DNA from: Marinobacter maroccanus
GTDB lineage: Bacteria; Pseudomonadota; Gammaproteobacteria; Pseudomonadales; Oleiphilaceae
Direction: 5' to 3'
Length of the DNA: 64,000 bases
NCBI RefSeq assembly: GCF_002933275.1
Contig: NZ_PSSX01000005.1
Location: 1-64,000 of the forward strand
How positions within the stretch are numbered: the stretch's first letter is position 1; each line of letters opens with the position of its first letter. Shown here one piece after another: positions 1 through 64,000 of this stretch. Under the pieces are notes generated by a model that did not search any database, was not told where the DNA came from, and saw only the letters and a program-made list of their open reading frames with translations. The position numbers and the translations under genes were made by a program.

Positions 1-2
1 TG

Positions 3-113
3 GAGGGAATGAACAACAAGATCAAGGTGATCAAGCGGATGGCTTATGGCTACCGGGACAACGATTACTTCTTCCTAAAGATAAAAGCAGCGTTTCCCGG
101 TAAAGCGCGATGA
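3..113 (+). CDS. ISL3-family transposase, C-terminal fragment
   Basis: The window opens inside an open frame of 36 codons ending in TGA at 111-113. Its peptide (EGMNNKIKVIKRMAYGYRDN, then a DYFFLKIKAAFPGKAR tail) has the pattern of the extreme C-terminus of ISL3 (IS204/IS1001/IS1165-type) DDE transposases, where 'E-G-x-N-N-x-I-K-x-I-K-R' follows the last catalytic segment. The rest of the gene lies upstream of the window, so whether the element is intact cannot be judged. The right inverted repeat and target duplication could not be placed with confidence. A T-run/A-run inverted repeat at 118-137 directly after the stop may belong to the element's end. Confidence 0.75.
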   Translation, partial: EGMNNKIKVIKRMAYGYRDNDYFFLKIKAAFPGKAR

Positions 114-202
114 ACCTTTTTTTTGGTCCCAAAAAAAGCTGGTACGTGACGGAACCGGCCAAAGAGTAACCCCGTTAAGGGTGACGACAGATCGAATCAG
201 AC

Positions 203-220
203 AGGGGCCGGATGGCCCCT
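203..220 (-). terminator. Probable terminator of malK
   Basis: A 7-bp perfect stem (AGGGGCC/GGCCCCT) with a GGAT loop sits just past the malK stop codon in the direction of its transcription. Only a weak T-rich stretch follows on the minus strand, so the call is moderate. Confidence 0.45.
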
Positions 221-229
221 CGGAGTAGG

Positions 230-1345
230 TTAGAAGTCGATGCAGGGCTCGCGATAGAGGCGCGGACAGGCGGTGCCGTCCTGGCGGAACAGGTGGCATT
301 TGTTGGCGTTCATGCCCAGGGTCATTCGGGCGCCTTCCTGTATCGGGTTGGAGCCGTCGGTGCGCATGGTGATTACGCCTTCGACGTTGTTGACGTCCAG
401 ATGTACCAGAGTCTGGTAGCCCAGGCGTTCCACTACGTGCACTTCGCCTTGCAGGTACATGTCGGCTTCCTGATCTTCGCTCAGGTGTTCCGGGCGAATC
501 CCCAGGGTTACGGTTTCGCCTTCGGAGAGTTCCGCGCCGTTTACCGGCAGTTCCAGGTGGTGATCGCCAGGCATGACGACTGTGGCGGACTGGTTGCTGG
601 CGGAAACGACGGTGCAATCAATGAAGTTCATCTTCGGCGAGCCGATAAAGCCGGCGACAAAACGGGTAGCAGGGTAGTGATAGAGCTCCATGGGTTTGCC
701 CACCTGGGCGATGGTGCCGTTGTCCAGGGCCACGATCTTGTCTGCCATGGTCATGGCTTCTACCTGGTCGTGGGTCACATACACCATGGTGGCGCCGAGG
801 CGCTTGTGCAGGCGGGAAATTTCGATGCGCATCTGGACCCGCAGGGAGGCATCGAGGTTTGACAGCGGCTCGTCAAACAGGAATACCTCGGGCTCCCGGA
901 CAATGGTCCGGCCGATGGCTACGCGTTGGCGCTGGCCGCCGGAGAGGTCTTTGGGCTTGCGCTCCAGGAGCTTGTCCAGTTGCAGCAAGTTGGCGGCATC
1001 CTGAACCCGACGGTTGATTTCAGTTTTGTTGGTTTTGGCCAGCTTGAGGCCAAACGCCATGTTTTCCGCCACGTCCATGTGGGGGTAGAGGGCATAGGAC
1101 TGGAACACCATGCCTACTTCCCGTTCCTTGGGCGGCAGGTTGTTAACCCGGTCGTTGCCGATGTACATGTCGCCGGAGGTAATGTCTTCCAGGCCTGCGA
1201 TCATGCGCAGCAGGGTGGATTTGCCGCAGCCGGAGGGCCCGACAAAGACCACGAATTCTCCGTCCTGAATGTCCAGGTTAACGTCTCGGGTTACCTGGGC
1301 TTCGTCATAGCTCTTGCAGATATTGCGTAAAGTGACGCTGGCCAT
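230..1345 (-). CDS. malK: ABC transporter ATP-binding protein, MalK/UgpC type
   Basis: This is the ATPase subunit of a carbohydrate ABC importer of the MalK/UgpC/MsmK group, 371 residues as is usual for the group. Visible motifs are Walker [10 protein letters not shown] near residue 40, the ABC signature LSGGQRQR near 135, Walker [13 protein letters not shown] near 155, the switch histidine in VTHDQ near 190, and a C-terminal OB/TOBE regulatory domain from about 235. It would energise uptake of maltose, trehalose or a related glucoside. It lies 31 bp downstream of the GH13 glucosidase gene and is probably cotranscribed with it. No binding protein or permease genes are visible: the next thing downstream is the transposase end, facing it. 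Such ATPases can also be shared between importers. The start has a modest purine-rich ribosome site. Confidence 0.88.
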
Positions 1346-1376
1346 ATCTCGTGTCTTCTTGTTAGGTCATTGAATG

Positions 1377-2990
1377 TCAGAGCCGGGCGATGTCGATGCC
1401 CCAGGGCCCGAGTGTCAGATCCTTGCCATGCCACTGGCCGCCCACGAAATCCGGGGTACCCGGTTCAGGTGAGCCAACGCCGGGCATTGGAATGGTGACG
1501 GCGCTTTCGCTCAAGTTCAGTGCCACCATCACGGTTTCATCACCCAGACTGCGTGTGTAAACCAGGGTATTCTTCGGGCTCTTGCTGAACTCTATGTCCC
1601 CTTTGAGCAGGATGGATTGATCCTTTCTCCAGCCCAGGAACGCCCGGTAGGCGGCCAGCACGGAATTATCCTCAGCATGCTGGACAGCGACAGCCGCATT
1701 GTAATGATCATCATAAACCGGCAGCCAGGGGCGCGCATCGGAGAATCCGGCGTGGGATTCCTTGTGGTGCCAGACCATGGGCGTACGGCAACCATCCCGG
1801 CCCTTGTATTCCGGCCAGAAGGTAATGCCGTAGGGATCGACAAGGTCTTCGTATTGCAGTTCGGCCTCGGTCAGCCCCAGTTCTTCACCCTGGTAGATGC
1901 AGACGCTGCCGCGCAGGGTCAGCAGCATGGCCATGTAGGCCTTGAGCTGCTGCTCCGATGTGGCGTTCCAGCGAGTGGCAACACGGGCTACATCGTGGTT
2001 GCCGATGGCCCAGCAGGGCCAGCCGTCGGTCAGCTTGCCTTCGATGGTGTTCACGGTTTTGTGGAAGAAATCCGCACCGTGCTGCTCTGTCAGCAGATCG
2101 AAGGAGTAAGCCATGTGCAGCTTGTCGCCACCGCTGGTGTAATCGGCCATGGTCTGAAGGGAATTGTCGTCGCCGATTTCGCCTACCGTGGTGGTGCCCG
2201 GGTACTGGTCCAGCAGAGCACGAAGGCGCTTCAGAAATTCGATGTTTTCCGGCTGGGTCTTGTCGTACTTGTGGAACTGGTAGGCGTAGGGGTTTTCCTT
2301 GCGCACGCCAATAGAGCCTTCTGCAACAGCCTTGCTGGCAGGGTTATCCCGCAGTTTGGGGTCGTGGAAGCAGAAGTTGATGGCATCCAGCCGGAACCCG
2401 TCGACGCCGCGGTCCAGCCAGAATTTAACATCTGACAGAACCTGTTCCTGAACCTCCGGGTTGTGGAAGTTCAGATCCGGCTGGCTGGTGAGAAAGTTGT
2501 GCAGATAATACTGCTTTCGGCGACTGTCCCAGGCCCATGCCGAGCCACCAAAGACCGACAGCCAGTTGTTCGGCGGCGTGCCGTCGGATTTCGGGTCGGC
2601 CCACACGTACCAGTCTGCCTTCGGGTTGTCACGGCTGGCACGGCTTTCGACAAACCAGGGGTGCTGGTCTGAGGAATGGCTCAACACCTGATCGATCATG
2701 ATTTTCAGGTCCCGCTTGTGGGCCTCGGCAATCAGCTCGTCGAAATCCTCCAGAGTTCCGAAGATAGGGTCCACGTTGCGATAATCCGAGACATCGTAGC
2801 CGAAGTCTTTCATCGGGGAGGTAAAGAACGGGGATAGCCAGATAGCGTCCACGTTCAGGCTGGCGATGTAGTCCAGCTTTGCGGTGACCCCGGGCAGGTC
2901 TCCTATACCATCGCCATTGGAGTCGTAAAAACTTCGCGGATAAACTTGGTAAATGACGGCGCCACGCCACCAGTCCGGGTTCTTGATCAT
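1377..2990 (-). CDS. GH13 alpha-glucosidase (HaG-like)
   Basis: This is a cytoplasmic retaining alpha-glucosidase of glycoside hydrolase family 13, 537 residues with no signal peptide. Starting at 2990 (MIKNPDWWRGAVIYQVYPRS) the catalytic residues fall at Asp202 (GFRLDAINF), Glu271 (VGEIGDDN) and Asp333 (AIGNHDVAR). From memory these are the same numbers as in Halomonas sp. H11 HaG, and long stretches read alike (GGDKLHMAYSFDLL; KGRDGCRTPM). This supports the 2990 start. The frame stays open upstream to 3335, with another ATG at 3044, but that extension is low-complexity and unlike the family. It probably hydrolyses maltose, sucrose or small alpha-glucosides brought in by the neighbouring MalK-energised importer. 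Trehalose-6-phosphate hydrolase or oligo-1,6-glucosidase are less likely alternatives. Confidence 0.88.
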   Translation of the reverse strand: MIKNPDWWRGAVIYQVYPRSFYDSNGDGIGDLPGVTAKLDYIASLNVDAIWLSPFFTSPMKDFGYDVSDYRNVDPIFGTLEDFDELIAEAHKRDLKIMIDQVLSHSSDQHPWFVESRASRDNPKADWYVWADPKSDGTPPNNWLSVFGGSAWAWDSRRKQYYLHNFLTSQPDLNFHNPEVQEQVLSDVKFWLDRGVDGFRLDAINFCFHDPKLRDNPASKAVAEGSIGVRKENPYAYQFHKYDKTQPENIEFLKRLRALLDQYPGTTTVGEIGDDNSLQTMADYTSGGDKLHMAYSFDLLTEQHGADFFHKTVNTIEGKLTDGWPCWAIGNHDVARVATRWNATSEQQLKAYMAMLLTLRGSVCIYQGEELGLTEAELQYEDLVDPYGITFWPEYKGRDGCRTPMVWHHKESHAGFSDARPWLPVYDDHYNAAVAVQHAEDNSVLAAYRAFLGWRKDQSILLKGDIEFSKSPKNTLVYTRSLGDETVMVALNLSESAVTIPMPGVGSPEPGTPDFVGGQWHGKDLTLGPWGIDIARL

Positions 2991-3130
2991 GTAGCCTCGC
3001 TTGTACTTCTGGCGGTGAGAAGTTGTTATTGTTGAGGTGGTCATAGGATTCCACCCAAATAGACTCGATCCATACTGCGTCTGGCGCGCCTTCCCTTCAT
3101 CCTCCTGCGCCACTTTTTGTTGGCGTAGAC

Positions 3131-3157
3131 GGGGGGATGAGGGGGGAGTAGGAGGGG
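3131..3157 (+). other. G-rich polypurine tract between GH13 gene and apbE
   Basis: In the 217-bp spacer between the divergent glucosidase and apbE genes, the plus strand carries G6-ATGA-G6-AGTA-GG-A-G4, almost pure purine. The opposite strand would give a C-rich 5' leader for the glucosidase mRNA. Its function is unknown. It is too irregular for a strict four-run G3 quadruplex, though two-layer structures are possible. No clear promoter was found in the rest of the spacer. Confidence 0.5.
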
Positions 3158-3207
3158 TGAGCCAACGATGGTGATGAGGAGTGGAAAACAGACATGGTGA
3201 ACCCGGA

Positions 3208-4221
3208 ATGAGTAATACAGGATTTGGAGAGTGGTTATGGCGGGCCCCGGTGTTGGTAACCTGCCTCTGGCTTGCCGGCTTTGCGGGCACGGCCAGCGCT
3301 GACTGGTATCGGTTCTCTGATACCGCCATGACCACGCCTGTCGAACTGGAGTTCTGGGCTGAGGATAAAGCGCTGGCGGACCGGGTTGGGCAAGAGGTGC
3401 TGGCGGTTTTTCATCAGGTCGATGAGCAGATGAGTCGCTACCGGGAGGACTCGGAAGTCTCCAGACTCAACCGCAATGCCGCCAATGGTCCCGTTACCGT
3501 CAGTGACGGTCTGTTCCAGGTGCTTGACAAGGCGCGGGAGGTATCGATTCTCAGTGATGGCGCCTTCGACATCACCTTTGGCTCGGTTGGTTACCTGTAC
3601 GACTTCAGAGCCGGCAAAAAGCCGACGGAGGAGGAGCTCCGATCTGGCCTGCCACGGGTGAATTTCCGGGATGTGATTCTTGATCGGGATGCCCAAACCG
3701 TCGAATTCCGCCAGACAGGGATCCGGGTGGACCTGGGCGGCATTGCCAAGGGCTATGCCGTTGATCTGGGTATCGAGCGCCTTGTGAGCCTTGGTATCCG
3801 CCATGCCCGCCTCAGTGCCGGTGGCGATATGAGGCTATTGGGAGACAAGCGGGGCCGACCCTGGTACGTGGGCATTCGGGACCCCCGCTCAGAACGGCGC
3901 AATGCGGTGGTTCTGCCGCTGGAAGACGTGGCGGTGTCTACCTCCGGGGATTACGAGCGGTTCTTCGTGGATGAAGCGGGAGAAAGAGTCCATCACATCC
4001 TGTCGCCTGAGACCGGCAAATCGGTTCAGGGCGTCCAGAGCGTGACCATTATCGGCGAGGACGCGCTGACAACCGACGGCCTGTCCACGGCGGTGTTTGT
4101 TCTCGGACCTGCGAAGGGATTGGAGATGATCGAGCGTTTGCCGGGTATTGATGTTGTGGTTATCGACGATCAGCGCATGATGCACGTGTCAGAAGGGCTC
4201 GTTCCGCCCCAAACAGACTAG
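3208..4221 (+). CDS. apbE: FAD:protein FMN transferase ApbE
   Basis: ApbE enzymes act in the periplasm and attach FMN from FAD to a Ser/Thr of extracytoplasmic proteins in a Mg-dependent reaction. The protein is 337 residues from the ATG at 3208. It has an N-terminal signal peptide (hydrophobic run to about residue 30, cleavage near TASADW) and no evident lipobox. Family hallmarks visible are MSRYREDSEVSRLN near residue 75, the glycine/lysine-rich DLGGIAKGYAVD near 175, a SAGGDMRLLG segment near 200 and the metal-site region ALTTDGLSTAVFVLG near 290. It is monocistronic: the GH13 gene diverges and the DUF1501 gene converges on a shared hairpin. None of the window's proteins shows a recognisable FMN-binding domain or flavinylation motif, so its client is unknown. 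GTG at 3181 is an alternative start. Confidence 0.9.
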   Translation: MSNTGFGEWLWRAPVLVTCLWLAGFAGTASADWYRFSDTAMTTPVELEFWAEDKALADRVGQEVLAVFHQVDEQMSRYREDSEVSRLNRNAANGPVTVSDGLFQVLDKAREVSILSDGAFDITFGSVGYLYDFRAGKKPTEEELRSGLPRVNFRDVILDRDAQTVEFRQTGIRVDLGGIAKGYAVDLGIERLVSLGIRHARLSAGGDMRLLGDKRGRPWYVGIRDPRSERRNAVVLPLEDVAVSTSGDYERFFVDEAGERVHHILSPETGKSVQGVQSVTIIGEDALTTDGLSTAVFVLGPAKGLEMIERLPGIDVVVIDDQRMMHVSEGLVPPQTD

Positions 4222-4234
4222 GGGCGGAACGAGC
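4197..4234. terminator. Bidirectional hairpin between apbE and DUF1501 gene
   Basis: A perfect 14-bp inverted repeat (4197-4210 with 4221-4234; core GTTCCGCCCC/GGGGCGGAAC) with a 10-nt loop spans the apbE stop codon. It lies 9 bp from the stop of the convergent gene. The T-tract is weak on both sides, but the position between two converging stop codons makes termination the likely role. Confidence 0.7.
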
Positions 4235-4242
4235 AGTTTCCG

Positions 4243-5802
4243 TCAATTTCCGATAGTGCCGTTTACGACATTCGAGAACGCAATAAGGCTGTCCTGAGAT
4301 GTGCCATTGCCCAGTCCGTGGCCATTGAAGCGGGTTCCGAACTGGTTTTGTTCACCGTGCAATGCCATGTAGTTGAGCAGCACGGTCTGAACCAACTGGT
4401 TGACGTTGTTGGCCGCAGGACTGGAGGCAGTTTCCACCGACGCATCAGAGCGCATGAAGCCGATCTGCCTGCGAATCGGAGCAGGGCGGCCTGCCGGGTT
4501 GTAAACCAGGAAGAAAGAGGCGGCCGTCTGCTGGTTGTCGCCGGTCCATTCGCCCTTGCCACGACCGTCCATGGAATCGTCAATCCGGCCGTTGCTCGAC
4601 ACCGAGCCGTCACTGAATACGTAGAGCATCAGCGGCATGCCCACCCGGGCTGCGTATTCCAAGCAGGCCCCCATACAACGGCCTGCCTGTTCGTCACGAC
4701 GTTCGCCGGTTCCGCGCTCACCCGTGTGGTAGTCGTAGCCTCCCATGGTGATCGTGCCGGCACCGGCATAGCCGCTCAGAACCAGCTTCATCACAGATGC
4801 AGTTTTGCGGAATTCGCGGTTGCTGTTGAACTCATCGCGGCTGAAGATGCCAGTGGGGCCAACGATTTCGAGATCCAACTCCGGATCCAGATCCGCCGGG
4901 TTGCCGAATCGGTCGGCGAGATCGGCACTCTTTACATAGCCACAGCGGACAAGGTCCTTGACGACTTCATCCGTCGAGATGCCCGTATTGACCTGGTTCA
5001 TCTTGGCGTCGCTGATGCGCTGGATGGATTCCATGACGGCGACAGCATCTTGCTGGTCCAGAATGCCGATCAGGTCGCCCACGTCCACCAGGCCGGTAAC
5101 GTCTGAGGGCCGGTCAATCTTCGTGGGACGTACCTCAGGATTGATCAGGTTCATCGGTGCCAGCGAGTTACCACCGGATTCCGAACTCTGTGAACCGACA
5201 AGAGAGAGCAGGGAGCCGTCGGCACCGGCGCGATGAATGCCATACATCGGGTTATGGGGGTTGTTGCCGGTGTCGTTTTCCGAGCGAGCCGCAATAATGG
5301 CGCCGTCGATTGCCGCCCGGGTGCCGGCACTGGTGCTCTGCAGGATGCCGCGCAGGAAACCACTGTCGGAATGGAACGCCAGGCCCAGCTCCGTGTTCAC
5401 GAACGCCGGGTCGTTGGGCAGCATGTCACCCGGCAGGCCAAGCTTGTTGTAGCCTGCAGTGCTCAGGAAGTCCATTTGCCCGCCCGACTTGCCCATCAGC
5501 ACATTGGAGCCGGCGATGTTGGCTCCGCCTGCCAGGTCAAAGCAGATAAATGGAATCTTGCCGGCACCCTGAACCGCTATGCCGCAGCTTTGCTTGAGCG
5601 TTTCCAGGTCTGAAGAGAGCGCCGCGGACGCCATTCTGGGATTACCGAACAGGCTGAACAGAGAGGCACCGAACACCGTCGCAGAGCCAGCCATCAGTCC
5701 CTGGGCGATAAATTCGCGGCGGGTCCGTGGTTTGCCGTGATCGTCATGGAGCAGTGGGCTGCCGTTGGCCAAAGGCTTCTTGCGTGATTTGCGTATAAAC
5801 AT
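4243..5802 (-). CDS. DUF1501 family protein, Tat-exported
   Basis: DUF1501 proteins are exported, distantly related to sulfatases/alkaline phosphatases, and of unknown activity. This one is 519 residues. A twin-arginine signal is visible (T27-R28-R29-E30-F31-I32 followed by a small-residue hydrophobic stretch), implying folding before export. The body has family-like segments such as FICFDLAGGANIAGSN near residue 85, GGYDYHTGERGTGERRDEQ near 355 and the VFSDGSVSSNGRIDDSMDG segment near 400, where Asp/Ser residues could bind metal. The start has a good ribosome site (AAGGAAG). It is the last gene of a three-gene minus-strand operon, 12 bp after the LamG/cytochrome gene. In other proteobacteria DUF1501 usually pairs with DUF1800; here the partners are cytochrome-like proteins instead. 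Its biochemical role is not known. Confidence 0.85.
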   Translation of the reverse strand: MFIRKSRKKPLANGSPLLHDDHGKPRTRREFIAQGLMAGSATVFGASLFSLFGNPRMASAALSSDLETLKQSCGIAVQGAGKIPFICFDLAGGANIAGSNVLMGKSGGQMDFLSTAGYNKLGLPGDMLPNDPAFVNTELGLAFHSDSGFLRGILQSTSAGTRAAIDGAIIAARSENDTGNNPHNPMYGIHRAGADGSLLSLVGSQSSESGGNSLAPMNLINPEVRPTKIDRPSDVTGLVDVGDLIGILDQQDAVAVMESIQRISDAKMNQVNTGISTDEVVKDLVRCGYVKSADLADRFGNPADLDPELDLEIVGPTGIFSRDEFNSNREFRKTASVMKLVLSGYAGAGTITMGGYDYHTGERGTGERRDEQAGRCMGACLEYAARVGMPLMLYVFSDGSVSSNGRIDDSMDGRGKGEWTGDNQQTAASFFLVYNPAGRPAPIRRQIGFMRSDASVETASSPAANNVNQLVQTVLLNYMALHGEQNQFGTRFNGHGLGNGTSQDSLIAFSNVVNGTIGN

Positions 5803-5814
5803 GATCGGCTTCCT

Positions 5815-8280
5815 TTACTGAACCAGGGTGGTGGCGCTGCCAAGCACAGCGGCGCAGCTAGCCTTGACGACTGTTTCCGTGCGGTCTGCTGGGCATCCGG
5901 CGCCACAGTTGGTCAGTTTATCCATAAGACTGCTGAGTTCGGTCTGTATATCGTTGTCTGCGGGCTGCGAAGTCAGATTGCTGCCTACGAAACGGGACAG
6001 AAGCGGCCCGGTAACCAGGCTCTTGCCGCCGTGATCAAAGGCCGTGCTGGCCGGGGCGGAAAAATCGAACCCGGGGAACATCTGGTCCCGAAGCTGTGCA
6101 TTTGAGACCAGGGCATCGCAATACTGGATGGCCATCTGGGTAACCGCCATCTGATGAGAGGACAGGAATCCCTGGATCGTCTCTACCGTGGGCAGTTGCT
6201 GCTTTACCGTGGTGTATGTGTTGAATACAGCCTGGTTGGTTGTGGGAACGCCGGTCATCCGCGACATGGACTCGTTGATCTCGTCAAACGTTTTCAAGCC
6301 GATCTCCGATGACGATGGCAGGTCAGCGGGTTGCGGTTGAGGCGGCAGAGAAGGCTCCGAACGGGCAAAGTTGTTACCGCCCAGCTGGTCGAACGTCAGG
6401 AAAAACTCATCGCTCTCGGGCCCGTTTTCCAGTGCAATGATGGTGCCCAGAGAGGAGAGCGGCTGCCCGGTGCCCGGTTCATAGCTGCCGCTGTCCAGGA
6501 CAACGTCCAGATTGGCCCAGGCCTGTCCGACAGTCGCTTCTTTGCCATTGATGCCCAGTCGCATGCCGCGCAGAGGAATGTTTGATGGCTCGGCGGTGTC
6601 ATCAAGGCTGATGAAGAAGGGACTGGTGAACCGGTAGGCATAGCTATCGAACTGGCTGACTTCGAACACGATGAAACTCTCGGGCAGGTTGATCAGGTGA
6701 GAGACTCCGAACAGGAGATAGAACTTCTGGCCAACACCCACCTCGAAGTTGGCCTGGACCTGTTCTGGTGTCAGCGCACGATTGTGGATGGCAACCATCC
6801 GGATCGCACCCTGCCAGGGGGAGTTGCCATCGGTCTCGTTGCCCAGTACCAGGGCAAAGCTGTCGTCCCATTCTGTCAACAGTCCGCCGTCGTCCGGGTC
6901 GACATCGCCGGTCGGAACGCCATTCACAAAAATCTGGCGCCCGGTCGCCGGGGTGTAATTCACCACCACGTGCTGGAGGGTTGCCTGCAGCAGCATGTCG
7001 GCGTCCTGGGTCGCGAAAGGCGTATTCTCATCGCTGGTGGTGCTGCGATGCAGTACTTCGTAACGCTGGAGCGACTGGCTGAGTGTAACGTTGCGAGTGG
7101 TGGATGAGCCCGAGTAGGTCACGATGCGGGCATCTTCCTGGGTGATGTTACCCGGGGCGACCCAGGCCTCGATGCTGTATTCGCCGGAAGCGGTCAACAG
7201 GGTGTGCAGCTTCCGGCTGGCGGTGGTACTGCCCTGGGCCTTGCCGGCAGGAACCATGAAACCCTGCTCATTTTCTCCTGCTGGGCCAAGGTCGATGCCC
7301 CAGCCGCCAACCCAGTCAACGTTTCCACTCAGAGTCAGATCCAGTGCAGGCGACACGCCGCTGGTGTCAAAGGCGGTCTGGCCTTCCCCGAATTTGAACT
7401 CGTAAAGGGCAATCACGTTGTCTTCAAAGCGGCCGCCGGAGTTTGCAAGCAGGCCGTCTGCCTGAAGGTTGAGCGCCTTGCTGGCAACCATTGCCGGGTC
7501 CACAGGCTGGGCGTTCAGATCCTGGACCATTTCGAGAATCTTCAGCTCCATCAAATCGGCCGAGGCTTCACAGTTGTCATCCCAGCAGTTATGGAAGTCG
7601 TAGCGTAAGCGCTCAACCAGTCGGGATGCGCCGGGATTCATTGCATCTATGCGGCTTCTCGCCTGGCCATAGGCTGTGGCGATATCAGCACTGGCAATAT
7701 AGGGAGTTTGGCCACCGTCAGCATGGCAGTCGCTGCAATACTGTCTGAGTTCTGGATACACAGTGGTGGAAAACAGACCAGGGTCGCTGGGCAGGGAAAC
7801 CGTGGCGCCGGGATCTTTGATTGTGGGAGGACGAAGTTCAACCGTTTTGGCTGAGCCTTCAGAACCGCCGGCCCAGTTGGAAATATAGGTGGTGAGAATG
7901 TCCACACAGGCTGACGTGCTCTGGAGCCAGCAATTGTGGCCACCGGCGACCTTGGTCACCATCGTGGACTGGGATGGATCAGACAGGTTAACGATGGAGT
8001 TCGCCTGGGCATAAGCCAGGTTCACGTCCTGCTCGTTGACGAACGTCGGTGCCTGACCATTGGAGCCGTGGCACGCGCCGCATTTATCCTGGGTGACCAG
8101 GTTGTCCCATACGGTGCGTTTGAAGTTGGCCACATCATCGGTCGAGGGAGCCGGCCCGTTGTAGGTAACCGTGCCTGAATTCTGTGATGTATTCGGCAGT
8201 TGTTCCGTGGATTCGCCACCGCAGGCCGAAAGCAGGAAGGCCAGGGCAGTGACGGCGATGACTGATTTGAGGGAGCTCAT
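5815..8280 (-). CDS. LamG-domain lipoprotein with two CxxCH heme motifs
   Basis: An exported lipoprotein of 821 residues. The start at 8280 (MSSLKSVIAVTALAFLLSAC, lipobox Cys20) has an AAAGGA ribosome site; an ATG 24 bp upstream also has one and would only lengthen the signal. Two c-type heme motifs are visible, C67-G-A-C70-H71 and C182-S-D-C185-H186. Each is followed by a second Cys pair in a HNCW...C pattern, suggesting two similar cytochrome-like repeats in residues 45-260. Residues of about 285-500 look like a concanavalin/LamG beta-sandwich (ALYEFKFGEGQTAFDTSG, then SIEAWVAPGNI). The C-terminal 180 residues are helical and Cys-containing. A sugar-binding or adhesive electron-transfer protein is plausible, but no function is known. 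It lies between the one-heme protein and the DUF1501 gene in the same operon. Confidence 0.75.
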   Translation of the reverse strand: MSSLKSVIAVTALAFLLSACGGESTEQLPNTSQNSGTVTYNGPAPSTDDVANFKRTVWDNLVTQDKCGACHGSNGQAPTFVNEQDVNLAYAQANSIVNLSDPSQSTMVTKVAGGHNCWLQSTSACVDILTTYISNWAGGSEGSAKTVELRPPTIKDPGATVSLPSDPGLFSTTVYPELRQYCSDCHADGGQTPYIASADIATAYGQARSRIDAMNPGASRLVERLRYDFHNCWDDNCEASADLMELKILEMVQDLNAQPVDPAMVASKALNLQADGLLANSGGRFEDNVIALYEFKFGEGQTAFDTSGVSPALDLTLSGNVDWVGGWGIDLGPAGENEQGFMVPAGKAQGSTTASRKLHTLLTASGEYSIEAWVAPGNITQEDARIVTYSGSSTTRNVTLSQSLQRYEVLHRSTTSDENTPFATQDADMLLQATLQHVVVNYTPATGRQIFVNGVPTGDVDPDDGGLLTEWDDSFALVLGNETDGNSPWQGAIRMVAIHNRALTPEQVQANFEVGVGQKFYLLFGVSHLINLPESFIVFEVSQFDSYAYRFTSPFFISLDDTAEPSNIPLRGMRLGINGKEATVGQAWANLDVVLDSGSYEPGTGQPLSSLGTIIALENGPESDEFFLTFDQLGGNNFARSEPSLPPQPQPADLPSSSEIGLKTFDEINESMSRMTGVPTTNQAVFNTYTTVKQQLPTVETIQGFLSSHQMAVTQMAIQYCDALVSNAQLRDQMFPGFDFSAPASTAFDHGGKSLVTGPLLSRFVGSNLTSQPADNDIQTELSSLMDKLTNCGAGCPADRTETVVKASCAAVLGSATTLVQ

Positions 8281-8311
8281 GGAAATTCCTTTAGGTGTTT
8301 TCATAGCGTCC

Positions 8312-9547
8312 TCACTCCCCCATGCAGTACACAGCGGATTCCGCGAATACCTGCTTCAGGTCGTAACCCTGGCTTGCGAAGCTGGCAACCATATTGCTTA
8401 CCTGTGAACGGTCTGCGCTGTTTGAGGGAGGTCGCAGGCAGACATTCTCGAACACCTTCTTGACCTGGCACTCGGCGAAGGCGTCGGAATGGGCGAACTC
8501 TCTACCCAGGCTCTTGGCACCGGAGCCCGATCCCGGGAGCGACTGATCCCAGCCCAGACGACGATTGGCGCCCTGGCGCCAGTAGTTATCCCAGCGGTCG
8601 TCGGGTGTCACATAGCCCTGCTCAAAGGTTGCAGCATTAATGTGATACTTGGCCTGAACTCTGGAGCCTGTTTCCGGATCCGTTTCGCCCATGGCGTTGT
8701 AGACCAGCCTGCCCAGCTCCCCATCAGGGTCGGCATTGGCGTCGTATTCGTAGTCGTAGTAGGCAAACGCCTGGGTCATGGGGTCCATGCCGCTGTGGCA
8801 GCCCACGCAGTTATTCAGGAATACCCGGCTGTCACCACCCGGGCTGCGGGACACATCCTGGCGAATGCGGTCTGGTGGCAGAGTAACGTCCGCAACCTGT
8901 TCCAGGTCGTTGCACATGTGATTGATCAGCGTGAAGCGGAACATGGCCCGGTTCGTTCCGGCACTGAAGAATGCTCGGGCTGAGGCTCTTGACGTAATGA
9001 CGCCCGCGGTGGCAGAGGGCGGCAGGCCGGTGTAGGTCGACTGATTCACGCTTATCAGATTGTTCTTGAGGCTGGCCCCGCTGTTCTCCAGGGATTCGTA
9101 GTGATTGTTGTTGCTGTTGGAGTAGTTCGGCAGATTCAGTGAAGGATCTCCAATATACAGCACATCGTCATACAGGACTTTGCGGAAATCTTCCCCGTCC
9201 CGCACCAGGCCAATCACCGTGGCGATATAATCATTGAGGGGCACGAACTTTGACATCGCCTCGTTGGTCCAGGGGGCGGCGAAATTCTTCAGGGTGACGT
9301 CGTAGAAGGCGCTGTCCTCCATGGCAGTGAAGGCGGCGTCAATGGTGTTGCCCGAGATAATATCGCTTTCCATGTCGTCAAGGACGTCGGCGGAAGGAGG
9401 CACGCCGGCAATCCGGTCGTGAATTCGTTTGGCCTGTTCTCTGGGGCCGGCCTGAGCAATGCTTGCCTGCCCAGACACCAGCGCAATGAGAACTGCGGTA
9501 CTGCAAGCCTTGCTGATCAGGCTTATGATCCTGTTCCGGCCGGTCAT
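8312..9547 (-). CDS. Exported one-heme protein (DUF1585/1588-like)
   Basis: A 411-residue exported protein. The ATG at 9547 follows GAGGGAAAGGA and gives a clean signal peptide ending ASIAQA-GP near residue 33; a longer in-frame start exists at 9598. One CxxCH is seen at C247-V-G-C250-H251, inside RVFLNNCVGCHSGMDPMTQA. This 'C-x-x-C-H-x-x-M-D-P' pattern resembles the DUF1585/DUF1588-type cytochrome domains that accompany DUF1501-like proteins in planctomycetes. The methionine after the histidine could be the distal heme ligand. It is the first gene of the minus-strand operon and starts 170 bp from the divergent HzsA-like gene. Electron transfer is inferred from the heme motif only. Confidence 0.7.
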   Translation of the reverse strand: MTGRNRIISLISKACSTAVLIALVSGQASIAQAGPREQAKRIHDRIAGVPPSADVLDDMESDIISGNTIDAAFTAMEDSAFYDVTLKNFAAPWTNEAMSKFVPLNDYIATVIGLVRDGEDFRKVLYDDVLYIGDPSLNLPNYSNSNNNHYESLENSGASLKNNLISVNQSTYTGLPPSATAGVITSRASARAFFSAGTNRAMFRFTLINHMCNDLEQVADVTLPPDRIRQDVSRSPGGDSRVFLNNCVGCHSGMDPMTQAFAYYDYEYDANADPDGELGRLVYNAMGETDPETGSRVQAKYHINAATFEQGYVTPDDRWDNYWRQGANRRLGWDQSLPGSGSGAKSLGREFAHSDAFAECQVKKVFENVCLRPPSNSADRSQVSNMVASFASQGYDLKQVFAESAVYCMGE

Positions 9548-9717
9548 GTCCTTTCCCTCGGTGATCGTTAGCAATCGCACATTAATGCTTTTTGACATTT
9601 GTTAAAAGTTTACGGCTTGCTATATCCTCCGTTTTGAGCTGTAGGCCACGTTATTACATTAGGTTACGTAAAAGCCTTGGAGCCTGCCCTCGGAACCGAC
9701 TTAATTTATGTCATGGA
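9548..9717. promoter_or_regulatory. Divergent promoter region between the redox operon and the Glt-like operon
   Basis: 170 AT-rich bases separate the two divergent operons. For the plus strand, an extended -10 (TG-C-TATATC at 9618-9626) is the best candidate. A perfect TTGACA at 9592-9597 is too far from it (23 bp) to form a standard pair. No convincing minus-strand promoter was recognised. A shared regulatory region would let both operons respond together. Confidence 0.4.
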
Positions 9718-12420
9718 ATGTCATCCGGAACAGGGTTTGTCGCGTTGGAAATTAAGTCACCAAGTCTTTCTGTCTCACTCAGTGCTCGCCTCGCCATCGC
9801 ACTTGGCTTGCTTGCAGCTCTGTCTGGCTGTCTTTCAAGCAGTGACAGCCAGCAGGCGGACCCGGTGGTTGTCGAGAACCCTGTGGCTTATGTCGAACGG
9901 GCACTGCTTTTTGACGAGAACACCGGTGCCCTGGTGGAGGATAACCTTGCCGACCCGAGCGCCTTCCGTCCCGGAGCAAGGCTGTTACTGAAGGCCAGTG
10001 CGACCGCAGATGCCGAAACACGGGATATTGCTTCCAGGGCGTTCGCCGGGCCGCAATTCCTCGATGACAACGGCCAGTTGCGTTATGACGTGAAAGATCT
10101 CCACGTTTCCCACGATGGCTTGCGATTGCTGTTCGCCATGCGCGCCCCGGAAATCGAAGATGCCGATGACGAGGATCAGCCAACCTGGAATATCTGGGAA
10201 TACGATGTTAGTACCGACATCCTGCGCCGGATCATCGATTCGGACGTCACTGCCCGTGCTGGCCAGGACGTTGCGCCCGCCTATCTGCCCGATGGCAGGA
10301 TCGTTTTCTCTTCCACCCGTCAGCGGATTTCGAAGGCGGTGCTGCTGGATGAAGGCAAACCCCAGTATTCCGGCCTGGACGAGGAGGGTGACAGCCCTGC
10401 GTTTGTTCTGCATGTGATGGACGATGATGGCCAGAATATTGAGCAGATCACGTTCAACCAGAGCCACGACCTCGACCCCATGGTGGCGGACGACGGCACC
10501 ATTGTGTTCAGCCGCTGGGACAATGCCGGCCAGACCCGCAACAACGGTGTAAACCTCTATCGCGTGAACCCTGACGGTACCGGCCTGAGCTATCTCTTCG
10601 GTCGTCACTCTCACGATTCGGTACCAGAAACCAACGATATTCAATATCTGCAGCCCCGCAAGTCAGACAGTGGCAATCTGCTGGTTCAGCTAAGGCCATT
10701 TGAGAGTGATGATTATGCGTCCGTGTTGGCAGAAGTCGATGTTGACCAGTTTGTTGAGGCCAACCTGCGCATCGACGGGACCGAAGGTTCTGGTCAGCGC
10801 TCGCTTGTGCCCGGTGTAGGCCTGGATGGGCAGCTGTCGCTGAAAGGCAGCTATGCATCGGTTTCACCACTGCTGGATGGTACCAACCGCTACCTGGTGA
10901 GTTGGACACCCTGCCGGTTGCGTGAAACAGCAACCGACCGGATTGTTAACTGCACGGAAGACCGCCTTCAATCTGAAGATTATCAGCCCGCAGAGCCCGT
11001 CTACGGTCTCTGGCTTCTCGATATCACCAGTGAAACCCAGCGACCAGTCGTCCCACCTGTTGAAGGTATTCAGTTCGATGAAGCAGTACTGATGAAGGAG
11101 CGGCCCCTGGAGGGATTTATTCCTGAGTCCCAGTTTACCGGTGATGAGGGCGCTCTCGGGGATGCCGGTTACGGGATTCTGCACATTCGCAGTGTCTACG
11201 ATATTGACGGAGTAGACACCACGCCGGCTGGTATTGCTGCAATGGCCGATCCGCTGCAAACGCCGCCGGAGGATCGGTCTGCCAGGTTCCTTCGCCTGGA
11301 AAAACCCGTGGCCATTCCCGATGAGAATGTCCGGGATTTCGACAACAGCGCCTTTGGCCGCAGCCGGGGTCAGCTAATGCGGGAGATACTGGGCTACGTG
11401 CCGATAGAGCCTGATGGGTCAGTGAAGGTGGCGGTGCCCGCCAATGTTGCTTTTGCCATCCGTATTCTTGATGAGAAAGGCCAGCGTGTTGGTGGCGCTA
11501 TGGGCAACCGGCACCAGAACTGGCTCACGGTGCGCCCCGGCGAGACCCTTGAATGTTCAGGGTGCCACAACCCGAACAGTCCGACACCCCATGGCAGACC
11601 GGATGCCGGTCGAGCGTCCGTGTGGGGTGGGGCCGCAACCACCAGCCTTCCGTTCCCGAATACCGACCCGGCTCTGTTTGCCGACATGGGTGAAACCATG
11701 GCTCAGGTGTTTGCCCGCATCAACGAGATTCGCCGGCCGACGCCGGATGTAATCTATGCCGATGAATGGTCCGGAGATGCCGTGGATCCCAAGCCTGACA
11801 GCTTTGCCTACGCCTATGCCGATCTGCAGACACCGCCGCCGATATCCGGCGTATGTGCCACCGACTGGGCGCCGAATTGCCGGATTGTGATCAACTACGA
11901 GCAGCATATTCATCCGCTGTGGAGCGTCAATCGGGAGGTATTGGATCCGGACACCATGGCGGTCGTGGATGACTACACCTGTACCAGTTGCCATACGGAC
12001 ACCGATGCGGCGGACGCTCAGCAAGTGCCGGCTGGACAACTGGATCTGGGCGATGGCCCGTCACCCGATGAACCGCTACACTTCAACGCCTACAGAGAAC
12101 TGCTCTTCCCGGATAGTGAGCAGGAACTGGTTAACGGCGCCCTGATCGATGTGCTCGTGGACTCCGGGGAGGTTTTGAGGGACGAAGAAGGCAATCCCAT
12201 TCTGGACACCAACGGAGATGAACAACCCATCCTGGTAACAGTGCCGGTGCAGGCTTCAATGTCCGTCAACGGTGCTCGTGCCAGTCGTTTCTTCGACGTA
12301 TTCGCCGACGACGGATCACACAGGGATTTCCTCTCGCCCGCCGAACTGCGACTGATTGCAGAGTGGTTGGATATTGGCGGCCAGTATTTCAACAATCCGT
12401 TCGACGCTCCGGAAGACTGA
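9718..12420 (+). CDS. HzsA-related beta-propeller lipoprotein with two CxxCH motifs
   Basis: A large lipoprotein, 900 residues from the ATG at 9718 (lipobox LLAALSGC, Cys38). A TTG at 9745 with an AGGG upstream would give a shorter, more typical signal. The N-terminal half has repeated propeller-like segments of the PD40/TolB type (DVAPAYLPDGRIVFSSTRQR, then DLDPMVADDGTIVFSRWD). The C-terminal half holds two heme motifs, LECSGCHNPNSPTPHGRP and YTCTSCHTDTDAADAQ. This architecture is what databases call 'HzsA-related', after the middle domain of hydrazine synthase alpha. No hydrazine chemistry is implied; the rest of that enzyme is absent. It opens the long plus-strand operon, which puts a heme protein at the head of the envelope machine genes. 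Confidence 0.75.
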   Translation: MSSGTGFVALEIKSPSLSVSLSARLAIALGLLAALSGCLSSSDSQQADPVVVENPVAYVERALLFDENTGALVEDNLADPSAFRPGARLLLKASATADAETRDIASRAFAGPQFLDDNGQLRYDVKDLHVSHDGLRLLFAMRAPEIEDADDEDQPTWNIWEYDVSTDILRRIIDSDVTARAGQDVAPAYLPDGRIVFSSTRQRISKAVLLDEGKPQYSGLDEEGDSPAFVLHVMDDDGQNIEQITFNQSHDLDPMVADDGTIVFSRWDNAGQTRNNGVNLYRVNPDGTGLSYLFGRHSHDSVPETNDIQYLQPRKSDSGNLLVQLRPFESDDYASVLAEVDVDQFVEANLRIDGTEGSGQRSLVPGVGLDGQLSLKGSYASVSPLLDGTNRYLVSWTPCRLRETATDRIVNCTEDRLQSEDYQPAEPVYGLWLLDITSETQRPVVPPVEGIQFDEAVLMKERPLEGFIPESQFTGDEGALGDAGYGILHIRSVYDIDGVDTTPAGIAAMADPLQTPPEDRSARFLRLEKPVAIPDENVRDFDNSAFGRSRGQLMREILGYVPIEPDGSVKVAVPANVAFAIRILDEKGQRVGGAMGNRHQNWLTVRPGETLECSGCHNPNSPTPHGRPDAGRASVWGGAATTSLPFPNTDPALFADMGETMAQVFARINEIRRPTPDVIYADEWSGDAVDPKPDSFAYAYADLQTPPPISGVCATDWAPNCRIVINYEQHIHPLWSVNREVLDPDTMAVVDDYTCTSCHTDTDAADAQQVPAGQLDLGDGPSPDEPLHFNAYRELLFPDSEQELVNGALIDVLVDSGEVLRDEEGNPILDTNGDEQPILVTVPVQASMSVNGARASRFFDVFADDGSHRDFLSPAELRLIAEWLDIGGQYFNNPFDAPED

Positions 12421-12442
12421 TCCAAGGACTGAAATTCGCACC

Positions 12443-13195
12443 ATGCCCATCGCCATTCTTATGTTTCTTTTGTTGTTGCCGGCCCAGAGCTGGGCTGGCT
12501 GGCTGTGGGGGCAGGCTGAAGACGATGCATTGAAAGTGCAGGTGGTGGAGCCCTATGTGTCCTGGCGAACCGGACCGGCAACGGGCTATCCGATTTTTCA
12601 TACCAGCGAAAAAGGGGAATGGCTAACCATTCTCCAGCGCAAGACAAGTTGGATCAAAGTGACGGATACCCGTGGCCGGGAGGGTTGGATAGCGGTTGCG
12701 GATATTGCGCAGACGGTGGATGCCACGGGTAATCGTGTGGATCTTCAGGTGCCGGATTTTGAGGCTTTTGAAAGCCGGCGGGTGGAAGCCGGATTGATGA
12801 TGGGGGAGTTTGACGGTGCCGCTGTCACGGCAGGCTACGGCGGCTTCTGGATGACCAGAAACCTGTCCGCCGAGCTTTGGGCTTCTCAGATTCTGGGCAG
12901 CGCCTCGGAAATTAGAATGGTTAATGCGAATCTGGTGCATCAGCCATTTCCTGACTGGCGGGTATCACCCTTTTTTACCCTGGGGGTCGGGCATATCTGG
13001 GTTGATCCCAAGGCCACTCTGGCTCAGCCCGAAGTACGGGATAACAGCATTGGCCATGCAGGGCTTGGCATCCGCGCCTACATCACCGATCGATATTTCA
13101 TCCGTGCCGAAGTGAAGGACTACAAAGTGTTCACTACCCGGTCCACCAACGAAGAAGCGACAGAATGGAAAATCGGACTAAGCATCTTTTTCTGA
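12443..13195 (+). CDS. SH3-domain outer-membrane beta-barrel protein
   Basis: A 250-residue exported protein. The signal peptide runs to about residue 18 (PAQSWAG). Residues of about 33-88 form a bacterial SH3-type domain (VEPYVSWRTGPATGYPIFHT, then WIKVTDTRGREGWIAVADI) that would sit in the periplasm, perhaps on peptidoglycan. From about 100 to the end alternate-hydrophobic strands with Gly/aromatic girdles form a small beta-barrel ending in IGLSIFF, the usual C-terminal Phe of outer-membrane proteins. It begins 22 bp after the HzsA-like gene and overlaps the next barrel gene by 31 bp, so the two are probably translated together. It resembles the OmpA-like barrel family shared by Myxococcus Glt/Nfs proteins and some gammaproteobacteria, but this was not tested. 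Confidence 0.75.
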   Translation: MPIAILMFLLLLPAQSWAGWLWGQAEDDALKVQVVEPYVSWRTGPATGYPIFHTSEKGEWLTILQRKTSWIKVTDTRGREGWIAVADIAQTVDATGNRVDLQVPDFEAFESRRVEAGLMMGEFDGAAVTAGYGGFWMTRNLSAELWASQILGSASEIRMVNANLVHQPFPDWRVSPFFTLGVGHIWVDPKATLAQPEVRDNSIGHAGLGIRAYITDRYFIRAEVKDYKVFTTRSTNEEATEWKIGLSIFF

Positions 13196-13809
13196 AAACG
13201 CTGTGTCTCGGGGCAGGGCTATGCATAGCCACAGCAACCCAGGCCCAGGATGATCGGCCGCTGATCGAGCCGGATGTTACCCCGGTGCCGGTCACCGAGG
13301 CGCTGATTGACACCGAGAACTTTGAAATTGGCGCTTTTGTGGGCGTGCTCAATATCGAGGACTTCGAGTCGTCGCTGCTTTATGGCGGCAAGCTCACCTA
13401 CCACCTCAGTGAGTCCTTCTTTTTCGAGGCGGGAGTGGGCTTTGCGGAGGGCGGCGAAACCAGTTTCGAGAAGCTGGCCGGCAACGTGGAGGTGCTCACC
13501 GACAGTGAGCGGGATTACAGCTATTACAATATCAACCTGGGTTACAACGTGCTGCCGGGCGAGGCCTTCCTCACTGAGAACTATGCGTTCAACACCAATT
13601 TCTACCTGATCGCAGGGGCCGGAGCCACCGATTTTGCCGGTGATACCCGGTTTACCCTGAATGCCGGGGCGGGCTATCAGGTGCTGTTGACGGACAGCGT
13701 CGCAGTCCACCTTGGGGTGCGCCAGCACTACTACCGAATCGATGTTCTGGGGGCCGAGAAGACCTCCATGAACACCGAGGTAAGCACTGGCCTGTCGGTC
13801 TTTTTCTGA
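13165..13809 (+). CDS. Outer-membrane beta-barrel domain protein (OMP_myx-like)
   Basis: A 214-residue protein with a signal peptide (LCIATATQAQ) and a barrel of about eight predicted strands. Recognisable pieces are FEIGAFVGVLNIEDFESSLL, KLTYHLSESFFFEAGVGFAE, YYNINLGYNVLPGEAF, a DVAV-type strand before the end, and the terminal STGLSVFF. The pattern (a 'Y-x-x-N-x-G-Y-N-x-L-P-G-E' segment with final Phe) matches my memory of the outer-membrane beta-barrel family found in Myxococcus gliding/sporulation clusters and in some marine gammaproteobacteria. Unlike its upstream neighbour it has no SH3 domain. The start codon lies inside that gene, giving a 31-bp overlap. Confidence 0.78.
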   Translation: MENRTKHLFLKTLCLGAGLCIATATQAQDDRPLIEPDVTPVPVTEALIDTENFEIGAFVGVLNIEDFESSLLYGGKLTYHLSESFFFEAGVGFAEGGETSFEKLAGNVEVLTDSERDYSYYNINLGYNVLPGEAFLTENYAFNTNFYLIAGAGATDFAGDTRFTLNAGAGYQVLLTDSVAVHLGVRQHYYRIDVLGAEKTSMNTEVSTGLSVFF

Positions 13810-13826
13810 GTACAGGAGCAACGGTT

Positions 13827-14324
13827 ATGAAAGCATCCATAAAATCACTGGCAGTAGCGGGCATCCTGGCCTGCCTGAGCCCACTGGCAGGCGCAGAAGC
13901 AATCAATGTTCCGGCTCCGGATTTCACCCTGGAAAGCCGTTCCGGGGAGAACCTGAGGCTGGAGGATCATCGTGGTGAAGTGGTGATGCTGAACTTCTGG
14001 GCCTCCTGGTGCGGGCCCTGCCGCCAGGAAATGCCCCTGATGGATGAGCTGTACAGCCAATACAAGGATCTCGGTTTCACGATTCTGGCGGTCAATGTGG
14101 ATGAAAATCGGGAGGAGGCGCATCGCTTCCTGGACAAGGTGCCCGTGAATTACCCGATCCTCTACGATCCGGAGAGCTCGGTGAGTGAACTGTATGAAGT
14201 GCAGGCCATGCCAACCACCGTAATGATTGATCGCAATGGCAATGCCCGTTATCTCCACTACGGATACCAGCCGGGCTACGAAGACGAGTACGAACAGCAG
14301 ATTCGCGAATTGGTGCGCGAGTAA
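13827..14324 (+). CDS. TlpA/ResA-like periplasmic thioredoxin
   Basis: A periplasmic thiol-disulfide oxidoreductase of the AhpC/TSA-TlpA type, 165 residues with a signal peptide cleaved near AGAEA. The active site is W61-C62-G63-P64-C65, and the cis-proline loop is QAMPTT. It lacks the membrane anchor of ResA. Its place 17 bp after the barrel gene and 18 bp before the DUF4266 gene suggests a dedicated client. The DUF4266 lipoprotein ends in a CGC motif and is the obvious candidate, and the exported heme proteins of the neighbouring operon also need reduced CxxCH cysteines. DsbD, encoded at the far end of this window, could supply electrons. Confidence 0.88.
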   Translation: MKASIKSLAVAGILACLSPLAGAEAINVPAPDFTLESRSGENLRLEDHRGEVVMLNFWASWCGPCRQEMPLMDELYSQYKDLGFTILAVNVDENREEAHRFLDKVPVNYPILYDPESSVSELYEVQAMPTTVMIDRNGNARYLHYGYQPGYEDEYEQQIRELVRE

Positions 14325-14342
14325 TTTTCGGACGGGACGTTT

Positions 14343-14579
14343 ATGCGTAGTTTGTCGATCTTCACTGTCTCCGCGCTGCTGGCCGCCTCGTTTGCGGTTT
14401 CTGGATGCAGTTCAGTTAAGCCGTGGGTGAAACCTTACGAACGGGATAATCTGGCGGATCCGGTCATGAGTCTCAGTCGTCATGGCAAAGCGGATTCCTA
14501 TATGCACCACGTCTATCAGGCCCGGGAGTCTGCACGGGGAGCGGAAGGCGGTTCGGGAGGTGGTTGTGGCTGCAACTGA
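14343..14579 (+). CDS. DUF4266 small lipoprotein with C-terminal CGCN
   Basis: A 78-residue lipoprotein: signal with lipobox AVSGC (Cys22), then a mature part of only 56 residues. The mature part contains the family core KPWVKPYERDNLADPVMS and HHVYQARESARGAEGG, and ends with a Gly-rich tail carrying C75-G-C77-N78. The function of DUF4266 is unknown. The tail with two cysteines one residue apart, plus an HH pair, could bind a metal or form or exchange a disulfide. Genes for DUF4266, DUF3570, TlpA-like and ApbE proteins are, from memory, often neighbours in proteobacteria. Here TlpA and DUF3570 flank it directly. The tail codons double as ribosome site and start region of the next gene. Confidence 0.85.
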   Translation: MRSLSIFTVSALLAASFAVSGCSSVKPWVKPYERDNLADPVMSLSRHGKADSYMHHVYQARESARGAEGGSGGGCGCN

Positions 14580-15729
14580 CAGAAGACAGTTGGTGCGGTC
14601 CGGGTTGCTTTTGTTGCTGGCGCTGGTGCCGTTCGGGCATCAGGCGATTGCGGCGACCTTGCCAGTGGATAACGTGGATGTTCTCTACCACCGCTACGAT
14701 GGTGGTGGTATGGTCATTGACGGCCCATCAGTTCTGGTGCGCAAGGGTATTGGCTCGTCGGTTTCGTTTTCGGGGCAGTACTACGTCGACTCTGTTTCGG
14801 CCGCTTCGGTGGATGTCCTTGCAACGGCGAGCCCCTATGAGGAAGAGCGGAACGAGTACACCTTTGGCGTTGATTACCTGCACGACAAATCCATTCTGAG
14901 CCTTGGCTTTACCAACAGTACCGAAAACGATTACGAAGCCAATACCGTTTATTTTTCTGTCAGTCAGGAGTTCTTCGGGGGTATGTCCACGGTCACCATG
15001 GGTTATGCCAGTGGCTGGGATGAGGTTGGCCGGGTTGGTAACGATTCCTTCAGCGAGGAAGCCGATCGTCGCAACTATCAGCTGGGTCTGAGCCAGGTTG
15101 TCACCCGCAACAGTCTGGTGGGCCTGGACCTTGAGGTAGTCACGGATGAGGGCTTCCTGCAGAACCCTTACCGACAAAACCGCTACATCGACCCGAACGA
15201 TTCCACAGCGTTCCTGTATCAACCGGAGCGTTATCCGGAAACACGAACCAGCACCTCCGTGGCCATGCGAGCGCTTTACTATCTGCCGTATCGCGCCTCA
15301 ATTCGCGGTGAATACCGTTATTTTTCCGATACCTGGGGCATCAACGCCCACACGGTCGAGCTGGGATACGTTCACGGATTGACCCAGCGTTGGACCCTTG
15401 AGGGTTCCGTTCGCTACTACAGCCAGAACGAGGCGGACTTTTACAGCGACCTTTTCCCGTTCGAGAACTCCCAGACACACCTTGCCCGGGACAAGGAACT
15501 CAGCTCGCTTTCAGGAACAACCCTGGCGGTAGGCGCGGTGTACGAATGGAAGCAGACGTCTCTTCCGGGCATCGATCGCCTGCAGTTCAGTCTCCTGGTG
15601 GACTGGCTGAATTTTGATTATGACAACTTCCGGGATGTCACCGCAGCCGGAGATTTTCTCCCCGGCGAAGAACCCCTTTATTCCTTCGATGCCTACGTAA
15701 CCCGGGCGTCGTTGATTCTTGAATACTGA
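14566..15729 (+). CDS. DUF3570 outer-membrane beta-barrel protein
   Basis: A 387-residue protein of the DUF3570 family. Translation probably starts at GTG 14566, five bases after a GGAGG that lies inside the DUF4266 tail codons; the 14-bp overlap implies coupling. A signal peptide (LLLLLALVPFGHQAIAA) precedes VDNVDVLYHRYDGGGMVIDG. Many amphipathic strands follow (SGQYYVDSVSAASVDVLATA, YTFGVDYLHDKSILSLGF, TVTMGYASGWDEVG), ending with ASLILEY. It is expected to be a large barrel of the outer membrane. DUF3570 proteins have no proven function. Constant pairing with DUF4266 suggests that the small lipoprotein works with, or is exported by, this barrel. An in-frame ATG exists upstream at 14482 but would place 28 non-signal residues first. 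Confidence 0.85.
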   Translation: MAATDRRQLVRSGLLLLLALVPFGHQAIAATLPVDNVDVLYHRYDGGGMVIDGPSVLVRKGIGSSVSFSGQYYVDSVSAASVDVLATASPYEEERNEYTFGVDYLHDKSILSLGFTNSTENDYEANTVYFSVSQEFFGGMSTVTMGYASGWDEVGRVGNDSFSEEADRRNYQLGLSQVVTRNSLVGLDLEVVTDEGFLQNPYRQNRYIDPNDSTAFLYQPERYPETRTSTSVAMRALYYLPYRASIRGEYRYFSDTWGINAHTVELGYVHGLTQRWTLEGSVRYYSQNEADFYSDLFPFENSQTHLARDKELSSLSGTTLAVGAVYEWKQTSLPGIDRLQFSLLVDWLNFDYDNFRDVTAAGDFLPGEEPLYSFDAYVTRASLILEY

Positions 15730-15748
15730 GCATGCAGGAAGAACGACC

Positions 15749-16300
15749 ATGGCCACTTGCTTGAACCATCGAATCCCGGCGCTTTTGGCGGCATTGACCC
15801 TCGCCCTGACGGCCCCCGCATTCGCCCAGACCAACACCGGGGCTGAGAAGGATGATACAGCCGTCGCCGAGCAGGTGGAGGCTCTCAAGAAGAAGGTGAT
15901 CCGCCTGAACCGGGACCTGTTTATCCTCGAAGAGGATCTGCTGTTCCCGGCCAATACCCAGGTTGCGGTGTTTCTCAGCGTGGATGCCGGAAAGTTCCTG
16001 AAGCTGGATGCGGTGAAGCTGAAGGTCGACGATGAGATCGTTGCCTCTTACCTCTACACGGAGCGTCAGGTAAAAGCACTCGAACGGGGCGGCATGCAGC
16101 GGCTGTATGTGGGCAACCTGAAAACCGGAGTTCACCAGATGACCGCGTTCGTTGAAGGCATCGGTCCGGATCAGCGGCCCTACAAGCAGGCCGCGTCCCT
16201 GGAATTTGAAAAGGGTACTGGCACAGCTGCTCTGGAGATCCGTGTTGAGGATCGCTCTTCCGATTATCAGCCCTCCGTGTCCATCGTGGAGTGGGAGTAA
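15749..16300 (+). CDS. Exported coiled-coil/beta protein of unknown function
   Basis: A 183-residue periplasmic protein. The ATG at 15749 follows AGGAAG and gives a signal peptide ending TAPAFAQ. A short coiled-coil (VAEQVEALKKKVIRLNRDLF) is followed by a compact beta-rich domain. Not recognised. The domain pattern (a phrase such as FLSVDAGKFLKLDAVKLKVD, then a YTERQVKALERGGMQRLYVG stretch) fits small periplasmic proteins found in Glt/Nfs-like clusters, but no family name can be given. It sits 19 bp after the DUF3570 gene and is followed closely by the TPR genes, so it belongs to the same operon. Confidence 0.65.
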   Translation: MATCLNHRIPALLAALTLALTAPAFAQTNTGAEKDDTAVAEQVEALKKKVIRLNRDLFILEEDLLFPANTQVAVFLSVDAGKFLKLDAVKLKVDDEIVASYLYTERQVKALERGGMQRLYVGNLKTGVHQMTAFVEGIGPDQRPYKQAASLEFEKGTGTAALEIRVEDRSSDYQPSVSIVEWE

Positions 16301-16320
16301 GCCGCGTCGTGGGATTGACA

Positions 16321-18255
16321 GTGAGCAAGCCGTTTCGAGCGCACCCGGTACTGTTCACCGGTGCTTTGCTATGGCTGACGATGATTGCGCCGGCCCAGGC
16401 CGATGAGCCCCAACCGGAGCGTGCGCAGGACCTCAGGTACGGTTGGGTACTCTATGAATACCATCAGGGCAACGCCTTTGAGGCTCTGACCCAGCTGGCG
16501 GTTGCCCGGGAACAAGGTGGTATTGATGGTCATGGTGATCACCCGGCTCTGGTAGAGGGCGGGCTCATGCTGTCCTGGGGGATGACCCGTGAGGCCAGCA
16601 TATTGTTCACGGAACTGCTCGGTGCTGACGGAGCGGGCAGCACACTTTCGACCGATGTTCGGAATCAGGCCTGGTTCTATCTGGGCAAGGTGTTCTACCT
16701 GGAAGGTGATCATGAACTGGCCAGCGAGAATCTCGAGCGTGTAGATGGTGACATCCTGGCTGAGGCCAACCATGACCTGTTCCGAGAGTGGGTTTATCTG
16801 CGAGCCCGACTGGCCATGATGTCTTCGAGGACTGGAGACGAATCGGAACTGGCGTCGCTCCAGGCGCAACTGGAAGACACGGATATCTGGTCCCTTTACC
16901 TCCGGTACAATTCGGCCGTTTCCGCCCTGGCTGCAGGAGACGCTGTCACGGCCGAGGCGGAACTGCAGGCACTCATCGCCATCATTGAACAGTCTACCGA
17001 CTCTGCCGAACCAGAGGCCGAACGCCAGGGACTGTTGGGCAGGGCCCGCCTGTCACTTGCCCGGCTGTACCTCAGGGATAACCAGTTCGATGGGGCCCTG
17101 GAGATTCTTGGGAACATGCCCCTGACTGGGCTGTTCGCCGATCAGGCCCTGTTCGACTACGCCGTAGCCGCGGCCGGGCAGGGCAGGCCGGAGCGGGCAC
17201 TCGATGCCCTCGATACCCTCTCGAACCGGGATCTGTTTTTGCCGTGGCGGCAGCAGGTTCCGTTTGCCCGAGCCTATGTACTTGAGCAGATGAACAGAAC
17301 GCAGCAAGCCTTACCCGCGTTTAAACAGGCAGCCGGCCATTACCAGGCCCGAATCGAGGAGCTCGATGACATCCGGAATCGGCTCACTGAAGAGACTCTC
17401 ATGGCCCAGCTCGATTTCAGCCGAGATAGCGACGGGATTCTCACAGATTCCCACGGACGACTGCGGGTTCAGCCGGTCGATTTCGGCATGGCCGAAGTGC
17501 TGGCTTCGGAAACCTTCCAGCAGGCCCTTGCGGAATTGAACGAACTTTACCGGATGCAGTCCTTCATCGCCGAGCGGCAGTCACGGTTCGAGTCCTTCCG
17601 GATAATGCTGGAAACCCGCGAACAGCAGCGTCAGGTTCGTATTGCCCAAACCCGTCGGGCGCTGGAAAACCAGCAGGCGGACCAGTGGCAGCAGTTGCAC
17701 CAGGAATTCAGTGAGAAGATTTCTGAGGCACTGACGGAGGAAGACGCCGGTTTCTTCATGACGTCCAAACAGAAGGCGCTGAGAGACAAGCTCGATGAGG
17801 TTGAAGAAACTCTGGCGGGCTTGCCTGACGACGCGACCACGGCCAGCCAGCGTGCGACCTATCAGAGGATGCGTGCCTACTTCGACTGGTGGATTGCGGA
17901 TGACTATGGCGTGAATCGCTGGGCGGCGCAAAAACAGTTGCGGGAGCTGAATCGCGAAATGGATCGCTTTCAGGCCCAGCGGCAGCGGGTTGAAACCCTG
18001 ATGGCCGACGACGCCCGCCATGCTGAACTGGCTCGACGCATCGCTGCCAGTGAACGGGAACTCGCGACCCTTGGGGAAGAGGTTGCCGATGCATTGGTCA
18101 ATGCCCGGCAAGCCCTCTTGAGTCAGGTAGACAGCATGCTTGTAGCCCAGCAGGAGGAGCTGAACGGGTACCTGTTGGCTTCCCGTCATGCCCAGGCGAG
18201 GCTGGCGGACCAGCTGTTCCGCGCATCCCAAAGTGCAGGTGTCGGGGATGAGTAA
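16321..18255 (+). CDS. Exported TPR/coiled-coil protein
   Basis: A 644-residue periplasmic protein. Of three in-frame GTG codons, 16321 (six bases after GGGA) gives the best signal peptide, ending MIAPAQADE. Residues to about 320 carry TPR-like helical repeats (AWFYLGKVFYLEGDHELASE; RARLSLARLYLRDNQFDGAL). From about 330 onwards there are long Gln/Arg/Glu-rich coiled-coils (LETREQQRQVRIAQTRRALE; LREMNREMDRF-type heptads). No enzyme motif is present. It is probably a scaffold spanning part of the periplasm between the barrels and the ExbB/ExbD motor. Its stop codon overlaps the next start (ATGAGTAA), showing translational coupling. Confidence 0.72.
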   Translation: MSKPFRAHPVLFTGALLWLTMIAPAQADEPQPERAQDLRYGWVLYEYHQGNAFEALTQLAVAREQGGIDGHGDHPALVEGGLMLSWGMTREASILFTELLGADGAGSTLSTDVRNQAWFYLGKVFYLEGDHELASENLERVDGDILAEANHDLFREWVYLRARLAMMSSRTGDESELASLQAQLEDTDIWSLYLRYNSAVSALAAGDAVTAEAELQALIAIIEQSTDSAEPEAERQGLLGRARLSLARLYLRDNQFDGALEILGNMPLTGLFADQALFDYAVAAAGQGRPERALDALDTLSNRDLFLPWRQQVPFARAYVLEQMNRTQQALPAFKQAAGHYQARIEELDDIRNRLTEETLMAQLDFSRDSDGILTDSHGRLRVQPVDFGMAEVLASETFQQALAELNELYRMQSFIAERQSRFESFRIMLETREQQRQVRIAQTRRALENQQADQWQQLHQEFSEKISEALTEEDAGFFMTSKQKALRDKLDEVEETLAGLPDDATTASQRATYQRMRAYFDWWIADDYGVNRWAAQKQLRELNREMDRFQAQRQRVETLMADDARHAELARRIAASERELATLGEEVADALVNARQALLSQVDSMLVAQQEELNGYLLASRHAQARLADQLFRASQSAGVGDE

Positions 18256-21133
18256 CCGGATGCCTGGAAAGACCGTGAGGGGACTTGTCATCGCCGTAGC
18301 CCTTGTCATGATCAGTGGCTGCCAGATGTTGCAGTCGATGATGCCTGCCGGCGACGAGGAAATGCCCCGGGTCCGTGAGGGCACCCTGGCAGCGCTTCCG
18401 GCGAACGAAACCCGGCAAGCCAGTGGAAGTTTAGAAGCTGGCAGCGACCCGGCGGGCGATGTTTCAATCGAGTCGGTGATGGACAGCTACAAGGCACTTT
18501 TGCCACTTGTGGACGATCCCCGGAAGCAGGTCACCATCCGGCATCGGCTGGCCGATCTGGAGTTCCAGCGGGCGGAGCGGAAAATGGCCGATACCGCCGT
18601 CGATGAGCTCTCCGGTGCTATTGAAGCCTACCAGCGCCTGCTGTCGGAATATCCAGAACGCGAAGGCAATGACCAGATCTACTATCAGCTTGCCAGGGCC
18701 TGGGAGCTTCGGGGTGCGACGCCTCAACAGCTGGAGGCCCTGACTGCCCTGGTCCAACGTTACCCCGATTCAGAATACTGGATTGAAGCCCAGTTCCGTC
18801 GGGGAGATCTGCTGTTCATCGATGGCCGGTACCCGGAAGCCGAGCAGGCGTTCGACGAGGTGACCCTGGCCAGCCAGGAACGCATGGCCGACGCCTCGTT
18901 TCTGGTGAACGCGCATTACATGAAAGGCTGGAGCCTGTTCAAGCAGGCGCAATACCAGGAGGCCCTGTTCAGCTACGTAGAGGTGCTCGATCTGGTGATG
19001 CCTGAGGGCAAGCCGGTGGCGGATGTGGATCAGCGGAGCCAGACCCTGATCGAGGATCTGTTCAGGGTAGTGGGGCTTTCACTGTCTTACCTTGACGGCG
19101 CGGAGACCCTCCAGGCGCTGTTCCGCCAGACGGGTGGGCGTCCCTATGAAATCCTGGTCTACGACCGCTACAGCGAGCTCTTGCTCGAGAGGGAACAATA
19201 CAGTGACGCCATCGATGTCTTTGAAGCCTATATAGAAGACCATCCGTCCAGCCCCTGGGCGCCGCGCTACCACATCCGGATCATTGATACCCTGGAGCTG
19301 GCCGGTTTCACCCGTACCATCCCTGAACGAAAGGCCGGCTTTGTCAGCCTTTACGGACTCTACAGCGATTACTGGCAGTCAGCGGGCCCTTCGGCGATCA
19401 GCTTTATCGAACAGCAGCTGGAACAGCTGTTGCCGGAACTGGCAGACCGTCAGTACCTGCTGGCAGGGGAGGCCCCGGATAATCAGCAGGCGGACGATCA
19501 CTACCGCAAGGCCGCCAGTTATTATGCCGAATTTGCGGCTACTTTCCCGGATCATCCCCGCACACCCGAGCGTCTCTTCCTCCTGGGTGAGACCTATCTG
19601 GAACTGGAAGACTGGCCGGCGGCCATCGCCGCTTTTGAGCGGGTAGCTTATGACTATCCCGGCGACCGGGTCCCCGAGCGAGCACCGGAGGCGGGCTATG
19701 CGTCGGTACTGGCCTTCCGGGAGTACGCAAAGACCTGGGAAAGCGAACCCGTATCGGAGCAGATGGCTTATCAGGAGCTACAGCAGTTGAATCGACTTAG
19801 GTTTGCAAATGCTTTCCCAGGTGATTCCCGGGCACCGGCGGTGTATTACATTGCACTGCAGCGGGAGTTTGACCAGGACAACTGGGAAGAGTCGGTCAAC
19901 ATGGCGGCTCGTCTTGTTACCTGGCAACCGGCGCCTCCGGCCGAATTAACGACGGAAGCCTTGCTGTTGTCTGGCCACAGCCTGTCCGAACTGGGTCGAC
20001 ACGGGGAGGCGGAGCTGGCCTACCGTGACGCCCTGGCGACAATGGTTGAAGACGATGAACGCAGAAGCGGCGTTCGTGAAAATCTGGCCGCAGCGGTCTA
20101 TCGGCAGGCAGAGCAGTTAGCTGACGCCGGCAATGTGGAGGCGGCCGTCAGCGAATTCCTGCGAGTCGGCACGGCCGTTCCCGAATCCGTTCTGCGGGCA
20201 AATGCGGAATACGATGCTGCCTCACTTCTTATCACCGCCAGTTTTTGGGATCAGGCTATCAGTGTGCTGAACGGATTCCGGAGGGCTTTCCCGACCCACG
20301 AACTGATTGATACGGTCCCGGCAAAACTTGCGTTGGCCTACCGTGAAACGGAGCAGTGGGAGCGAGCAGCCGACGAACTTCAGCAAATGGTGGCCCTGGC
20401 GACGACGCCGGAAGAGCGAAGGGAAAATCTGTTGATTGCAGCAGAGTTGTACGATCAGGCCGGCAACCGGGAAAAGGCGATCGACACCTGGCGCAGTTAC
20501 GCTAACAGCCATCCCGAGCCGGCGGATGTCTACATGGAGGCGGCCAATCGGCTGTCCGAGCTCTACCAGGAAGAGGGGGATACCGAAAAACGGGATTACT
20601 GGCTGCGCAAGCAGATGGAAACGGTGGATCGAAACCCGGACGAGGCGGATGATCGCATGCGCTATCTTGCGGCGTCAGCCTCTGCAATGCTCGCCCGCGA
20701 TGCCCTTGCCCGGTATGACAGCATTCGCCTGACTCTGCCGCTGAACCAGAGCATGACAGCAAAGACCGATGCACTCGAAAGGGCAGTCAATGCCTACAAG
20801 AAAACCGCCAGCTACGGTCTCTCGTCGTTCGCTACCGAGGCCGGTTACCAGATCGCCCATATTTATGGACGCCTCGGTGCCGACCTGATGGATTCCGAAC
20901 GGCCCACCGGATTGAGCGAGCTTGAACTGGCCCAGTACGAGCTGCTGCTGGAAGAACAGGCCTACCCGTTTGAGGACAACGCCATCGATATCCACGAGCA
21001 GAACATCCGGCGGGCCCGGGAGGGCATTTTTGATGAGTGGGTCAAGCGCAGCTATGAGGCCTTGAAAGTCCTGTTGCCGGGGCGCTACCGGAAAGAAGAA
21101 CTGACCTCGGGGGTTGTCTATGAAATCGATTAA
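18248..21133 (+). CDS. Large TPR lipoprotein
   Basis: A 961-residue lipoprotein: lipobox MISGC about 20 residues after the ATG at 18248, which overlaps the previous stop codon. Most of the mature protein is made of tetratricopeptide-like helical hairpins, for example YYQLARAWELRGATPQQLEA, YMKGWSLFKQAQYQEALFSY, RLFLLGETYLELEDWPAAIA and LLLSGHSLSELGRHGEAELA. It is a likely assembly scaffold under the outer membrane. Similar large TPR proteins occur in Myxococcus Glt (GltE/AglT, GltI types) and in Tol-Pal-associated CpoB, but CpoB is far smaller. No catalytic motif is visible. Confidence 0.75.
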   Translation: MSNRMPGKTVRGLVIAVALVMISGCQMLQSMMPAGDEEMPRVREGTLAALPANETRQASGSLEAGSDPAGDVSIESVMDSYKALLPLVDDPRKQVTIRHRLADLEFQRAERKMADTAVDELSGAIEAYQRLLSEYPEREGNDQIYYQLARAWELRGATPQQLEALTALVQRYPDSEYWIEAQFRRGDLLFIDGRYPEAEQAFDEVTLASQERMADASFLVNAHYMKGWSLFKQAQYQEALFSYVEVLDLVMPEGKPVADVDQRSQTLIEDLFRVVGLSLSYLDGAETLQALFRQTGGRPYEILVYDRYSELLLEREQYSDAIDVFEAYIEDHPSSPWAPRYHIRIIDTLELAGFTRTIPERKAGFVSLYGLYSDYWQSAGPSAISFIEQQLEQLLPELADRQYLLAGEAPDNQQADDHYRKAASYYAEFAATFPDHPRTPERLFLLGETYLELEDWPAAIAAFERVAYDYPGDRVPERAPEAGYASVLAFREYAKTWESEPVSEQMAYQELQQLNRLRFANAFPGDSRAPAVYYIALQREFDQDNWEESVNMAARLVTWQPAPPAELTTEALLLSGHSLSELGRHGEAELAYRDALATMVEDDERRSGVRENLAAAVYRQAEQLADAGNVEAAVSEFLRVGTAVPESVLRANAEYDAASLLITASFWDQAISVLNGFRRAFPTHELIDTVPAKLALAYRETEQWERAADELQQMVALATTPEERRENLLIAAELYDQAGNREKAIDTWRSYANSHPEPADVYMEAANRLSELYQEEGDTEKRDYWLRKQMETVDRNPDEADDRMRYLAASASAMLARDALARYDSIRLTLPLNQSMTAKTDALERAVNAYKKTASYGLSSFATEAGYQIAHIYGRLGADLMDSERPTGLSELELAQYELLLEEQAYPFEDNAIDIHEQNIRRAREGIFDEWVKRSYEALKVLLPGRYRKEELTSGVVYEID

Positions 21134-21689
21134 GGCCTGTGGACTCTGTCTTTCGGTGATAGTCGCTCTGTCTGGATGCGCGACGGCCCCGACGCCGCAA
21201 GAGTCTGATGTGCAAGCCGAGCAGGCTGTCCTTGAAGCCTCATTCAGCGAAGCGGTCCAGGCCATGGAGCAGGGCGACCTTGCCGAAGCCCGGACCCGTT
21301 TTGAGCAATTGGCCCGCGACTATCCGGACAAGGCCGGCCCCATGGCCAACCTCGGCATCATTGCTTTCCAGGAAGGGGATACCGATACCGCGAAACAATG
21401 GTTTGAGAGCGCGCTGGCGGTGAATCCCGAACATGTCCAGGCGTTGAATCATCTGGGCGTGATTGCCAGGAACGCCGGGGAATTTGATGAAGCAGAGCGC
21501 TATTACCGGGCTGCCCTGGCCGTGGATCCGAATTACGCACCAGCAATCCTTAATCTGGCCTTCCTGCTTGATATCTACCTGGGTAATCCTGCGGATGCGG
21601 TTGACCTCTATGAGCGTTATCAATCGGCTGCCAGTGAGCCGCACCCGAGATTGGAAGACTGGATCTTCGATGCGAAAAACAGAATCTGA
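21120..21689 (+). CDS. TPR lipoprotein (AglT/PilF-like size)
   Basis: A 189-residue lipoprotein. The ATG at 21120 lies within the end of the preceding gene (14-bp overlap) and the lipobox is ALSGC. Three or four canonical TPR motifs follow: AVQAMEQGDLAEARTRFEQL, PMANLGIIAFQEGDTDTAKQ, ALNHLGVIARNAGEFDEAER and AILNLAFLLDIYLGNPADAV. Size and layout resemble the small TPR lipoproteins AglT of Myxococcus or PilF of pseudomonads. With no pilus genes around, an accessory role in the local envelope machine is the better guess. Confidence 0.78.
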   Translation: MKSIKACGLCLSVIVALSGCATAPTPQESDVQAEQAVLEASFSEAVQAMEQGDLAEARTRFEQLARDYPDKAGPMANLGIIAFQEGDTDTAKQWFESALAVNPEHVQALNHLGVIARNAGEFDEAERYYRAALAVDPNYAPAILNLAFLLDIYLGNPADAVDLYERYQSAASEPHPRLEDWIFDAKNRI

Positions 21690-21704
21690 TGTGGAAAAGA
21701 TGAT

Positions 21705-22010
21705 ATGAAACATCCCGCGCTGATCGCTCTTGCAGTTTGTGCGCTGTTGCCCACGGCGCCCATGCTTTACGCCCAGGATGCCCCGGGGGTGGTAACCATT
21801 GAAGGCACACGAATCCGTGGCGATCAGGAAGTGCCCACGGTGATGTATCTGGTGCCCTGGCAGCCACCGGAAGTGGACGAGTTGCGTGCGCCAGAAGAAC
21901 GCCTGATGGTTGATCAGGGCCTTGGGCCCCTGGAGCGCTATGAGTTCCAGCGATTTATCAAGTATCACGAAGCCTTCATCAAACAGACCCAGGCAGCAGC
22001 CGGGGAATAG
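21705..22010 (+). CDS. Small exported protein of unknown function
   Basis: A 101-residue protein with a signal peptide (ALLPTAPMLYAQ). The mature part contains VVTIEGTRIRGDQEVPTVMY, a plug-like TIEGTRIRG phrase reminiscent of the start of TonB-dependent receptor plugs, then a charged helical tail. Not recognised. It lies 15 bp after the small TPR lipoprotein gene and 139 bp before exbB. In that gap there is no hairpin with a T-tract, only a short GATGC/GCATC repeat. The phrase resemblance may be chance. Confidence 0.6.
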   Translation: MKHPALIALAVCALLPTAPMLYAQDAPGVVTIEGTRIRGDQEVPTVMYLVPWQPPEVDELRAPEERLMVDQGLGPLERYEFQRFIKYHEAFIKQTQAAAGE

Positions 22011-22149
22011 AGTGTGATGCCTGTCGCATCCTGAGTGTGTCGCTGCGCAAGATTAAACAAACCCTCACACAGACTTTCGCGAACTTACCCGCACAAGGTC
22101 AGGCCGCGCATAGACTGATCTGAAAACCGGACCATGGAGTGCCCAGAAA

Positions 22150-22857
22150 ATGATCGATACCGCCGTTCGCTTCTTCCAGGAAGGTGGCTTTTTTATGTTT
22201 CCGATCGCCATTGTGCTGATCATCGGACTCATTGTTGCCATTGAACGTTACGTCTACCTTTCCGCCCAGAAACTGACCAACCGTCGGGACTTCAATCGCC
22301 TGCACCAGATGATTGCCAAGCGCGATCTGAAAGGCGCCCTGAATTACACCCAGGAATCCGGTAGTGCCATGTCGACCATGATCGGCTTCGGCCTTCAGCG
22401 TCTGGCCCGCCGCCAGGGTCGCGAAGAGATCGAATACGCCATGGAAGAGGGGCTGCTGGATGTGATGCCCCGGCTGGAAAAGCGCACACAGTACCTGGCA
22501 ACGCTGGCCAACATCGCCACGCTGCTGGGTCTGCTCGGTACCATTATCGGTCTGATTGCCGCGTTTACCGCAGTAGCCGCAGCGGATCCGGCCCAGAAGG
22601 CGAGCCTGTTGTCCCAGAGTATCTCGGTCGCCATGAACACCACCGCCTTCGGCCTTATGTCGGCCATTCCTATGCTGTTGATCCACTCGCTGCTGCAGAC
22701 CAAAACCAATGAGATCGTAGATAGCTTCGAGATGGCGGGCATCAAGGTCCTGAACATTCTCAGCGACGGTTCCGGTAACAAACCGGTCGCCCAACCACAG
22801 GCCCAGAACGCCGCTGCACCGGCACAGGTAGCGACTCCGGCCGGTAGCCCGGCCTGA
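22150..22857 (+). CDS. MotA/TolQ/ExbB proton-channel protein (AglR-like)
   Basis: The inner-membrane motor subunit of a TolQR/ExbBD-type system, 235 residues. Three membrane segments are visible: about 13-33 (GGFFMFPIAIVLIIGLIVAI), about 115-140 (ATLANIATLLGLLGTIIGLI) and about 155-180. The conserved signature is TLANIATLLGLLGTIIGLIAAF, and the cytoplasmic loop lies between helix 1 and helix 2. With two ExbD-like proteins and a TonB-like protein it would convert proton flow into mechanical work. The C-terminus adds a short Ala/Gln/Pro tail. A GGAG precedes the ATG. The set fits AglR-AglQ-AglS better than a siderophore ExbBD because of the neighbouring TPR and barrel genes and the absence of a TonB-dependent receptor. 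Confidence 0.88.
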   Translation: MIDTAVRFFQEGGFFMFPIAIVLIIGLIVAIERYVYLSAQKLTNRRDFNRLHQMIAKRDLKGALNYTQESGSAMSTMIGFGLQRLARRQGREEIEYAMEEGLLDVMPRLEKRTQYLATLANIATLLGLLGTIIGLIAAFTAVAAADPAQKASLLSQSISVAMNTTAFGLMSAIPMLLIHSLLQTKTNEIVDSFEMAGIKVLNILSDGSGNKPVAQPQAQNAAAPAQVATPAGSPA

Positions 22858-22882
22858 TAATCAGCCAGAAGGATGTCAGGCC

Positions 22883-23395
22883 ATGAGACGGAAACATCGT
22901 CGCCTTCAAAGTGAGGCCGATCTCGACATTACGCCCTTCATGAATCTCATGATTGTGCTGGTGCCGGTACTGCTGCTGAATATGGTGTTTGCCCACACCA
23001 GCGTTCTGGAACTGAACTTCCCGACCGGTGAAAGCCTGTCCGCGGAGCAGGCCGAAGAACTGCAGATCCAGGTGGTGATCTATGAAGATCGGCTGGTCGT
23101 TGCGGATAACCAGGGCGGGGTTATCAAGAATATCCCTCAGCGTGAGGGCGAGTATGATTTTGCGCTGCTCAAGGATGTCATGAAGGAAATCAAGAGTCGG
23201 GTGCCGGATAAAAAGGATGTGATTATCATGCCGTCCCGGCAGACGTCCTACCAGTCCCTGGTTTCCGTGATGGATACGGTGCGCTCCTACGAAGCCGTTG
23301 TGGCTGGCAGTGTCGTAGAGGCAGAGCTGTTCCCGGAAATCTCGCTGGGTGATGCCCCTGCCTTGGCTTCGGGATCCGCGGAGGTGAGTTCATGA
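22883..23395 (+). CDS. ExbD/TolR-like protein 1, membrane Asp replaced by Asn
   Basis: A 170-residue ExbD/TolR family protein with one N-terminal membrane helix (about 19-40) and a periplasmic domain. The ExbD consensus 'D-I-T-P-hydrophobic-D' appears here as D15-I16-T17-P18-F19-M20-N21, so the acidic residue that normally carries the proton is Asn21. The rest of the fold (VVIYEDRLVVADNQGG; KKDVIIMPSRQTSYQSLVSV) is well kept. It overlaps the second exbD gene by 4 bp (ATGA). It probably forms a heteromer with it in which only the second copy has the active Asp. Confidence 0.85.
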   Translation: MRRKHRRLQSEADLDITPFMNLMIVLVPVLLLNMVFAHTSVLELNFPTGESLSAEQAEELQIQVVIYEDRLVVADNQGGVIKNIPQREGEYDFALLKDVMKEIKSRVPDKKDVIIMPSRQTSYQSLVSVMDTVRSYEAVVAGSVVEAELFPEISLGDAPALASGSAEVSS

Positions 23396-23892
23396 AAGAA
23401 TCCGCCAAAGCCCGTCGTTTGAAGCGCCATTACCGGCGTAACAAGAGCCAGGGAAAGATGAACCTGGTGTCGTTGATGGATATCTTCACCATCCTCGTGT
23501 TCTTCCTGATGGTGAACTCCTCGTCCGACGTACAGGTACTGAACCAGAACAGCACCATTAAATTGCCGGATTCCACTGCCCAGCAACCCCCGGGCGATGT
23601 GCTGGCGCTGACCGTGACGGACAGGGACATCCTGATTAACGGTCGACTGGTGGTTAAACGCGACGCTTTTCAGACCTTTGACGGGCAGATCGAACCCTTT
23701 CTGAAACAGGAACTGGACTATCAGGCCAGCCGTTCGTCGGCTCCTGCACCGGATGCGGGCCGCCCAATTACCATTCTTGCGGACCGGGAACTGCCTTACG
23801 AGCTGCTCAAGAAAATCATGTCCACCTGTGTGGACGCCGGTTACGCCAGCATTTCCCTGGCGGTTAACCAGCGTACGGAACAGGGAGCCTGA
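23392..23892 (+). CDS. ExbD/TolR-like protein 2
   Basis: A 166-residue ExbD/TolR family protein. The very basic cytoplasmic N-terminus is followed by NLVSLMDIFTILVFFLMVNS, in which Asp30 sits at the position of the proton-carrying aspartate. The periplasmic part (LTVTDRDILINGRLVVKRD; ITILADRELPYELLKKIMST) matches the family. The start overlaps the first exbD gene, and the TonB-like gene begins 5 bp after its stop. In Myxococcus the comparable AglQ and AglS pair with AglR to drive gliding; whether motility exists here is unknown. Confidence 0.88.
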   Translation: MKESAKARRLKRHYRRNKSQGKMNLVSLMDIFTILVFFLMVNSSSDVQVLNQNSTIKLPDSTAQQPPGDVLALTVTDRDILINGRLVVKRDAFQTFDGQIEPFLKQELDYQASRSSAPAPDAGRPITILADRELPYELLKKIMSTCVDAGYASISLAVNQRTEQGA

Positions 23893-23897
23893 CCATT

Positions 23898-24902
23898 ATG
23901 GATTACCGGTACGGATTGCCCTGGAATCAGGAGCGCGGCGAGCGGAAGCGGTTGCTGGCTGCGGCCGTTGTGGTGGTGCCGCTGTTCCTCGCGTTCGCAG
24001 GCTATGTCAGCTGGATAGAGTTGCCTGAGCGGGACAGGCAGGAACAGGAAGCGTTGCCGCCCCAGCTGGCAAAACTGATCATTGAGAAGAAAGAGCCGCC
24101 AAAACCGGCACTGCCTGAACCTGAGCCCGAGCCTCCAAAGCCTGAGGAAAAGCCGGTGGAGCAGGCGAAGCCGGAACCCGAACCGGAGCCGGTCCCCGAA
24201 CCGGTGGTTGCGGAACCGGAGCCTGAACCTGAACCAGAAGTAGCGGAAAAACCAGAGCCAAAGCCGGAACCCAAGCCCGAGGAAGTCGCCAAGGCGCGGG
24301 AAAAGGCAAAGAATACCGGTATTCTGGCCATGGGGAACGAACTTAAAAAGCTCAGCTCGCTGGCGGAGTCGGTCAAGCTGGATGGCCCGGTTGCCAATAC
24401 AGCTGAGCCTATTGCTCGCAAAACCGGTGATACGCTGGCCTCCCGCGCTACCGCGAGTGCCAAGAGCAGTGGCGTGAACGAGGAGGTGCTCAATCGGGAG
24501 GCCGGTCAGGTCGCCCTGGCTGAGCGCCAGCGCGCGGAAGTTGCGGAAGCCGAACGGGTGGCTGCAGTCAAAGAGGCGGCCCGCAAGGAGCAGCAGGAAA
24601 CCGCCGCCCGAACCCGGAGCAAGGAGGAGTTGCGTCGTACCATGGACGCCAACAAGTCCGCGATTTACAGCATCTACAACCGGGAGCTGCGACGGAAGCC
24701 TTCGCTTCAGGGGAGTATCACGCCGGAGCTGGTCATTGAGCCCAACGGTGCGGTATCCAGTTGTTCAGTCGTGGAGTCCACCCTCAATGAGCCGGCGCTC
24801 GAGAGCAAGATCTGTAACCGTTTGAGGCTAGTTGATTTCGGGGCGCGGCCGGGGGTCGACCAGACCAAAATCAGATATCCGATCGAATTGCTGTCCAGTT
24901 AA
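23898..24902 (+). CDS. TonB-like protein with AgmX/PglI C-terminal domain
   Basis: A 334-residue inner-membrane protein. The N-terminus is cytoplasmic with one membrane helix (about 19-38). A Pro/Glu/Lys-rich linker of roughly residues 60-135 (many EPEP and KPEP units) is long enough to cross the periplasm, and an Ala/Glu/Arg-rich helix runs at about 190-240. The C-terminal 85 residues read IYSIYNRELRRKPSLQGSI, then VIEPNGAVSSCSVVESTLN and LRLVDFGARPG. This is the layout I know as the AgmX/PglI C-terminal domain, a TonB-like fold with two cysteines (SSC...SKIC) that probably form a disulfide. AgmX and PglI are GltJ and GltG of the Myxococcus gliding machine. It ends the operon at a strong hairpin. 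Confidence 0.85.
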   Translation: MDYRYGLPWNQERGERKRLLAAAVVVVPLFLAFAGYVSWIELPERDRQEQEALPPQLAKLIIEKKEPPKPALPEPEPEPPKPEEKPVEQAKPEPEPEPVPEPVVAEPEPEPEPEVAEKPEPKPEPKPEEVAKAREKAKNTGILAMGNELKKLSSLAESVKLDGPVANTAEPIARKTGDTLASRATASAKSSGVNEEVLNREAGQVALAERQRAEVAEAERVAAVKEAARKEQQETAARTRSKEELRRTMDANKSAIYSIYNRELRRKPSLQGSITPELVIEPNGAVSSCSVVESTLNEPALESKICNRLRLVDFGARPGVDQTKIRYPIELLSS

Positions 24903-24917
24903 ACAACTGGACAGCAA
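24888..24917. terminator. Hairpin ending the plus-strand operon
   Basis: A perfect 13-bp inverted repeat, TTGCTGTCCAGTT - AAAC - AACTGGACAGCAA, overlaps the stop codon of the TonB-like gene. It lies 10 bp from the stop of the convergent symporter gene. There is no T-tract, but position and perfection suggest a shared terminator. Confidence 0.6.
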
Positions 24918-24926
24918 AGCGTATTC

Positions 24927-26291
24927 CTAGCGTTTCGGGGCCGAAACTGCGATTGCGAGACTGACCAAACCGGAGCCTGCAAGAGCACCCACGAATGGCA
25001 TCAGGGTTGGAATGCTGTCGGGGAAACTCGCCGCTTCCAGGCCGGCCATCAAACTGCCGCCGGACATCCAGCCGGGCAGAATCGCCCCGAATAGACCCGC
25101 CAGACAGCCCAGAATCGCCGCCCTTGTGGTCATTTTACCCCATAGTCCCATCAGCACAGGCAGTACCGCCGTGGCACACAGCAGGTCGGCGATCAGAAAC
25201 AGCCGGAGCACGGAAATGCCCTGAAGCGCGACCAGCACCACCGGAATCATCAGCAGCACGGTAAACCACCGGGCACTGACTATGGAAAGCCCCTGTTTTT
25301 CGGTAACCGCCAGGGAAGCGAGCGCATTTTGCAGGGTATCCACCGAGGAAGCGACCAGGGTGATGGCCAGAATAAGAGCCGGTAAAGCCAGCCAGGCCGG
25401 GGCATCGGCCAGCAAGGCAAAGAACGGAATCGGGGGGTTGCCAAGGTCAGCACCACTCAGGGCCGCCAGGATGCCTAACCCGCCCACAACGGCGACAACG
25501 GCGATGGTGACCACGCCGCCGAGCAGCGCGCCACGGCTGAGGGCATCGGTATCCCGGGCTGACCACAGCCGCTGCCAGTATCCCTGGTGGAACAGGTTGG
25601 CGGCGGTTACGGCAATCACCAGAGTCAGCGCCACGCTGAGGGCCGCAGAGGTTGGGATGTCGGGCAAGGCTGCGGGAGCTGCGTCCGGGAGTTTGCCAAG
25701 CGCGACAAAACTGACAATCGCCAGCAGGCCGATCAGCAATAATGCCTGCCATTGATCGGTAACGATACTTGCCCGGAGGCCACCGACAGCCGTGTATATC
25801 AGCGTGGTAACCGCAACACCAATGACCACGACGCCACCGTCAATGCCGGAGAGCAGTGAAGTAATGGCACCGATGGCGGTGAGCTCGGCGGTCAGGAAGC
25901 AGAGCATGTAAAGTACCGAGATCATCGAGACATAGCGGCGCACGCCATTGCCATAGCAGGCGTTGGCAAACTCGCCGATGCTGCGCCCCTCGGGCAGGAA
26001 ACGGCGGATGGCGGGGCCACAGAAGGCGAACACGATGAACGGCAGAGCCGCACCGAGGGCATAGCCTGCCAGTGCCAGAGGTCCGACCAGTGCGCCTACT
26101 TCCGGCGGGGCAAACAGGATCCAGCCGCCCATCCCGGAGGCGAGGAAAGAAAGCCCCAAAGCCCTGGCTCCCTGACTGTTCCGTGCCGTTACGTAATCAT
26201 CCAGACCGCCGTCTGCGAGCCGGGCTCTGAGTCCCAGCCAGGCGAACAGAATCATGGCGACCGCAATCGCCGCGAGGGTGGTATAAAACAT
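24927..26291 (-). CDS. Sodium:solute symporter family protein
   Basis: A 454-residue integral membrane protein with about 13 hydrophobic helices. It belongs to the SSS (SLC5-like) family, shown by GWILFAPPEVGALVGPLALA near residue 57 and the hallmark YTAVGGLRASIVTDQWQALL near 165-185, where SSS proteins have 'Y-T-x-x-G-G-x-x-A-x-x-x-T-D-x-x-Q'. The substrate cannot be told from sequence; the sodium-site serines of the fifth core helix are not obvious. It lies 99 bp downstream of phaC on the same strand. That gap holds only a weak 6-bp hairpin (26359-26382), so read-through from phaC is possible. Confidence 0.8.
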   Translation of the reverse strand: MFYTTLAAIAVAMILFAWLGLRARLADGGLDDYVTARNSQGARALGLSFLASGMGGWILFAPPEVGALVGPLALAGYALGAALPFIVFAFCGPAIRRFLPEGRSIGEFANACYGNGVRRYVSMISVLYMLCFLTAELTAIGAITSLLSGIDGGVVVIGVAVTTLIYTAVGGLRASIVTDQWQALLLIGLLAIVSFVALGKLPDAAPAALPDIPTSAALSVALTLVIAVTAANLFHQGYWQRLWSARDTDALSRGALLGGVVTIAVVAVVGGLGILAALSGADLGNPPIPFFALLADAPAWLALPALILAITLVASSVDTLQNALASLAVTEKQGLSIVSARWFTVLLMIPVVLVALQGISVLRLFLIADLLCATAVLPVLMGLWGKMTTRAAILGCLAGLFGAILPGWMSGGSLMAGLEAASFPDSIPTLMPFVGALAGSGLVSLAIAVSAPKR

Positions 26292-26390
26292 CGGGTGCTT
26301 CTCCGCCAGTCATCGAGCGGGCAATAGTGCCACAACGGCGGGTGCGGGGCGAGAAGCGGTGGCTGGCAGGAGCGCGAGCCACCCAAAAGT

Positions 26391-28193
26391 CTACTGCTTA
26401 ACTGCCTCTGCAGCTTTGACTTTGACGTAGCTACCCGGTGCGTTCTCGATTGCAGGCAATTTCCCTTCGCCCGGGATACGAGCGGGTACGTCACCGTCCG
26501 AGAAACGCGCAATCCACTCAAGCCAGTGGGGCCACCAGGATCCGGGATGGTGTTCGGATTGCTCGAACCAGGTGTCTGCATCCGGCACCAGTGTGTCATT
26601 GGTCCAGTAGCCGTACTTTTCCTTGTAGGGCGGGTTGATCACGCCGGCGATATGGCCCGAGCCAGACAGCACAAAGCGGACATCGCCACCGTGGGCCAGT
26701 GCACCCTTGTACGTGGTTTTCCATTTGGCGATATGATCCTGTCGGGCGGACAGGAAGAATGAGGGCACCTCGATCTCGGACAGATTGATGGACTCACCGA
26801 GCAGACTCAGGGAGTCTGGCTGCACCAGCCGGTTATTCAGGTACATTTGGCGCAGGTAGAAACTGTGCATCCGGGCCGGCAGGTTGGTGCCATCGGTGTT
26901 CCAGTACAGCAGGTCAAAAGCCGCCGGTTTCTGGCCTTTCAGGTAGTTATTGGTCCAGAACGACCAGAACAGTTCGTTTTCCCGCAGCAGGTTAAAGGTG
27001 AACGCCATGGCGCGACCGTCCAGGTAGCCCTTGCGCTCCAGCATTTTCTCAATGCCCCGGATCGAGTGATCGTTGATGAAGACACCGATTCCGCCAGGGT
27101 CCGAGAAGTCCAGCAGGGTAGTCAGATAGGTAGCACTGGCTACTGGATTACGGCCTTTTTTCTTGAGCCAGGCAAGCGTTGAGCCCAGCAGGGTGCCACC
27201 GATGCAATAACCGATCAGATTCATCTGTTCTTCGCTGGTGGCTTCGGTAACGGCATCCATGGCAGCCAGTGGCCCGAGCTCCATGTAGTCTTCCCAGCCC
27301 TTATCCCGGAGGGAGGGGCCTGGATTGCGCCAGGAAATAATGAAAACGGTCTGTCCCTGGTTTACCAGCCACTTGATAAAGGAGTTTCTGGCGGTCAGGT
27401 CCAGAATGTAATACTTGTTGATCCAGGGCGGAACAATCAGCAATGGTCGTTTGCTGACGGTTTCAGTTGTCGGCGAGTACTGGATCAACTGCATCAGTTC
27501 GTTCTGGAACACTACCTTGCCCGGGGTGGTTGCCAGGTTACGTCCCACCTCAAAGGCGGAGCGATCAGTCATGCCAACATTGAATAGGGACGGATTCTGG
27601 CGCAGGTCTTCGATCAGCTGGCGGCCACCGTCAATCAGGTTCATCCCTTTGCGTTCCCAGGTAATCCTGAGCACTTCCGGATTCGTGGCCGGGAAATTCG
27701 AAGGTGACAGTGCGCTGGTCAGGTGCCGGGCGTAGAAAAGCATCTGGTCCCGGCCTGCCGGTGGAATTCCCTCCATGCCGGCTGCCCAGTTCAGAAAGGC
27801 TCGCGAGTTGATCAGATAGGCCTGGTGGAGAACATCAAAAGTCAGATGCTTGTGCCAGTCCTCGGCCTGGAAACGCCGGTCGTCGGGCTCTGGTTCGACA
27901 ACAGGCTGTTTGTCCTTGCCCACCAGCCGGGCGAGGGTGTAATACCCCAGCGCGGCATGTTTGCGGGCCAGATCCAGCTCCGCTCCTGCAAACCGGAGCG
28001 GGTGCAGTAGCAGATCTTCCGCCATTGTCCGATAGGCATCCGACATTTCCGTTATCGTGGATAGGGTTGCAGCATCTAGGACGCCATTATCTCCCAGCAA
28101 TTTCTCCATTTGCTGCTGTCCCTGGCGGACGTTGGTTTCGAAGCCGTTGACGAGCTGACCGACAGCTTTCCCGAGCGTATCCAGACCGAACAT
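26391..28193 (-). CDS. phaC: Class I poly(3-hydroxyalkanoate) synthase PhaC
   Basis: PhaC polymerises (R)-3-hydroxyacyl-CoA into polyhydroxyalkanoate on cytoplasmic granules. At 600 residues it has the class I size. The lipase-like box is G328-Y-C330-I-G-G, with Cys330 as nucleophile. The entrance motif PLLIVPPWINKYYILDL is at about 250, the Trp-rich FWTNNYLKGQ segment around 410, and the catalytic His is in GSGHIAGVINPP near 520. The ribosome site AAGGGA precedes the ATG. It is the second gene of a phasin-phaC operon (9-bp gap). The usual phaA, phaB and phaR partners are not next to it. A predicted Anr/FNR box upstream of the phasin gene suggests oxygen control. Confidence 0.95.
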   Translation of the reverse strand: MFGLDTLGKAVGQLVNGFETNVRQGQQQMEKLLGDNGVLDAATLSTITEMSDAYRTMAEDLLLHPLRFAGAELDLARKHAALGYYTLARLVGKDKQPVVEPEPDDRRFQAEDWHKHLTFDVLHQAYLINSRAFLNWAAGMEGIPPAGRDQMLFYARHLTSALSPSNFPATNPEVLRITWERKGMNLIDGGRQLIEDLRQNPSLFNVGMTDRSAFEVGRNLATTPGKVVFQNELMQLIQYSPTTETVSKRPLLIVPPWINKYYILDLTARNSFIKWLVNQGQTVFIISWRNPGPSLRDKGWEDYMELGPLAAMDAVTEATSEEQMNLIGYCIGGTLLGSTLAWLKKKGRNPVASATYLTTLLDFSDPGGIGVFINDHSIRGIEKMLERKGYLDGRAMAFTFNLLRENELFWSFWTNNYLKGQKPAAFDLLYWNTDGTNLPARMHSFYLRQMYLNNRLVQPDSLSLLGESINLSEIEVPSFFLSARQDHIAKWKTTYKGALAHGGDVRFVLSGSGHIAGVINPPYKEKYGYWTNDTLVPDADTWFEQSEHHPGSWWPHWLEWIARFSDGDVPARIPGEGKLPAIENAPGSYVKVKAAEAVKQ

Positions 28194-28202
28194 GGCTATC
28201 CC

Positions 28203-28535
28203 TTATTTGGCAGCTTTCGGGCTGGCTTTGGTGGTTTCTTCCGGCGTTTTTTCGAACACCTTCTGAATCTGCTCCCGGCTCTCGTTGAAATAATCCTGCC
28301 AGGCTTTCCAGTCTGCCGTGAACTGCTCGCTCAGGGATTTCAGGGTTTCCGCCTGATCACCGGTCAGGCTTTTCAGGCCCTCCAGATCACGTACTTCAGA
28401 CACCTTTTTAGCCTGCTCCATGGTGACATCGGCATAGCGGCGGAAGGCGTTCATCTGCATTTCCGCAGCCTTGCCTACCTGCTCAAACAGGGTTTCATTC
28501 AGTCGCGTCGCTTTCTCGAAAAGCTCGGTGTTCAT
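28203..28535 (-). CDS. Phasin family protein
   Basis: A 110-residue amphipathic, all-helical protein with family features (LFEKATRLNETLFEQVGKAA; FTADWKAWQDYFNESREQIQ) and a Lys/Ala-rich tail (TTKASPKAAK). Phasins coat PHA granules. The ATG at 28535 has a strong AAGGAG eight bases upstream; a GTG two codons earlier is too close to it. It lies directly upstream of phaC. A candidate promoter places a -10 (CAGAAT, 28579-28574 on the minus strand) and an Anr/FNR box centred 41.5 bases before the inferred start of transcription at about 28567. Confidence 0.9.
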   Translation of the reverse strand: MNTELFEKATRLNETLFEQVGKAAEMQMNAFRRYADVTMEQAKKVSEVRDLEGLKSLTGDQAETLKSLSEQFTADWKAWQDYFNESREQIQKVFEKTPEETTKASPKAAK

Positions 28536-28601
28536 AGTCACAACTCCTTTGCATACAGGTTTGATGGGTCTCTATTCTGCCTCACTCCGCATGACGCAAT
28601 T

Positions 28602-28615
28602 TTGACAAGCATCAA
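28602..28615. promoter_or_regulatory. Anr/FNR box between phasin and zinc-finger genes
   Basis: TTGACAAGCATCAA fits the FNR/Anr consensus TTGAT-N4-ATCAA in nine of ten fixed positions. Its centre (28608.5) is 41.5 bases from the inferred phasin start (about 28567) on one side, with a -10 CAGAAT in register. On the other side it is 41.5 bases from a possible start for the zinc-finger gene (about 28650, poorer -10 TACTGT at 28637). This is the class II activator distance. Confidence 0.65.
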
Positions 28616-28678
28616 TCCCGGGTTCAGCTTATGCTTTACTGTAGGAACATGTTTTCCCGGCAAGGCAGGAGGCGCCAC

Positions 28679-28999
28679 ATGACCGACCGGAAATCCGAAC
28701 TTGAAACACTGAGGGCAGACCTGACGGCCAGGCTTTCCCGTTATGAAGCTCACCAGCATCGAGAGGGTGGCGCGCTGGATAAGGATTTCGAGGAGCAGGC
28801 TACCCAGACCCAGAATGACGAGGTGGTCGATTCGCTTGAAACGGAAACCCGTGCTGAACTCGCTCAGATTGAACACGCGCTTGCGCGGATAGAGAACGGT
28901 GTTGGCGACGAATGCGAATCCTGCGGCGAGGCCATCGACCCCCGCCGTTTGCAGGTGCTGCCTTACACCACGGTTTGCGTGGACTGTGCCGAAGACTGA
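28679..28999 (+). CDS. TraR/DksA C4-type zinc-finger protein
   Basis: A 106-residue relative of DksA/TraR. The start at 28679 follows AGGAGG. A charged N-terminal coiled-coil (TDRKSELETLRADLTARLSR) leads to a DKDFEEQATQ segment resembling the acidic DksA tip, then the zinc site C-E-S-C-G near residue 83 and C-V-D-C near 101. DksA-type proteins bind in the RNA polymerase secondary channel and modify transcription. This one is shorter than DksA (about 150) and closer to the YbiI/TraR class. The ABC ATPase gene starts 7 bp after its stop, so it heads an exporter operon. Confidence 0.85.
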   Translation: MTDRKSELETLRADLTARLSRYEAHQHREGGALDKDFEEQATQTQNDEVVDSLETETRAELAQIEHALARIENGVGDECESCGEAIDPRRLQVLPYTTVCVDCAED

Positions 29000-29006
29000 C
29001 TGACCC

Positions 29007-29738
29007 ATGGAGCCAGGAAAGGCAGCCAGGACCGGCTCCGCGGTATTCCAGACCCGGGGCCTTACGAAAACCTATGATCAGGGAGAAGTTCAGGTTCATG
29101 CACTCCGTGGGGTGGATCTGGATCTCTATGGCGGCGAACTGGTCGTCATACTGGGCGCTTCCGGCTCGGGCAAATCCACACTTCTGAACATTCTTGGCGG
29201 GCTGGATGTGCCATCGTCCGGTGAGGTCCGGTATCGGGATATTGATCTCAGTGCAGCCGGAGACCGCGAACTGACCCGTTACCGGCGTGAGCATGTTGGC
29301 TTTGTGTTCCAGTTTTACAATCTCATTCCAAGCCTGACAGCGCGGGAAAATGTTGCGGCAGTCACCGAGATTGCATCCGATCCGATGTCTCCCGAAGAGG
29401 CTCTTGAGCTGGTTGGATTGAAGAGCCGTATCGACCATTTTCCCGCCCAGCTTTCCGGTGGTGAACAGCAACGGGTTGCCATCGCCAGGGCCATTGCCAA
29501 ACGACCGGAAGTACTTCTTTGCGATGAGCCGACCGGCGCTCTGGATTCGGCCACTGGTGTGCTGGTTCTTGAAGCTCTGGAAAAAGCCAACCGGGAAACG
29601 GGCACCACCACCGTTATTATCACCCACAATGCCTCCATCGCTGGCATGGGGGATCGTGTAATCACGCTCTCCGACGGCAATATCAGTGGTGAGCGTCATA
29701 ACGAACGTCGCCAGGATCCCCGGACGCTGTCCTGGTAA
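29007..29738 (+). CDS. ABC transporter ATP-binding protein (MacB/LolD type)
   Basis: A 243-residue ATPase with Walker [10 protein letters not shown] near residue 47, signature [14 protein letters not shown] near 150 and Walker [13 protein letters not shown] near 170. The sequence [20 protein letters not shown] is typical of the LolD/MacB/FtsE group, which works with FtsX-type permeases in mechanotransmission or export. Its permease gene follows after 20 bp and an HlyD-type adaptor after that. Together they form a tripartite exporter, whose outer-membrane channel would be encoded elsewhere. Confidence 0.9.
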
Positions 29739-29758
29739 CGGGGCCAGATGGAAGAAAA

Positions 29759-32140
29759 ATGGCCACGAAAGGTCTGCACACGGTTCTGAATATCAAGTTA
29801 CGGCGCGAGCTCTGGCAGATGCGGGGGCAGGTACTGGCTATTGCGCTGGTGATCGCCGGAGGCGTGGGTGTCTGTGTGATGTCGCTGGTGAACTATTCAT
29901 CCTTACTGGCGACCAGAGCCCAGTACTACGATCAGCACCAGTTTGCCGATGTGTTTGCCCCCGTTAAACGTGCGCCTCGCCACGCCCTCAAGGAAATAGG
30001 TTCATTACCTGCCATAGCAAGGTACGAGGGGAGAGTTGAGGGAGCTGCAAAACTGGAAATGCCGGGCTTCCCGGACCCGGTGTCGACCCGATTGGTGTCT
30101 ATTCCTCCGGAGGGGCAGCCCGAGGTCAATCGCTTGTTCATCCGTCAGGGTCGGCTTCCGGGCACAGGTCGCAGCCAGGAAGTCGCAGTCATCGGAAGCT
30201 TTGCCGAAGCGCATGAGTTAGAACTGGGTGATCAGTTCCAGGCAATCATCAACGGTCGTCGCCAGGCACTTACTGTGACCGGCATTGTTGAGTCACCGGA
30301 GTTCATATACGTCATTCCGCCTGGCGGCATGCTGCCGGACTATCAGCGGTATGGTGTTCTCTGGATGAACAGGGAGGCCCTGGAATCCGCCATGGACATG
30401 AGGGGTGCATTCAACAGCCTGGTTTTAACACTCAGACCGGGCTATTCCGTTGCCTCTGTGGTCGATGCCCTGGATCGAATCCTGGCCCGTTACGGGGCGA
30501 CGGGAGCCTTTGGCCGGGATGATCAGTTCTCTCATCGCTTCCTGAGTGACGAGCTGAATCAGCTGAAAACCATGGCGACGGTGTTTCCACTCATTTTCAT
30601 GAGTGTGGCCATGTTTCTGCTGAACGTGGTGATCGGCCGTCTGATCAGCACCCAGCGGGACATTGTGGCCGTGCTCAAGGCCTTCGGCTACAGCAATCGC
30701 CAGATTGCCTGGCACTACAGCAAACTGGTCATCGTGATTGCGGTTATCGGTTTGTTGGCCGGCCTTGCCCTGGGGCTTTGGCTGGGGAGGTCACTGGGGG
30801 AGCTCTATATGGATTACTACCGATTCCCCGGGTTGTTGTTCCGTATCGACCCTCTATGGCTTCTGTTACTGGGTATTCTGACCATCGCGGTGGCCTGGCT
30901 CGGTGCCTGGCGAGCCATCAGACAGGCGGCCTCCCTGCCTCCCGCCGAAGCCATGAGGCCCGAAGGCCCCGCCAGGTACAGGGTGACCGTAGTGGAAAAG
31001 CTGCTGTCAGGAATCCGCTTCTCCCAGCCATCCCGAATGATTGTGCGCCAGCTTTCCCGTCGCCCGGTCCGGACTCTGTTATCCATGAGTGGGGTCGCCA
31101 TGGCAACCGCCATCGTGATGGTGGGTAACTTCCAGTTTGATTCGGTATCCCTGATGGTGCACACGCAGTTTGCACGGGTTCAGCAACAGGATCTCGCCGC
31201 GACCTTCATTGATCCGGTGAATAGCACGGCGTTGTACGGCTTGCAGAGGCAAGCCGGGATCCGGTACGTGGAGGGTCGCCGCTCAGTGCCGGCCCGTCTG
31301 GTTGCCGGTCACAGGGAGTGGCGAAGTGCGGTCACCGGAATACCCTCCGATGCGAGACTGCAATTTGTCATCGACAGCGATCTGCAACCGGTCTTGCTAC
31401 CCAGGGAGGGACTGCTGTTGACCGATTATCTGGCTGAAGAGCTGGGTGTTGGTCCAGGGGATGTTCTGCAGCTGGAGCTCCTCGAAGGTGACCGGCGAAC
31501 GGTAATGGTTCCGGTCGCCGGTATCACCAGCGAGTTTCTTGGGGTCGGTGCCTATATGGACCTGGATGCCCTGAACCGGGAGCTGGGTGACGGGTCCCTG
31601 GTCAATCAGGCCATGATAAACCTGGACCCCGACAGGGCTTCTGAAGTCTATAACAGCCTTCGCGAAACACCGGGGGTGCTTGGCTTGAGCATCCGCCAGG
31701 CCATGCTGGACAGTTTCTATGACACCCTGGCGAGAACCTTCCTGACGTTCAACTTTTTCAACAGTCTGATGGGCGGAATCATTGCTTTCGGGGTGGTCTA
31801 CAACACCATCCGGATTTCGCTGGCCGAGAAAGGTCGGGAGTTGGCGAGCCTGAGGGTGCTGGGGTACACCCATAATGAGGTTGCGCATATATTGTTGGGA
31901 GAGGTTGCGCTATTGCTGTTACTGGGCATTCCGCTCGGTTGGCTGATTGGCCAGGGGCTGGCGCTCATGATTGTGACTGCCATGCAAACGGAGCTGTATC
32001 GGGTGCCCTTGACCATAACTACCCAGACGCTTGGCATGTCCGCGCTGGTCGTGGTGGTTTCGGCAATCGCTTCCGGGGTGATTGCCTGGTGGCGCCTGAA
32101 AGCGCTGGATCTGGTGGCAGTGTTGAAAACACGGGAATAG
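29759..32140 (+). CDS. FtsX-family ABC transporter permease
   Basis: A 793-residue inner-membrane permease. A first membrane helix (about 20-40) is followed by a large periplasmic domain. Three helices then form an FtsX domain at roughly 270-395 (FPLIFMSVAMFLLNVVIGRL), a second helix and periplasmic domain run from about 440, and a final FtsX domain lies at 665-790 (MGGIIAFGVVYNTIRISLAE; GRELASLRVLGYTHNEVAHI). The duplicated layout lets one polypeptide act where MacB uses a dimer. This double-FtsX form is common for lipoprotein or hydrophobic-compound exporters. The substrate is unknown. Confidence 0.88.
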   Translation: MATKGLHTVLNIKLRRELWQMRGQVLAIALVIAGGVGVCVMSLVNYSSLLATRAQYYDQHQFADVFAPVKRAPRHALKEIGSLPAIARYEGRVEGAAKLEMPGFPDPVSTRLVSIPPEGQPEVNRLFIRQGRLPGTGRSQEVAVIGSFAEAHELELGDQFQAIINGRRQALTVTGIVESPEFIYVIPPGGMLPDYQRYGVLWMNREALESAMDMRGAFNSLVLTLRPGYSVASVVDALDRILARYGATGAFGRDDQFSHRFLSDELNQLKTMATVFPLIFMSVAMFLLNVVIGRLISTQRDIVAVLKAFGYSNRQIAWHYSKLVIVIAVIGLLAGLALGLWLGRSLGELYMDYYRFPGLLFRIDPLWLLLLGILTIAVAWLGAWRAIRQAASLPPAEAMRPEGPARYRVTVVEKLLSGIRFSQPSRMIVRQLSRRPVRTLLSMSGVAMATAIVMVGNFQFDSVSLMVHTQFARVQQQDLAATFIDPVNSTALYGLQRQAGIRYVEGRRSVPARLVAGHREWRSAVTGIPSDARLQFVIDSDLQPVLLPREGLLLTDYLAEELGVGPGDVLQLELLEGDRRTVMVPVAGITSEFLGVGAYMDLDALNRELGDGSLVNQAMINLDPDRASEVYNSLRETPGVLGLSIRQAMLDSFYDTLARTFLTFNFFNSLMGGIIAFGVVYNTIRISLAEKGRELASLRVLGYTHNEVAHILLGEVALLLLLGIPLGWLIGQGLALMIVTAMQTELYRVPLTITTQTLGMSALVVVVSAIASGVIAWWRLKALDLVAVLKTRE

Positions 32141-32172
32141 GTGCGGAAGCAACCAGGGAGTGAACTGAGGTT

Positions 32173-33378
32173 ATGGCGAAAAAAGGGTTTGCGGGGAAAT
32201 GGTTGTTCTGGGGCGTGTTTGTTTTGCTCGCCATTGCTGCAGTTGTGGTCACGATCCGGCCCGATCCGGTTTGGGTGGATCTGGCGCCGGTAACCCGTGG
32301 ACCCATGGAAATCACCATCAAGGAAGAAGGAAAAACCCGGGTGCGGGACCGTTACGTGGTGTCTTCCCCGGTTGCCGGCTACTTGCACAGGGTCTTGCTG
32401 GAGGTGGGGGATCCGGTCATCCCGGGAGAGTTGCTGACAGAGGTGGACCCAATGCCTGCCAGCACCCTTGATGCCCGCAGCCGGGCAGAAGCAGAGGCCA
32501 AGGCACAATCGGCCCGTTCAGCGCTCAATTCCACCCGTCAGAAAGTCGCAGCCGCTGAGGCGGAAGCAGATCTGGCCGTTCGGGAACTGGCCCGCCTGCA
32601 GGCTCTGAGTGATGACCACTTTGTTTCCGACGAGCGTTTGCAGCAGGCGAAGGCCGCTGCGGACAGGGCAAAGGCCATTCTGCGTTCCGCTCGCTTTGAC
32701 GAGGAAGTCATGGCCCATGAGCTGGCAGCGGCCAGAACCCGTCTTGAAGTGTCTGCTGCGCGGGCTAATGGGGATGGCGCGGTGGAACGTGTGCCAGTAA
32801 GGTCTCCGGTGAATGGCTCAGTCCTCGGTATAGTCCGGAAAAGTGAGGGCGTGATTCAGGCCGGTGAAGCCATTCTGGAACTGGGAGATCCCGGGGCGCT
32901 TGAGGTGGTTGTCGATGTGTTGAGCTTTGATGCCGTGAACCTCCGGCCCGGTATCGAGGCGCGCCTCACTGGATGGGGTGGCGGCACCCTGGATGCCGTT
33001 GTCCGAAGGGTTGAGCCGGTGGGCTTCGAGGATGTTTCGGCCCTTGGAGTGGAGGAAAGACGGGTACAGGTCGTTGCGGACATCACCAGTCCCCCGGATG
33101 CGTGGCAGAGCCTGGGAGACGGCTATCGGGTGGATGCCGAGTTTCTGCTCTGGCGGTCGGACATTGTTCTGCAGGTTCCGGAATCTGCCATCTTTGTCAG
33201 TGATGGCCAGCATCAGGTATTCCGCGTTGTCGATGACAGAGCGGTTCTCACAAACGTGTCGGTGGGACGTACAAACGGATTCCATACGGTGATTCAGGAT
33301 GGTCTTGGCGAGGCAGACCGTGTGGTCCGGCACCCGGATCGCCAGCTGGAACATGGAAGCCAGGTCAGGGTTCGTTAA
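32173..33378 (+). CDS. HlyD-family periplasmic adaptor protein
   Basis: A 401-residue membrane-fusion protein: N-terminal membrane anchor (about 12-30), a biotinyl-lipoyl half (VSSPVAGYLHRVLLEVGDPV, then VPVRSPVNGSVLGIVRKSEG), an alpha-hairpin at about 90-200 rich in Ala/Glu, and beta-barrel domains to the end. It would connect the double-FtsX permease to a TolC-type channel. The order DksA-like, ATPase, permease, adaptor is the reverse of macAB. No TolC gene is near. Confidence 0.9.
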   Translation: MAKKGFAGKWLFWGVFVLLAIAAVVVTIRPDPVWVDLAPVTRGPMEITIKEEGKTRVRDRYVVSSPVAGYLHRVLLEVGDPVIPGELLTEVDPMPASTLDARSRAEAEAKAQSARSALNSTRQKVAAAEAEADLAVRELARLQALSDDHFVSDERLQQAKAAADRAKAILRSARFDEEVMAHELAAARTRLEVSAARANGDGAVERVPVRSPVNGSVLGIVRKSEGVIQAGEAILELGDPGALEVVVDVLSFDAVNLRPGIEARLTGWGGGTLDAVVRRVEPVGFEDVSALGVEERRVQVVADITSPPDAWQSLGDGYRVDAEFLLWRSDIVLQVPESAIFVSDGQHQVFRVVDDRAVLTNVSVGRTNGFHTVIQDGLGEADRVVRHPDRQLEHGSQVRVR

Positions 33379-33476
33379 TGGCCCGTATTGCCGGATCCGC
33401 CCGTTGAAATGAGAGGACATATCACGTTTCGCTGGCTAGACTGACGGCATAAAACAACAAAAAGGAGTCTGGCACG

Positions 33477-35225
33477 GTGAACCAGTTCGACAGTCTCATT
33501 ATTGGTGGTCGTTACTTTGACGGTACCGACCGACCTTCACGCATCGCCCATGTTGGCGTCAAGGACGGGCGGGTTGCCGGGGTATTTGATGAGCAGCCCG
33601 ACACCAGCCTTGCGACGCGCACGATTGACGCCAGCGGTTGCTGGGTGACGCCGGGATTTCTCGATACCCATACCCATTACGATGCCGAGTTGCTGGTGGC
33701 GCCGTCCCTGTCTGAGTCTGTGCGTCACGGTGTCACCACTGTGCTGATCGGCAGCTGTTCCCTGAGTATGGTCTGCTCCGATCCGGAGGACGCTTCGGAT
33801 ATTTTCACCAGGGTGGAAACGGTTCCCAGGGAGAAAGTGCTGCCCATTCTGCAGCAGTACAAGTCCTGGCAGACACCAAAAGAATGGGTGGCGTTCATGG
33901 ACCAGCACCCACTGGGTCCCAATGTCATCAGCTTTCTCGGTCACAGTGATCTCAGGACGGCGGTCATGGGGCTTCATCGTGCCACCGACCGGAGCGTGAC
34001 TCCGACCGCCGATGAACAGGAGCGAATGGAAGCCTTGCTGGAGGAGGCCCTGCAGGAGGGCTTTCTCGGACTTTCCACCATGTGCCTGAAATGGGACAAG
34101 GTGGATGGTGACCGGGAATGGTCCAAGAGCCTGCCGAGCACCTATGCCCGTTGGCGTGAGATCAGCCGTCTGAATGCCCTTTTGCGCCGTTACGGACGGG
34201 TGCATCAGGGCGCGCCCAATGCGGCCAATCCCCTGCAGGTAACCCAGTACCTGAAAGAAACCCTGGGTTGGTTGAGGAAGCCCCTGAAAACAACCTTGAT
34301 TGCCATGATCGATCTGAAGGGTAATCCCACGGTCAAGCCCATGGCCAGCCTGGTGGGTTGGCTGGCCAACAGCTTTGGTGGCAACTTTCGCTGGCAGCTG
34401 CTGCCAACGCCGTTCACAGTCTATGCCGATGGCATGGATATTGTGTTGTTTGAAGAATTCGGCGCCGGTGAAATGGCCCTCGATATACGGGATCAACTGG
34501 AGCGCAACGAACTTCTGAAGGACGAGCAGTACCGTCGGAAATTCAGGAAATTCTACAAGGAAAAGCTTTCGCCCCGGGTGTGGCAGAGGGATTTCGGCGA
34601 TGCCGTGATTCTCGATTGCCCGGATAAAGGCGTGGTCGGGCGCAACTTTGCTGAGCTCGCCGCTGACCGTGGCATCCATGTAGTCGATTTCTTTCTCGAC
34701 ATGGTGGTTGCCCATGGCCGTTCGCTGCGCTGGTTTACCACGGTCGGCAACCACAGAAAGGATCGGCTCAGGAAAATGGTTGCCAATCCCGGTGCCCTGA
34801 TCACCTTTTCCGATGCCGGGGCGCACATCCGGAATATGGCCTTCTACAACCTGCCTCTAAGGTTTCTGAAGCTGGTTCACGAAAGCCATGGCGAGGGTGA
34901 GCCAGTCATGTCGCTGGAACGCGCTGTACACCGGCTGACCGGCGAACAGGCCGATTGGCTTGGTATTGATGCCGGTCATATCAGGGTGGGGGACCGGGCC
35001 GATATAACGGTACTTGACCCCCGTGGCCTTGATCAGGATCTGGAGCAGGTTGAATGGGGCGAGATGGAAAACTTCGGACTGGAAAGAATGGTTAACCGGG
35101 TCCCTGGCTGTGTCAGAGAAGTACTGATCAATGGCCGATCCGCGGTAACGGATGGTGAGGTGGCACCTGCATTGGGCAGGGAGCCTGGATACGGACACTT
35201 CCTGCGCGCCGGGGCGTCTGGATAA
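33477..35225 (+). CDS. N-acyl-D-amino-acid deacylase family amidohydrolase
   Basis: A 582-residue amidohydrolase of the D-aminoacylase/D-hydantoinase superfamily. It starts at GTG 33477 after AAGGAG. Metal ligands are visible in GFLDTHTHYDAE near residue 65, a VFLGHSDLR-like stretch (SFLGHSDLRTAVMG) near 150, and the catalytic Asp in TFSDAGAH near 445. The C-terminal GHIRVGDRADITVLDPRGLD closes the small beta-domain. Enzymes of this group remove acyl groups from D-amino acids or act on related amides; the precise substrate is uncertain. It begins a three-gene operon with a DUF2238 membrane protein and a DASS symporter. Confidence 0.85.
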   Translation: MNQFDSLIIGGRYFDGTDRPSRIAHVGVKDGRVAGVFDEQPDTSLATRTIDASGCWVTPGFLDTHTHYDAELLVAPSLSESVRHGVTTVLIGSCSLSMVCSDPEDASDIFTRVETVPREKVLPILQQYKSWQTPKEWVAFMDQHPLGPNVISFLGHSDLRTAVMGLHRATDRSVTPTADEQERMEALLEEALQEGFLGLSTMCLKWDKVDGDREWSKSLPSTYARWREISRLNALLRRYGRVHQGAPNAANPLQVTQYLKETLGWLRKPLKTTLIAMIDLKGNPTVKPMASLVGWLANSFGGNFRWQLLPTPFTVYADGMDIVLFEEFGAGEMALDIRDQLERNELLKDEQYRRKFRKFYKEKLSPRVWQRDFGDAVILDCPDKGVVGRNFAELAADRGIHVVDFFLDMVVAHGRSLRWFTTVGNHRKDRLRKMVANPGALITFSDAGAHIRNMAFYNLPLRFLKLVHESHGEGEPVMSLERAVHRLTGEQADWLGIDAGHIRVGDRADITVLDPRGLDQDLEQVEWGEMENFGLERMVNRVPGCVREVLINGRSAVTDGEVAPALGREPGYGHFLRAGASG

Positions 35226-35245
35226 TCACGGACACAAGGAAACCT

Positions 35246-35851
35246 ATGAACCAGCGATTTGCATCCGCAGTCTGGGTAGTGGTCTTTCTTGCAGTATTTG
35301 TCTGGTCTGCCATCGGGCCCAAGGATCGGACCACGTGGGTACTTGAGGTTCTGCCTGCGGCCATCGGTTTTGTGCTGGTCGTCTGGTGTTTCTTCCGTTA
35401 TCCGCTGACGCCGCTGGTTTATTTCCTGATTCTGGTCCATGCCATCATTCTGATGGTTGGAGGGCACTATACCTATGCGGAAGTGCCTTTGTTCGACTGG
35501 TTTCGAGACTGGTTTGATTGGGAGCGCAATAACTACGACAAGCTGGGCCACCTGGCACAGGGGTTTATACCGGCAATGGTCGCCAGGGAAGTGGTCATTC
35601 GCTTCGACGTGTTCTCCAGTCGCCGCTGGGCGGCGTTTTTCATCGTCTGTTTCTGTCTGGCGGTAAGCGCCTTTTACGAGCTGATCGAATGGTGGGTGGC
35701 CCTGCTCAGTGACGAAGCCGCCGAGGCCTTCCTGGGTACTCAGGGCTACGTCTGGGATACCCAGTCGGATATGGCCTGGGCCCTGTCCGGCGCCATTCTG
35801 GCTCTTATCCTGCTCGGGCGTTTTCATGATCGCCAGCTTCAGGCGCTCTGA
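35246..35851 (+). CDS. DUF2238/YjdF family membrane protein
   Basis: A 201-residue membrane protein with about six helices. The DUF2238 signature HYTYAEVPLFDWFRDWFDWE, then NNYDKLGHLAQGFIPAMVAR, is near residues 70-115, and a second conserved segment (SAFYELIEWWVALLSDEAAE; GYVWDTQSDMAWALSGA) follows. The clustered acidic and His residues face the membrane centre and may bind metal. Function is unknown. It lies 20 bp after the amidohydrolase gene. Confidence 0.88.
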   Translation: MNQRFASAVWVVVFLAVFVWSAIGPKDRTTWVLEVLPAAIGFVLVVWCFFRYPLTPLVYFLILVHAIILMVGGHYTYAEVPLFDWFRDWFDWERNNYDKLGHLAQGFIPAMVAREVVIRFDVFSSRRWAAFFIVCFCLAVSAFYELIEWWVALLSDEAAEAFLGTQGYVWDTQSDMAWALSGAILALILLGRFHDRQLQAL

Positions 35852-35902
35852 CGTTTCGCTCGCCTGCTGATGTTGAATGTCTGAATAACGGAATAGAACT
35901 GT

Positions 35903-37369
35903 ATGCCCAAAGAGCTCAACGCTGACAACCAGTACGAGGGGCTGCCCCGCAGCCAGCTCATTGGCTTGATCCTCGGGGCTGCGTTTCTGCTGGCAACCAT
36001 CATACTCCCACCGCCGGAAACCATGGCCGCGGAAGCCTGGGCGGCGCTGGGGTTGATGCTGCTGATGGCTACCTGGTGGTCTACCGAAGCCATTCCGATT
36101 CCCGCCACTGCCTTGCTGCCAATAGTGCTTGTTCCCGCGCTCGGGCTCGGGACGGTTGGTGAAGCCACCGAGCCCTATGCCAATCCGATCATTTTCCTGT
36201 TCCTGGGTGGCTTCACCCTCGGGCTTGCGATGCAGCGATGGAACCTGCATCGCCGGATCGCCCTGATGACGCTGAAGGCCGTTGGCAGTAAACCCCGGCG
36301 GCAGATTGCCGGGTTCATGTTGGCGACCGCCTTTTTGAGCATGTGGGTCAGTAATACCGCAACGGCCATCATGATGCTGCCGATTGGTCTGTCGGTGGTG
36401 GCGATGATGGACAGCAATGACAATCCCGAGGGCGTTCGCCGCTATGCCACAGCACTCCTGCTGGCTATCGCCTATTCCGCCAGTATCGGTGGTATCGCCA
36501 CACTTATTGGCACTCCGCCAAATGCCTTGTTGGCGGCCTACCTGAGCGAAAACCAGGGTATTTCTGTGGGCTTTGCCCAGTGGATGTTGCTGGGGGTTCC
36601 GGTGACGGTTGTCATGCTGGCCCTGGCCTGGTGGTGGCTGACCCGGCGCGACTTCGGGCTGGGCAGCTCCGGCGACGGTGGCAAGGCCATAAGGGAGGAG
36701 CTTGATGCGTTGGGGCCGCTGGGCAAGGGCGAAAAGCTGGTAGCCCTGGTGTTTATGATAACCGCCGCCGCCTGGATTTTCAGGCCTCTGCTATCCGAGA
36801 ACCTCATGCCCTGGTTGAGCGACACTGGTATTGCCATCGCGGCGGCGATTACGATGTTCCTCATGCCGGTCGATACCCGGTCCCGCGAATTCGTGCTCGA
36901 CTGGGAGACCGCGAAGGGCATTCCCTGGGGTGTGCTGCTTCTGTTCGGGGGAGGGCTGGCTATGGCCGGCGTGATCAGCAGTTCCGGTCTGGCGGAATGG
37001 ATTGCACAAAGTCTCGGTGTGGCCGGCGCCCTGCCAACCCTTGTCATGATTGTTCTGGTGGCGGGCATCATCATCTTTCTGACGGAAGTTACCAGCAATA
37101 CCGCAACGGCGGCTGCGTTTCTGCCGTTGCTGGGGGCGCTGGCCCTGAGTCAGGGCGTGTCACCGTTACTACTCACTGTGCCTGCCGCCATTGCAGCCAG
37201 CTGTGCCTTCATGATGCCGGTGGCCACGCCACCCAATGCCATCGTGTTCTCCAGTGGTCACATGCAGATCAGCGACATGATCAGAGCCGGGTTTGCTCTC
37301 AATCTGATGGGCATTGTCGTGGTAACGCTGGTCAGTTATCTGCTTCTTGGGGTGGTTTTCTCCATGTAA
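35903..37369 (+). CDS. DASS (SLC13) sodium/anion symporter
   Basis: A 488-residue inner-membrane transporter with about 11-12 helices. The two re-entrant hairpin motifs of the DASS family are present: SNTATAIMMLPIGLSVVAM near residue 152 and TSNTATAAAFLPLLGALA near 400. These bind sodium and the carboxylate or sulfate of the substrate. AWWSTEAIPI-like text (TWWSTEAIPIPATALLPIVL) near 55 is also typical. Substrates of relatives are C4-dicarboxylates, citrate or sulfate. Operon context with an N-acyl-D-amino-acid deacylase suggests an organic acid or acyl amino acid. Its stop lies 12 bp from that of the convergent MalT-like gene. Confidence 0.9.
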   Translation: MPKELNADNQYEGLPRSQLIGLILGAAFLLATIILPPPETMAAEAWAALGLMLLMATWWSTEAIPIPATALLPIVLVPALGLGTVGEATEPYANPIIFLFLGGFTLGLAMQRWNLHRRIALMTLKAVGSKPRRQIAGFMLATAFLSMWVSNTATAIMMLPIGLSVVAMMDSNDNPEGVRRYATALLLAIAYSASIGGIATLIGTPPNALLAAYLSENQGISVGFAQWMLLGVPVTVVMLALAWWWLTRRDFGLGSSGDGGKAIREELDALGPLGKGEKLVALVFMITAAAWIFRPLLSENLMPWLSDTGIAIAAAITMFLMPVDTRSREFVLDWETAKGIPWGVLLLFGGGLAMAGVISSSGLAEWIAQSLGVAGALPTLVMIVLVAGIIIFLTEVTSNTATAAAFLPLLGALALSQGVSPLLLTVPAAIAASCAFMMPVATPPNAIVFSSGHMQISDMIRAGFALNLMGIVVVTLVSYLLLGVVFSM

Positions 37370-37381
37370 CCGGGCCTGACA

Positions 37382-40138
37382 TTAGTCTCCCTGGATCTTG
37401 CTCAGCAGGTCTTTGGCCAGTTCGATGGCCTCTGAACGATGGCTGATGTTCTGCTTCTGATAAAGGCTTCGGATATGGGTCTTGACCGTTGTCGAGGCCA
37501 CTTTCAGGTGCTCGGCAATCTGGTCATTGGAAAGACCGGCATGTATCAGGCTGAGTATCTGCCACTCGCGGCGGGTAAGAGGAGATGTGCGGATCAGTTC
37601 CGGCACGTCCGGCCGGTCGATGATGTCCTGGATGATGGCCTCATCCAGCGAGATCCGGATGGCGCGGCTGAAGTCCCGTTGTTGCTGGGCCAGCTGAATC
37701 AGGCGTTCCGCCCTCTGAAGTTCCATGCCTTCAATGGCTTCGTCGTTGATCAGCGCCTTGAGCAGAACTATCAGTTCCTTGCCCAACCGAAGGAAGCTGC
37801 CGACAGCACCGGTGGTACTCGCCAGTTCCAGGGCTGTTTTCATATGATCGAGAGCCTGTTCGCGCTCATCCAGCTGCCAGTAGAGGTAGGCAAGGGCAAT
37901 GTGGTTGCGGTTCAGATCTGTTTTCAGGCCAAATTCCCGCGCTACCGCGGTCAGTTCTTCCAGGAGCGGTCGGGCCAGTTCGTACTGGCCCAGGCTGATC
38001 AACGCCCGGGCCTGGTTGCGGCCATTGCACTGATTGAAATGGTTGGTGGCCTTTGCCGGCTCGCAAGGGGGCGCAATGGTGAGCCAGCGCTGGATTGAGT
38101 CATGATCCCGAACGGCATCCCAGTACGACAGCATGGTGGCCTGGGCGTTGGCCACCCAGTCGAGGTGGTAGTCTTCGGCGGCAAGCATTTTCTGGATCTT
38201 GGCAATGTAATCTGCGCATAGGCTCTGCCGGCCCCGCGCCTGAGCGACTTTGGCCAGGGACGTGTAACTCTGGACGTACCAGCGCTCTCCCTGTGCCTCA
38301 AGAATTTCTATGCCCTGCAGCGCGCAACGCTCGGCACTTTCCAGGTGGTGCCACTCCCACATGATCTGGCTTCGAATACGGAACAGGAATTCCAGGATCG
38401 GCAGATGGTTAAGTTGGTTTTCTTCCGCGTATTGGAAAGCACGTTCCTGAATGTTGTAAGCCTTTTGCAGCAGGCCCATGGCGACACTGATTTCGCTTTG
38501 CTGACACAGGGCCCAAATAACGTTCTGGTGGGCCTGATGGGCCCGGGCAAGATGCTCGGTGTCCTGCATGCGAGCCAGGGCTTCCTCGAGTTCTCCGCGC
38601 ACAAACAGTGCTTCACCAATAACCGAGGCCGCGGCCACCCGGGATGTGGGCAGGTAACGTGCTTCCTGTTCGATGGCTTCCCGGGCAAGCGTCAGGGCGC
38701 GGTCGCCATCCCCATAATTCATGGCTACCTGGGCGCGGATGGCGCTGAACTCGCCATGAACGGCCCGCTGGGTGTCCTCGTTCATGGATGCCTGCAAACG
38801 GGCTTCCGCCGCTGACAACCAGTTTTCCACTTCATCAAACTTGTACTGGCCCTGGGCAACCCATGCCCTGAGCAGGGTCAGCGTGGGATCCTCGGCAATG
38901 ATTTCCTGGGGCAGCGTATCGAGGCAGCGCTGCAGCAGATGAAACTGACCTTCGGTAAAGAATTTTCGCCCGTGGATGGTGAGCACCCGGGTGATGCGCT
39001 CCGGATCTTCCGCGGCAATGGCATGCTTGGCAGCTTCTTCGGCATGGTCCAGCTCGAGCCAGGCATCGGCGGCCCGTTGATTCAGATCTCTCTGGTTCTC
39101 ACGGGTGGTGCAGGTCAGCAGATGACGCAGATACACCGAGAACAGCGGATGGTAGCGAAACCAGAGCGCGGAGTTGTCCACGGGCGTTATGAACAGCCCC
39201 ATGGACAGTAGGCTACTGAGCAGCGCCTGGCCGTCGGTATCGTCCATAACACGCATCACCATTCCCGCATTGAATCGGTCGAGAATGCTGGTACGCATGA
39301 GAAACCGCCGCTGCTGTTCGCTCAGGTCGTTTCCCACCAGCTCATCAAAGTAATCGAAGATATTCTGGTTTCCGTGTTCCAACTGATCGACAAACTCGGT
39401 GAATTCGACACTGGTTGCAGATGAAGCGGAAAGCAGCTGCAGGGCGGAAATCCAGCCTTCAACCCGTCTGACAGCCCGCTCAATATCCTCTCTCGCAATC
39501 TCGAACGGCAGCCGGCTCTGGAGATACTGCTGGGCTTCGTCCGCTTCAAAACCAAGGTCCCGGCTGGTGATTTCGGTCAGACGCCCCTGCATCCGGAGCT
39601 GGGCTACCCCCACAGGCGGCATGGTGCGGCTGATGAGAACCAGAGTCAGGTACCCCGGAAGATGCCGTAGAAGGAAGCGCAGCGCCTCGTGGATTTCGCC
39701 GTTGGTGATCAGGTGATAGTCATCAAGTACCAGATATAGCGGCTCATCATCCTGGGGCAGACCGGCGAGCAGATCAGTCAGGAAAGATTCGAGGCTGTCA
39801 TAACCTTCTGTCTGGAGTCGTTCCAGTACCTGTTGGCAGCTCCCCTCGGTAGCTCTGGCCAGTGCATTGGCCAGATATCCGGCAAAGCGGCCCGGTGCGT
39901 TATCACTGGTTTCCAGACGGAACCAGGCCGAACGGGCCTCGAGACTTGCCAGTCGCTCGGCAATGGTGGTGGTTTTGCCATAGCCGGCCGGTGCATGAAC
40001 CAGAACCAGACTCACCGGCTCGAGGCCATGCAGCAGATCGTTGAACTTCTCTCTTGGCAGCAGCGCGGGGGGTGACACCGGGCTCCGGTTCTTGGCAGTG
40101 ATAAAGGTGATCTGTCCCGGATTCAGTGTTGTTGTCAT
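37382..40138 (-). CDS. MalT-like LuxR-family transcriptional regulator
   Basis: A 918-residue STAND-type ATPase regulator. Features in order: Walker A APAGYGKTT near residue 60; a LVLDDYH Walker B near 140; winged-helix and TPR-like superhelical repeats (about 350-840) that would bind an inducer; and a C-terminal LuxR-type helix-turn-helix, LTRREWQILSLIHAGLSNDQ followed by IAEHLKVASTTVKTHIRSLY, at about 850-905. It is expected to oligomerise with ATP and inducer and activate transcription, as MalT does for maltose genes. The divergent gene cluster ends with a MalM-like protein, so that cluster is the likely target. Inverted repeats lie in the shared 249-bp spacer. The start at 40138 has a poor ribosome site. 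Confidence 0.88.
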   Translation of the reverse strand: MTTTLNPGQITFITAKNRSPVSPPALLPREKFNDLLHGLEPVSLVLVHAPAGYGKTTTIAERLASLEARSAWFRLETSDNAPGRFAGYLANALARATEGSCQQVLERLQTEGYDSLESFLTDLLAGLPQDDEPLYLVLDDYHLITNGEIHEALRFLLRHLPGYLTLVLISRTMPPVGVAQLRMQGRLTEITSRDLGFEADEAQQYLQSRLPFEIAREDIERAVRRVEGWISALQLLSASSATSVEFTEFVDQLEHGNQNIFDYFDELVGNDLSEQQRRFLMRTSILDRFNAGMVMRVMDDTDGQALLSSLLSMGLFITPVDNSALWFRYHPLFSVYLRHLLTCTTRENQRDLNQRAADAWLELDHAEEAAKHAIAAEDPERITRVLTIHGRKFFTEGQFHLLQRCLDTLPQEIIAEDPTLTLLRAWVAQGQYKFDEVENWLSAAEARLQASMNEDTQRAVHGEFSAIRAQVAMNYGDGDRALTLAREAIEQEARYLPTSRVAAASVIGEALFVRGELEEALARMQDTEHLARAHQAHQNVIWALCQQSEISVAMGLLQKAYNIQERAFQYAEENQLNHLPILEFLFRIRSQIMWEWHHLESAERCALQGIEILEAQGERWYVQSYTSLAKVAQARGRQSLCADYIAKIQKMLAAEDYHLDWVANAQATMLSYWDAVRDHDSIQRWLTIAPPCEPAKATNHFNQCNGRNQARALISLGQYELARPLLEELTAVAREFGLKTDLNRNHIALAYLYWQLDEREQALDHMKTALELASTTGAVGSFLRLGKELIVLLKALINDEAIEGMELQRAERLIQLAQQQRDFSRAIRISLDEAIIQDIIDRPDVPELIRTSPLTRREWQILSLIHAGLSNDQIAEHLKVASTTVKTHIRSLYQKQNISHRSEAIELAKDLLSKIQGD

Positions 40139-40175
40139 CAGGATCTACATCAGGAAATTGAGTGTCTGGACTGGT

Positions 40176-40206
40176 GTTGATACCGGCTTTGTGCCGGTGC
40201 GTCAAC
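40176..40206. repeat. Imperfect palindromes in the MalT-like/C39 spacer
   Basis: GTTGA-TA-CCGGC and GCCGG-TGCG-TCAAC form an interrupted inverted repeat around a TTTGT loop. Further along, CGGTA-TCT-TACCG (40318-40330) is a perfect short palindrome followed by two GTAAC units. Both could be operators of the divergent regulator or of a second factor. The remainder of the 249-bp spacer (40139-40387) shows nothing else recognisable. Confidence 0.4.
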
Positions 40207-40387
40207 TCCCGAGGCCTTCTCGGCCAGCGTCTTGAACCAGTTCTCAAATCCGCCCCGCAAGGCCCCTCCTGCAGCGACAGATTTGAGGCACAGTTATCTT
40301 TAAGGGCGCAGGCTTTTCGGTATCTTACCGTAACAACATGTAACCCGATTAATAACGTGGCCAATAAAAACAGGGACTTCGTCTGAC

Positions 40388-41188
40388 ATGCTGCTGGTGC
40401 TCGCTGGATCCATTCTTACATTCACCATGGTGCAGGAAGCGACCGTGGTGGAGCCTTTTGAGAAGGGCCAGATCGTTATCGAGCAGGACGTGGATTCGAG
40501 CCCGATTGAGCTGCGGTCTGAGGTCCGGGTCGAGCCCCTGGTCGAGCAGAAATTCCGGAATATTGTGCGTCAGGCCTATGACTACAGCTGCGGAAGCGCA
40601 GCGCTGACTACCGTACTGAACTTCTACCTGGGGCGGACTTTGTCAGAGCGACAGGTCATGGAGGGGTTGCTCCATTACGGCGAGAGCGAGCGAATTGTTG
40701 AGCGCCGCGCTTTTTCCATGCTCGACATGAAGCGACTGGTTACGGCACTCGGCTACCCGTCAGGTGGCTTCCGGGCCACCATTGATGACCTCAAGGACCT
40801 TGATCACCCGGCAATCGTGCCGATCCATCACGCGGGCTTCAAGCATTTCGTGGTGTTACGGACGATCCGGGACGGGCGGGCCTACCTGGCAGATCCTTCG
40901 GTCGGCAATATCTCCTTCACCCTCGCCCAGTTCGAGGAGAAATGGGACGACAACGTGCTCTTTATTGTCTTCCCAGGCAGTGACAAGCCACTGGACAACC
41001 TCGAGCTGAAGGAGGAAGACCTTCGCTTCGTGGATGATCAGACAATGACCCTTCTGGCGCTGGAACGGATACCGGCGTTTCACGAGTCCACCCAGAGGCG
41101 GATCCAGAATCTGCTGGAACGCCAGAAAAACAATCCCGATGGCAGTGTAGAAAACACTCGAAAGCAGTTGCACTACCGTCGTAACTAA
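40388..41188 (+). CDS. C39-like cysteine peptidase (FapD-like)
   Basis: A 266-residue exported protein. The N-terminal hydrophobic stretch (MLLVLAGSILTFTM) acts as anchor or signal. A C39 bacteriocin-peptidase fold follows with catalytic Cys68 in YDYSCGSAALTTVLNFYLG, His153 in HHAGFKHFVVLRT and Asp169 in AYLADPSVGN. FapD of the Pseudomonas functional-amyloid system is a stand-alone C39 protein of about this size, secreted alongside FapF. Here the following gene likewise encodes a coiled-coil beta-barrel. A maturation role for a secreted peptide is inferred; no double-glycine leader peptide gene is seen nearby. Confidence 0.8.
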   Translation: MLLVLAGSILTFTMVQEATVVEPFEKGQIVIEQDVDSSPIELRSEVRVEPLVEQKFRNIVRQAYDYSCGSAALTTVLNFYLGRTLSERQVMEGLLHYGESERIVERRAFSMLDMKRLVTALGYPSGGFRATIDDLKDLDHPAIVPIHHAGFKHFVVLRTIRDGRAYLADPSVGNISFTLAQFEEKWDDNVLFIVFPGSDKPLDNLELKEEDLRFVDDQTMTLLALERIPAFHESTQRRIQNLLERQKNNPDGSVENTRKQLHYRRN

Positions 41189-41242
41189 TTCGCCGGGCAG
41201 TCCCCGGATCAGGAACACTACAAATAAAATAAGGGAGTCAGG

Positions 41243-42253
41243 ATGAATCGTTGGTTTGTGCGAGGTTTTATCCTTGTTTCCACGGCAGGTCTGCTTCCGG
41301 GCATGGCCCTGGCGCAGGAAGGGAGTGTGGACCAGGCGCGGGAAGCGCTGGCTAAACAGGAAGGGGACGAGGACGCTTCACAACAGCTTGAAGAAGTGTT
41401 CCAGGCTGCAGAGAAGAACTATTCGTTGCAGAAGAAGGGTTCCCACTCCCTGAATTATTCTTTCGACTATTCCTACACCGCAGACCAGCGACTGGACCTG
41501 GCCATCACCAATGGATCAGTGAGAAACCTGGACGTAGTGCCGTCGGCAACCCACAGCTTTACCAATTCCTTCTCCTACGATTATGGTCTGCTGGACAACC
41601 TGACGGTGGGTACCCGTATTCCGCTGGTGGTTAAATACGATACCCAGGACGAGCTCAACGTTTATGATTTTGGCGATATCTCTTTCACCGGACGCTGGCA
41701 GCCATTTGCCTACGTTCCGGGCAAGATGTCGACCACTCTGTTCGGAACCCTGTCCACCAAGACCGGTGTCAGCCCCTACGAGATAGACATCAATGAGCAG
41801 CTGTCCACTGGCAGCGGCTACTACTCCATCGGGGGTGGGGCGAGTCTTTCGAAGGTTCTGGATCCGGTGGTGGTGTTCGGTTCAGTGAGTGCCACCTACA
41901 ACCTGCCAGCGGAAGACCTTCAGCAGGTTCGGGGGGCACGTTTGCTGACCGAAGTGGACCCCGGTTTCGGGTTGTCCGGTTCCGCTGGATTTGCCTACTC
42001 GCTTTCCTACGATATTTCATTGAGCATCTCAGCTCAGCTCAGCTACAGCGATGAAACCATTCTGACCTTCTCCAATGGCGACCAGGCCGTTGCCCAGGAC
42101 CAGATGACCGGTTTCCTGAGCATGTCACTGGGCACCCGTGTCAGCGACACCACCATCGTCAACACCAGCCTGGGTATTGGCCTGACCGAGGATGCGCCGG
42201 ACTTCTCCCTAGGGGTCTCCCTGCCCATAAACTTCTCCGGTCTTAAAGAGTGA
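41243..42253 (+). CDS. Outer-membrane beta-barrel with N-terminal coiled-coil (FapF-like)
   Basis: A 336-residue outer-membrane protein: signal peptide to GMALAQ, then an acidic helical stretch of about residues 27-65 (DQAREALAKQEGDEDASQQL) and about twelve antiparallel strands (GSHSLNYSFDYSYTADQRLD; DNLTVGTRIPLVVKYDTQD; STTLFGTLSTKTGVSPYE). A strong AAGGGAG precedes the start. The layout, a periplasmic coiled-coil followed by a 12-strand barrel next to a C39 peptidase, parallels FapF, the amyloid export pore. It also fits the general Phenol_MetA_deg/'transporter' barrel family. The overlap with the next frame is slight. Confidence 0.72.
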   Translation: MNRWFVRGFILVSTAGLLPGMALAQEGSVDQAREALAKQEGDEDASQQLEEVFQAAEKNYSLQKKGSHSLNYSFDYSYTADQRLDLAITNGSVRNLDVVPSATHSFTNSFSYDYGLLDNLTVGTRIPLVVKYDTQDELNVYDFGDISFTGRWQPFAYVPGKMSTTLFGTLSTKTGVSPYEIDINEQLSTGSGYYSIGGGASLSKVLDPVVVFGSVSATYNLPAEDLQQVRGARLLTEVDPGFGLSGSAGFAYSLSYDISLSISAQLSYSDETILTFSNGDQAVAQDQMTGFLSMSLGTRVSDTTIVNTSLGIGLTEDAPDFSLGVSLPINFSGLKE

Positions 42254-42291
42254 TTGGTGTCGTTGACGATCTACGGGAAGGGACGAACTTC

Positions 42292-43917
42292 ATGGGACAG
42301 CAAAGCCACAACCGTCAGATTATCGCGGCACTGATCGCCACGACCATCTCCTGTGGTGCGCAGGCCCAGCTGGCGCAGAATTTGACCATTCATCCCAAGG
42401 CACTGGCGCTCGGTAACGCCGTGACCGCCGATCCGCCAGGGATCATGGCGATTCACTACAATCCTGCGGGCCTGACCAAACTGGACGGGCGCCAGCTGGA
42501 AGTGAACCTGATGAGCGTCTATCTGGACATTGATGCGGACTTCACCGCACCGGAAGGCTATGAGATTTTCGGCATTGACGGGCTGGAGATTGATCCTCAG
42601 ACGGGGAAGCAGCGGGACCCCGTTGCCAATACCCACAGTCACACCAACAATGTGGCTCTGTATTTGCCAGGATACGGTATTCTGCGTGCGCCGCCCGGGC
42701 CGGCCCTTGCGCCTTCAGCGGGGATCAGCATCAATCCGCCTGGTTCCAAACTGACCTTCGGTAATGCTTTTTACCTGCCGCTGGCGGCCGGTTTTTACCG
42801 CGACAAGGACGATCCAGGCCGTTACCAGCCCCAAGCCACGGCGCTGCAGCGCACCACCTATCTTTCACCAACGGTCGGTTACGAGATCAACGATGACTGG
42901 TCTGTAGGGGCAGGCATACACCTGTCTCACATGGGCATCGCGGCGGACCAGTACATGCGCGCGCCCAATATGCTGCTGGGGGTGGCGGAAGTTCTGCAGG
43001 ATGCGTTCAACTGTGAGAGTGGCGATGAGCCCCTTCAGCCCTGGCTGGCGCTTTGTGGTGGTAACGTCGGTCCCTGGGATGACATTGGCGCCCTGAACAT
43101 CAATGTTCAGGAAACCCTGTCACCCACCTATACTCTGGGTGTGATGTGGGAGCCGACGGACTGGTTCAGCTGGGGTGCAAGCTACACCTCGGAAGCCGAG
43201 ATGAACATGAAGGGCACCTTCGAGATCCAGTACACCGACGACTGGTCAGGCTTCTGGCAGAGCGTCAACGGATCCGTTCTGGGTGCTATCACCTCGGCTA
43301 TCCTCAGTCTGCCTTCCGGTGCGCCAAAGGAATCCGGTAATGTCAGTATGGATCTGGTGTACCCCCAGCACTTCCAGACCGGTATCAGTGTCGACGTGCA
43401 CCCGAAACTGACCCTCAACGCCGACATTGGCTGGACTGATTACAAACAGTGGGATGCCTTCGTTTTCCGGTTTGACCGCAACCTGGAGTTTCTCAATGCG
43501 GCCAGGATCCTGTCGCCGGACAATGCCACGCCGAATACCCTGAGGTTGCCCCTGGGTTTCAAGAGCCAGTGGAACTGGGCGTTTGGCATGGAGTTTCATG
43601 CGTCTTCCCGTCTGGACCTGCGTGCTGGCGTGGAAATACGGGATTCCGTTATCCCGGATGATCAGCGACAGGTTATGGCGCCATTCGGTGGCGCAAATCT
43701 CTACAGCATCGGTATGGGGTACCAGTGGGACAAGGACACCGAAATCGACATGAATCTCAGTTATCTTCATTCGGTGGAGTCGATTCCCGCGGACACCAGC
43801 TGTAACCTGAACTGCGATAACATCACTAACATTATCTACAACCCCTATGCAGGCCTGGATGTCAAAACCTCGCTACGGGTTGTGATGGCGGGCCTCAGTT
43901 TCCGGACCAAGTTCTGA
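42292..43917 (+). CDS. OmpP1/FadL-family outer-membrane protein
   Basis: A 541-residue barrel of the FadL/TodX type. From ATG 42292 (AAGGGA upstream) the signal ends GAQAQ; LTIHPKALALGNAVTADPPG, then IHYNPAGLTKLDG, is the family's N-terminal hatch motif, where 'N-P-A-G-L' is diagnostic. The C-terminus (SLRVVMAGLSFRTKF) ends in Phe. FadL proteins let hydrophobic molecules such as long-chain fatty acids or hydrocarbons enter by lateral diffusion. It is longer than E. coli FadL (446), with an insertion around 245-285 containing three cysteines. Part of the C39/FapF-like/MalM-like cluster. Confidence 0.88.
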   Translation: MGQQSHNRQIIAALIATTISCGAQAQLAQNLTIHPKALALGNAVTADPPGIMAIHYNPAGLTKLDGRQLEVNLMSVYLDIDADFTAPEGYEIFGIDGLEIDPQTGKQRDPVANTHSHTNNVALYLPGYGILRAPPGPALAPSAGISINPPGSKLTFGNAFYLPLAAGFYRDKDDPGRYQPQATALQRTTYLSPTVGYEINDDWSVGAGIHLSHMGIAADQYMRAPNMLLGVAEVLQDAFNCESGDEPLQPWLALCGGNVGPWDDIGALNINVQETLSPTYTLGVMWEPTDWFSWGASYTSEAEMNMKGTFEIQYTDDWSGFWQSVNGSVLGAITSAILSLPSGAPKESGNVSMDLVYPQHFQTGISVDVHPKLTLNADIGWTDYKQWDAFVFRFDRNLEFLNAARILSPDNATPNTLRLPLGFKSQWNWAFGMEFHASSRLDLRAGVEIRDSVIPDDQRQVMAPFGGANLYSIGMGYQWDKDTEIDMNLSYLHSVESIPADTSCNLNCDNITNIIYNPYAGLDVKTSLRVVMAGLSFRTKF

Positions 43918-43950
43918 GTGGTGCCATTAACCAGAGGGTAGTCATTCGCA

Positions 43951-45045
43951 GTGATTAACGGCTCTTTACGGAAATCAGCCTTGTGCCTTTCTCTGGCGGC
44001 AGTTCTCGGAGGCTGCCAGATTGGCGGGTCTACGGTGTCGGAACGGGAAGGCTATTTCACCTGGGTAGACGAGCAGGGCAGGGTTCGATACTCACCGATC
44101 ACCGGAGCCGAGAAGAAAGACTTGAATCGTGAGTCTGCAGAGGTAGTTGAAGAGGTAGCTAAAGACGTAGCTGAAGAGCAGCGCGATCCGGAATCCGAGG
44201 AACACCCGGCGCAGGCAGATAATGGGGCGAGCCTGGAGTCAGGACCGCAGGAAAACACCGAGTACACACTCGAAAACTATCCGGATGCCGGCGAGCTTGA
44301 GAAAGATGGCTACGTTCGGCCTGGGGAGCGGCAGCCCTATTTCACCTGGCGCGACGCCGAAGGTAATGTACGGGTCAGCTATTACCGGCCGGATACCCGC
44401 TCTGACCTTGAGAAAGGGCTGGTTGCGCCCCCTGTACAGATCACCGAAGCCAGCGTTTATCATGCGGGGCCCGATGGAGCAGACCAGACTCCGGTAGAGG
44501 GTTATGACCCGGACGCCTTCGCCATCCTTGGCATCGAGGCTCCAACCGATGACTTCTTTACCCGGTTTTCAGCCACCTGTTGCGAGTCAATGGATATGCG
44601 CGGTCGGCAAAAGTGGCAATCGGGACGAGAGTTCGGCGTCACCCTTTCGGACGGTTCAGTAACCCATCCGTTTCTTACGGGAACCAGCCCCTATCAACTG
44701 ATTGCGCTCCCGGACGCGGATAAGCACGCCAGTCTGGTCATACGCCTGCGCTCCTATGCCAAAGACGGAGTGTTCTTGCCCTCCCTGGTGTTTCTGGATG
44801 AGACGATGGCACCGTTAAGGCTGGTAACAGACCTGGTTATGGATTTCACCCCGGAGAACTGGCACCGGCGCGGTTACCTGGAAGCATGGGTTCCCGCGTT
44901 TCCGCGCCAGGGGGAGCGTTGGCTGGTGCTGTTTACCCGGGAGCAGGATCTGGAGGGCCAGACGGTAATGGAATCCGGCGATGGCCCCCAGAAAACCCCT
45001 CACATCACGCGCGGTGAAATTGGCCTGATGCAGGTCGAGGAATGA
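43951..45045 (+). CDS. MalM-family lipoprotein
   Basis: A 364-residue lipoprotein. It starts at GTG 43951; lipobox LGGC about residue 22. The first half has two related segments, GYFTWVDEQGRVRYSPI and PYFTWRDAEGNVRVSYY, a possible internal duplication. The second half contains CCESMD and then LPSLVFLDETMAPL and WLVLFTREQDLEGQTV, which line up by eye with 'APNVLILDQNMTPS' and 'LYVLVFTTEKDLQQTT' of E. coli MalM. MalM is a periplasmic protein of the maltose operon with unclear function. That it is linked to a MalT-like regulator here is notable. Its stop is 4 bp from that of the convergent deacetylase gene. Confidence 0.8.
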   Translation: MINGSLRKSALCLSLAAVLGGCQIGGSTVSEREGYFTWVDEQGRVRYSPITGAEKKDLNRESAEVVEEVAKDVAEEQRDPESEEHPAQADNGASLESGPQENTEYTLENYPDAGELEKDGYVRPGERQPYFTWRDAEGNVRVSYYRPDTRSDLEKGLVAPPVQITEASVYHAGPDGADQTPVEGYDPDAFAILGIEAPTDDFFTRFSATCCESMDMRGRQKWQSGREFGVTLSDGSVTHPFLTGTSPYQLIALPDADKHASLVIRLRSYAKDGVFLPSLVFLDETMAPLRLVTDLVMDFTPENWHRRGYLEAWVPAFPRQGERWLVLFTREQDLEGQTVMESGDGPQKTPHITRGEIGLMQVEE

Positions 45046-45049
45046 GGCC

Positions 45050-46081
45050 TCAGTCCTCAGGTTTGCTCAGATCCAGCCACTGCTGGGAGAGCCAGTAAAA
45101 ACTGCCATCGCCGGCAGGGTGGGTGCAGTTGTAGCGGAATCGTCGGCTGTTGAAGGTTTCTGGTGCCTGCACCTCCACGTTGCCGTTAATCACGTCAAAG
45201 TCGATACGTCCCTGACCGGAGGCGAAGCACGTCAGCCGGTCAGCATCAATGGGGTCAACGAGCGGGAACATCAGGGTGGGCGGATTCTCCGAGATCACGC
45301 CGTCTGGAAGTTTGCCGGAATCAACAGGGAAGGCTTTGCTGCGTAGTTTGTTTTTAAGGCTCCCCAGCTGGCCATAGGCGTTCGCCATCGGGAAGCGAGG
45401 CAATCGGGTTTTCCCTGTTGTTTGGCCGATGGCGCCGGACTGCTGACCGAACCCGTACCAGCCACGCTCGGCAACTTTGCGCTCGAGGGCTTCGTCAAAT
45501 TCTCCGTAAGGATACGCGAACATGGGCGCCGGCGCGTCCAGCTTCCGGGCAAGGGCCTCCTGGGCCGAGTCCAGGCTGTTGGTAACCCGGGCCTGCCAGT
45601 CACTTTCGCTTTCGTTTGGCTTCCGAGCCAGGTGCCCATGGTCCGCGCTGTGATTGGCAATTGTTACGCCGGGACGTTCGGCCAACTCTCGAATCTGATC
45701 CCAGGTCATGTAGCCGTTTCGGCCAACGGCTTCGGTGTTTACAAAAATCGTGTAGGGGTAGGCTTTGTCAGCCAGCAGCGGCGCCGCCGTGCGGTAGACG
45801 GAGTCGTAGGCGTCATCGAAGGTAATGGCGATGCGATTACCTTGTCCATCGGTGCCAGCCAGTGTTCTTTCGGTGCCTTTCTGCAGATCCACAACTTCCA
45901 GCTGCAGATCCGAGATCATGTCCAGTTGCCCTTCAAACAGAGACACCGATGTGCTGGTGGCAGGCGGCGTTGAATCACTGACATGGTGGTACTGCAGGAC
46001 AACCAGGTCTGCGCGGGCTGAGATGGCCGTCGTCATAACAGCGACGAGCACGGAAAATTTCAGGAATGCGTTGAACGGCAT
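45050..46081 (-). CDS. Exported polysaccharide deacetylase (NodB homology)
   Basis: A 343-residue exported protein with a signal peptide (MTTAISARA). The NodB motifs are ITFDDAYDSVY near residue 85 (the catalytic/metal Asp pair) and TIANHSADHGHLA near 135 (metal His residues), with MFAYPYGEFDEALE near 195. It would remove N-acetyl groups from a polysaccharide or peptidoglycan-like polymer in the periplasm. The ribosome site AGGAGA is good. The C-terminal 80 residues form an extra beta-domain without a family name. No exopolysaccharide cluster is nearby. Confidence 0.88.
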   Translation of the reverse strand: MPFNAFLKFSVLVAVMTTAISARADLVVLQYHHVSDSTPPATSTSVSLFEGQLDMISDLQLEVVDLQKGTERTLAGTDGQGNRIAITFDDAYDSVYRTAAPLLADKAYPYTIFVNTEAVGRNGYMTWDQIRELAERPGVTIANHSADHGHLARKPNESESDWQARVTNSLDSAQEALARKLDAPAPMFAYPYGEFDEALERKVAERGWYGFGQQSGAIGQTTGKTRLPRFPMANAYGQLGSLKNKLRSKAFPVDSGKLPDGVISENPPTLMFPLVDPIDADRLTCFASGQGRIDFDVINGNVEVQAPETFNSRRFRYNCTHPAGDGSFYWLSQQWLDLSKPED

Positions 46082-46126
46082 ATCGTCTCCTGTGTTTGTG
46101 TTCCCCGGCCAGCTCGAACAGACCGG

Positions 46127-46801
46127 TCAGATGCCCTGGCGGAAATGGGCTTTCAGTACCGCGAAGGCCTGATTGAGATGCTGAATGGTTTCGGTCTTGC
46201 CGCCGCGGTCAGGGTGGGCGTGCATCACTGCCCGGCGGAAACGCTTCTTGACCGTTGGAAAGTCGGTGGGAACAGACTTGAAGCCCAGTGCTTCCGCTGC
46301 TTCCCTTGTTTCGGACTGGGCAGGTGCCTGGCCAGGGGCACCTGCCCAGAAATCATTCATCATCTGTTGAATAGCTTCCTCTGGTAGGCGGTACTGAGAG
46401 AGGTCCAGATAGAAATGGCGAAGTGCGTCGACACTGTCGGGCACCCCCTCGCCACTGACCACAGTCTGCGCTTCGATACGTATGATGAGAGGCGAAATCG
46501 TGAGGCTCTCTCCGGCCTCGGACAACTGGTCCCGGAGACGGTAAAGTACATGGAACAACAGAAAATGAACCGGGTAGAGCTTTTCTGGTTCGTTGAAAAC
46601 AACGTCGCCAAGCAGTTTCCATGGCGGTTTCTGAAGCGCCTTGATCAGCGATAATTCATTCATGCCTGCCGGTGCTGACCGGAGTTCATGCTCAACGGCT
46701 ACCAGCAGGTGCTGAATTTGCTGCTCCAGGCAGTCATCTTCATTCGCTGCTCCGGGGTAAGAGGTATTTATCGGGGAATGGCTGTCTGTCATAGAGCCCA
46801 T
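46127..46801 (-). CDS. DnaJ-related J-domain protein
   Basis: A 224-residue cytoplasmic protein. The N-terminal 130 residues correspond to the 'DNA-J related' domain (NELSLIKALQKPPWKLLGDV; EKLYPVHFLLFHVLYRLRDQ). The C-terminus is a short J-domain with the essential H-P-D in RRAVMHAHPDRGGKTETIQH. It would stimulate an Hsp70 ATPase for unknown clients. The ATG at 46801 follows GGGAG at nine bases; a second ATG three codons on is possible. Confidence 0.88.
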   Translation of the reverse strand: MGSMTDSHSPINTSYPGAANEDDCLEQQIQHLLVAVEHELRSAPAGMNELSLIKALQKPPWKLLGDVVFNEPEKLYPVHFLLFHVLYRLRDQLSEAGESLTISPLIIRIEAQTVVSGEGVPDSVDALRHFYLDLSQYRLPEEAIQQMMNDFWAGAPGQAPAQSETREAAEALGFKSVPTDFPTVKKRFRRAVMHAHPDRGGKTETIQHLNQAFAVLKAHFRQGI

Positions 46802-46820
46802 GTTAGGTCACTCCCGGCCA

Positions 46821-47465
46821 TCAGGGAAGTGCAGCCAGCCCGGGAAGGCCGCCCATGAACAGAGCGCTCGAAAACCGGGTTGCGGTCAACGCTTCAGCAT
46901 CCGCCGACTCCGGGTTGCTGTGCGCGCGTTTTGCCAGCGTCAGGCTGGTCTCGTAGGCGACGCCGAAAAAAGCGGCGCACAGGTATTCGTGATCAATCCG
47001 GGGAAGCAGTCCTCGCTCCATCGCCTCGCGGACATCGTCCTCCAGGGATAGCATGGTCAAACCGAGAATATCCGAACCGAACAGTTCCCGAAGCGCGCGA
47101 TCATTGCGATGCGCCAGCTCATAAACCAATGGATCCCTGGCGGTCACGGTGAAAAGGGCCAGATAGGCGTAGTGGATGAAATCCTCGGTGGTATTGGCCG
47201 AGCGCCGATGGCGCGTGAGATTGTCGTTCAGGTTGGTCAGGAAATCGGTGAGCAGGGCTGCAAAGATGTCTTGTTTGCTGGAAAAATAATTGTAAAAAGT
47301 ACCGGCGGCAAGGCCCGTGCGGCGAACGATGTCGCGGATGGTCGAGTTTTCGTAGCCCTGCTCTCGAAAGCACTCTCGGGCGGCAGTCAGGATCGCCCTG
47401 CGGTTACGGATCCGGTTCTGTTCCCGTTTGCCCGCGACCTCTTCACTCGATTGCAACATATCCAT
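46821..47465 (-). CDS. TetR-family transcriptional regulator
   Basis: A 214-residue repressor-type regulator. The N-terminal helix-turn-helix reads [20 protein letters not shown], then [20 protein letters not shown]. The C-terminal part is a TetR_C-like ligand domain with [18 protein letters not shown]. The frame is open far upstream, across the ttcA start, but the ATG at 47465 with AGGA seven bases before it gives the normal family length. It diverges from ttcA with only 72 bp between the starts. It may regulate itself and ttcA; the operator was not identified. Confidence 0.88.
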
Positions 47466-47498
47466 GTCGGTATCCTGTCCCTGAATCCATGTGACGCG

Positions 47499-47504
47499 TA
47501 TAAT
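47499..47504 (+). promoter_or_regulatory. Candidate -10 box of ttcA
   Basis: A perfect TATAAT lies in the TetR/ttcA spacer. At 17 bp upstream the -35 (TGTCCC) is poor, hinting at an activator or repressor input. Transcription would start near 47511, leaving a leader of 12-27 bases. Confidence 0.5.
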
Positions 47505-47537
47505 CCCACGTCCACTTGCCTTATGAACGTAGTTGGT

Positions 47538-48452
47538 ATGTCCGAAGCAATGATCGCCAGTTCCCAACAGTCCTTCAACCCAGAGCGGGAGCGCCGCCAG
47601 AAACTGGAGTTGAACAAGCTGCAGAAACGTCTGCGCCGTGAAGTCGGGCAGGCGATTGCCGATTTCTCGATGATTGAAGCCGGCGACAAAGTCATGTGCT
47701 GCCTTAGCGGTGGCAAAGACTCCTACGCCATGCTCGATATTCTGCTCAACCTGCAGAAGAGCGCCCCGGTTTCTTTCGAGCTGATTGCCGTCAACCTTGA
47801 CCAGAAGCAACCCGGCTTTCCGGAAGAGGTGTTGCCCGAATACCTGTCCTCCATGGGTATCGAGTATCACATCATCGAGAAGGACACCTACAGTATTGTT
47901 AAGGAAAAAGTCCCGGAAGGGAAGACTACCTGCGGTCTGTGCAGCCGGCTACGACGCGGAATTCTCTATAATTTTGCGGAGGAGCACGGGGTTACCAAGA
48001 TAGCCCTTGGCCACCACCGGGACGACCTGCTGGAAACCCTGTTCCTGAACATGTTCTACGGAGGCAAGCTGAAGTCCATGCCTCCGGTTTTGCACAGTGA
48101 CGATGGCCGCAACACGGTTATCCGGCCGCTGGCTTACAGCCGGGAAAAAGACATAGCCCGCTATGCGGGTCTTCGGGAGTTTCCCATCATCCCGTGCAAT
48201 CTGTGTGGTTCCCAGGAGAATCTTCAGCGCCAGGTGATCAAGGACATGTTCCAGACCTGGGATAAACAGCACCCCGGTCGGCTGGAGACCATGTTCCGCG
48301 CCATGTGCAATGTGGAGCCCTCGCACCTGGCAGATACCAATCTCTACGATTTCAAGGAAGGCAAGCGCCTCGGTGGCAAGCGCCAGGCCGTTCAGACGGC
48401 AGAACCCGAGACAGCAACTGACTTCGGGCGTCTGGATGTACTGAATATCTAG
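47538..48452 (+). CDS. ttcA: tRNA 2-thiocytidine biosynthesis protein TtcA
   Basis: TtcA thiolates cytidine 32 of certain tRNAs, using ATP and an iron-sulfur cluster. The PP-loop is S57-G-G-K-D-S62. Cluster-binding cysteines appear in [12 protein letters not shown] and [13 protein letters not shown]. 304 residues from ATG 47538; ATG 47523 five codons upstream is equally possible, as neither has a clear ribosome site. The frame is open to 47109, but that part lies across the TetR gene. In pseudomonads ttcA is often close to anr and the cbb3 genes; here the cbb3 cluster follows on the opposite strand. Confidence 0.93.
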
Positions 48453-48456
48453 CCGG

Positions 48457-49146
48457 TTAGTGTCCGGCGAGATGCAGGAAGGGCAGTGTCCAGAGGCCGA
48501 ACAGGATAAGCAGGCCGCCAGTGACTTTGCGGAACAACTGGTGGCTCTGCAAGCCGCGGATCCAGTTGGCCGCGAACCCTGTGGCCAGCATGGAGGGCAG
48601 GGTGCCGAGCCCGAAAAACAGCATGGTGAGGGCGGCAGAGCCCACCGTAGGCTGCAATGCCGCCCAGCCCAATGTGCTGTAAACCAATCCGCAGGGCAGC
48701 CAGCCCCAGAGCGCACCAAGCGCAAGTGCCTGTCCGCCGTGATTCACTGGCAGGAAGCGACGGGTCAGGGGTGAAAGGCGTGTCCAGATTGGAGCTCCGA
48801 TCCGTTCTACGTAGCGAATTCCCTGCCACCATTGCCCCATGGACAACCCCATGAAAATCAGCAGAATCCCCGCCAGGGTGCGAAGCACAAGGCCCACGGC
48901 GGTCCACTGGCTGGCGGCCGAGGTGCTGGCCAGCGCAACCAGCGTGGCGATCAGCACATAGCTGCCGATTCGCCCGAAGTTGAAGGCCAGGAGCATGACC
49001 GTTTGCCGGAAACGGAATCCCCGGCCCACGGGCAGGGCCATGGAGAGGGAAGCGCTGATGCCGCCGCACATGCCGAGGCAGTGCGTGCTGCCGAGCAGTC
49101 CGATCAGGAAGGCGCTCGGGTAACTGAGGTAGAGTTCCGGATTCAT
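48457..49146 (-). CDS. TauE/SafE-like (UreH domain) membrane protein of the cbb3 cluster
   Basis: A 229-residue polytopic protein with about six helices. HCLGMCGGISASLSMAL near residue 22 is the UreH/TauE-like motif with Cys-Met-Cys that may bind copper, and LGALWGWLPCGLVYSTL near 145 is the second conserved hairpin. Proteins of this type sit next to ccoS in many proteobacteria and are suspected to help copper supply to cbb3 oxidase. Its ATG overlaps the ccoS stop by 4 bp. It ends 4 bp from the convergent ttcA stop. Confidence 0.85.
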   Translation of the reverse strand: MNPELYLSYPSAFLIGLLGSTHCLGMCGGISASLSMALPVGRGFRFRQTVMLLAFNFGRIGSYVLIATLVALASTSAASQWTAVGLVLRTLAGILLIFMGLSMGQWWQGIRYVERIGAPIWTRLSPLTRRFLPVNHGGQALALGALWGWLPCGLVYSTLGWAALQPTVGSAALTMLFFGLGTLPSMLATGFAANWIRGLQSHQLFRKVTGGLLILFGLWTLPFLHLAGH

Positions 49147-49403
49147 CCTTTCTGGGACTTATCCTCATCCGGATTGGCGGTCTTGCTGACTTCAGCTGTT
49201 TGCTCTGAGGTTTGTTCCTCTGAAGCCGGTTTATCGGTGCGGGCGTCGTCCGGGATCATGTCCTTGTCATCGTCGTAGAGTATCCGATGTGCCGGGCCTT
49301 CGAGATCATCGTACTGACCGTTCTTGACCGCCCACGAAAACAACACGATGCCCAGGGCCACCAGGATAAGCATCACCGGTACCAGGAACATTACGATTTG
49401 CAC
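49143..49403 (-). CDS. ccoS: cbb3 oxidase assembly protein CcoS
   Basis: A small inner-membrane protein needed for cofactor insertion into cbb3 oxidase. The GTG at 49403 with GAGG eight bases before gives 86 residues; an ATG four codons on (49391) lacks a ribosome site. A single helix (FLVPVMLILVALGIVLFSWA) is followed by the CcoS motif VKNGQYDDLEGPAHRILYDD and an acidic tail longer than usual. Confidence 0.9.
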   Translation of the reverse strand: MQIVMFLVPVMLILVALGIVLFSWAVKNGQYDDLEGPAHRILYDDDKDMIPDDARTDKPASEEQTSEQTAEVSKTANPDEDKSQKG

Positions 49404-49440
49404 GGCGAAACCTCGCAGAAAAAAGTATAGGGTTACGGTA

Positions 49441-51888
49441 TCAGGACAGGGCCTGGGCGCCAACCGCCGGGTTGTGCTGACTCGGTTGCTTTGGGGCCTT
49501 GCCGAGTCTCAGCGCGTTTAACACAACAACCAGGGAACTGAGAGACATGCCAATCGCTGCCAGCCAGGGCGGCACCATGCCTGCCGCCGCGAGGGGCAAC
49601 GCGCAGACATTGTAGGCAAGTGCCCACCAGAGATTCTGCCGGATGATGCGCCGTGTCTGACGGCTGGCTTTCAGGGCTTCGACCAGTTGCAGTAGCTGGC
49701 CGTTCAATAGAACCGCATCGGCCTTCAATTGTGTCAGGTCTGCAGCTGTGCCCATGGCAACCGAGATTCCGGCACCGGCCATGGAGGGCAGGTCGTTCAG
49801 CCCGTCGCCAACCATCATGATATGCCGGCCTTCGGATTCCAGCTTCTGCAGCACTGCCAGTTTTTCTTCCGGAGAGGCCTGTCCGATTGCTTCATCAATG
49901 CCCAACATGCCGGCCACCTGCTCAACATGTCCGGAGCGGTCCCCGCTCAGCAGTATAGTGCGAATGCCAGCTTCCTGAAGAGACTTGATGGCCGCCAGGG
50001 CGTCGTCCCGAGGTTGGTCGTCGAGGCTGAAGCCGGCCAGCCATTCGCGATCTGAGGCAAGCCAGATCTCCATGCCCTGATGATGTTCTGCCTGTGGGGC
50101 TGGCGCAGCGGTGTGCTTCTCTACAAACCCCCGGTGACCGATAAAAAGCCGCATGTCGCCAAACTGCCCTGAAAGTCCCCCGCCGATATGATTTTCCACA
50201 TGTTCAACAGCAGCAGTGGTTCGCCGGTGGAATACCTTGGCAATCGGATGCTCGGAATACTTCTCGAGGCCGGCGGCGAGCTTCAGGCAGGTCTCTTTAT
50301 CCATACTGCCGATAACATTCGTACCAGTGAGACTGAGTTCTCCGCGGGTCAATGTTCCGGTTTTATCGAACACCACGGTATCGATGGTGTTCATTGATTC
50401 CAGGGTATGGCCCCGAGTCGGCAGAAACCCAAGGCGACGAAGCCTGACTGTCGCCGATGTGATGGCGGTCGGGGTTGCCAGCGACAGTGCGCAGGGGCAG
50501 GTTACCACCAGCACCGACAGGGTGATGTCGAAGGCATTGTCGGCGCCGGCAAGCCACCAGCCAATCCAGACCACCGGTGCCAGTATGAGTACCCGTCCGA
50601 CGAATTTGCCCGCCATCCGGTCGGCCATCATCGCGACCTCGGGCTTTTCGGATTGCACCCGGTCCAACACCCGGAGAATGCCCGAAAGGCGGGTTTGTGC
50701 GCCTGCCTTGACGACCCGGACATCGAGCGGGTTCTCGCCGTTTACGCTGCCAGCATGAACCGTGTCCCCTGGGCGGCGGGTTTCGGGCAGATACTCGCCC
50801 GTCAACGCCGCCTCGTTAAGGGTGGACTCGCCCCGGACGATCTCTCCATCCACTGGCAGAGTCTCACCGGGCCGAACCCGAACGATATTACCGGGCCGAA
50901 TCTGGTGGGCCGGAACAATGTCCGTATCATCACCGTTCACCAGTGTGGCAACGGTCGGCTGGAACCCTGCAAGGGCGTTACCGGTCAGGCCCGCACGGTA
51001 GCGGGCCTGCACTTCGATATATCGACCCAGGAGCAGGAAGAATGTAAACATGCACACGGACTCGAAGTAGACTTCCTCGCCGCCAAAAATGGTTACCCAG
51101 GCACTTGCGAGGTAGGCCAGCCCGATTGCAATGGCAACCGGCACATCCATGGTCAGGTGTCGACTCTGGATATCCCGGCGGGCGTTACGGAAAAAGGGAG
51201 CAGCACTATAGAGAACTACAGGGGTGGCCACCAGAAGGCTGAACCAGCGGAAAAAGCTGACAAATTCCGGTGACAAATCGTTAACCAGTTCGAAGTACAG
51301 GGGAAATGCCAGCATCATGCTCTGGAATGAGCCTATGCCTGCGATGGCGACCCTGATAAGCATGGATCGGTGCTCGGCCTTGAGGGCCTGCTCTGCTTCG
51401 TCTGCCTGATAGGGGCGCGCTGTATACCCAAGTTCATGGATGGCAATCAGAAGGTCGCTCAGGGGCGCCTGATCCTGGGACCAGACCAGCCGGGCCCGCT
51501 GTGTGGTGTGATTCACCGAGAAGGACACGACACCCGGCTGCTGCTTCATGTGGTTTTCAAGAAGCCAGATACAGGCTGCGCAGGTGATCCCACCGATCAG
51601 CAACTGAGCTTCCTGTGCGCCTTTGACCGGGACAACAAAGGTTTCCTGAACCAGGGGATGGTCAAGCTCCCTCAGGCGATTTACTTCGGCGGTCGTCAGT
51701 TGCTTCGGTGTGACAGCCGGTTTGGTCCGGAAATCGTAAAAACCGGTCAGACCCTCACTGTGGATGGTCTGGCAAACCGCCTTGCAGCCCTGGCAGCAGA
51801 AGTGGCGAGTTGTGCCATCGAGCTCAAGGGTAATGGGCGGCTCACCGTCTGCCGGTTCACCGCAGTGGAAGCAATCCAGGCTGGTCAA
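49441..51888 (-). CDS. ccoI: Copper-exporting P1B-type ATPase CcoI/FixI
   Basis: An 815-residue P-type ATPase that moves copper into the periplasm for cbb3 assembly. The N-terminus carries a Cys motif DCFHCGEPADG and a metal-binding domain GITCAACIWLLENH. Membrane helix 6 has CPC in VVTCPCALSLATPTA, the phosphorylation site is FDKTGTLTRG, and GDGLNDLPSMAGAGISVAMG is the hinge. The start overlaps the ccoH stop by 4 bp. Confidence 0.95.
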   Translation of the reverse strand: MTSLDCFHCGEPADGEPPITLELDGTTRHFCCQGCKAVCQTIHSEGLTGFYDFRTKPAVTPKQLTTAEVNRLRELDHPLVQETFVVPVKGAQEAQLLIGGITCAACIWLLENHMKQQPGVVSFSVNHTTQRARLVWSQDQAPLSDLLIAIHELGYTARPYQADEAEQALKAEHRSMLIRVAIAGIGSFQSMMLAFPLYFELVNDLSPEFVSFFRWFSLLVATPVVLYSAAPFFRNARRDIQSRHLTMDVPVAIAIGLAYLASAWVTIFGGEEVYFESVCMFTFFLLLGRYIEVQARYRAGLTGNALAGFQPTVATLVNGDDTDIVPAHQIRPGNIVRVRPGETLPVDGEIVRGESTLNEAALTGEYLPETRRPGDTVHAGSVNGENPLDVRVVKAGAQTRLSGILRVLDRVQSEKPEVAMMADRMAGKFVGRVLILAPVVWIGWWLAGADNAFDITLSVLVVTCPCALSLATPTAITSATVRLRRLGFLPTRGHTLESMNTIDTVVFDKTGTLTRGELSLTGTNVIGSMDKETCLKLAAGLEKYSEHPIAKVFHRRTTAAVEHVENHIGGGLSGQFGDMRLFIGHRGFVEKHTAAPAPQAEHHQGMEIWLASDREWLAGFSLDDQPRDDALAAIKSLQEAGIRTILLSGDRSGHVEQVAGMLGIDEAIGQASPEEKLAVLQKLESEGRHIMMVGDGLNDLPSMAGAGISVAMGTAADLTQLKADAVLLNGQLLQLVEALKASRQTRRIIRQNLWWALAYNVCALPLAAAGMVPPWLAAIGMSLSSLVVVLNALRLGKAPKQPSQHNPAVGAQALS

Positions 51889-52400
51889 CCTTGGGCAGAC
51901 TCCCCGGCCTTGACCGTTATACCGCTTTCAGAGGGTAACCAGGCTTCGCCCTTGAGCCGCCACTCGTTGGCCGGACCACGGAGGTCGTAGTACCAACGGC
52001 CATCGATGTCGCTGTGAAGTTTCCCGGCAAATCGTCCCGGGGCGATCTGCTGGAACTGGACAGTGCGGTCTTTGTCCGAAAGTGTTGGATGGAACAGGTT
52101 GAGAATCAGGTATGGGAAGTCAGCCGGACCCTCTAAGGTATCAAGGTTGACCGTGACGTTTCTGTTTTGAAAGTCAATCTGAGCCACCATGCCAAGGTCT
52201 GCTGCTTTCTGGTCCCTGGCGATGGACATGTTGATTCCACGGCCCTCCTTGGACCAGTCGTCTGTTACCATCGCATTTTCAGTGTTGATCGCGATGGTAA
52301 TTGCGACGGCGCAGTAAATGATGGATGCGCCCGGAAATATCAGCAGGAACCAGAACCAGGGCTGGCGGTACCAGGGTGCTACGGGTGTTTCAGTTGTCAT
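51885..52400 (-). CDS. ccoH: cbb3 oxidase accessory protein CcoH (FixH)
   Basis: A 171-residue protein with one N-terminal helix (PWFWFLLIFPGASIIYCAVA) and a periplasmic domain with FixH features (NLFHPTLSDKDRTVQFQQIA; GRWYYDLRGPANEWRLKGEA). It is required for stable assembly of cbb3 oxidase. It lies between ccoG (44 bp) and ccoI (4-bp overlap). The ribosome site is weak. Confidence 0.92.
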   Translation of the reverse strand: MTTETPVAPWYRQPWFWFLLIFPGASIIYCAVAITIAINTENAMVTDDWSKEGRGINMSIARDQKAADLGMVAQIDFQNRNVTVNLDTLEGPADFPYLILNLFHPTLSDKDRTVQFQQIAPGRFAGKLHSDIDGRWYYDLRGPANEWRLKGEAWLPSESGITVKAGESAQG

Positions 52401-52444
52401 AAATCAATGTCTCGTATTAACGGCCAGATTCGCGCTATCGAAAA

Positions 52445-53875
52445 TCAGCGCGTTGGACCGACAAATCGGCTTTCAGTTTCAAGGCTCAGCGAAGAATCTG
52501 TCTCGGATTGTGCCCTGAACACGATATCGTAATTGGATTCGGCAATGGATTCCGGCGGTACGTCGACGACGGTCGGCAGTGAGCGGTTTTCACCGCTTTC
52601 AACGGTTACCGAGGTGTCGGTCAGAATCCGGATCCCCTCCAGGCCGGTGACTGCCAGAGTGAAGGTCTGGGGAACCTCTGTCATATTGGCAATTTTCAGC
52701 GTGTAGGAGTTCTCAATCCGCCCTTCGCCATTGAAGCTATACAGGGCGCCGCGATCTCGAAGGGCGTCCATCTGGGCCGGCACTCGCGTGGCGATCGTGA
52801 AAATAATCGCCGCAATCATCAACGACAGGACCGCACCATAGCCAAAGGTTCGTGGACGCAGGAGCTTCGAGGTCTTGCCTTCCAGTTCATTCTCTGTGGT
52901 GTAACGAATCAGCCCCCTTGGGTAATTCATCTTGTCCATGATCTCGTCACAGGCATCAATACACAGGGCGCAGCCAATACATTCGTACTGAAGGCCGTCC
53001 CTGATATCAATGCCCGTTGGACATACCTGGACACACTGGCCGCAGTCGATGCAGTCACCCAGCCCGGCCTCCGCCGGATCCACACCTTTTTTGCGGCCAC
53101 CCCGTGGCTCGCCCCGGTTGGGATCGTAGGAGACCACACGGGTATTGGGATCGAACATGACCGACTGGAAGCGGGCATAGGGGCACATGTACAGACAAAC
53201 CTGCTCGCGCATCCAGCCTGCGTTGAGGTAGGTGGCGACGGTAAAGAAGGCAACCCAGAAATAGGCCCAGCCATTGGCTTGCAAGGTGAACAGATCTGCG
53301 ATCAGTTCCCGGATCGGATAGAAGTACCCGACAAAGGTGAGACCGGTAGCCAGGGCAATAAGGAGCCAGACCCCATGCTTGGCGGATTTCTTGGCAATCT
53401 TGTTAGCGGAGCTCGGAGCCTTGTCCAGCTTCATCCGCTTGTTGCGGCTGCCTTCAATGCGCTCTTCAACCCACATGAAAATGAAGGTCCAGACAGTCTG
53501 GGGGCAGGTGTAGCCACACCAGACCCGGCCAAATAGCGTGGTAATGAAGAACAGGCCAAAGGCACAGATAATCAGCATTCCCGAGAGCAGGATGAAATCT
53601 TTCGGGTAAAACGTGGCTCCGTACAAATGGAACTCACGGGCAGGGAGATCAAAATGAATCAGTGGCTGTCCGTCCAGGGTGAACCAGACAAAGGCAAAGT
53701 ACATGCCCATCAGCAGTGTCAGGCTGACATTACGGATGCGCTGAAAGAAGCCTTTGACTTCCTTGACGTAAATCTTCTTACGGCTGGCGTATAGTTCGAC
53801 GGTTCCGGATTTATTGTTGTTGTCGGAGGGGCCAGAGGATGGGTCAACCTGTTTGACCGGAATCTCACTGCTCAT
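52445..53875 (-). CDS. ccoG: Cupric reductase CcoG (cbb3 accessory ferredoxin)
   Basis: CcoG is a membrane protein with two 4Fe-4S clusters that reduces Cu(II) for cbb3 assembly. 476 residues: the ATG at 53875 has GGAGG six bases upstream, better than the ATG at 53908. Membrane helices lie between about 40 and 210. The WCGYTCPQTVWTFIFMWVEE segment is conserved. The ferredoxin motifs are CIDCGQCVQVCPTGIDI and CIGCALCIDACDEIM near 270-310. A C-terminal immunoglobulin-like periplasmic domain follows. It is separated from ccoP by 128 bp containing a terminator, so it begins the accessory operon. Confidence 0.95.
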   Translation of the reverse strand: MSSEIPVKQVDPSSGPSDNNNKSGTVELYASRKKIYVKEVKGFFQRIRNVSLTLLMGMYFAFVWFTLDGQPLIHFDLPAREFHLYGATFYPKDFILLSGMLIICAFGLFFITTLFGRVWCGYTCPQTVWTFIFMWVEERIEGSRNKRMKLDKAPSSANKIAKKSAKHGVWLLIALATGLTFVGYFYPIRELIADLFTLQANGWAYFWVAFFTVATYLNAGWMREQVCLYMCPYARFQSVMFDPNTRVVSYDPNRGEPRGGRKKGVDPAEAGLGDCIDCGQCVQVCPTGIDIRDGLQYECIGCALCIDACDEIMDKMNYPRGLIRYTTENELEGKTSKLLRPRTFGYGAVLSLMIAAIIFTIATRVPAQMDALRDRGALYSFNGEGRIENSYTLKIANMTEVPQTFTLAVTGLEGIRILTDTSVTVESGENRSLPTVVDVPPESIAESNYDIVFRAQSETDSSLSLETESRFVGPTR

Positions 53876-53965
53876 CGTTACCTCCAGAAAAATGATGATG
53901 CGGGGCAACAGGCTTTTAGGCTGCTGATCTTTTCAAGCCTGTGCCCGCAGTGCAGACACAGGGTT

Positions 53966-53999
53966 GAAAAGACCGGGCCGGGGCTTGCCCCCGGCCGGT
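53966..53999 (-). terminator. Intrinsic terminator after ccoP
   Basis: On the minus strand a GC-rich hairpin (ACCGG+CCGGGG arms with one bulge) begins 4 bases after the ccoP stop and is followed by a T-rich CTTTTC. It separates ccoNOQP from the ccoGHIS assembly genes. Confidence 0.7.
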
Positions 54000-54003
54000 T
54001 GAC

Positions 54004-54894
54004 TCAGTTTGAGAGGCTATAGACGTAAGCCGCAAGAATCTGAATCTGATCGTCGGAAAGCAGACGATCCTGGGCAGGCATCTGGTTCTGGCGACCGTTC
54101 ATAACGGTCTCCTTGATCCACTCATAGGTCGAGCCATAGAGCCAGGTATTGTCAGTCAGGTTGGGGGCGCCCAAAGCCTGCATACCTTTGCCCTCAGGGC
54201 CATGGCAGGCCACACACGCCTGCGCGAAGACCTGTTCGCCTGCCTTGGCAGCTTCGGCGTCTTTTTCCCGACCACTGAAGCTCAGGACATAGTTCACAAC
54301 CTGGTCTACCTGCTCGTTGGTCATGCTGGGCATGGTGCCCTTGGCGGGCATGTTACCCATACGACCATTATGCAGGGTCTCCAGGATTGCTTCAGGTGTT
54401 CCGCCCCAGAGCCAGTCGTCGTCAGTCAGGTTGGGGAAGCCAACCTGGCCACGAGCTGCCGAGCCATGGCAAACCGCACAGTTGTTGGCAAACAGACGCT
54501 GGCCGATTTTCATGGCATCGCTGTTTTCCGCCAATTCCGGAACCGGGGTCTGGCCATATTGGGCGTAGATCGGGCCGTATTTCTCTTCAGCTTCAGCGAC
54601 CTCCGCTTCCCACTGATTGACTGCAGTCCAGCCCAAGAGGCCTTTCCAGTTGCCCAAGCCCGGATAAAGCGCAAGATAGCCAAGCGCGAAAACACAGGTA
54701 GCGAGGAACAGATAGAACCACCACTTGGGCAGCGGGTTATCGTACTCCTCAATGCCATCAAAGGAATGGCCCATGGTGCGGTCGGTTTCGGTATCGGTCG
54801 TCTGGCTCTTGCGGGTTGCCCAAAGCAGCCACCAGCAGCCGAACACGGTACCGAGCACGATCACGCTGATCCAGATGCTCCAAAAGGTACTCAT
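54004..54894 (-). CDS. ccoP: cbb3 cytochrome oxidase di-heme subunit CcoP
   Basis: A 296-residue membrane-anchored cytochrome c. The N-terminal helices (about 7-27 and 55-75) are followed by two heme domains with NCAVCHGSAARGQVGFPNLT near residue 140 and ACVACHGPEGKGMQALGAPN near 225. It passes electrons from cytochrome c to CcoO/CcoN. It overlaps ccoQ by 4 bp and its stop is followed by a terminator. Confidence 0.95.
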   Translation of the reverse strand: MSTFWSIWISVIVLGTVFGCWWLLWATRKSQTTDTETDRTMGHSFDGIEEYDNPLPKWWFYLFLATCVFALGYLALYPGLGNWKGLLGWTAVNQWEAEVAEAEEKYGPIYAQYGQTPVPELAENSDAMKIGQRLFANNCAVCHGSAARGQVGFPNLTDDDWLWGGTPEAILETLHNGRMGNMPAKGTMPSMTNEQVDQVVNYVLSFSGREKDAEAAKAGEQVFAQACVACHGPEGKGMQALGAPNLTDNTWLYGSTYEWIKETVMNGRQNQMPAQDRLLSDDQIQILAAYVYSLSN

Positions 54895-55076
54895 TCTTTT
54901 TTCTCCGTTTTTTCCTGTTCGAGCGTACGCTTTTCCACGTCGTCATCGTCGAAGGGCAGGTGAGCTGCCTCGTCGTTGGCCTTCTTGCGGTGGGCGCTGT
55001 AGGCCCACCAGACGATTCCCAGGAAAACCGCCATTACCAGAAGTGTGTGAATACCGCGTAACTCATTAATATCCAT
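54891..55076 (-). CDS. ccoQ: cbb3 oxidase subunit CcoQ
   Basis: A 61-residue single-helix protein (GIHTLLVMAVFLGIVWWAYS) with the typical SAHRKKANDEAAHLPFDDDD tail of CcoQ. It stabilises the CcoP interaction. It lies 4 bp after the ccoO stop. Confidence 0.92.
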   Translation of the reverse strand: MDINELRGIHTLLVMAVFLGIVWWAYSAHRKKANDEAAHLPFDDDDVEKRTLEQEKTEKKE

Positions 55077-55080
55077 GGGT

Positions 55081-55689
55081 TCACCGTTTGTCTGAAATCA
55101 CTGTACCCAGCTGTTGCAGGTACGCGACCAGAGCCTCGATTTCGAATTTGCCTTCTACCTGGGCAGAAGCCTCTGCAATCTGCTCATCGGTATAGGGCAC
55201 GCCCAGCGTCTGGAGGGTCTCCATCTTTGCGGCAGTCTTGGAGTGATCTACCCGGTCTTCGAACAGCCACGGGAAGGCCGGCATGTTCGACTCGGGCACA
55301 ACGCTACGCGGATCGTACAGGTGCTGGCGCTGCCAGGCATCAGAGTAACGACCGCCTACGCGGGCCAGATCCGGGCCGGTGCGCTTGGAACCCCAAAGGA
55401 ATGGACGGTCGTACACGAACTCGCCCGCAACGGAGTAGTGACCATACCGCTCGGTCTCCGCCCGGAACGGACGGATCTGCTGGGTATGGCATACATGGCA
55501 GCCTTCACGGATGTAGATGTCCCGGCCTTCCAGCTCAAGTGCCGACAGGGGCTCGAGGCCCTCAACCGGCTCATTGGTCTCTTTCAGGAAGAACAGGGGC
55601 ACTACCTCGGCAAGAAAACCACCGCTGATGGTCAGGACAATCAGTACGATCATCAGACCAAGGTTCTTTTCAACTATTTCGTGTTTCAT
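55081..55689 (-). CDS. ccoO: cbb3 oxidase mono-heme subunit CcoO
   Basis: A 202-residue membrane-anchored cytochrome c with an N-terminal helix (about 10-32). The heme motif is [20 protein letters not shown] near residue 60, and the family segments [20 protein letters not shown] and [20 protein letters not shown] follow. The second gene of the structural operon, 15 bp after ccoN. Confidence 0.95.
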
Positions 55690-55704
55690 CTGATCTCTCT
55701 CCCG

Positions 55705-57135
55705 TTACGCCGGCTGTGTTGCCGCGTTGTCCTGCGCAACCGCATCTTTCTGGCGAACAGTCATGTACACGTTGTAAGCCATGATGAGCATGCCGGACAG
55801 GAAGATAACCCCACCAAGGAACCGGACAAAGTAGCCCGGGTAGGAGGCCTCCAGAGCTTCAACAAAGCTGTAGGTCAGGGTGCCGTCCTGGTTGACCGCA
55901 CGCCACATCAGGCCTTGCATGATGCCGTTTACCCACATGGCAACGATGTACAGCACGGTGCCAACGGTTGCGAGCCAGAAGTGCGCATTGATCAGGGCGG
56001 TGCTGAACATGGCCTGAACACCCCACAGCTTGGGAATCAGGTGGTAAACCGCGCCGATACTGATCATGGCAACCCAGCCAAGGGCACCAGAGTGAACGTG
56101 GCCGATGGTCCAGTCGGTGTTGTGGGAAAGCGCGTTCACAGTCTTGATGGACATCATCGGACCTTCGAAGGTGGACATGCCGTAGAACGACAGTGAAACC
56201 ACCAGGAAGCGCAGAATGGGGTCAGTGCGCAGCTTGTGCCATGCGCCCGACAGGGTCATCATGCCGTTGATCATGCCGCCCCAGGACGGTGCAAGCAGAA
56301 TCAGGGACATAACCATGCCTGCGGTCTGCGCCCAGTCCGGAAGTGCGGAGTAGTGCAGGTGATGACCGCCGGCCCAGACGTAGGTTGCGATCAGGGCCCA
56401 GAAGTGAACGATCGACAGACGATAGGAGTAAACGGGACGGTTGGCCTGCTTGGGAACGAAGTAGTACATCATGCCCAGGAACCCGGCGGTCAGGAAGAAG
56501 CCTACCGCGTTATGGCCGTACCACCACTGCATCATGGCGTCAGTGACGCCCGCGTAGGCGGAGTAGGACTTGAAAGCACTGGCGGGCAGCGCCATATTGT
56601 TCCCGATGTGCAGGCAGGCAACCGTGATGATGAAGGCGCCGTAGAACCAGTTGGCTACATAGATGTGGGGAGTGCTGCGCTTCATTACGGTTCCGAAGAA
56701 CACCAGCGCGTAAGTCACCCAGACAATGGCGATAGCGATATCGATTGGCCATTCAAGTTCGGCATATTCCTTGGAAGAGGTAAGGCCGAGCGGCAGGGTA
56801 ATAGCTGCCGAGACAATGATCGCCTGCCAGCCCCAGAAGGTGAACGACGCCAGGCCATCGGAGATCAGACGGGCCTGACAGGTGCGCTGCACCACGTAGT
56901 AGGAGGTGGCGAACAAGGCACTTCCACCAAAGCCGAAGATAACGGCATTGGTATGCAGCGGCCTGAGACGGCCGAAGTGGGTAAAGGGCAGGTCGAGGTT
57001 GAGGGACGGCCAGACCAGCTGTGCTGCAATCAGCACACCCAGCGCCATACCTACAATACCCCATACCACTGTCATGATGGCGAATTGTCTCACCACCTTG
57101 TAGTTGTATGTCAGGTTTGCATTTACTGTGCTCAT
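55705..57135 (-). CDS. ccoN: cbb3 cytochrome c oxidase catalytic subunit CcoN
   Basis: The catalytic heme-copper subunit, 476 residues and about 12 helices. Conserved regions seen: [20 protein letters not shown] (low-spin heme His), [20 protein letters not shown] (CuB His), [20 protein letters not shown] (His-His CuB ligands), and [20 protein letters not shown] near 350 (heme His). It reduces oxygen with high affinity under low oxygen and pumps protons. Transcription probably starts near 57171 from an Anr-dependent promoter. Confidence 0.96.
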
Positions 57136-57206
57136 AGCCTTACCAATGGGTTTAAAGTGGGGAAATATGCGGGCGCAAGTATGGAGAAACGATTAGCTGT
57201 TTGCAA

Positions 57207-57236
57207 TGACTCAGGTCAACTCCTGACATCCGTCAA
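57207..57236 (-). promoter_or_regulatory. Tandem Anr/FNR boxes upstream of ccoN
   Basis: On the minus strand TTGACCTGAGTCAT (57219-57206) and TTGACGGATGTCAG (57236-57223) each match TTGA-N6-TCAA in seven of eight positions, with centres 17 bp apart. A -10-like CATACT at 57183-57178 gives a start near 57171. The boxes then lie at -41.5 and -58.5, the class II activator arrangement expected for a cbb3 operon. The rest of the 220-bp spacer shows nothing else. Confidence 0.75.
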
Positions 57237-57355
57237 ATGCGCCGAAATCAGCAACATGGCTTCCTTTTTAGTGCCGTTCTTGGAGTTGTTTCAGCGCAGG
57301 GAATGTGTGTTGCCTGAATGCAATGATAGTCGCTTAATTGGATGAGGTGAATTCC

Positions 57356-58003
57356 GTGGAGTTGATTAAGACCAAAGGCTATGAAAGTCATTCGGAAGTC
57401 GTACTGATTCTGGCGCACGGTGCGGGCGCGCCGGCCGACTCGCCGTTCATGGAAGAGCTGTCTGTGGCGCTTGAGCGTGAGGGTATTGGAACGGTTCGTT
57501 TTGAGTTCCCTTACATGCAGAAACGACGCCTGGATGGAAAGAAACGTCCACCCGACCGGGAACCGGTATTGCTGGAGTATTTTTCCCGGGTAATTGACCA
57601 GGTTCGTGCAGAGCTTGGGAGCACAAGCATGATCCTGGTTGGAGGCAAGTCCATGGGCGGCCGCATGGCGAGCATCCTGGCCAGCCGTCGGGATGGCATC
57701 GATGGTGTCGTCTGTTTTGGTTATCCGTTTCATCCGCCGGGGAAGCTTGACCGTTGGCGAACCGGGCACTTCCCCGATCTGAACTGCCCGATGCTGGTGC
57801 TTCAGGGCACCAGAGACCCGTTCGGCAAGCCGGCCGAGATGGCCGGCCATGAAAGGGAACTGGACGGCATCAACTTGCGTTGGCTTGAAGGTGGCAATCA
57901 CGATTTCCAGACACTGAAAAGCCAGCCACAGACACAATGTGAACTGATTGCCTCGGCTGCCCGGGAAACCCGGATCTTTGTGGATGACAGGCTTCAGGCC
58001 TGA
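57356..58003 (+). CDS. Alpha/beta hydrolase (KANL3/Tex30-type)
   Basis: A 215-residue cytoplasmic protein. GTG 57356 follows GAGG by eight bases. ILAHGAGAPADSPFMEELSV is the oxyanion-loop region, LVGGKSMGGRMASILASRRD has the nucleophile Ser (G-K-S-M-G), LVLQGTRDPFGKPAEM gives the Asp and EGGNHDFQ the His. This small family is annotated as alpha/beta hydrolase or dienelactone-hydrolase-like; the substrate is unknown. It diverges from ccoN and ends 3 bp from the convergent diguanylate cyclase gene. Confidence 0.87.
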   Translation: MELIKTKGYESHSEVVLILAHGAGAPADSPFMEELSVALEREGIGTVRFEFPYMQKRRLDGKKRPPDREPVLLEYFSRVIDQVRAELGSTSMILVGGKSMGGRMASILASRRDGIDGVVCFGYPFHPPGKLDRWRTGHFPDLNCPMLVLQGTRDPFGKPAEMAGHERELDGINLRWLEGGNHDFQTLKSQPQTQCELIASAARETRIFVDDRLQA

Positions 58004-58006
58004 TCT

Positions 58007-59848
58007 TTACTCCACTTCAATTGCTTCAGATAGCTGAGCGCGGTTGCGGCCCTCACTTTTTGCGCGGTACAGCGCCTCATCTGCTCGCTCGAATAGCTGG
58101 TTCTGAGTCTCACCGGGGTTGAGTGATGCGATGCCGGCGCTCAGAGTCATTCTCACCTCGGTACCGTCCGGCGATAAAAGCGGGGTGTTGGCGAGATCCT
58201 CCAGCAGTGCCGCGCAGACGTTCAGGGCGCCTGCTGCATCGGTTCCTGGCAGCAGCAGCGCAAACTCTTCACCGCCGAAGCGGATAGCGACATCCCTCGG
58301 ACGTTTTACATGCCGGTTAAGCATTTCGGCGATGAACTGAAGACAGGTGTCTCCGAAACCGTGGCCCCAGGTGTCGTTAATGTTCTTGAAATGGTCGGCG
58401 TCTACCAGAGCCAGTGTCAGTGGCTGGGAGGTTCGGCGGGCTTCGGCGCAAAGCTCGGGGAATATGTTATTCAGGTGCCTTCTGTTATGCAGGCCGGTGA
58501 GGGCGTCGTTCAGACTCATCGTCGACAACTTGCGGTTGGCTTTTTCCAGTTCCCTCATGGTGTTTCTGAGCTGTGCGGTGCGCTCGTGCACCTTGAACTC
58601 CAGCTCTGTCCTTGCACTGTGTTCCACATCCAGGAGCTTCTGGTTGAGCAGGCGCCATCGCTGCACCATGGCGTAGTTCAGCAGGATCACCTGTCCACCT
58701 ACCGCCGATTGCATCAGTGCTTCCCTTGCCAGGAAGTCGGTGAGATAGCCGAAGGCCGCCAGAGCGTATATCAGGCCGCCAACGAGCATGATCAGCCACG
58801 CCAGCAGGTACCAGGTGGCGGGTTGATAGCCCTGCTTCCATCGGACGGCTGCAATAATGAACAGGCTTGAAATGACCGTCATCGCCAGAACCGTGTTGAG
58901 CAGAATGGTCTTGTTGTAGGGCAGGATCAGTGTCAGCGCCAGAAACCCGATGCAGAACCAGGCCTGACCCTTGAGCACGGTCTCTGAGATGGTTCCGTTG
59001 CCCACTTCCAGGAACGACCGGCCAAAAAGTATCATGGCGAGGGCACAAAGTGACAAAGACAGAGGAATGGACGTGTTGGCAAAGCTGGCATTGTCTGGCC
59101 AGAAGTACTGGTTGGCGAATCCGCCCATGGCGAACAGAAAGAGCCCCAGCGCCGCCAGGTAGAATGCGTTGTAGAAGTAGTAACCGGTGCCGGAGCTGAA
59201 GAAGAGCAGCAGGTTGAAGACCGCGAATACCAACAGGGCTCCGTAGAAAAGCCCGTGAGTCAGTGTCAGATGATTACTGCGGGCAATCACTTCTGCCGCA
59301 GTTTCAAAACTGAGCGGCACGTTCAGCGCGCCATTGCTATGGATCCGGATCGTTAATGACCGGGTCTCGCCGCCATCCAGTGTGACGGGGAGCATAAAGT
59401 ACCGGTAGTCTACCGCCCGGGATGCAAAAGGACGCTGATCACCGGTAACCAGTGTCTCTGTAGTATCATCCCCGGTTTGCCAGAATGTAACTTCGTCCAG
59501 CAGGGGGTAGTTGACTTTCAGGTACCAGCCGGCACGTTCAGTCCCGGAGTTCCTGACATGCAGATGGACCCAGTAAACGGATTTGGTATGGCTGAACACC
59601 AGGTCCCGCCCGTTTGCCGGCATCCACTCCAGATCCTCCGGAAGCTGTTCCGGATCTGTTGCCATATGGCCGGGCGCGTCCGGCGGGGCGCTGTAATAGC
59701 AGACATATTGCATCAGGGAAGCGCGGGCAGCAGGATCGGTTGCTTCAAGTGTGGGGCAGCCGGACGGGACGGATCCTTCGTCTGGCAACGCCAGGGGAGG
59801 GACCAGCAAAAGGCTGAGAATGGCAATCAAGCGCAAAACGGACGTCAT
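58007..59848 (-). CDS. 7TMR-DISM diguanylate cyclase
   Basis: A 613-residue membrane signalling protein. Signal peptide, then a 7TMR-DISM extracellular domain at about 45-180 (VYWVHLHVRNSGTERAGWYL), seven helices at about 190-395, a short coiled-coil and a GGDEF domain from about 445. The active site is GGEEF in AIRFGGEEFALLLPG, and the inhibitory site R-P-R-D lies five residues before it, so product inhibition by c-di-GMP is expected. It would make c-di-GMP in response to an external, perhaps carbohydrate-like, ligand. Confidence 0.93.
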   Translation of the reverse strand: MTSVLRLIAILSLLLVPPLALPDEGSVPSGCPTLEATDPAARASLMQYVCYYSAPPDAPGHMATDPEQLPEDLEWMPANGRDLVFSHTKSVYWVHLHVRNSGTERAGWYLKVNYPLLDEVTFWQTGDDTTETLVTGDQRPFASRAVDYRYFMLPVTLDGGETRSLTIRIHSNGALNVPLSFETAAEVIARSNHLTLTHGLFYGALLVFAVFNLLLFFSSGTGYYFYNAFYLAALGLFLFAMGGFANQYFWPDNASFANTSIPLSLSLCALAMILFGRSFLEVGNGTISETVLKGQAWFCIGFLALTLILPYNKTILLNTVLAMTVISSLFIIAAVRWKQGYQPATWYLLAWLIMLVGGLIYALAAFGYLTDFLAREALMQSAVGGQVILLNYAMVQRWRLLNQKLLDVEHSARTELEFKVHERTAQLRNTMRELEKANRKLSTMSLNDALTGLHNRRHLNNIFPELCAEARRTSQPLTLALVDADHFKNINDTWGHGFGDTCLQFIAEMLNRHVKRPRDVAIRFGGEEFALLLPGTDAAGALNVCAALLEDLANTPLLSPDGTEVRMTLSAGIASLNPGETQNQLFERADEALYRAKSEGRNRAQLSEAIEVE

Positions 59849-59960
59849 TCATGGCTTCCCGCGGTTATCAGAGCGGGAAGTGTAGCCAGAGAGGACAATC
59901 TGCGCTGTTAAACAGATTCAACTTTTACGGGTTGGTCTCCAACCCTGTTTCGGGAAACGC

Positions 59961-61037
59961 ATGGAACAGATTCTGGTATTTTGCCGGCCCGGCTTTGAAA
60001 CCGAAGCCGGCCGTGAAGTGACTGACTCGGCGGCGGAAAGGGGTATTTTCGGCTATTTCGAGCCTGTTAAAAATCAGGGGCTGGTGCGTTTTTACCCGGC
60101 CGCCCCCGAAACTGCGGATGATGTGATGGTCCGGCTCATGCTTGATGAGCTGGTGTTCGTCCGTGACTGGATCGTCGTGCTCGGGGAATTCAGCTTGCCC
60201 GACACCGACCGGGTTGGTGCCGTGATAGAAGGGCTCCGGGGGCTCGGGCGAGGTTATCCCGGATGTGCGCGGCTCGAGGTTCGGTTGTCGGAAAATAATG
60301 CCGATGGCGACCTCGGAAACTTTGCCCGCAAGTGGGTATCGCCGCTCTCCCGTGGCTTGCGTGGGGCTGGTCTGCTTGAGGCCGACCAGAACGCTTCGGC
60401 CCCGGCCCGGCTGGAGGTTTTCCTGCCGGACTTCGCTTCGGTGGTTGTGGGGTACAGCCTTGCGGATAACCGGGCCCGCTATGTCGGTGGCATCCCGCGA
60501 TTGCGGCTGCCGGCATCAGCGCCCAGTCGGTCTGCCCTCAAGCTTGAAGAGGCCTGGAAAGTGTTTTTACCCCCGGAACAAGAGCTTGACTATCTTGGTG
60601 GTGGCAAGAAGGCCGCGGATCTTGGGGCCGCCCCAGGTGGCTGGACCTGGCAGCTTGTGCGCCAGGGCATGATGGTAACCGCCGTCGACAACGGCCCCAT
60701 GAACGCCGAGCTGATGGCGTCGGGGCAGGTGGAGCATGTGGAAGCGGATGGCTACGGCTGGCGCCCCAAACGGGGTATCGACTGGATGGTTTGCGATATT
60801 GTGGATCAGCCCCGAAAAACCGCAAAACTGGCCGTTACCTGGCTTGGTGAGGGCCTTTGTCGTTACACGGTATTCAATCTCAAGTTGCCGATGAAAAAAC
60901 GGTACGACGAGTGGCTGATCTGTCGGGATATTCTCGTCAATGGCCTGAGTGCGGCGGGCATCGGCTTTCGTCTCAAAGCCCGCCACTTGTATCATGACAG
61001 AGAAGAGATCACCTGTTTCATTGAACGGACTGGCTAG
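59961..61037 (+). CDS. rlmM: 23S rRNA (cytidine-2498-2'-O)-methyltransferase RlmM
   Basis: A 358-residue SAM-dependent 2'-O-methyltransferase. An N-terminal THUMP-like region is followed by a RrmJ/FtsJ-type domain: ADLGAAPGGWTWQLVRQGMM (SAM site) near residue 215, RGIDWMVCDIVDQP near 270 with the catalytic Asp, and FNLKLPMKKRYDEW with the catalytic Lys. Its stop overlaps that of the convergent ABM gene by 4 bp. Confidence 0.94.
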   Translation: MEQILVFCRPGFETEAGREVTDSAAERGIFGYFEPVKNQGLVRFYPAAPETADDVMVRLMLDELVFVRDWIVVLGEFSLPDTDRVGAVIEGLRGLGRGYPGCARLEVRLSENNADGDLGNFARKWVSPLSRGLRGAGLLEADQNASAPARLEVFLPDFASVVVGYSLADNRARYVGGIPRLRLPASAPSRSALKLEEAWKVFLPPEQELDYLGGGKKAADLGAAPGGWTWQLVRQGMMVTAVDNGPMNAELMASGQVEHVEADGYGWRPKRGIDWMVCDIVDQPRKTAKLAVTWLGEGLCRYTVFNLKLPMKKRYDEWLICRDILVNGLSAAGIGFRLKARHLYHDREEITCFIERTG

Positions 61038-61324
61038 AAGGCGCTTTGCTCCAGAACGGTTATGTGTTCTTCTTCGTCCATCATGGGGATAAGCTCCAGC
61101 ATGAGATCGCGGCGTTCATCGGAGTGAAACCAGCGGTCCCAATCCGCTTCAGATCGCCAATTAGCCAGGGTAAACCGGTGATTGGGGTCATGGCTGTCTG
61201 CCAGGGTTTCGCCGGATATAAATCCGGGCGCACTCACAGCCTGTTGCAGAACCTTACGCGAACGTTCTTCGTAAGCTGCTTCCAGGGTTTCAGCAATATG
61301 GCGTTCAATCAGAACCCGGATCAT
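61034..61324 (-). CDS. ABM-fold (antibiotic biosynthesis monooxygenase-type) protein
   Basis: A 96-residue ferredoxin-like dimeric alpha/beta-barrel protein: MIRVLIERHIAETLEAAYEE, then GFISGETLADSHDPNHRFTL, and W-RSEADWDRWFHSDERRDL. The GGAGG before the start is strong. Members range from quinol monooxygenases to heme-degrading enzymes to proteins of unknown role; no specific activity can be given. Confidence 0.83.
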   Translation of the reverse strand: MIRVLIERHIAETLEAAYEERSRKVLQQAVSAPGFISGETLADSHDPNHRFTLANWRSEADWDRWFHSDERRDLMLELIPMMDEEEHITVLEQSAF

Positions 61325-61410
61325 GACAAACCTCCAAGTGTTTTAACTGTTATAAACAATAATTTAGCAGATTTTTACGAAAAATCAGGTTCAATGACAG
61401 GAGATCAAGT

Positions 61411-61650
61411 GTGAGCGCAACCGAATACGACCTGGAGCTGGACGCCCGTGGCCTTTTCTGCCCGGAGCCGGTCATGATGCTTCATAACCGGATCAATGAT
61501 GTTCAGCCCGGTGGTGTGTTGCGAGTATTGGCCACTGATCCTTCCACGACCCGGGACATACCGAGGTTCTGCCAGTTCCTTGGTCACGAGCTGATAAACC
61601 AGTCTGAAGACGATGACCTGTTTATCTATCTGATACGCCGTGGGCAATAG
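61411..61650 (+). CDS. tusA: TusA-family sulfur carrier protein
   Basis: A 79-residue sulfur carrier. GTG start with AGGAG eight bases before. The active Cys is in DARGLFCPEPVMMLHNRIND, and the Cys-Pro-x-Pro pattern is diagnostic. It passes persulfide sulfur from a cysteine desulfurase to tRNA (s2U34) or molybdenum cofactor enzymes. It diverges from the ABM gene and converges on dsbD. Confidence 0.9.
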   Translation: MSATEYDLELDARGLFCPEPVMMLHNRINDVQPGGVLRVLATDPSTTRDIPRFCQFLGHELINQSEDDDLFIYLIRRGQ

Positions 61651-61657
61651 CTGCCCA
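61641..61657. terminator. Short hairpin between tusA and dsbD
   Basis: TGGGCA-ATAGC-TGCCCA overlaps the tusA stop. The stem is perfect but only 6 bp with no T-tract, so its role as a terminator is tentative. Confidence 0.35.
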
Positions 61658-61662
61658 TACTG

Positions 61663-63531
61663 TTAAACCTCCGGGCGCAGCGACCGGAGGTGACCAAGGA
61701 ATTCCTCCCGATCCATTTCGCCGAGCACCCGCCGCCGGGGTAGCTCCTCTCCATTGCTGCCATAGAACAGGATGGCCGGCGGTCCAAAGAGGCCAAGCTC
61801 GTCCAGCATGGCCTGTTGTTCCGGTGTGTTGTCGGTCATGTCGATCTGCAACAAGGTGTAGGGGGCAAGCGCCTGGATTACATCGGGCTTGCTGAATACA
61901 TTGCGCTCCATGACTTTGCAGGAAATGCACCAGTCGGCATAGAAATCCAACAGAACGGGCCGGCCCTGTTCCCGGGCCTGCTGCAACATCGCCCGGATTT
62001 CAGTGGGCTGTTCGACGCGCACAAAATCCGCGTGCTGGAGACCTCCGGTGCCAACGGTACCGGACGACGCAGAGGCCACTGTAAAGGGCGCCAGAGGTTT
62101 CAACGGGTCATTGGCCCCGCCCACAGCGCCTGCGAGCAAAGCGAGGCCGTAGGCGAAAAGAACCAGGCCAAGGCCTTTACGGGTCCGCTCCCAACCTGCT
62201 TTGGCGGCATCAAAGGCGCCCAACTGAACGCCGGTGATGGCAACAAGAAGGCCCCACAGCGTCAGTGCCAGCCACCCCGGGACCAGGCGCTCAACCAGCC
62301 AGATCGCCACCGCCAGCAACATCACGCCATAGAAGTGTTTTACTGCGGTCATCCAGTGGCCGGTAGTTGGCAGCAGTTTGCGGCCTCCCACAGCCACCAG
62401 AATCAATGGAATGCCCATGCCAAGGCCAAGTGCAAAAAGCGCGACTCCGCCGATTACGGCGTCCTGGGTGGTGGAGATATACAACAGGCTGCCAGCCAGC
62501 GGCGCCGATACACAGGGCGATACAATCAGGGCGGACAGGGCGCCAATGCCAAAGATGCTGAAAACCCGGCTTCCGGTGAGCCGGTGGCTGGCGTCATTAA
62601 GTGGTTCGCGAATGAAACGGGGCAGCTGAATTTCGAACAGGTCGAACATGGATAGCGCGAAGACCACGAACAGCAGGGCAAAGACGCTCAAAACCCAGGG
62701 TGATTGCAATTGTGCCTGAAGGTTGAAGCTGGCCCCGAGAAGACCGGTCAACACGCCAGCTGCAGCGTAGGTCAGTGCCATGCCCAGAACGTAACTGCCC
62801 GACAGGAGGAGGGCGTGCCCGGTGGTGCGCGTGTTTCTGCCGGAAACCAGCGATGAGATAATCGGTACCATGGGCAGAACGCAGGGCGTGAAGGTCAATC
62901 CCAGCCCCAGTAAAAGAAAAACCCCTGCTATCACAAGGATGGATTGCTGGGCGAGAAAACCTGCAAGACCGGTGGCGGTCTCGGTGTCGACGGGGACGCT
63001 GCCACCTCCTGAAAAGCCGGCTGCCGAGGTCGTCTGCGAGCCAGAGCCACCACTACCCTGATAGAAAAGTACATCCCGGGTCTGGGGCGGGTAACACAAC
63101 CCCGCCTTGGCGCAACCCTGATAGGTTACCTGCAGTTGTGCTTCCCGGACGCCGGCGGGAAGCGAGACCGGAACACGGGCTTCAATGGGGTCGAAAAATA
63201 CCGTGGTTCGGCCGAAAAACTCGTCTTCCGTCACCGTTCCCTGCGCTGAAAATGTCGGTTCGCCGAGTTCGACCTCGGGATTGGTGGCCGTGATGCTCAC
63301 CCGTTCTCTGTAGAGGTAGTGCCCGGGTGTGATATCCCAGGTAAGAACCACAGCGTTAGCGTCAGTGGTGAAACTGAAGGGCAGCGCTTCGTCCACCGGC
63401 AGGAAACCACTACCCTGGCCGCCAAACAGGGAGCTTCCATTGCTGCCAAGGGCCCAGGCAGAAGGGGAGGTCAAAAGCATCAGGGTGAGTGCAAGAATCA
63501 GGTTTAGTGGATGCACCCGTTGACGTTTCAT
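61663..63531 (-). CDS. dsbD: Thiol:disulfide interchange protein DsbD
   Basis: A 622-residue inner-membrane electron relay that carries electrons from cytoplasmic thioredoxin to periplasmic DsbC, CcmG and TlpA-like proteins. The ATG at 63531 gives a good signal peptide (LLTSPSAWALG); the frame extends to 63708 with weaker starts. The N-terminal domain has YQGCAKAGLCYPP near residue 120, the membrane domain FTPCVLPMVPI and SPCVSAPLAG near 230-345, and the C-terminal thioredoxin domain WCISCKVMERNVF near 530. It is a natural electron source for the TlpA-like protein at 13.8 kb. Confidence 0.94.
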   Translation of the reverse strand: MKRQRVHPLNLILALTLMLLTSPSAWALGSNGSSLFGGQGSGFLPVDEALPFSFTTDANAVVLTWDITPGHYLYRERVSITATNPEVELGEPTFSAQGTVTEDEFFGRTTVFFDPIEARVPVSLPAGVREAQLQVTYQGCAKAGLCYPPQTRDVLFYQGSGGSGSQTTSAAGFSGGGSVPVDTETATGLAGFLAQQSILVIAGVFLLLGLGLTFTPCVLPMVPIISSLVSGRNTRTTGHALLLSGSYVLGMALTYAAAGVLTGLLGASFNLQAQLQSPWVLSVFALLFVVFALSMFDLFEIQLPRFIREPLNDASHRLTGSRVFSIFGIGALSALIVSPCVSAPLAGSLLYISTTQDAVIGGVALFALGLGMGIPLILVAVGGRKLLPTTGHWMTAVKHFYGVMLLAVAIWLVERLVPGWLALTLWGLLVAITGVQLGAFDAAKAGWERTRKGLGLVLFAYGLALLAGAVGGANDPLKPLAPFTVASASSGTVGTGGLQHADFVRVEQPTEIRAMLQQAREQGRPVLLDFYADWCISCKVMERNVFSKPDVIQALAPYTLLQIDMTDNTPEQQAMLDELGLFGPPAILFYGSNGEELPRRRVLGEMDREEFLGHLRSLRPEV

Positions 63532-63718
63532 CTTTGTGACTGCAGCGAAAGCCATCATTGATTTTAGGATTTCCCGGTTAGTGTCTCTTTGATCGGATTC
63601 TTTTAAAGTCGGACTGTTACAGCCCAACTGCCACCGGCTCACGCCAGCAATGGACACCAGGGGGCTGTCAAAGTTCCCTCTGGTATTGGGGGCGGTAAAG
63701 TCGCACAATAGCCACCCA

Positions 63719-64000
63719 ATGAATCACAGTCCAAATGATCTTATCATGCTGTTTAATGACCTTTTCCGGGAAGCATACCGGACAGTTCTGGTCAAAGGCA
63801 GTGATGAACCTGAATACTTGCCTGCCAGCGGGCCCGAAGGCCTCGCTCAGGTTGTTTTTGCTCACGGCTATTATGCCAGCGCTTTGCATGAAATAAGCCA
63901 CTGGTGTATTGCTGGTGAGCACCGGCGCACACTTCACGACTATGGTTACTGGTACTGTCCGGATGGCCGTACACTGCAGCAACAAGAGGCTTTCGAGCAG
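63719..64000 (+). CDS. epmC: Elongation factor P hydroxylase EpmC (partial)
   Basis: The frame runs off the window end after 94 codons. The peptide MNHSPNDLIMLFNDLFREAY, then VVFAHGYYASALHEISHWCI and YGYWYCPDGRTLQQQEAFEQ, is the N-terminal half of EpmC (YfcM). It hydroxylates the beta-lysylated lysine of EF-P; the metal-binding motif H56-E-x-x-H60 is visible. No strong ribosome site. It diverges from dsbD with 187 bp between the chosen starts. Confidence 0.9.
   Translation, partial: MNHSPNDLIMLFNDLFREAYRTVLVKGSDEPEYLPASGPEGLAQVVFAHGYYASALHEISHWCIAGEHRRTLHDYGYWYCPDGRTLQQQEAFEQ

Follow-up and report, generated by a model that had tools for sequence, protein, structure and literature searches.

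In Marinobacter, relatives of the Myxococcus gliding motor stand in one block of about nineteen genes together with heme, flavin, and thiol proteins, and further marine bacteria have this block as well. This block splits into a nine-gene Agl-Glt/Nfs-type core (G to O, 15719-24902), which comprises an ExbB, two ExbD proteins, a TonB-like protein, three TPR proteins, and two proteins assigned to no family, and a redox module made up of ApbE, Z, Y, X, and A to F. Few of the sampled genomes have the partner set and lack the core. We consider that the core and the redox module probably form one functional unit, in which the core would supply force for assembling, exporting, or moving a redox complex of the outer membrane.

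The window, a 64,000-nucleotide stretch of the Marinobacter maroccanus genome, was analyzed through its open reading frames and domain profiles, which place 15 plus-strand genes (A to O) in 9718-24902. A preliminary description of the locus had counted 14, leaving unnamed the DUF4266 lipoprotein at 14343-14579. The unit continues upstream of 9718, where an ApbE gene (3181-4221, plus strand) is followed by three minus-strand genes (4243-9598). The run is closed by the strong hairpin noticed earlier (24888-24917; 13-bp stem, -23.5 kcal/mol, z -6.5), which lies between convergent genes and includes the O stop codon; it has no T run and was not picked up by the terminator scan. Upstream of the locus, promoter and terminator scans returned nothing exceeding chance.

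The motor proteins of the core are encoded at its distal end. L (22150-22857) is a MotA/TolQ/ExbB protein of AglR-like type (PF01618, 99.5 bits) that shares 68% identity with another copy encoded by this genome, and M (22883-23395) and N (23392-23892) are ExbD proteins (PF02472, 55.2 and 63.1 bits, respectively). O (23898-24902) is TonB-like and GltG-like, with a C-terminal AgmX/PglI domain (NF033768, 67.4 bits, cut-off 40). One PF01618 and two PF02472 proteins thus exceed their cut-offs in the window cluster, as does the AgmX/PglI domain, in agreement with the motor set first described. The core was counted in the order sample, where 81 ExbB matches less 9 near contig ends leave 72 loci. L, M, and N are present in all 72 (L by construction), and I and J in 71 each, H and K in 67 each, and G, as labelled, in 64. 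The membrane aspartate is kept in N (Asp in 72/72) and absent from M of the window; the corresponding position in M is Asn in 65 of the 72 loci, Asp in 4, and Ser in 3.

The three TPR/coiled-coil scaffolds, two of them lipoproteins, were also found as previously outlined. H (16291-18255; weak TPR matches) is GltC-like by size and type, I (18248-21133; YbgF/BamD-type TPR matches, lipobox ISGC) is a large lipoprotein that is GltD-like by position, and J (21120-21689; lipobox LSGC) is a small GltE-like lipoprotein. The TPR type, size, and position of H, I, and J would suit GltC, GltD, and GltE, of which they may be the orthologs; GltC is given as a 673-aa TPR protein in PMC3169522. G (15719-16300, start probably at 15749) and K (21705-22010, with a signal-like start) gave no family match in profile searches. 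The predicted model of G (pLDDT 85), an N-terminal helix and a beta-sandwich, had no PDB match at E 0.001, and K carries the motif [LVIM]Y[LIVM][LIVMT]PW in 32 of 67 loci. The profile comparison suggested by the preliminary description had a divided result: the AgmX/PglI and OMP_myx cut-offs are exceeded, but every Glt equivalog stays under its cut-off (GltG 45.4 of 650, GltE NF033758 50.9 of 225, GltJ 18.4 of 450), with no over-cut-off match at the locus to GltF, H, I, J, or K. The gene set and domains nevertheless support the Glt/Agl-like core and proton-driven trans-envelope architecture originally proposed.

The redox module contributes the candidate outer-membrane barrels. C (13165-13809) exceeds the OMP_myx_plus cut-off (TIGR04565, 157.7 bits, cut-off 60), as do its counterparts in 7/7 named relatives tested, which identifies C as an OMP_myx outer-membrane barrel, a feature of Agl-Glt/Nfs machinery. 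B (12443-13195) combines an SH3 domain (SH3_4, 33.3 bits) with a partial barrel match (32.1 bits) that falls short of the same cut-off in the window and in both relatives tested. B and C are the two outer-membrane barrels of the preliminary description.

Four genes of the module point to flavin and thiol chemistry. The ApbE-type FAD:protein FMN transferase (PF02424, 274.3 bits, cut-off 25.6) occurs together, over Pfam cut-offs, with the TlpA/ResA-like thiol oxidoreductase D (13827-14324; Redoxin, 105.6 bits), the 78-aa DUF4266 lipoprotein E (PF14086, 81.4 bits), and the DUF3570 protein F (14482-15729, true start probably at ∼14560; PF12094, 141.5 bits), the last a barrel already recognized in the preliminary description. 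The WCxxC of D is present in 73/73 sequences and the C-terminal CxC of E in 50/50. F is a candidate ApbE substrate that would carry a putative covalent FMN. The published flavin motif [S/T]GA[S/T], expected in the window DUF3570 protein, is absent there, and the candidate acceptor sites read SAAS and ATAS instead; of 79 DUF3570 proteins, 31 have the strict motif, whereas the first site fits a looser [S/T]xA[S/T] in 78. Among 80 named loci, D was found in 73, F in 71, E in 45, and ApbE in 43. ApbE adjoins the core even where the rest of the module lies outside the fetched stretch (e.g. L025, L027, and L028), and in two Gilvimarinus loci it stands beside the core with the module elsewhere (L186 and L191).

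Three further proteins carry heme-binding motifs. A (9718-12420) is a lipoprotein (lipobox LSGC) with two CxxCH motifs, a beta-propeller repeat, and the middle domain of the hydrazine synthase alpha subunit (HZS_alpha, 58.3 bits); this domain is present in 14/14 A members, and A matches PDB 5c2v at E 3.8e-14. Y (5815-8304, minus strand) is a lipoprotein (lipobox LSAC) with two CxxCH motifs and a LamG domain (Laminin_G_3, 77.8 bits). The paired motifs are retained in 72 of 75 sequences for A and in 76 of 79 relatives for Y. X (8312-9598, minus strand) has one CxxCH, a count seen in 75/75 sequences, and resembles PSCyt3/PSD2 proteins weakly: the window protein scores 18.3 bits against PSD2 (cut-off 25.8), and aligned members match PSD2 in 13 of 14 cases and PSCyt3 in 6 of 14, at E values up to 0.1. 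The remark in the preliminary description that heme and thiol proteins are built into the machine proved to be the key one, for these proteins belong to a conserved redox module of which it had seen only a part.

Z (4243-5802, minus strand) is a predicted Tat-exported protein whose twin arginine, R28 R29, is invariant among 39 sequences. The window protein had no Pfam match and a PDB sequence search was also empty, so its assignment rests on a fold search. Its model (pLDDT only 72) aligns with 3q3q at a VIA-align Z of 12.5 over 241 residues (rmsd 5.0), and 436 of 998 chains reach a VIA-align Z of 8 or more; Foldseek alone was weak (best E 1.8e-4). By title, the VIA-align rows shown are phosphatases, sulfatases, phosphodiesterases, phosphoglycerate mutases, and phosphoethanolamine transferases, in support of an alkaline phosphatase superfamily fold. 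One row (2zkt) carries only a locus name.

The order of the 15 genes A to O is unbroken in 9 of 12 regions chosen from named genomes, with Shewanella, Alteromonas, and Paraglaciecola among them; because it is repeated across genera, the arrangement is not due to chance. The core ExbB was present in all 35 named genomes searched, out of 80 found. In the order sample of 194 genomes, 67 have the core ExbB, 50 have A, and 42 have Z (counts here and in the class sample ignore phylogeny). All 50 genomes with A and all 42 with Z have the core, yet 16 of the 67 core genomes have neither, so the dependence is one-way. A and Z are not always paired: nine genomes have A without Z, and one (G031) has Z without A. 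Among the 369 genomes of the class sample, 83 have the core, 50 have Z, and 45 have both, leaving 38 core genomes without Z and five Z genomes without the core ExbB. Two of these five carry core genes beside Z at a contig end. A third, G226, is a complete genome with X, Y, and Z and no close core ExbB; A is in two pieces there, and B to F were not found within the 40 kb read. The other Z-without-core cases, G259 (whose region was read) and G194, are drafts. In the phylum sample, Z was found in 5 of 299 genomes, all five of the same class.

Our interpretation is that the core, powered by protons, serves surface clients that can be exchanged, in this case a flavin/heme redox complex. In keeping with this, the core also has other partners, namely MoxR-VWA genes and a 3877-aa isopeptide/DUF11 protein. 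Protons would pass the ExbB and ExbD pair, with the aspartate on one ExbD only, and the AgmX-tailed O would transmit force by way of the TPR proteins H, I, and J, with G and K, as far as barrels B and C. This force would be spent on assembly, export, or movement of an outer-membrane redox complex containing the DUF3570 barrel, to which ApbE would attach FMN and electrons would perhaps be fed by the TlpA-like protein and the CxC protein DUF4266, and further including the heme proteins A, X, and Y and the phosphatase-fold Z. A surface glycan is our guess for the substrate, prompted by the LamG domain and the PSCyt/PSD resemblance. A more specific version, which we offer tentatively, is that a flavinylated multi-heme complex of marine bacteria is physically assembled on, or moved across, their outer surface by a gliding-type proton motor and acts on a surface-bound substrate; if true, proton force and extracytoplasmic electron transfer would be combined in one apparatus.

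That the module depends on the core, and not the reverse, is also what would be expected if the core were an energized outer-membrane translocation machine, type IX-like in principle, that carries A, Y, and F across with no later surface movement. A 3877-aa surface-type protein with isopeptide and DUF11 domains encoded directly after the core, among its other partners, and a weak PorW/SprE match of I agree with this alternative. That match reaches 55.7 of 250 bits, and no translocon barrel of the SprA kind is among the locus profile matches; we regard pure secretion as rather unlikely, although it is the strongest competitor. Were the core and module independent systems held together by co-inheritance or shared regulation, their separation in some genomes would be readily explained. 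Conservation of the neighborhood, raised in the preliminary description, was seen in Marinobacter, but core and module are not neighbors in the Gilvimarinus regions or in the single Hahella region covered (where the core adjoins MoxR-VWA genes), several genomes have the two on different contigs or apart, and the core pairs with other neighbors too. Co-occurrence persists despite separation, as the order sample genomes with A or Z attest, making independence unlikely.

It is less likely still that a ligand (a metal or polymer fragment), once reduced or released by the redox proteins, is imported via a barrel by the TonB-like motor. The ExbB-ExbD-TonB-like proteins are present, 25 DUF3570 clusters elsewhere contain an iron transporter according to PMC8238504, and O of one relative (L159) exceeds the TonB cut-off (33.8 of 27.1). 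The window O does not (18.4 of 27.1), the ExbB/TolQ equivalogs are far under theirs, B and C both belong to the short OMP_myx types, and the locus had no match to a TonB-dependent receptor. Least probable, to a degree that we give it very little weight, is a diverged Tol system for Tol-Pal-like envelope maintenance. Among named profiles, TolQ and TolR score best for L, M, and N, one part of the outcome that the preliminary description had set against its own proposal, and the TolB propeller profile matches A weakly (20 of 343.15 bits). These motor scores are far under cut-off (62.9 of 221 for TolQ; 36.8 and 32.3 of 127.3 for TolR), the locus has two ExbD proteins, an AgmX tail, and no over-cut-off TolB or Pal, and the genome contains five other ExbB-like matches. 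Membership in Tol-Pal, siderophore TonB, and type IX systems was rejected by profile cut-offs.

The reading of a client-serving motor gives a specific conserved partner set to a Glt/Agl core that was reported in gammaproteobacteria in 2011 without function (PMC3169522). The partner chemistry comprises a candidate covalent flavin, c-type hemes, thiols, and a phosphatase-fold Tat protein. With this set, which seldom occurs apart from the core in the sampled genomes, the motor's job outside Myxococcus becomes testable, and Marinobacter, Alteromonas, and Shewanella are culturable hosts of the block. These findings suggest a client-serving envelope motor of general use, of which the machines for gliding and for the spore coat may be special cases.

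The closest known systems each share a part of the locus. As stated in the preliminary description, core homologs in gammaproteobacteria had been noted, in Luciano 2011 (PMC3169522), with function unassigned and two Marinobacter named as having duplicates. Literature searched by titles and abstract starts gave no report in which the core is combined with ApbE/DUF3570 or HzsA-like genes, although parts of the combination may appear in the supplements of PMC3169522 and PMC8238504. With the flavinylation clusters of Meheust 2021 (PMC8238504), the module shares ApbE, DUF3570, a thioredoxin-like protein, and DUF4266 with its C-terminal CxC; it differs in having no DsbD among the genes scanned, in acceptor sites that are mostly S-[A/S/G]-A-S, and in its association with a proton motor as well as with HzsA-like and PSCyt-like proteins. 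The PSD2/PSCyt3-like X, the LamG (pfam13385) and CxxCH of Y, and the conserved partner Z recall the Verrucomicrobia PSCyt/PSD cytochromes with carbohydrate-binding domains and paired unknown families (PMC5615132), although here the domains are on separate genes, the matches are weak or under cut-off, and the genes are gammaproteobacterial and beside a motor. A shares its middle domain, propeller-type repeat, and CxxCH with the hydrazine synthase alpha subunit, but the best matched stretch is ∼60 residues, no other subunit was matched at the locus, and A is a lipoprotein. Tol-Pal and TonB-ExbBD have motor families in common with the core, whereas the window proteins are under all equivalog cut-offs and the partners differ. 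With the Agl-Glt/Nfs core the locus shares ExbB, two ExbD proteins, an AgmX-tailed GltG-like protein, and GltC/D/E-like TPR proteins in one cluster. Relative to the core of Luciano 2011, we assign two further conserved genes, G and K, where that paper mentions one extra. It also limits gltA and gltB to Myxococcales and Bdellovibrionales, whereas an OMP_myx barrel is linked to the core here, a comparison to be read knowing that the OMP_myx profile is broader than these genes. The window core also differs from the Agl-Glt and Nfs machines in its fixed tie to a heme, flavin, and thiol module.

Fifteen tightly packed plus-strand genes, lettered A to O, occupy positions 9718-24902 of the window. 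Profile searches identified A as a PD40-repeat protein with a hydrazine synthase alpha middle domain, two CxxCH motifs and a lipobox, B as an SH3-containing barrel, C as an OMP_myx_plus barrel, D as a TlpA/ResA-like protein, E as a DUF4266 protein and F as a DUF3570 protein. Among the remaining genes, G and K (21705-22010) had no family match, H matched TPR/coiled-coil profiles weakly, I and J are TPR proteins with lipoboxes, L is a MotA/ExbB protein, M and N (22883-23892) are both ExbD proteins, and O is TonB-like with an AgmX/PglI tail. The preliminary description had listed the genes of this run without E, which the profile search supplied. A hairpin with a 13-bp stem lies at the end of the run, with no T run at this point in the window sequence.

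Upstream of A-O, outside the interval first described, lie an ApbE gene (3181-4221, 274.3 bits) and three minus-strand genes: Z (4243-5802), with a twin-arginine signal; Y (5815-8304), with a LamG domain and two CxxCH motifs; and X (8312-9598), with one CxxCH motif and PSD2/PSCyt3-like regions. The predicted structure of Z (pLDDT 72) resembled the alkaline phosphatase superfamily among the matches listed (best structural-alignment Z, 12.5); Foldseek alone gave weak matches to this model (best E, 1.8e-4). Below, G-O (15719-24902) are called the core, and ApbE, X-Z and A-F the redox module.

Searching 194 genomes from the order with ExbB returned 81 matches in 67 of them. With nine matches close to contig ends excluded, 72 core loci were compared (the window, a second copy and 70 fetched regions). 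Since the labels G to O recur across these loci (G in 64, H in 67, I in 71, J in 71, K in 67, M in 72, N in 72 and O in 71, some loci being clipped by contig or region ends; L in 72/72 by construction, ExbB being the query), the core consists of nine genes. At the membrane aspartate position, the first ExbD (M) has asparagine in 65/72 loci, aspartate in 4/72 and serine in 3/72, and the second (N) has aspartate in 72/72; from their sequences, M and N are predicted to be an asymmetric motor pair that differs at the proton-binding position. K is a small conserved core protein, with the motif [LVIM]Y[LIVM][LIVMT]PW in 32/67. In one locus (L067), the core is split by five other ORFs between K and L.

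In the order sample, A was found in 50/194 and Z in 42/194 genomes, and all of these fall within the 67 core genomes; the groups span 26, 22 and 20 families. Hypergeometric values for co-occurrence with the core, which ignore genome relatedness, were 4e-32 and 2e-25. Nine genomes have A without Z, one has Z without A, and 16 of the 67 core genomes have neither. When 369 genomes of the class were sampled, Z was present in 50, the core in 83 and both in 45, leaving 38 core genomes without Z; in 19 of these 45, Z and the core share a contig and lie at most 30 kb apart. The five class-sample genomes with Z and no core match include a draft (G259) and one with a Z fragment at a contig end (G194). 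In two others of the five, which had no core match at the search threshold (G430 and G268), core genes adjoin Z at the contig end. The last, the complete genome G226, contains X, Y and Z, and A in two pieces; B-F were not found in the 40 kb read there, and the genome has no close core ExbB. In the phylum sample, Z occurred in 5/299 genomes, every one of the same class. In the order sample the dependence is one-way: A and Z occur only in genomes with the core, and the core is also found without them. At one locus (L035), A is in three pieces and the locus is otherwise normal.

The module was also followed in the 80 top-ranked relatives of Z, out of at least 556; these include Marinobacter, Microbulbifer, Alteromonas, Paraglaciecola, Gilvimarinus, Shewanella and Hahella as well as metagenome-assembled genomes such as Sedimenticola. 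These 80 loci contain X (75), Y (79), A (75), B (70), C (70), D (73), F (71), ApbE (43) and E (45, an undercount, as E is small and overlaps F), and G lies within the 10-kb flanks in 22. A core ExbB was present in 35/35 genomes searched from this set, mostly isolates, and its nearest distance to Z was <25 kb in 30/35, provided that both share a contig, something coordinates by themselves cannot prove. Among 12 regions that we chose from named genomes, A-O is unbroken in nine (Shewanella basaltis, Shewanella KT0246, Shewanella SG41-4, Alteromonas aestuariivivens, Alteromonas facilis, an Alteromonadaceae strain, Paraglaciecola arctica, Aliiglaciecola lipolytica and Marinobacter guineae); two Gilvimarinus regions have ApbE followed by G-O, with the module elsewhere, and one Hahella region has MoxR-VWA genes followed by the core. 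A metagenome-assembled genome titled Klebsiella pneumoniae (L150) contains the module, with a Z 67% identical, and is probably a mislabelled assembly.

In a tree built from the ExbB sequences of the 72 loci, linkage (A or X-Z within the fetched stretch, 27 loci) required 9 changes, compared with 21.8 when labels were shuffled. One supported 46-row branch, poorly resolved in its inner order, contains 26 of the 27 linked loci together with 20 of other types. Based on these results, the linkage of core and module is clustered and probably arose long ago, being lost or regained in places.

The core also has other neighbors. The window's genome contains a second copy (C41, around 238-246 kb; L007:8124-19901 plus L008:1-1070). 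This copy comprises G to O, with no A-F in its region, and genes for a VWA protein, a MoxR-like ATPase and a VWA/CoxE protein lie upstream of it. MoxR and VWA genes likewise precede the core in L015, L016, L020, L021, L023 and L026, and in L187, the Hahella region mentioned above. An ORF of ∼3,900 aa lies immediately downstream of O in L099:76-11709 (after L068) and in L100 (after L072); the L099 protein (3877 aa) combines DUF11 repeats with an isopeptide-forming fimbrial domain and may be a giant client of the core at the surface. Three loci of the window's genus (L046, L047 and L053) are rearranged: a diverged A follows O; C and B lie reversed ahead of G; and X-Y-Z are absent from the fetched stretch. 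Together, the one-way dependence and the alternative partners (MoxR-VWA; the DUF11/isopeptide protein) suggest that the core is a general machine serving different surface clients.

The redox motifs of the module are conserved: one CxxCH in X (75/75), two in Y (76/79) and in A (72/75), a CxC end in E (50/50) and WCxxC in D (73/73). According to PMC8238504, a DUF3570 protein of Chlorobium luteolum is flavinylated by ApbE at [S/T]GA[S/T]. Strict matches to this motif occur in 31/79 DUF3570 proteins here, and 78/79 carry the looser form [S/T]xA[S/T] at their first site. As the sites in F (SAAS and ATAS) retain serine, F may be flavinylated.

In our proposed mechanism, protons would pass through L-M-N, and O would relay force to H-J, G and K and then to barrels B and C. 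The redox client could carry electrons in either direction among the thiols of D and E, the flavin of F and the hemes of A, X and Y, and may be moved or just exported. The LamG domain hints weakly at a surface glycan as substrate, as does the likeness of X and Y to the PSCyt/PSD group, in which some proteins have carbohydrate-binding domains (PMC5615132). In Myxococcus, the same kind of motor transports slime and the polymer of the spore coat (PMC3858216); it also recruits a surface protein bearing a von Willebrand domain (PMC13104615).

Both the core and the ApbE-DUF3570-thioredoxin-DUF4266 set were already known separately. Their fixed union with HzsA-like, PSCyt-like and phosphatase-fold proteins did not appear in the titles and abstract openings searched, and the supplements of PMC3169522 and PMC8238504 could contain parts of it. 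Luciano 2011 (PMC3169522) describes seven core genes plus one extra gene without Myxococcus homologs; by our assignment, H is the GltC-like member and G and K are the extra genes. In that paper, gltA and gltB are restricted to the Myxococcales and the Bdellovibrionales, whereas the locus described here has an OMP_myx barrel alongside the core, the OMP_myx profile being broader than gltA/gltB.
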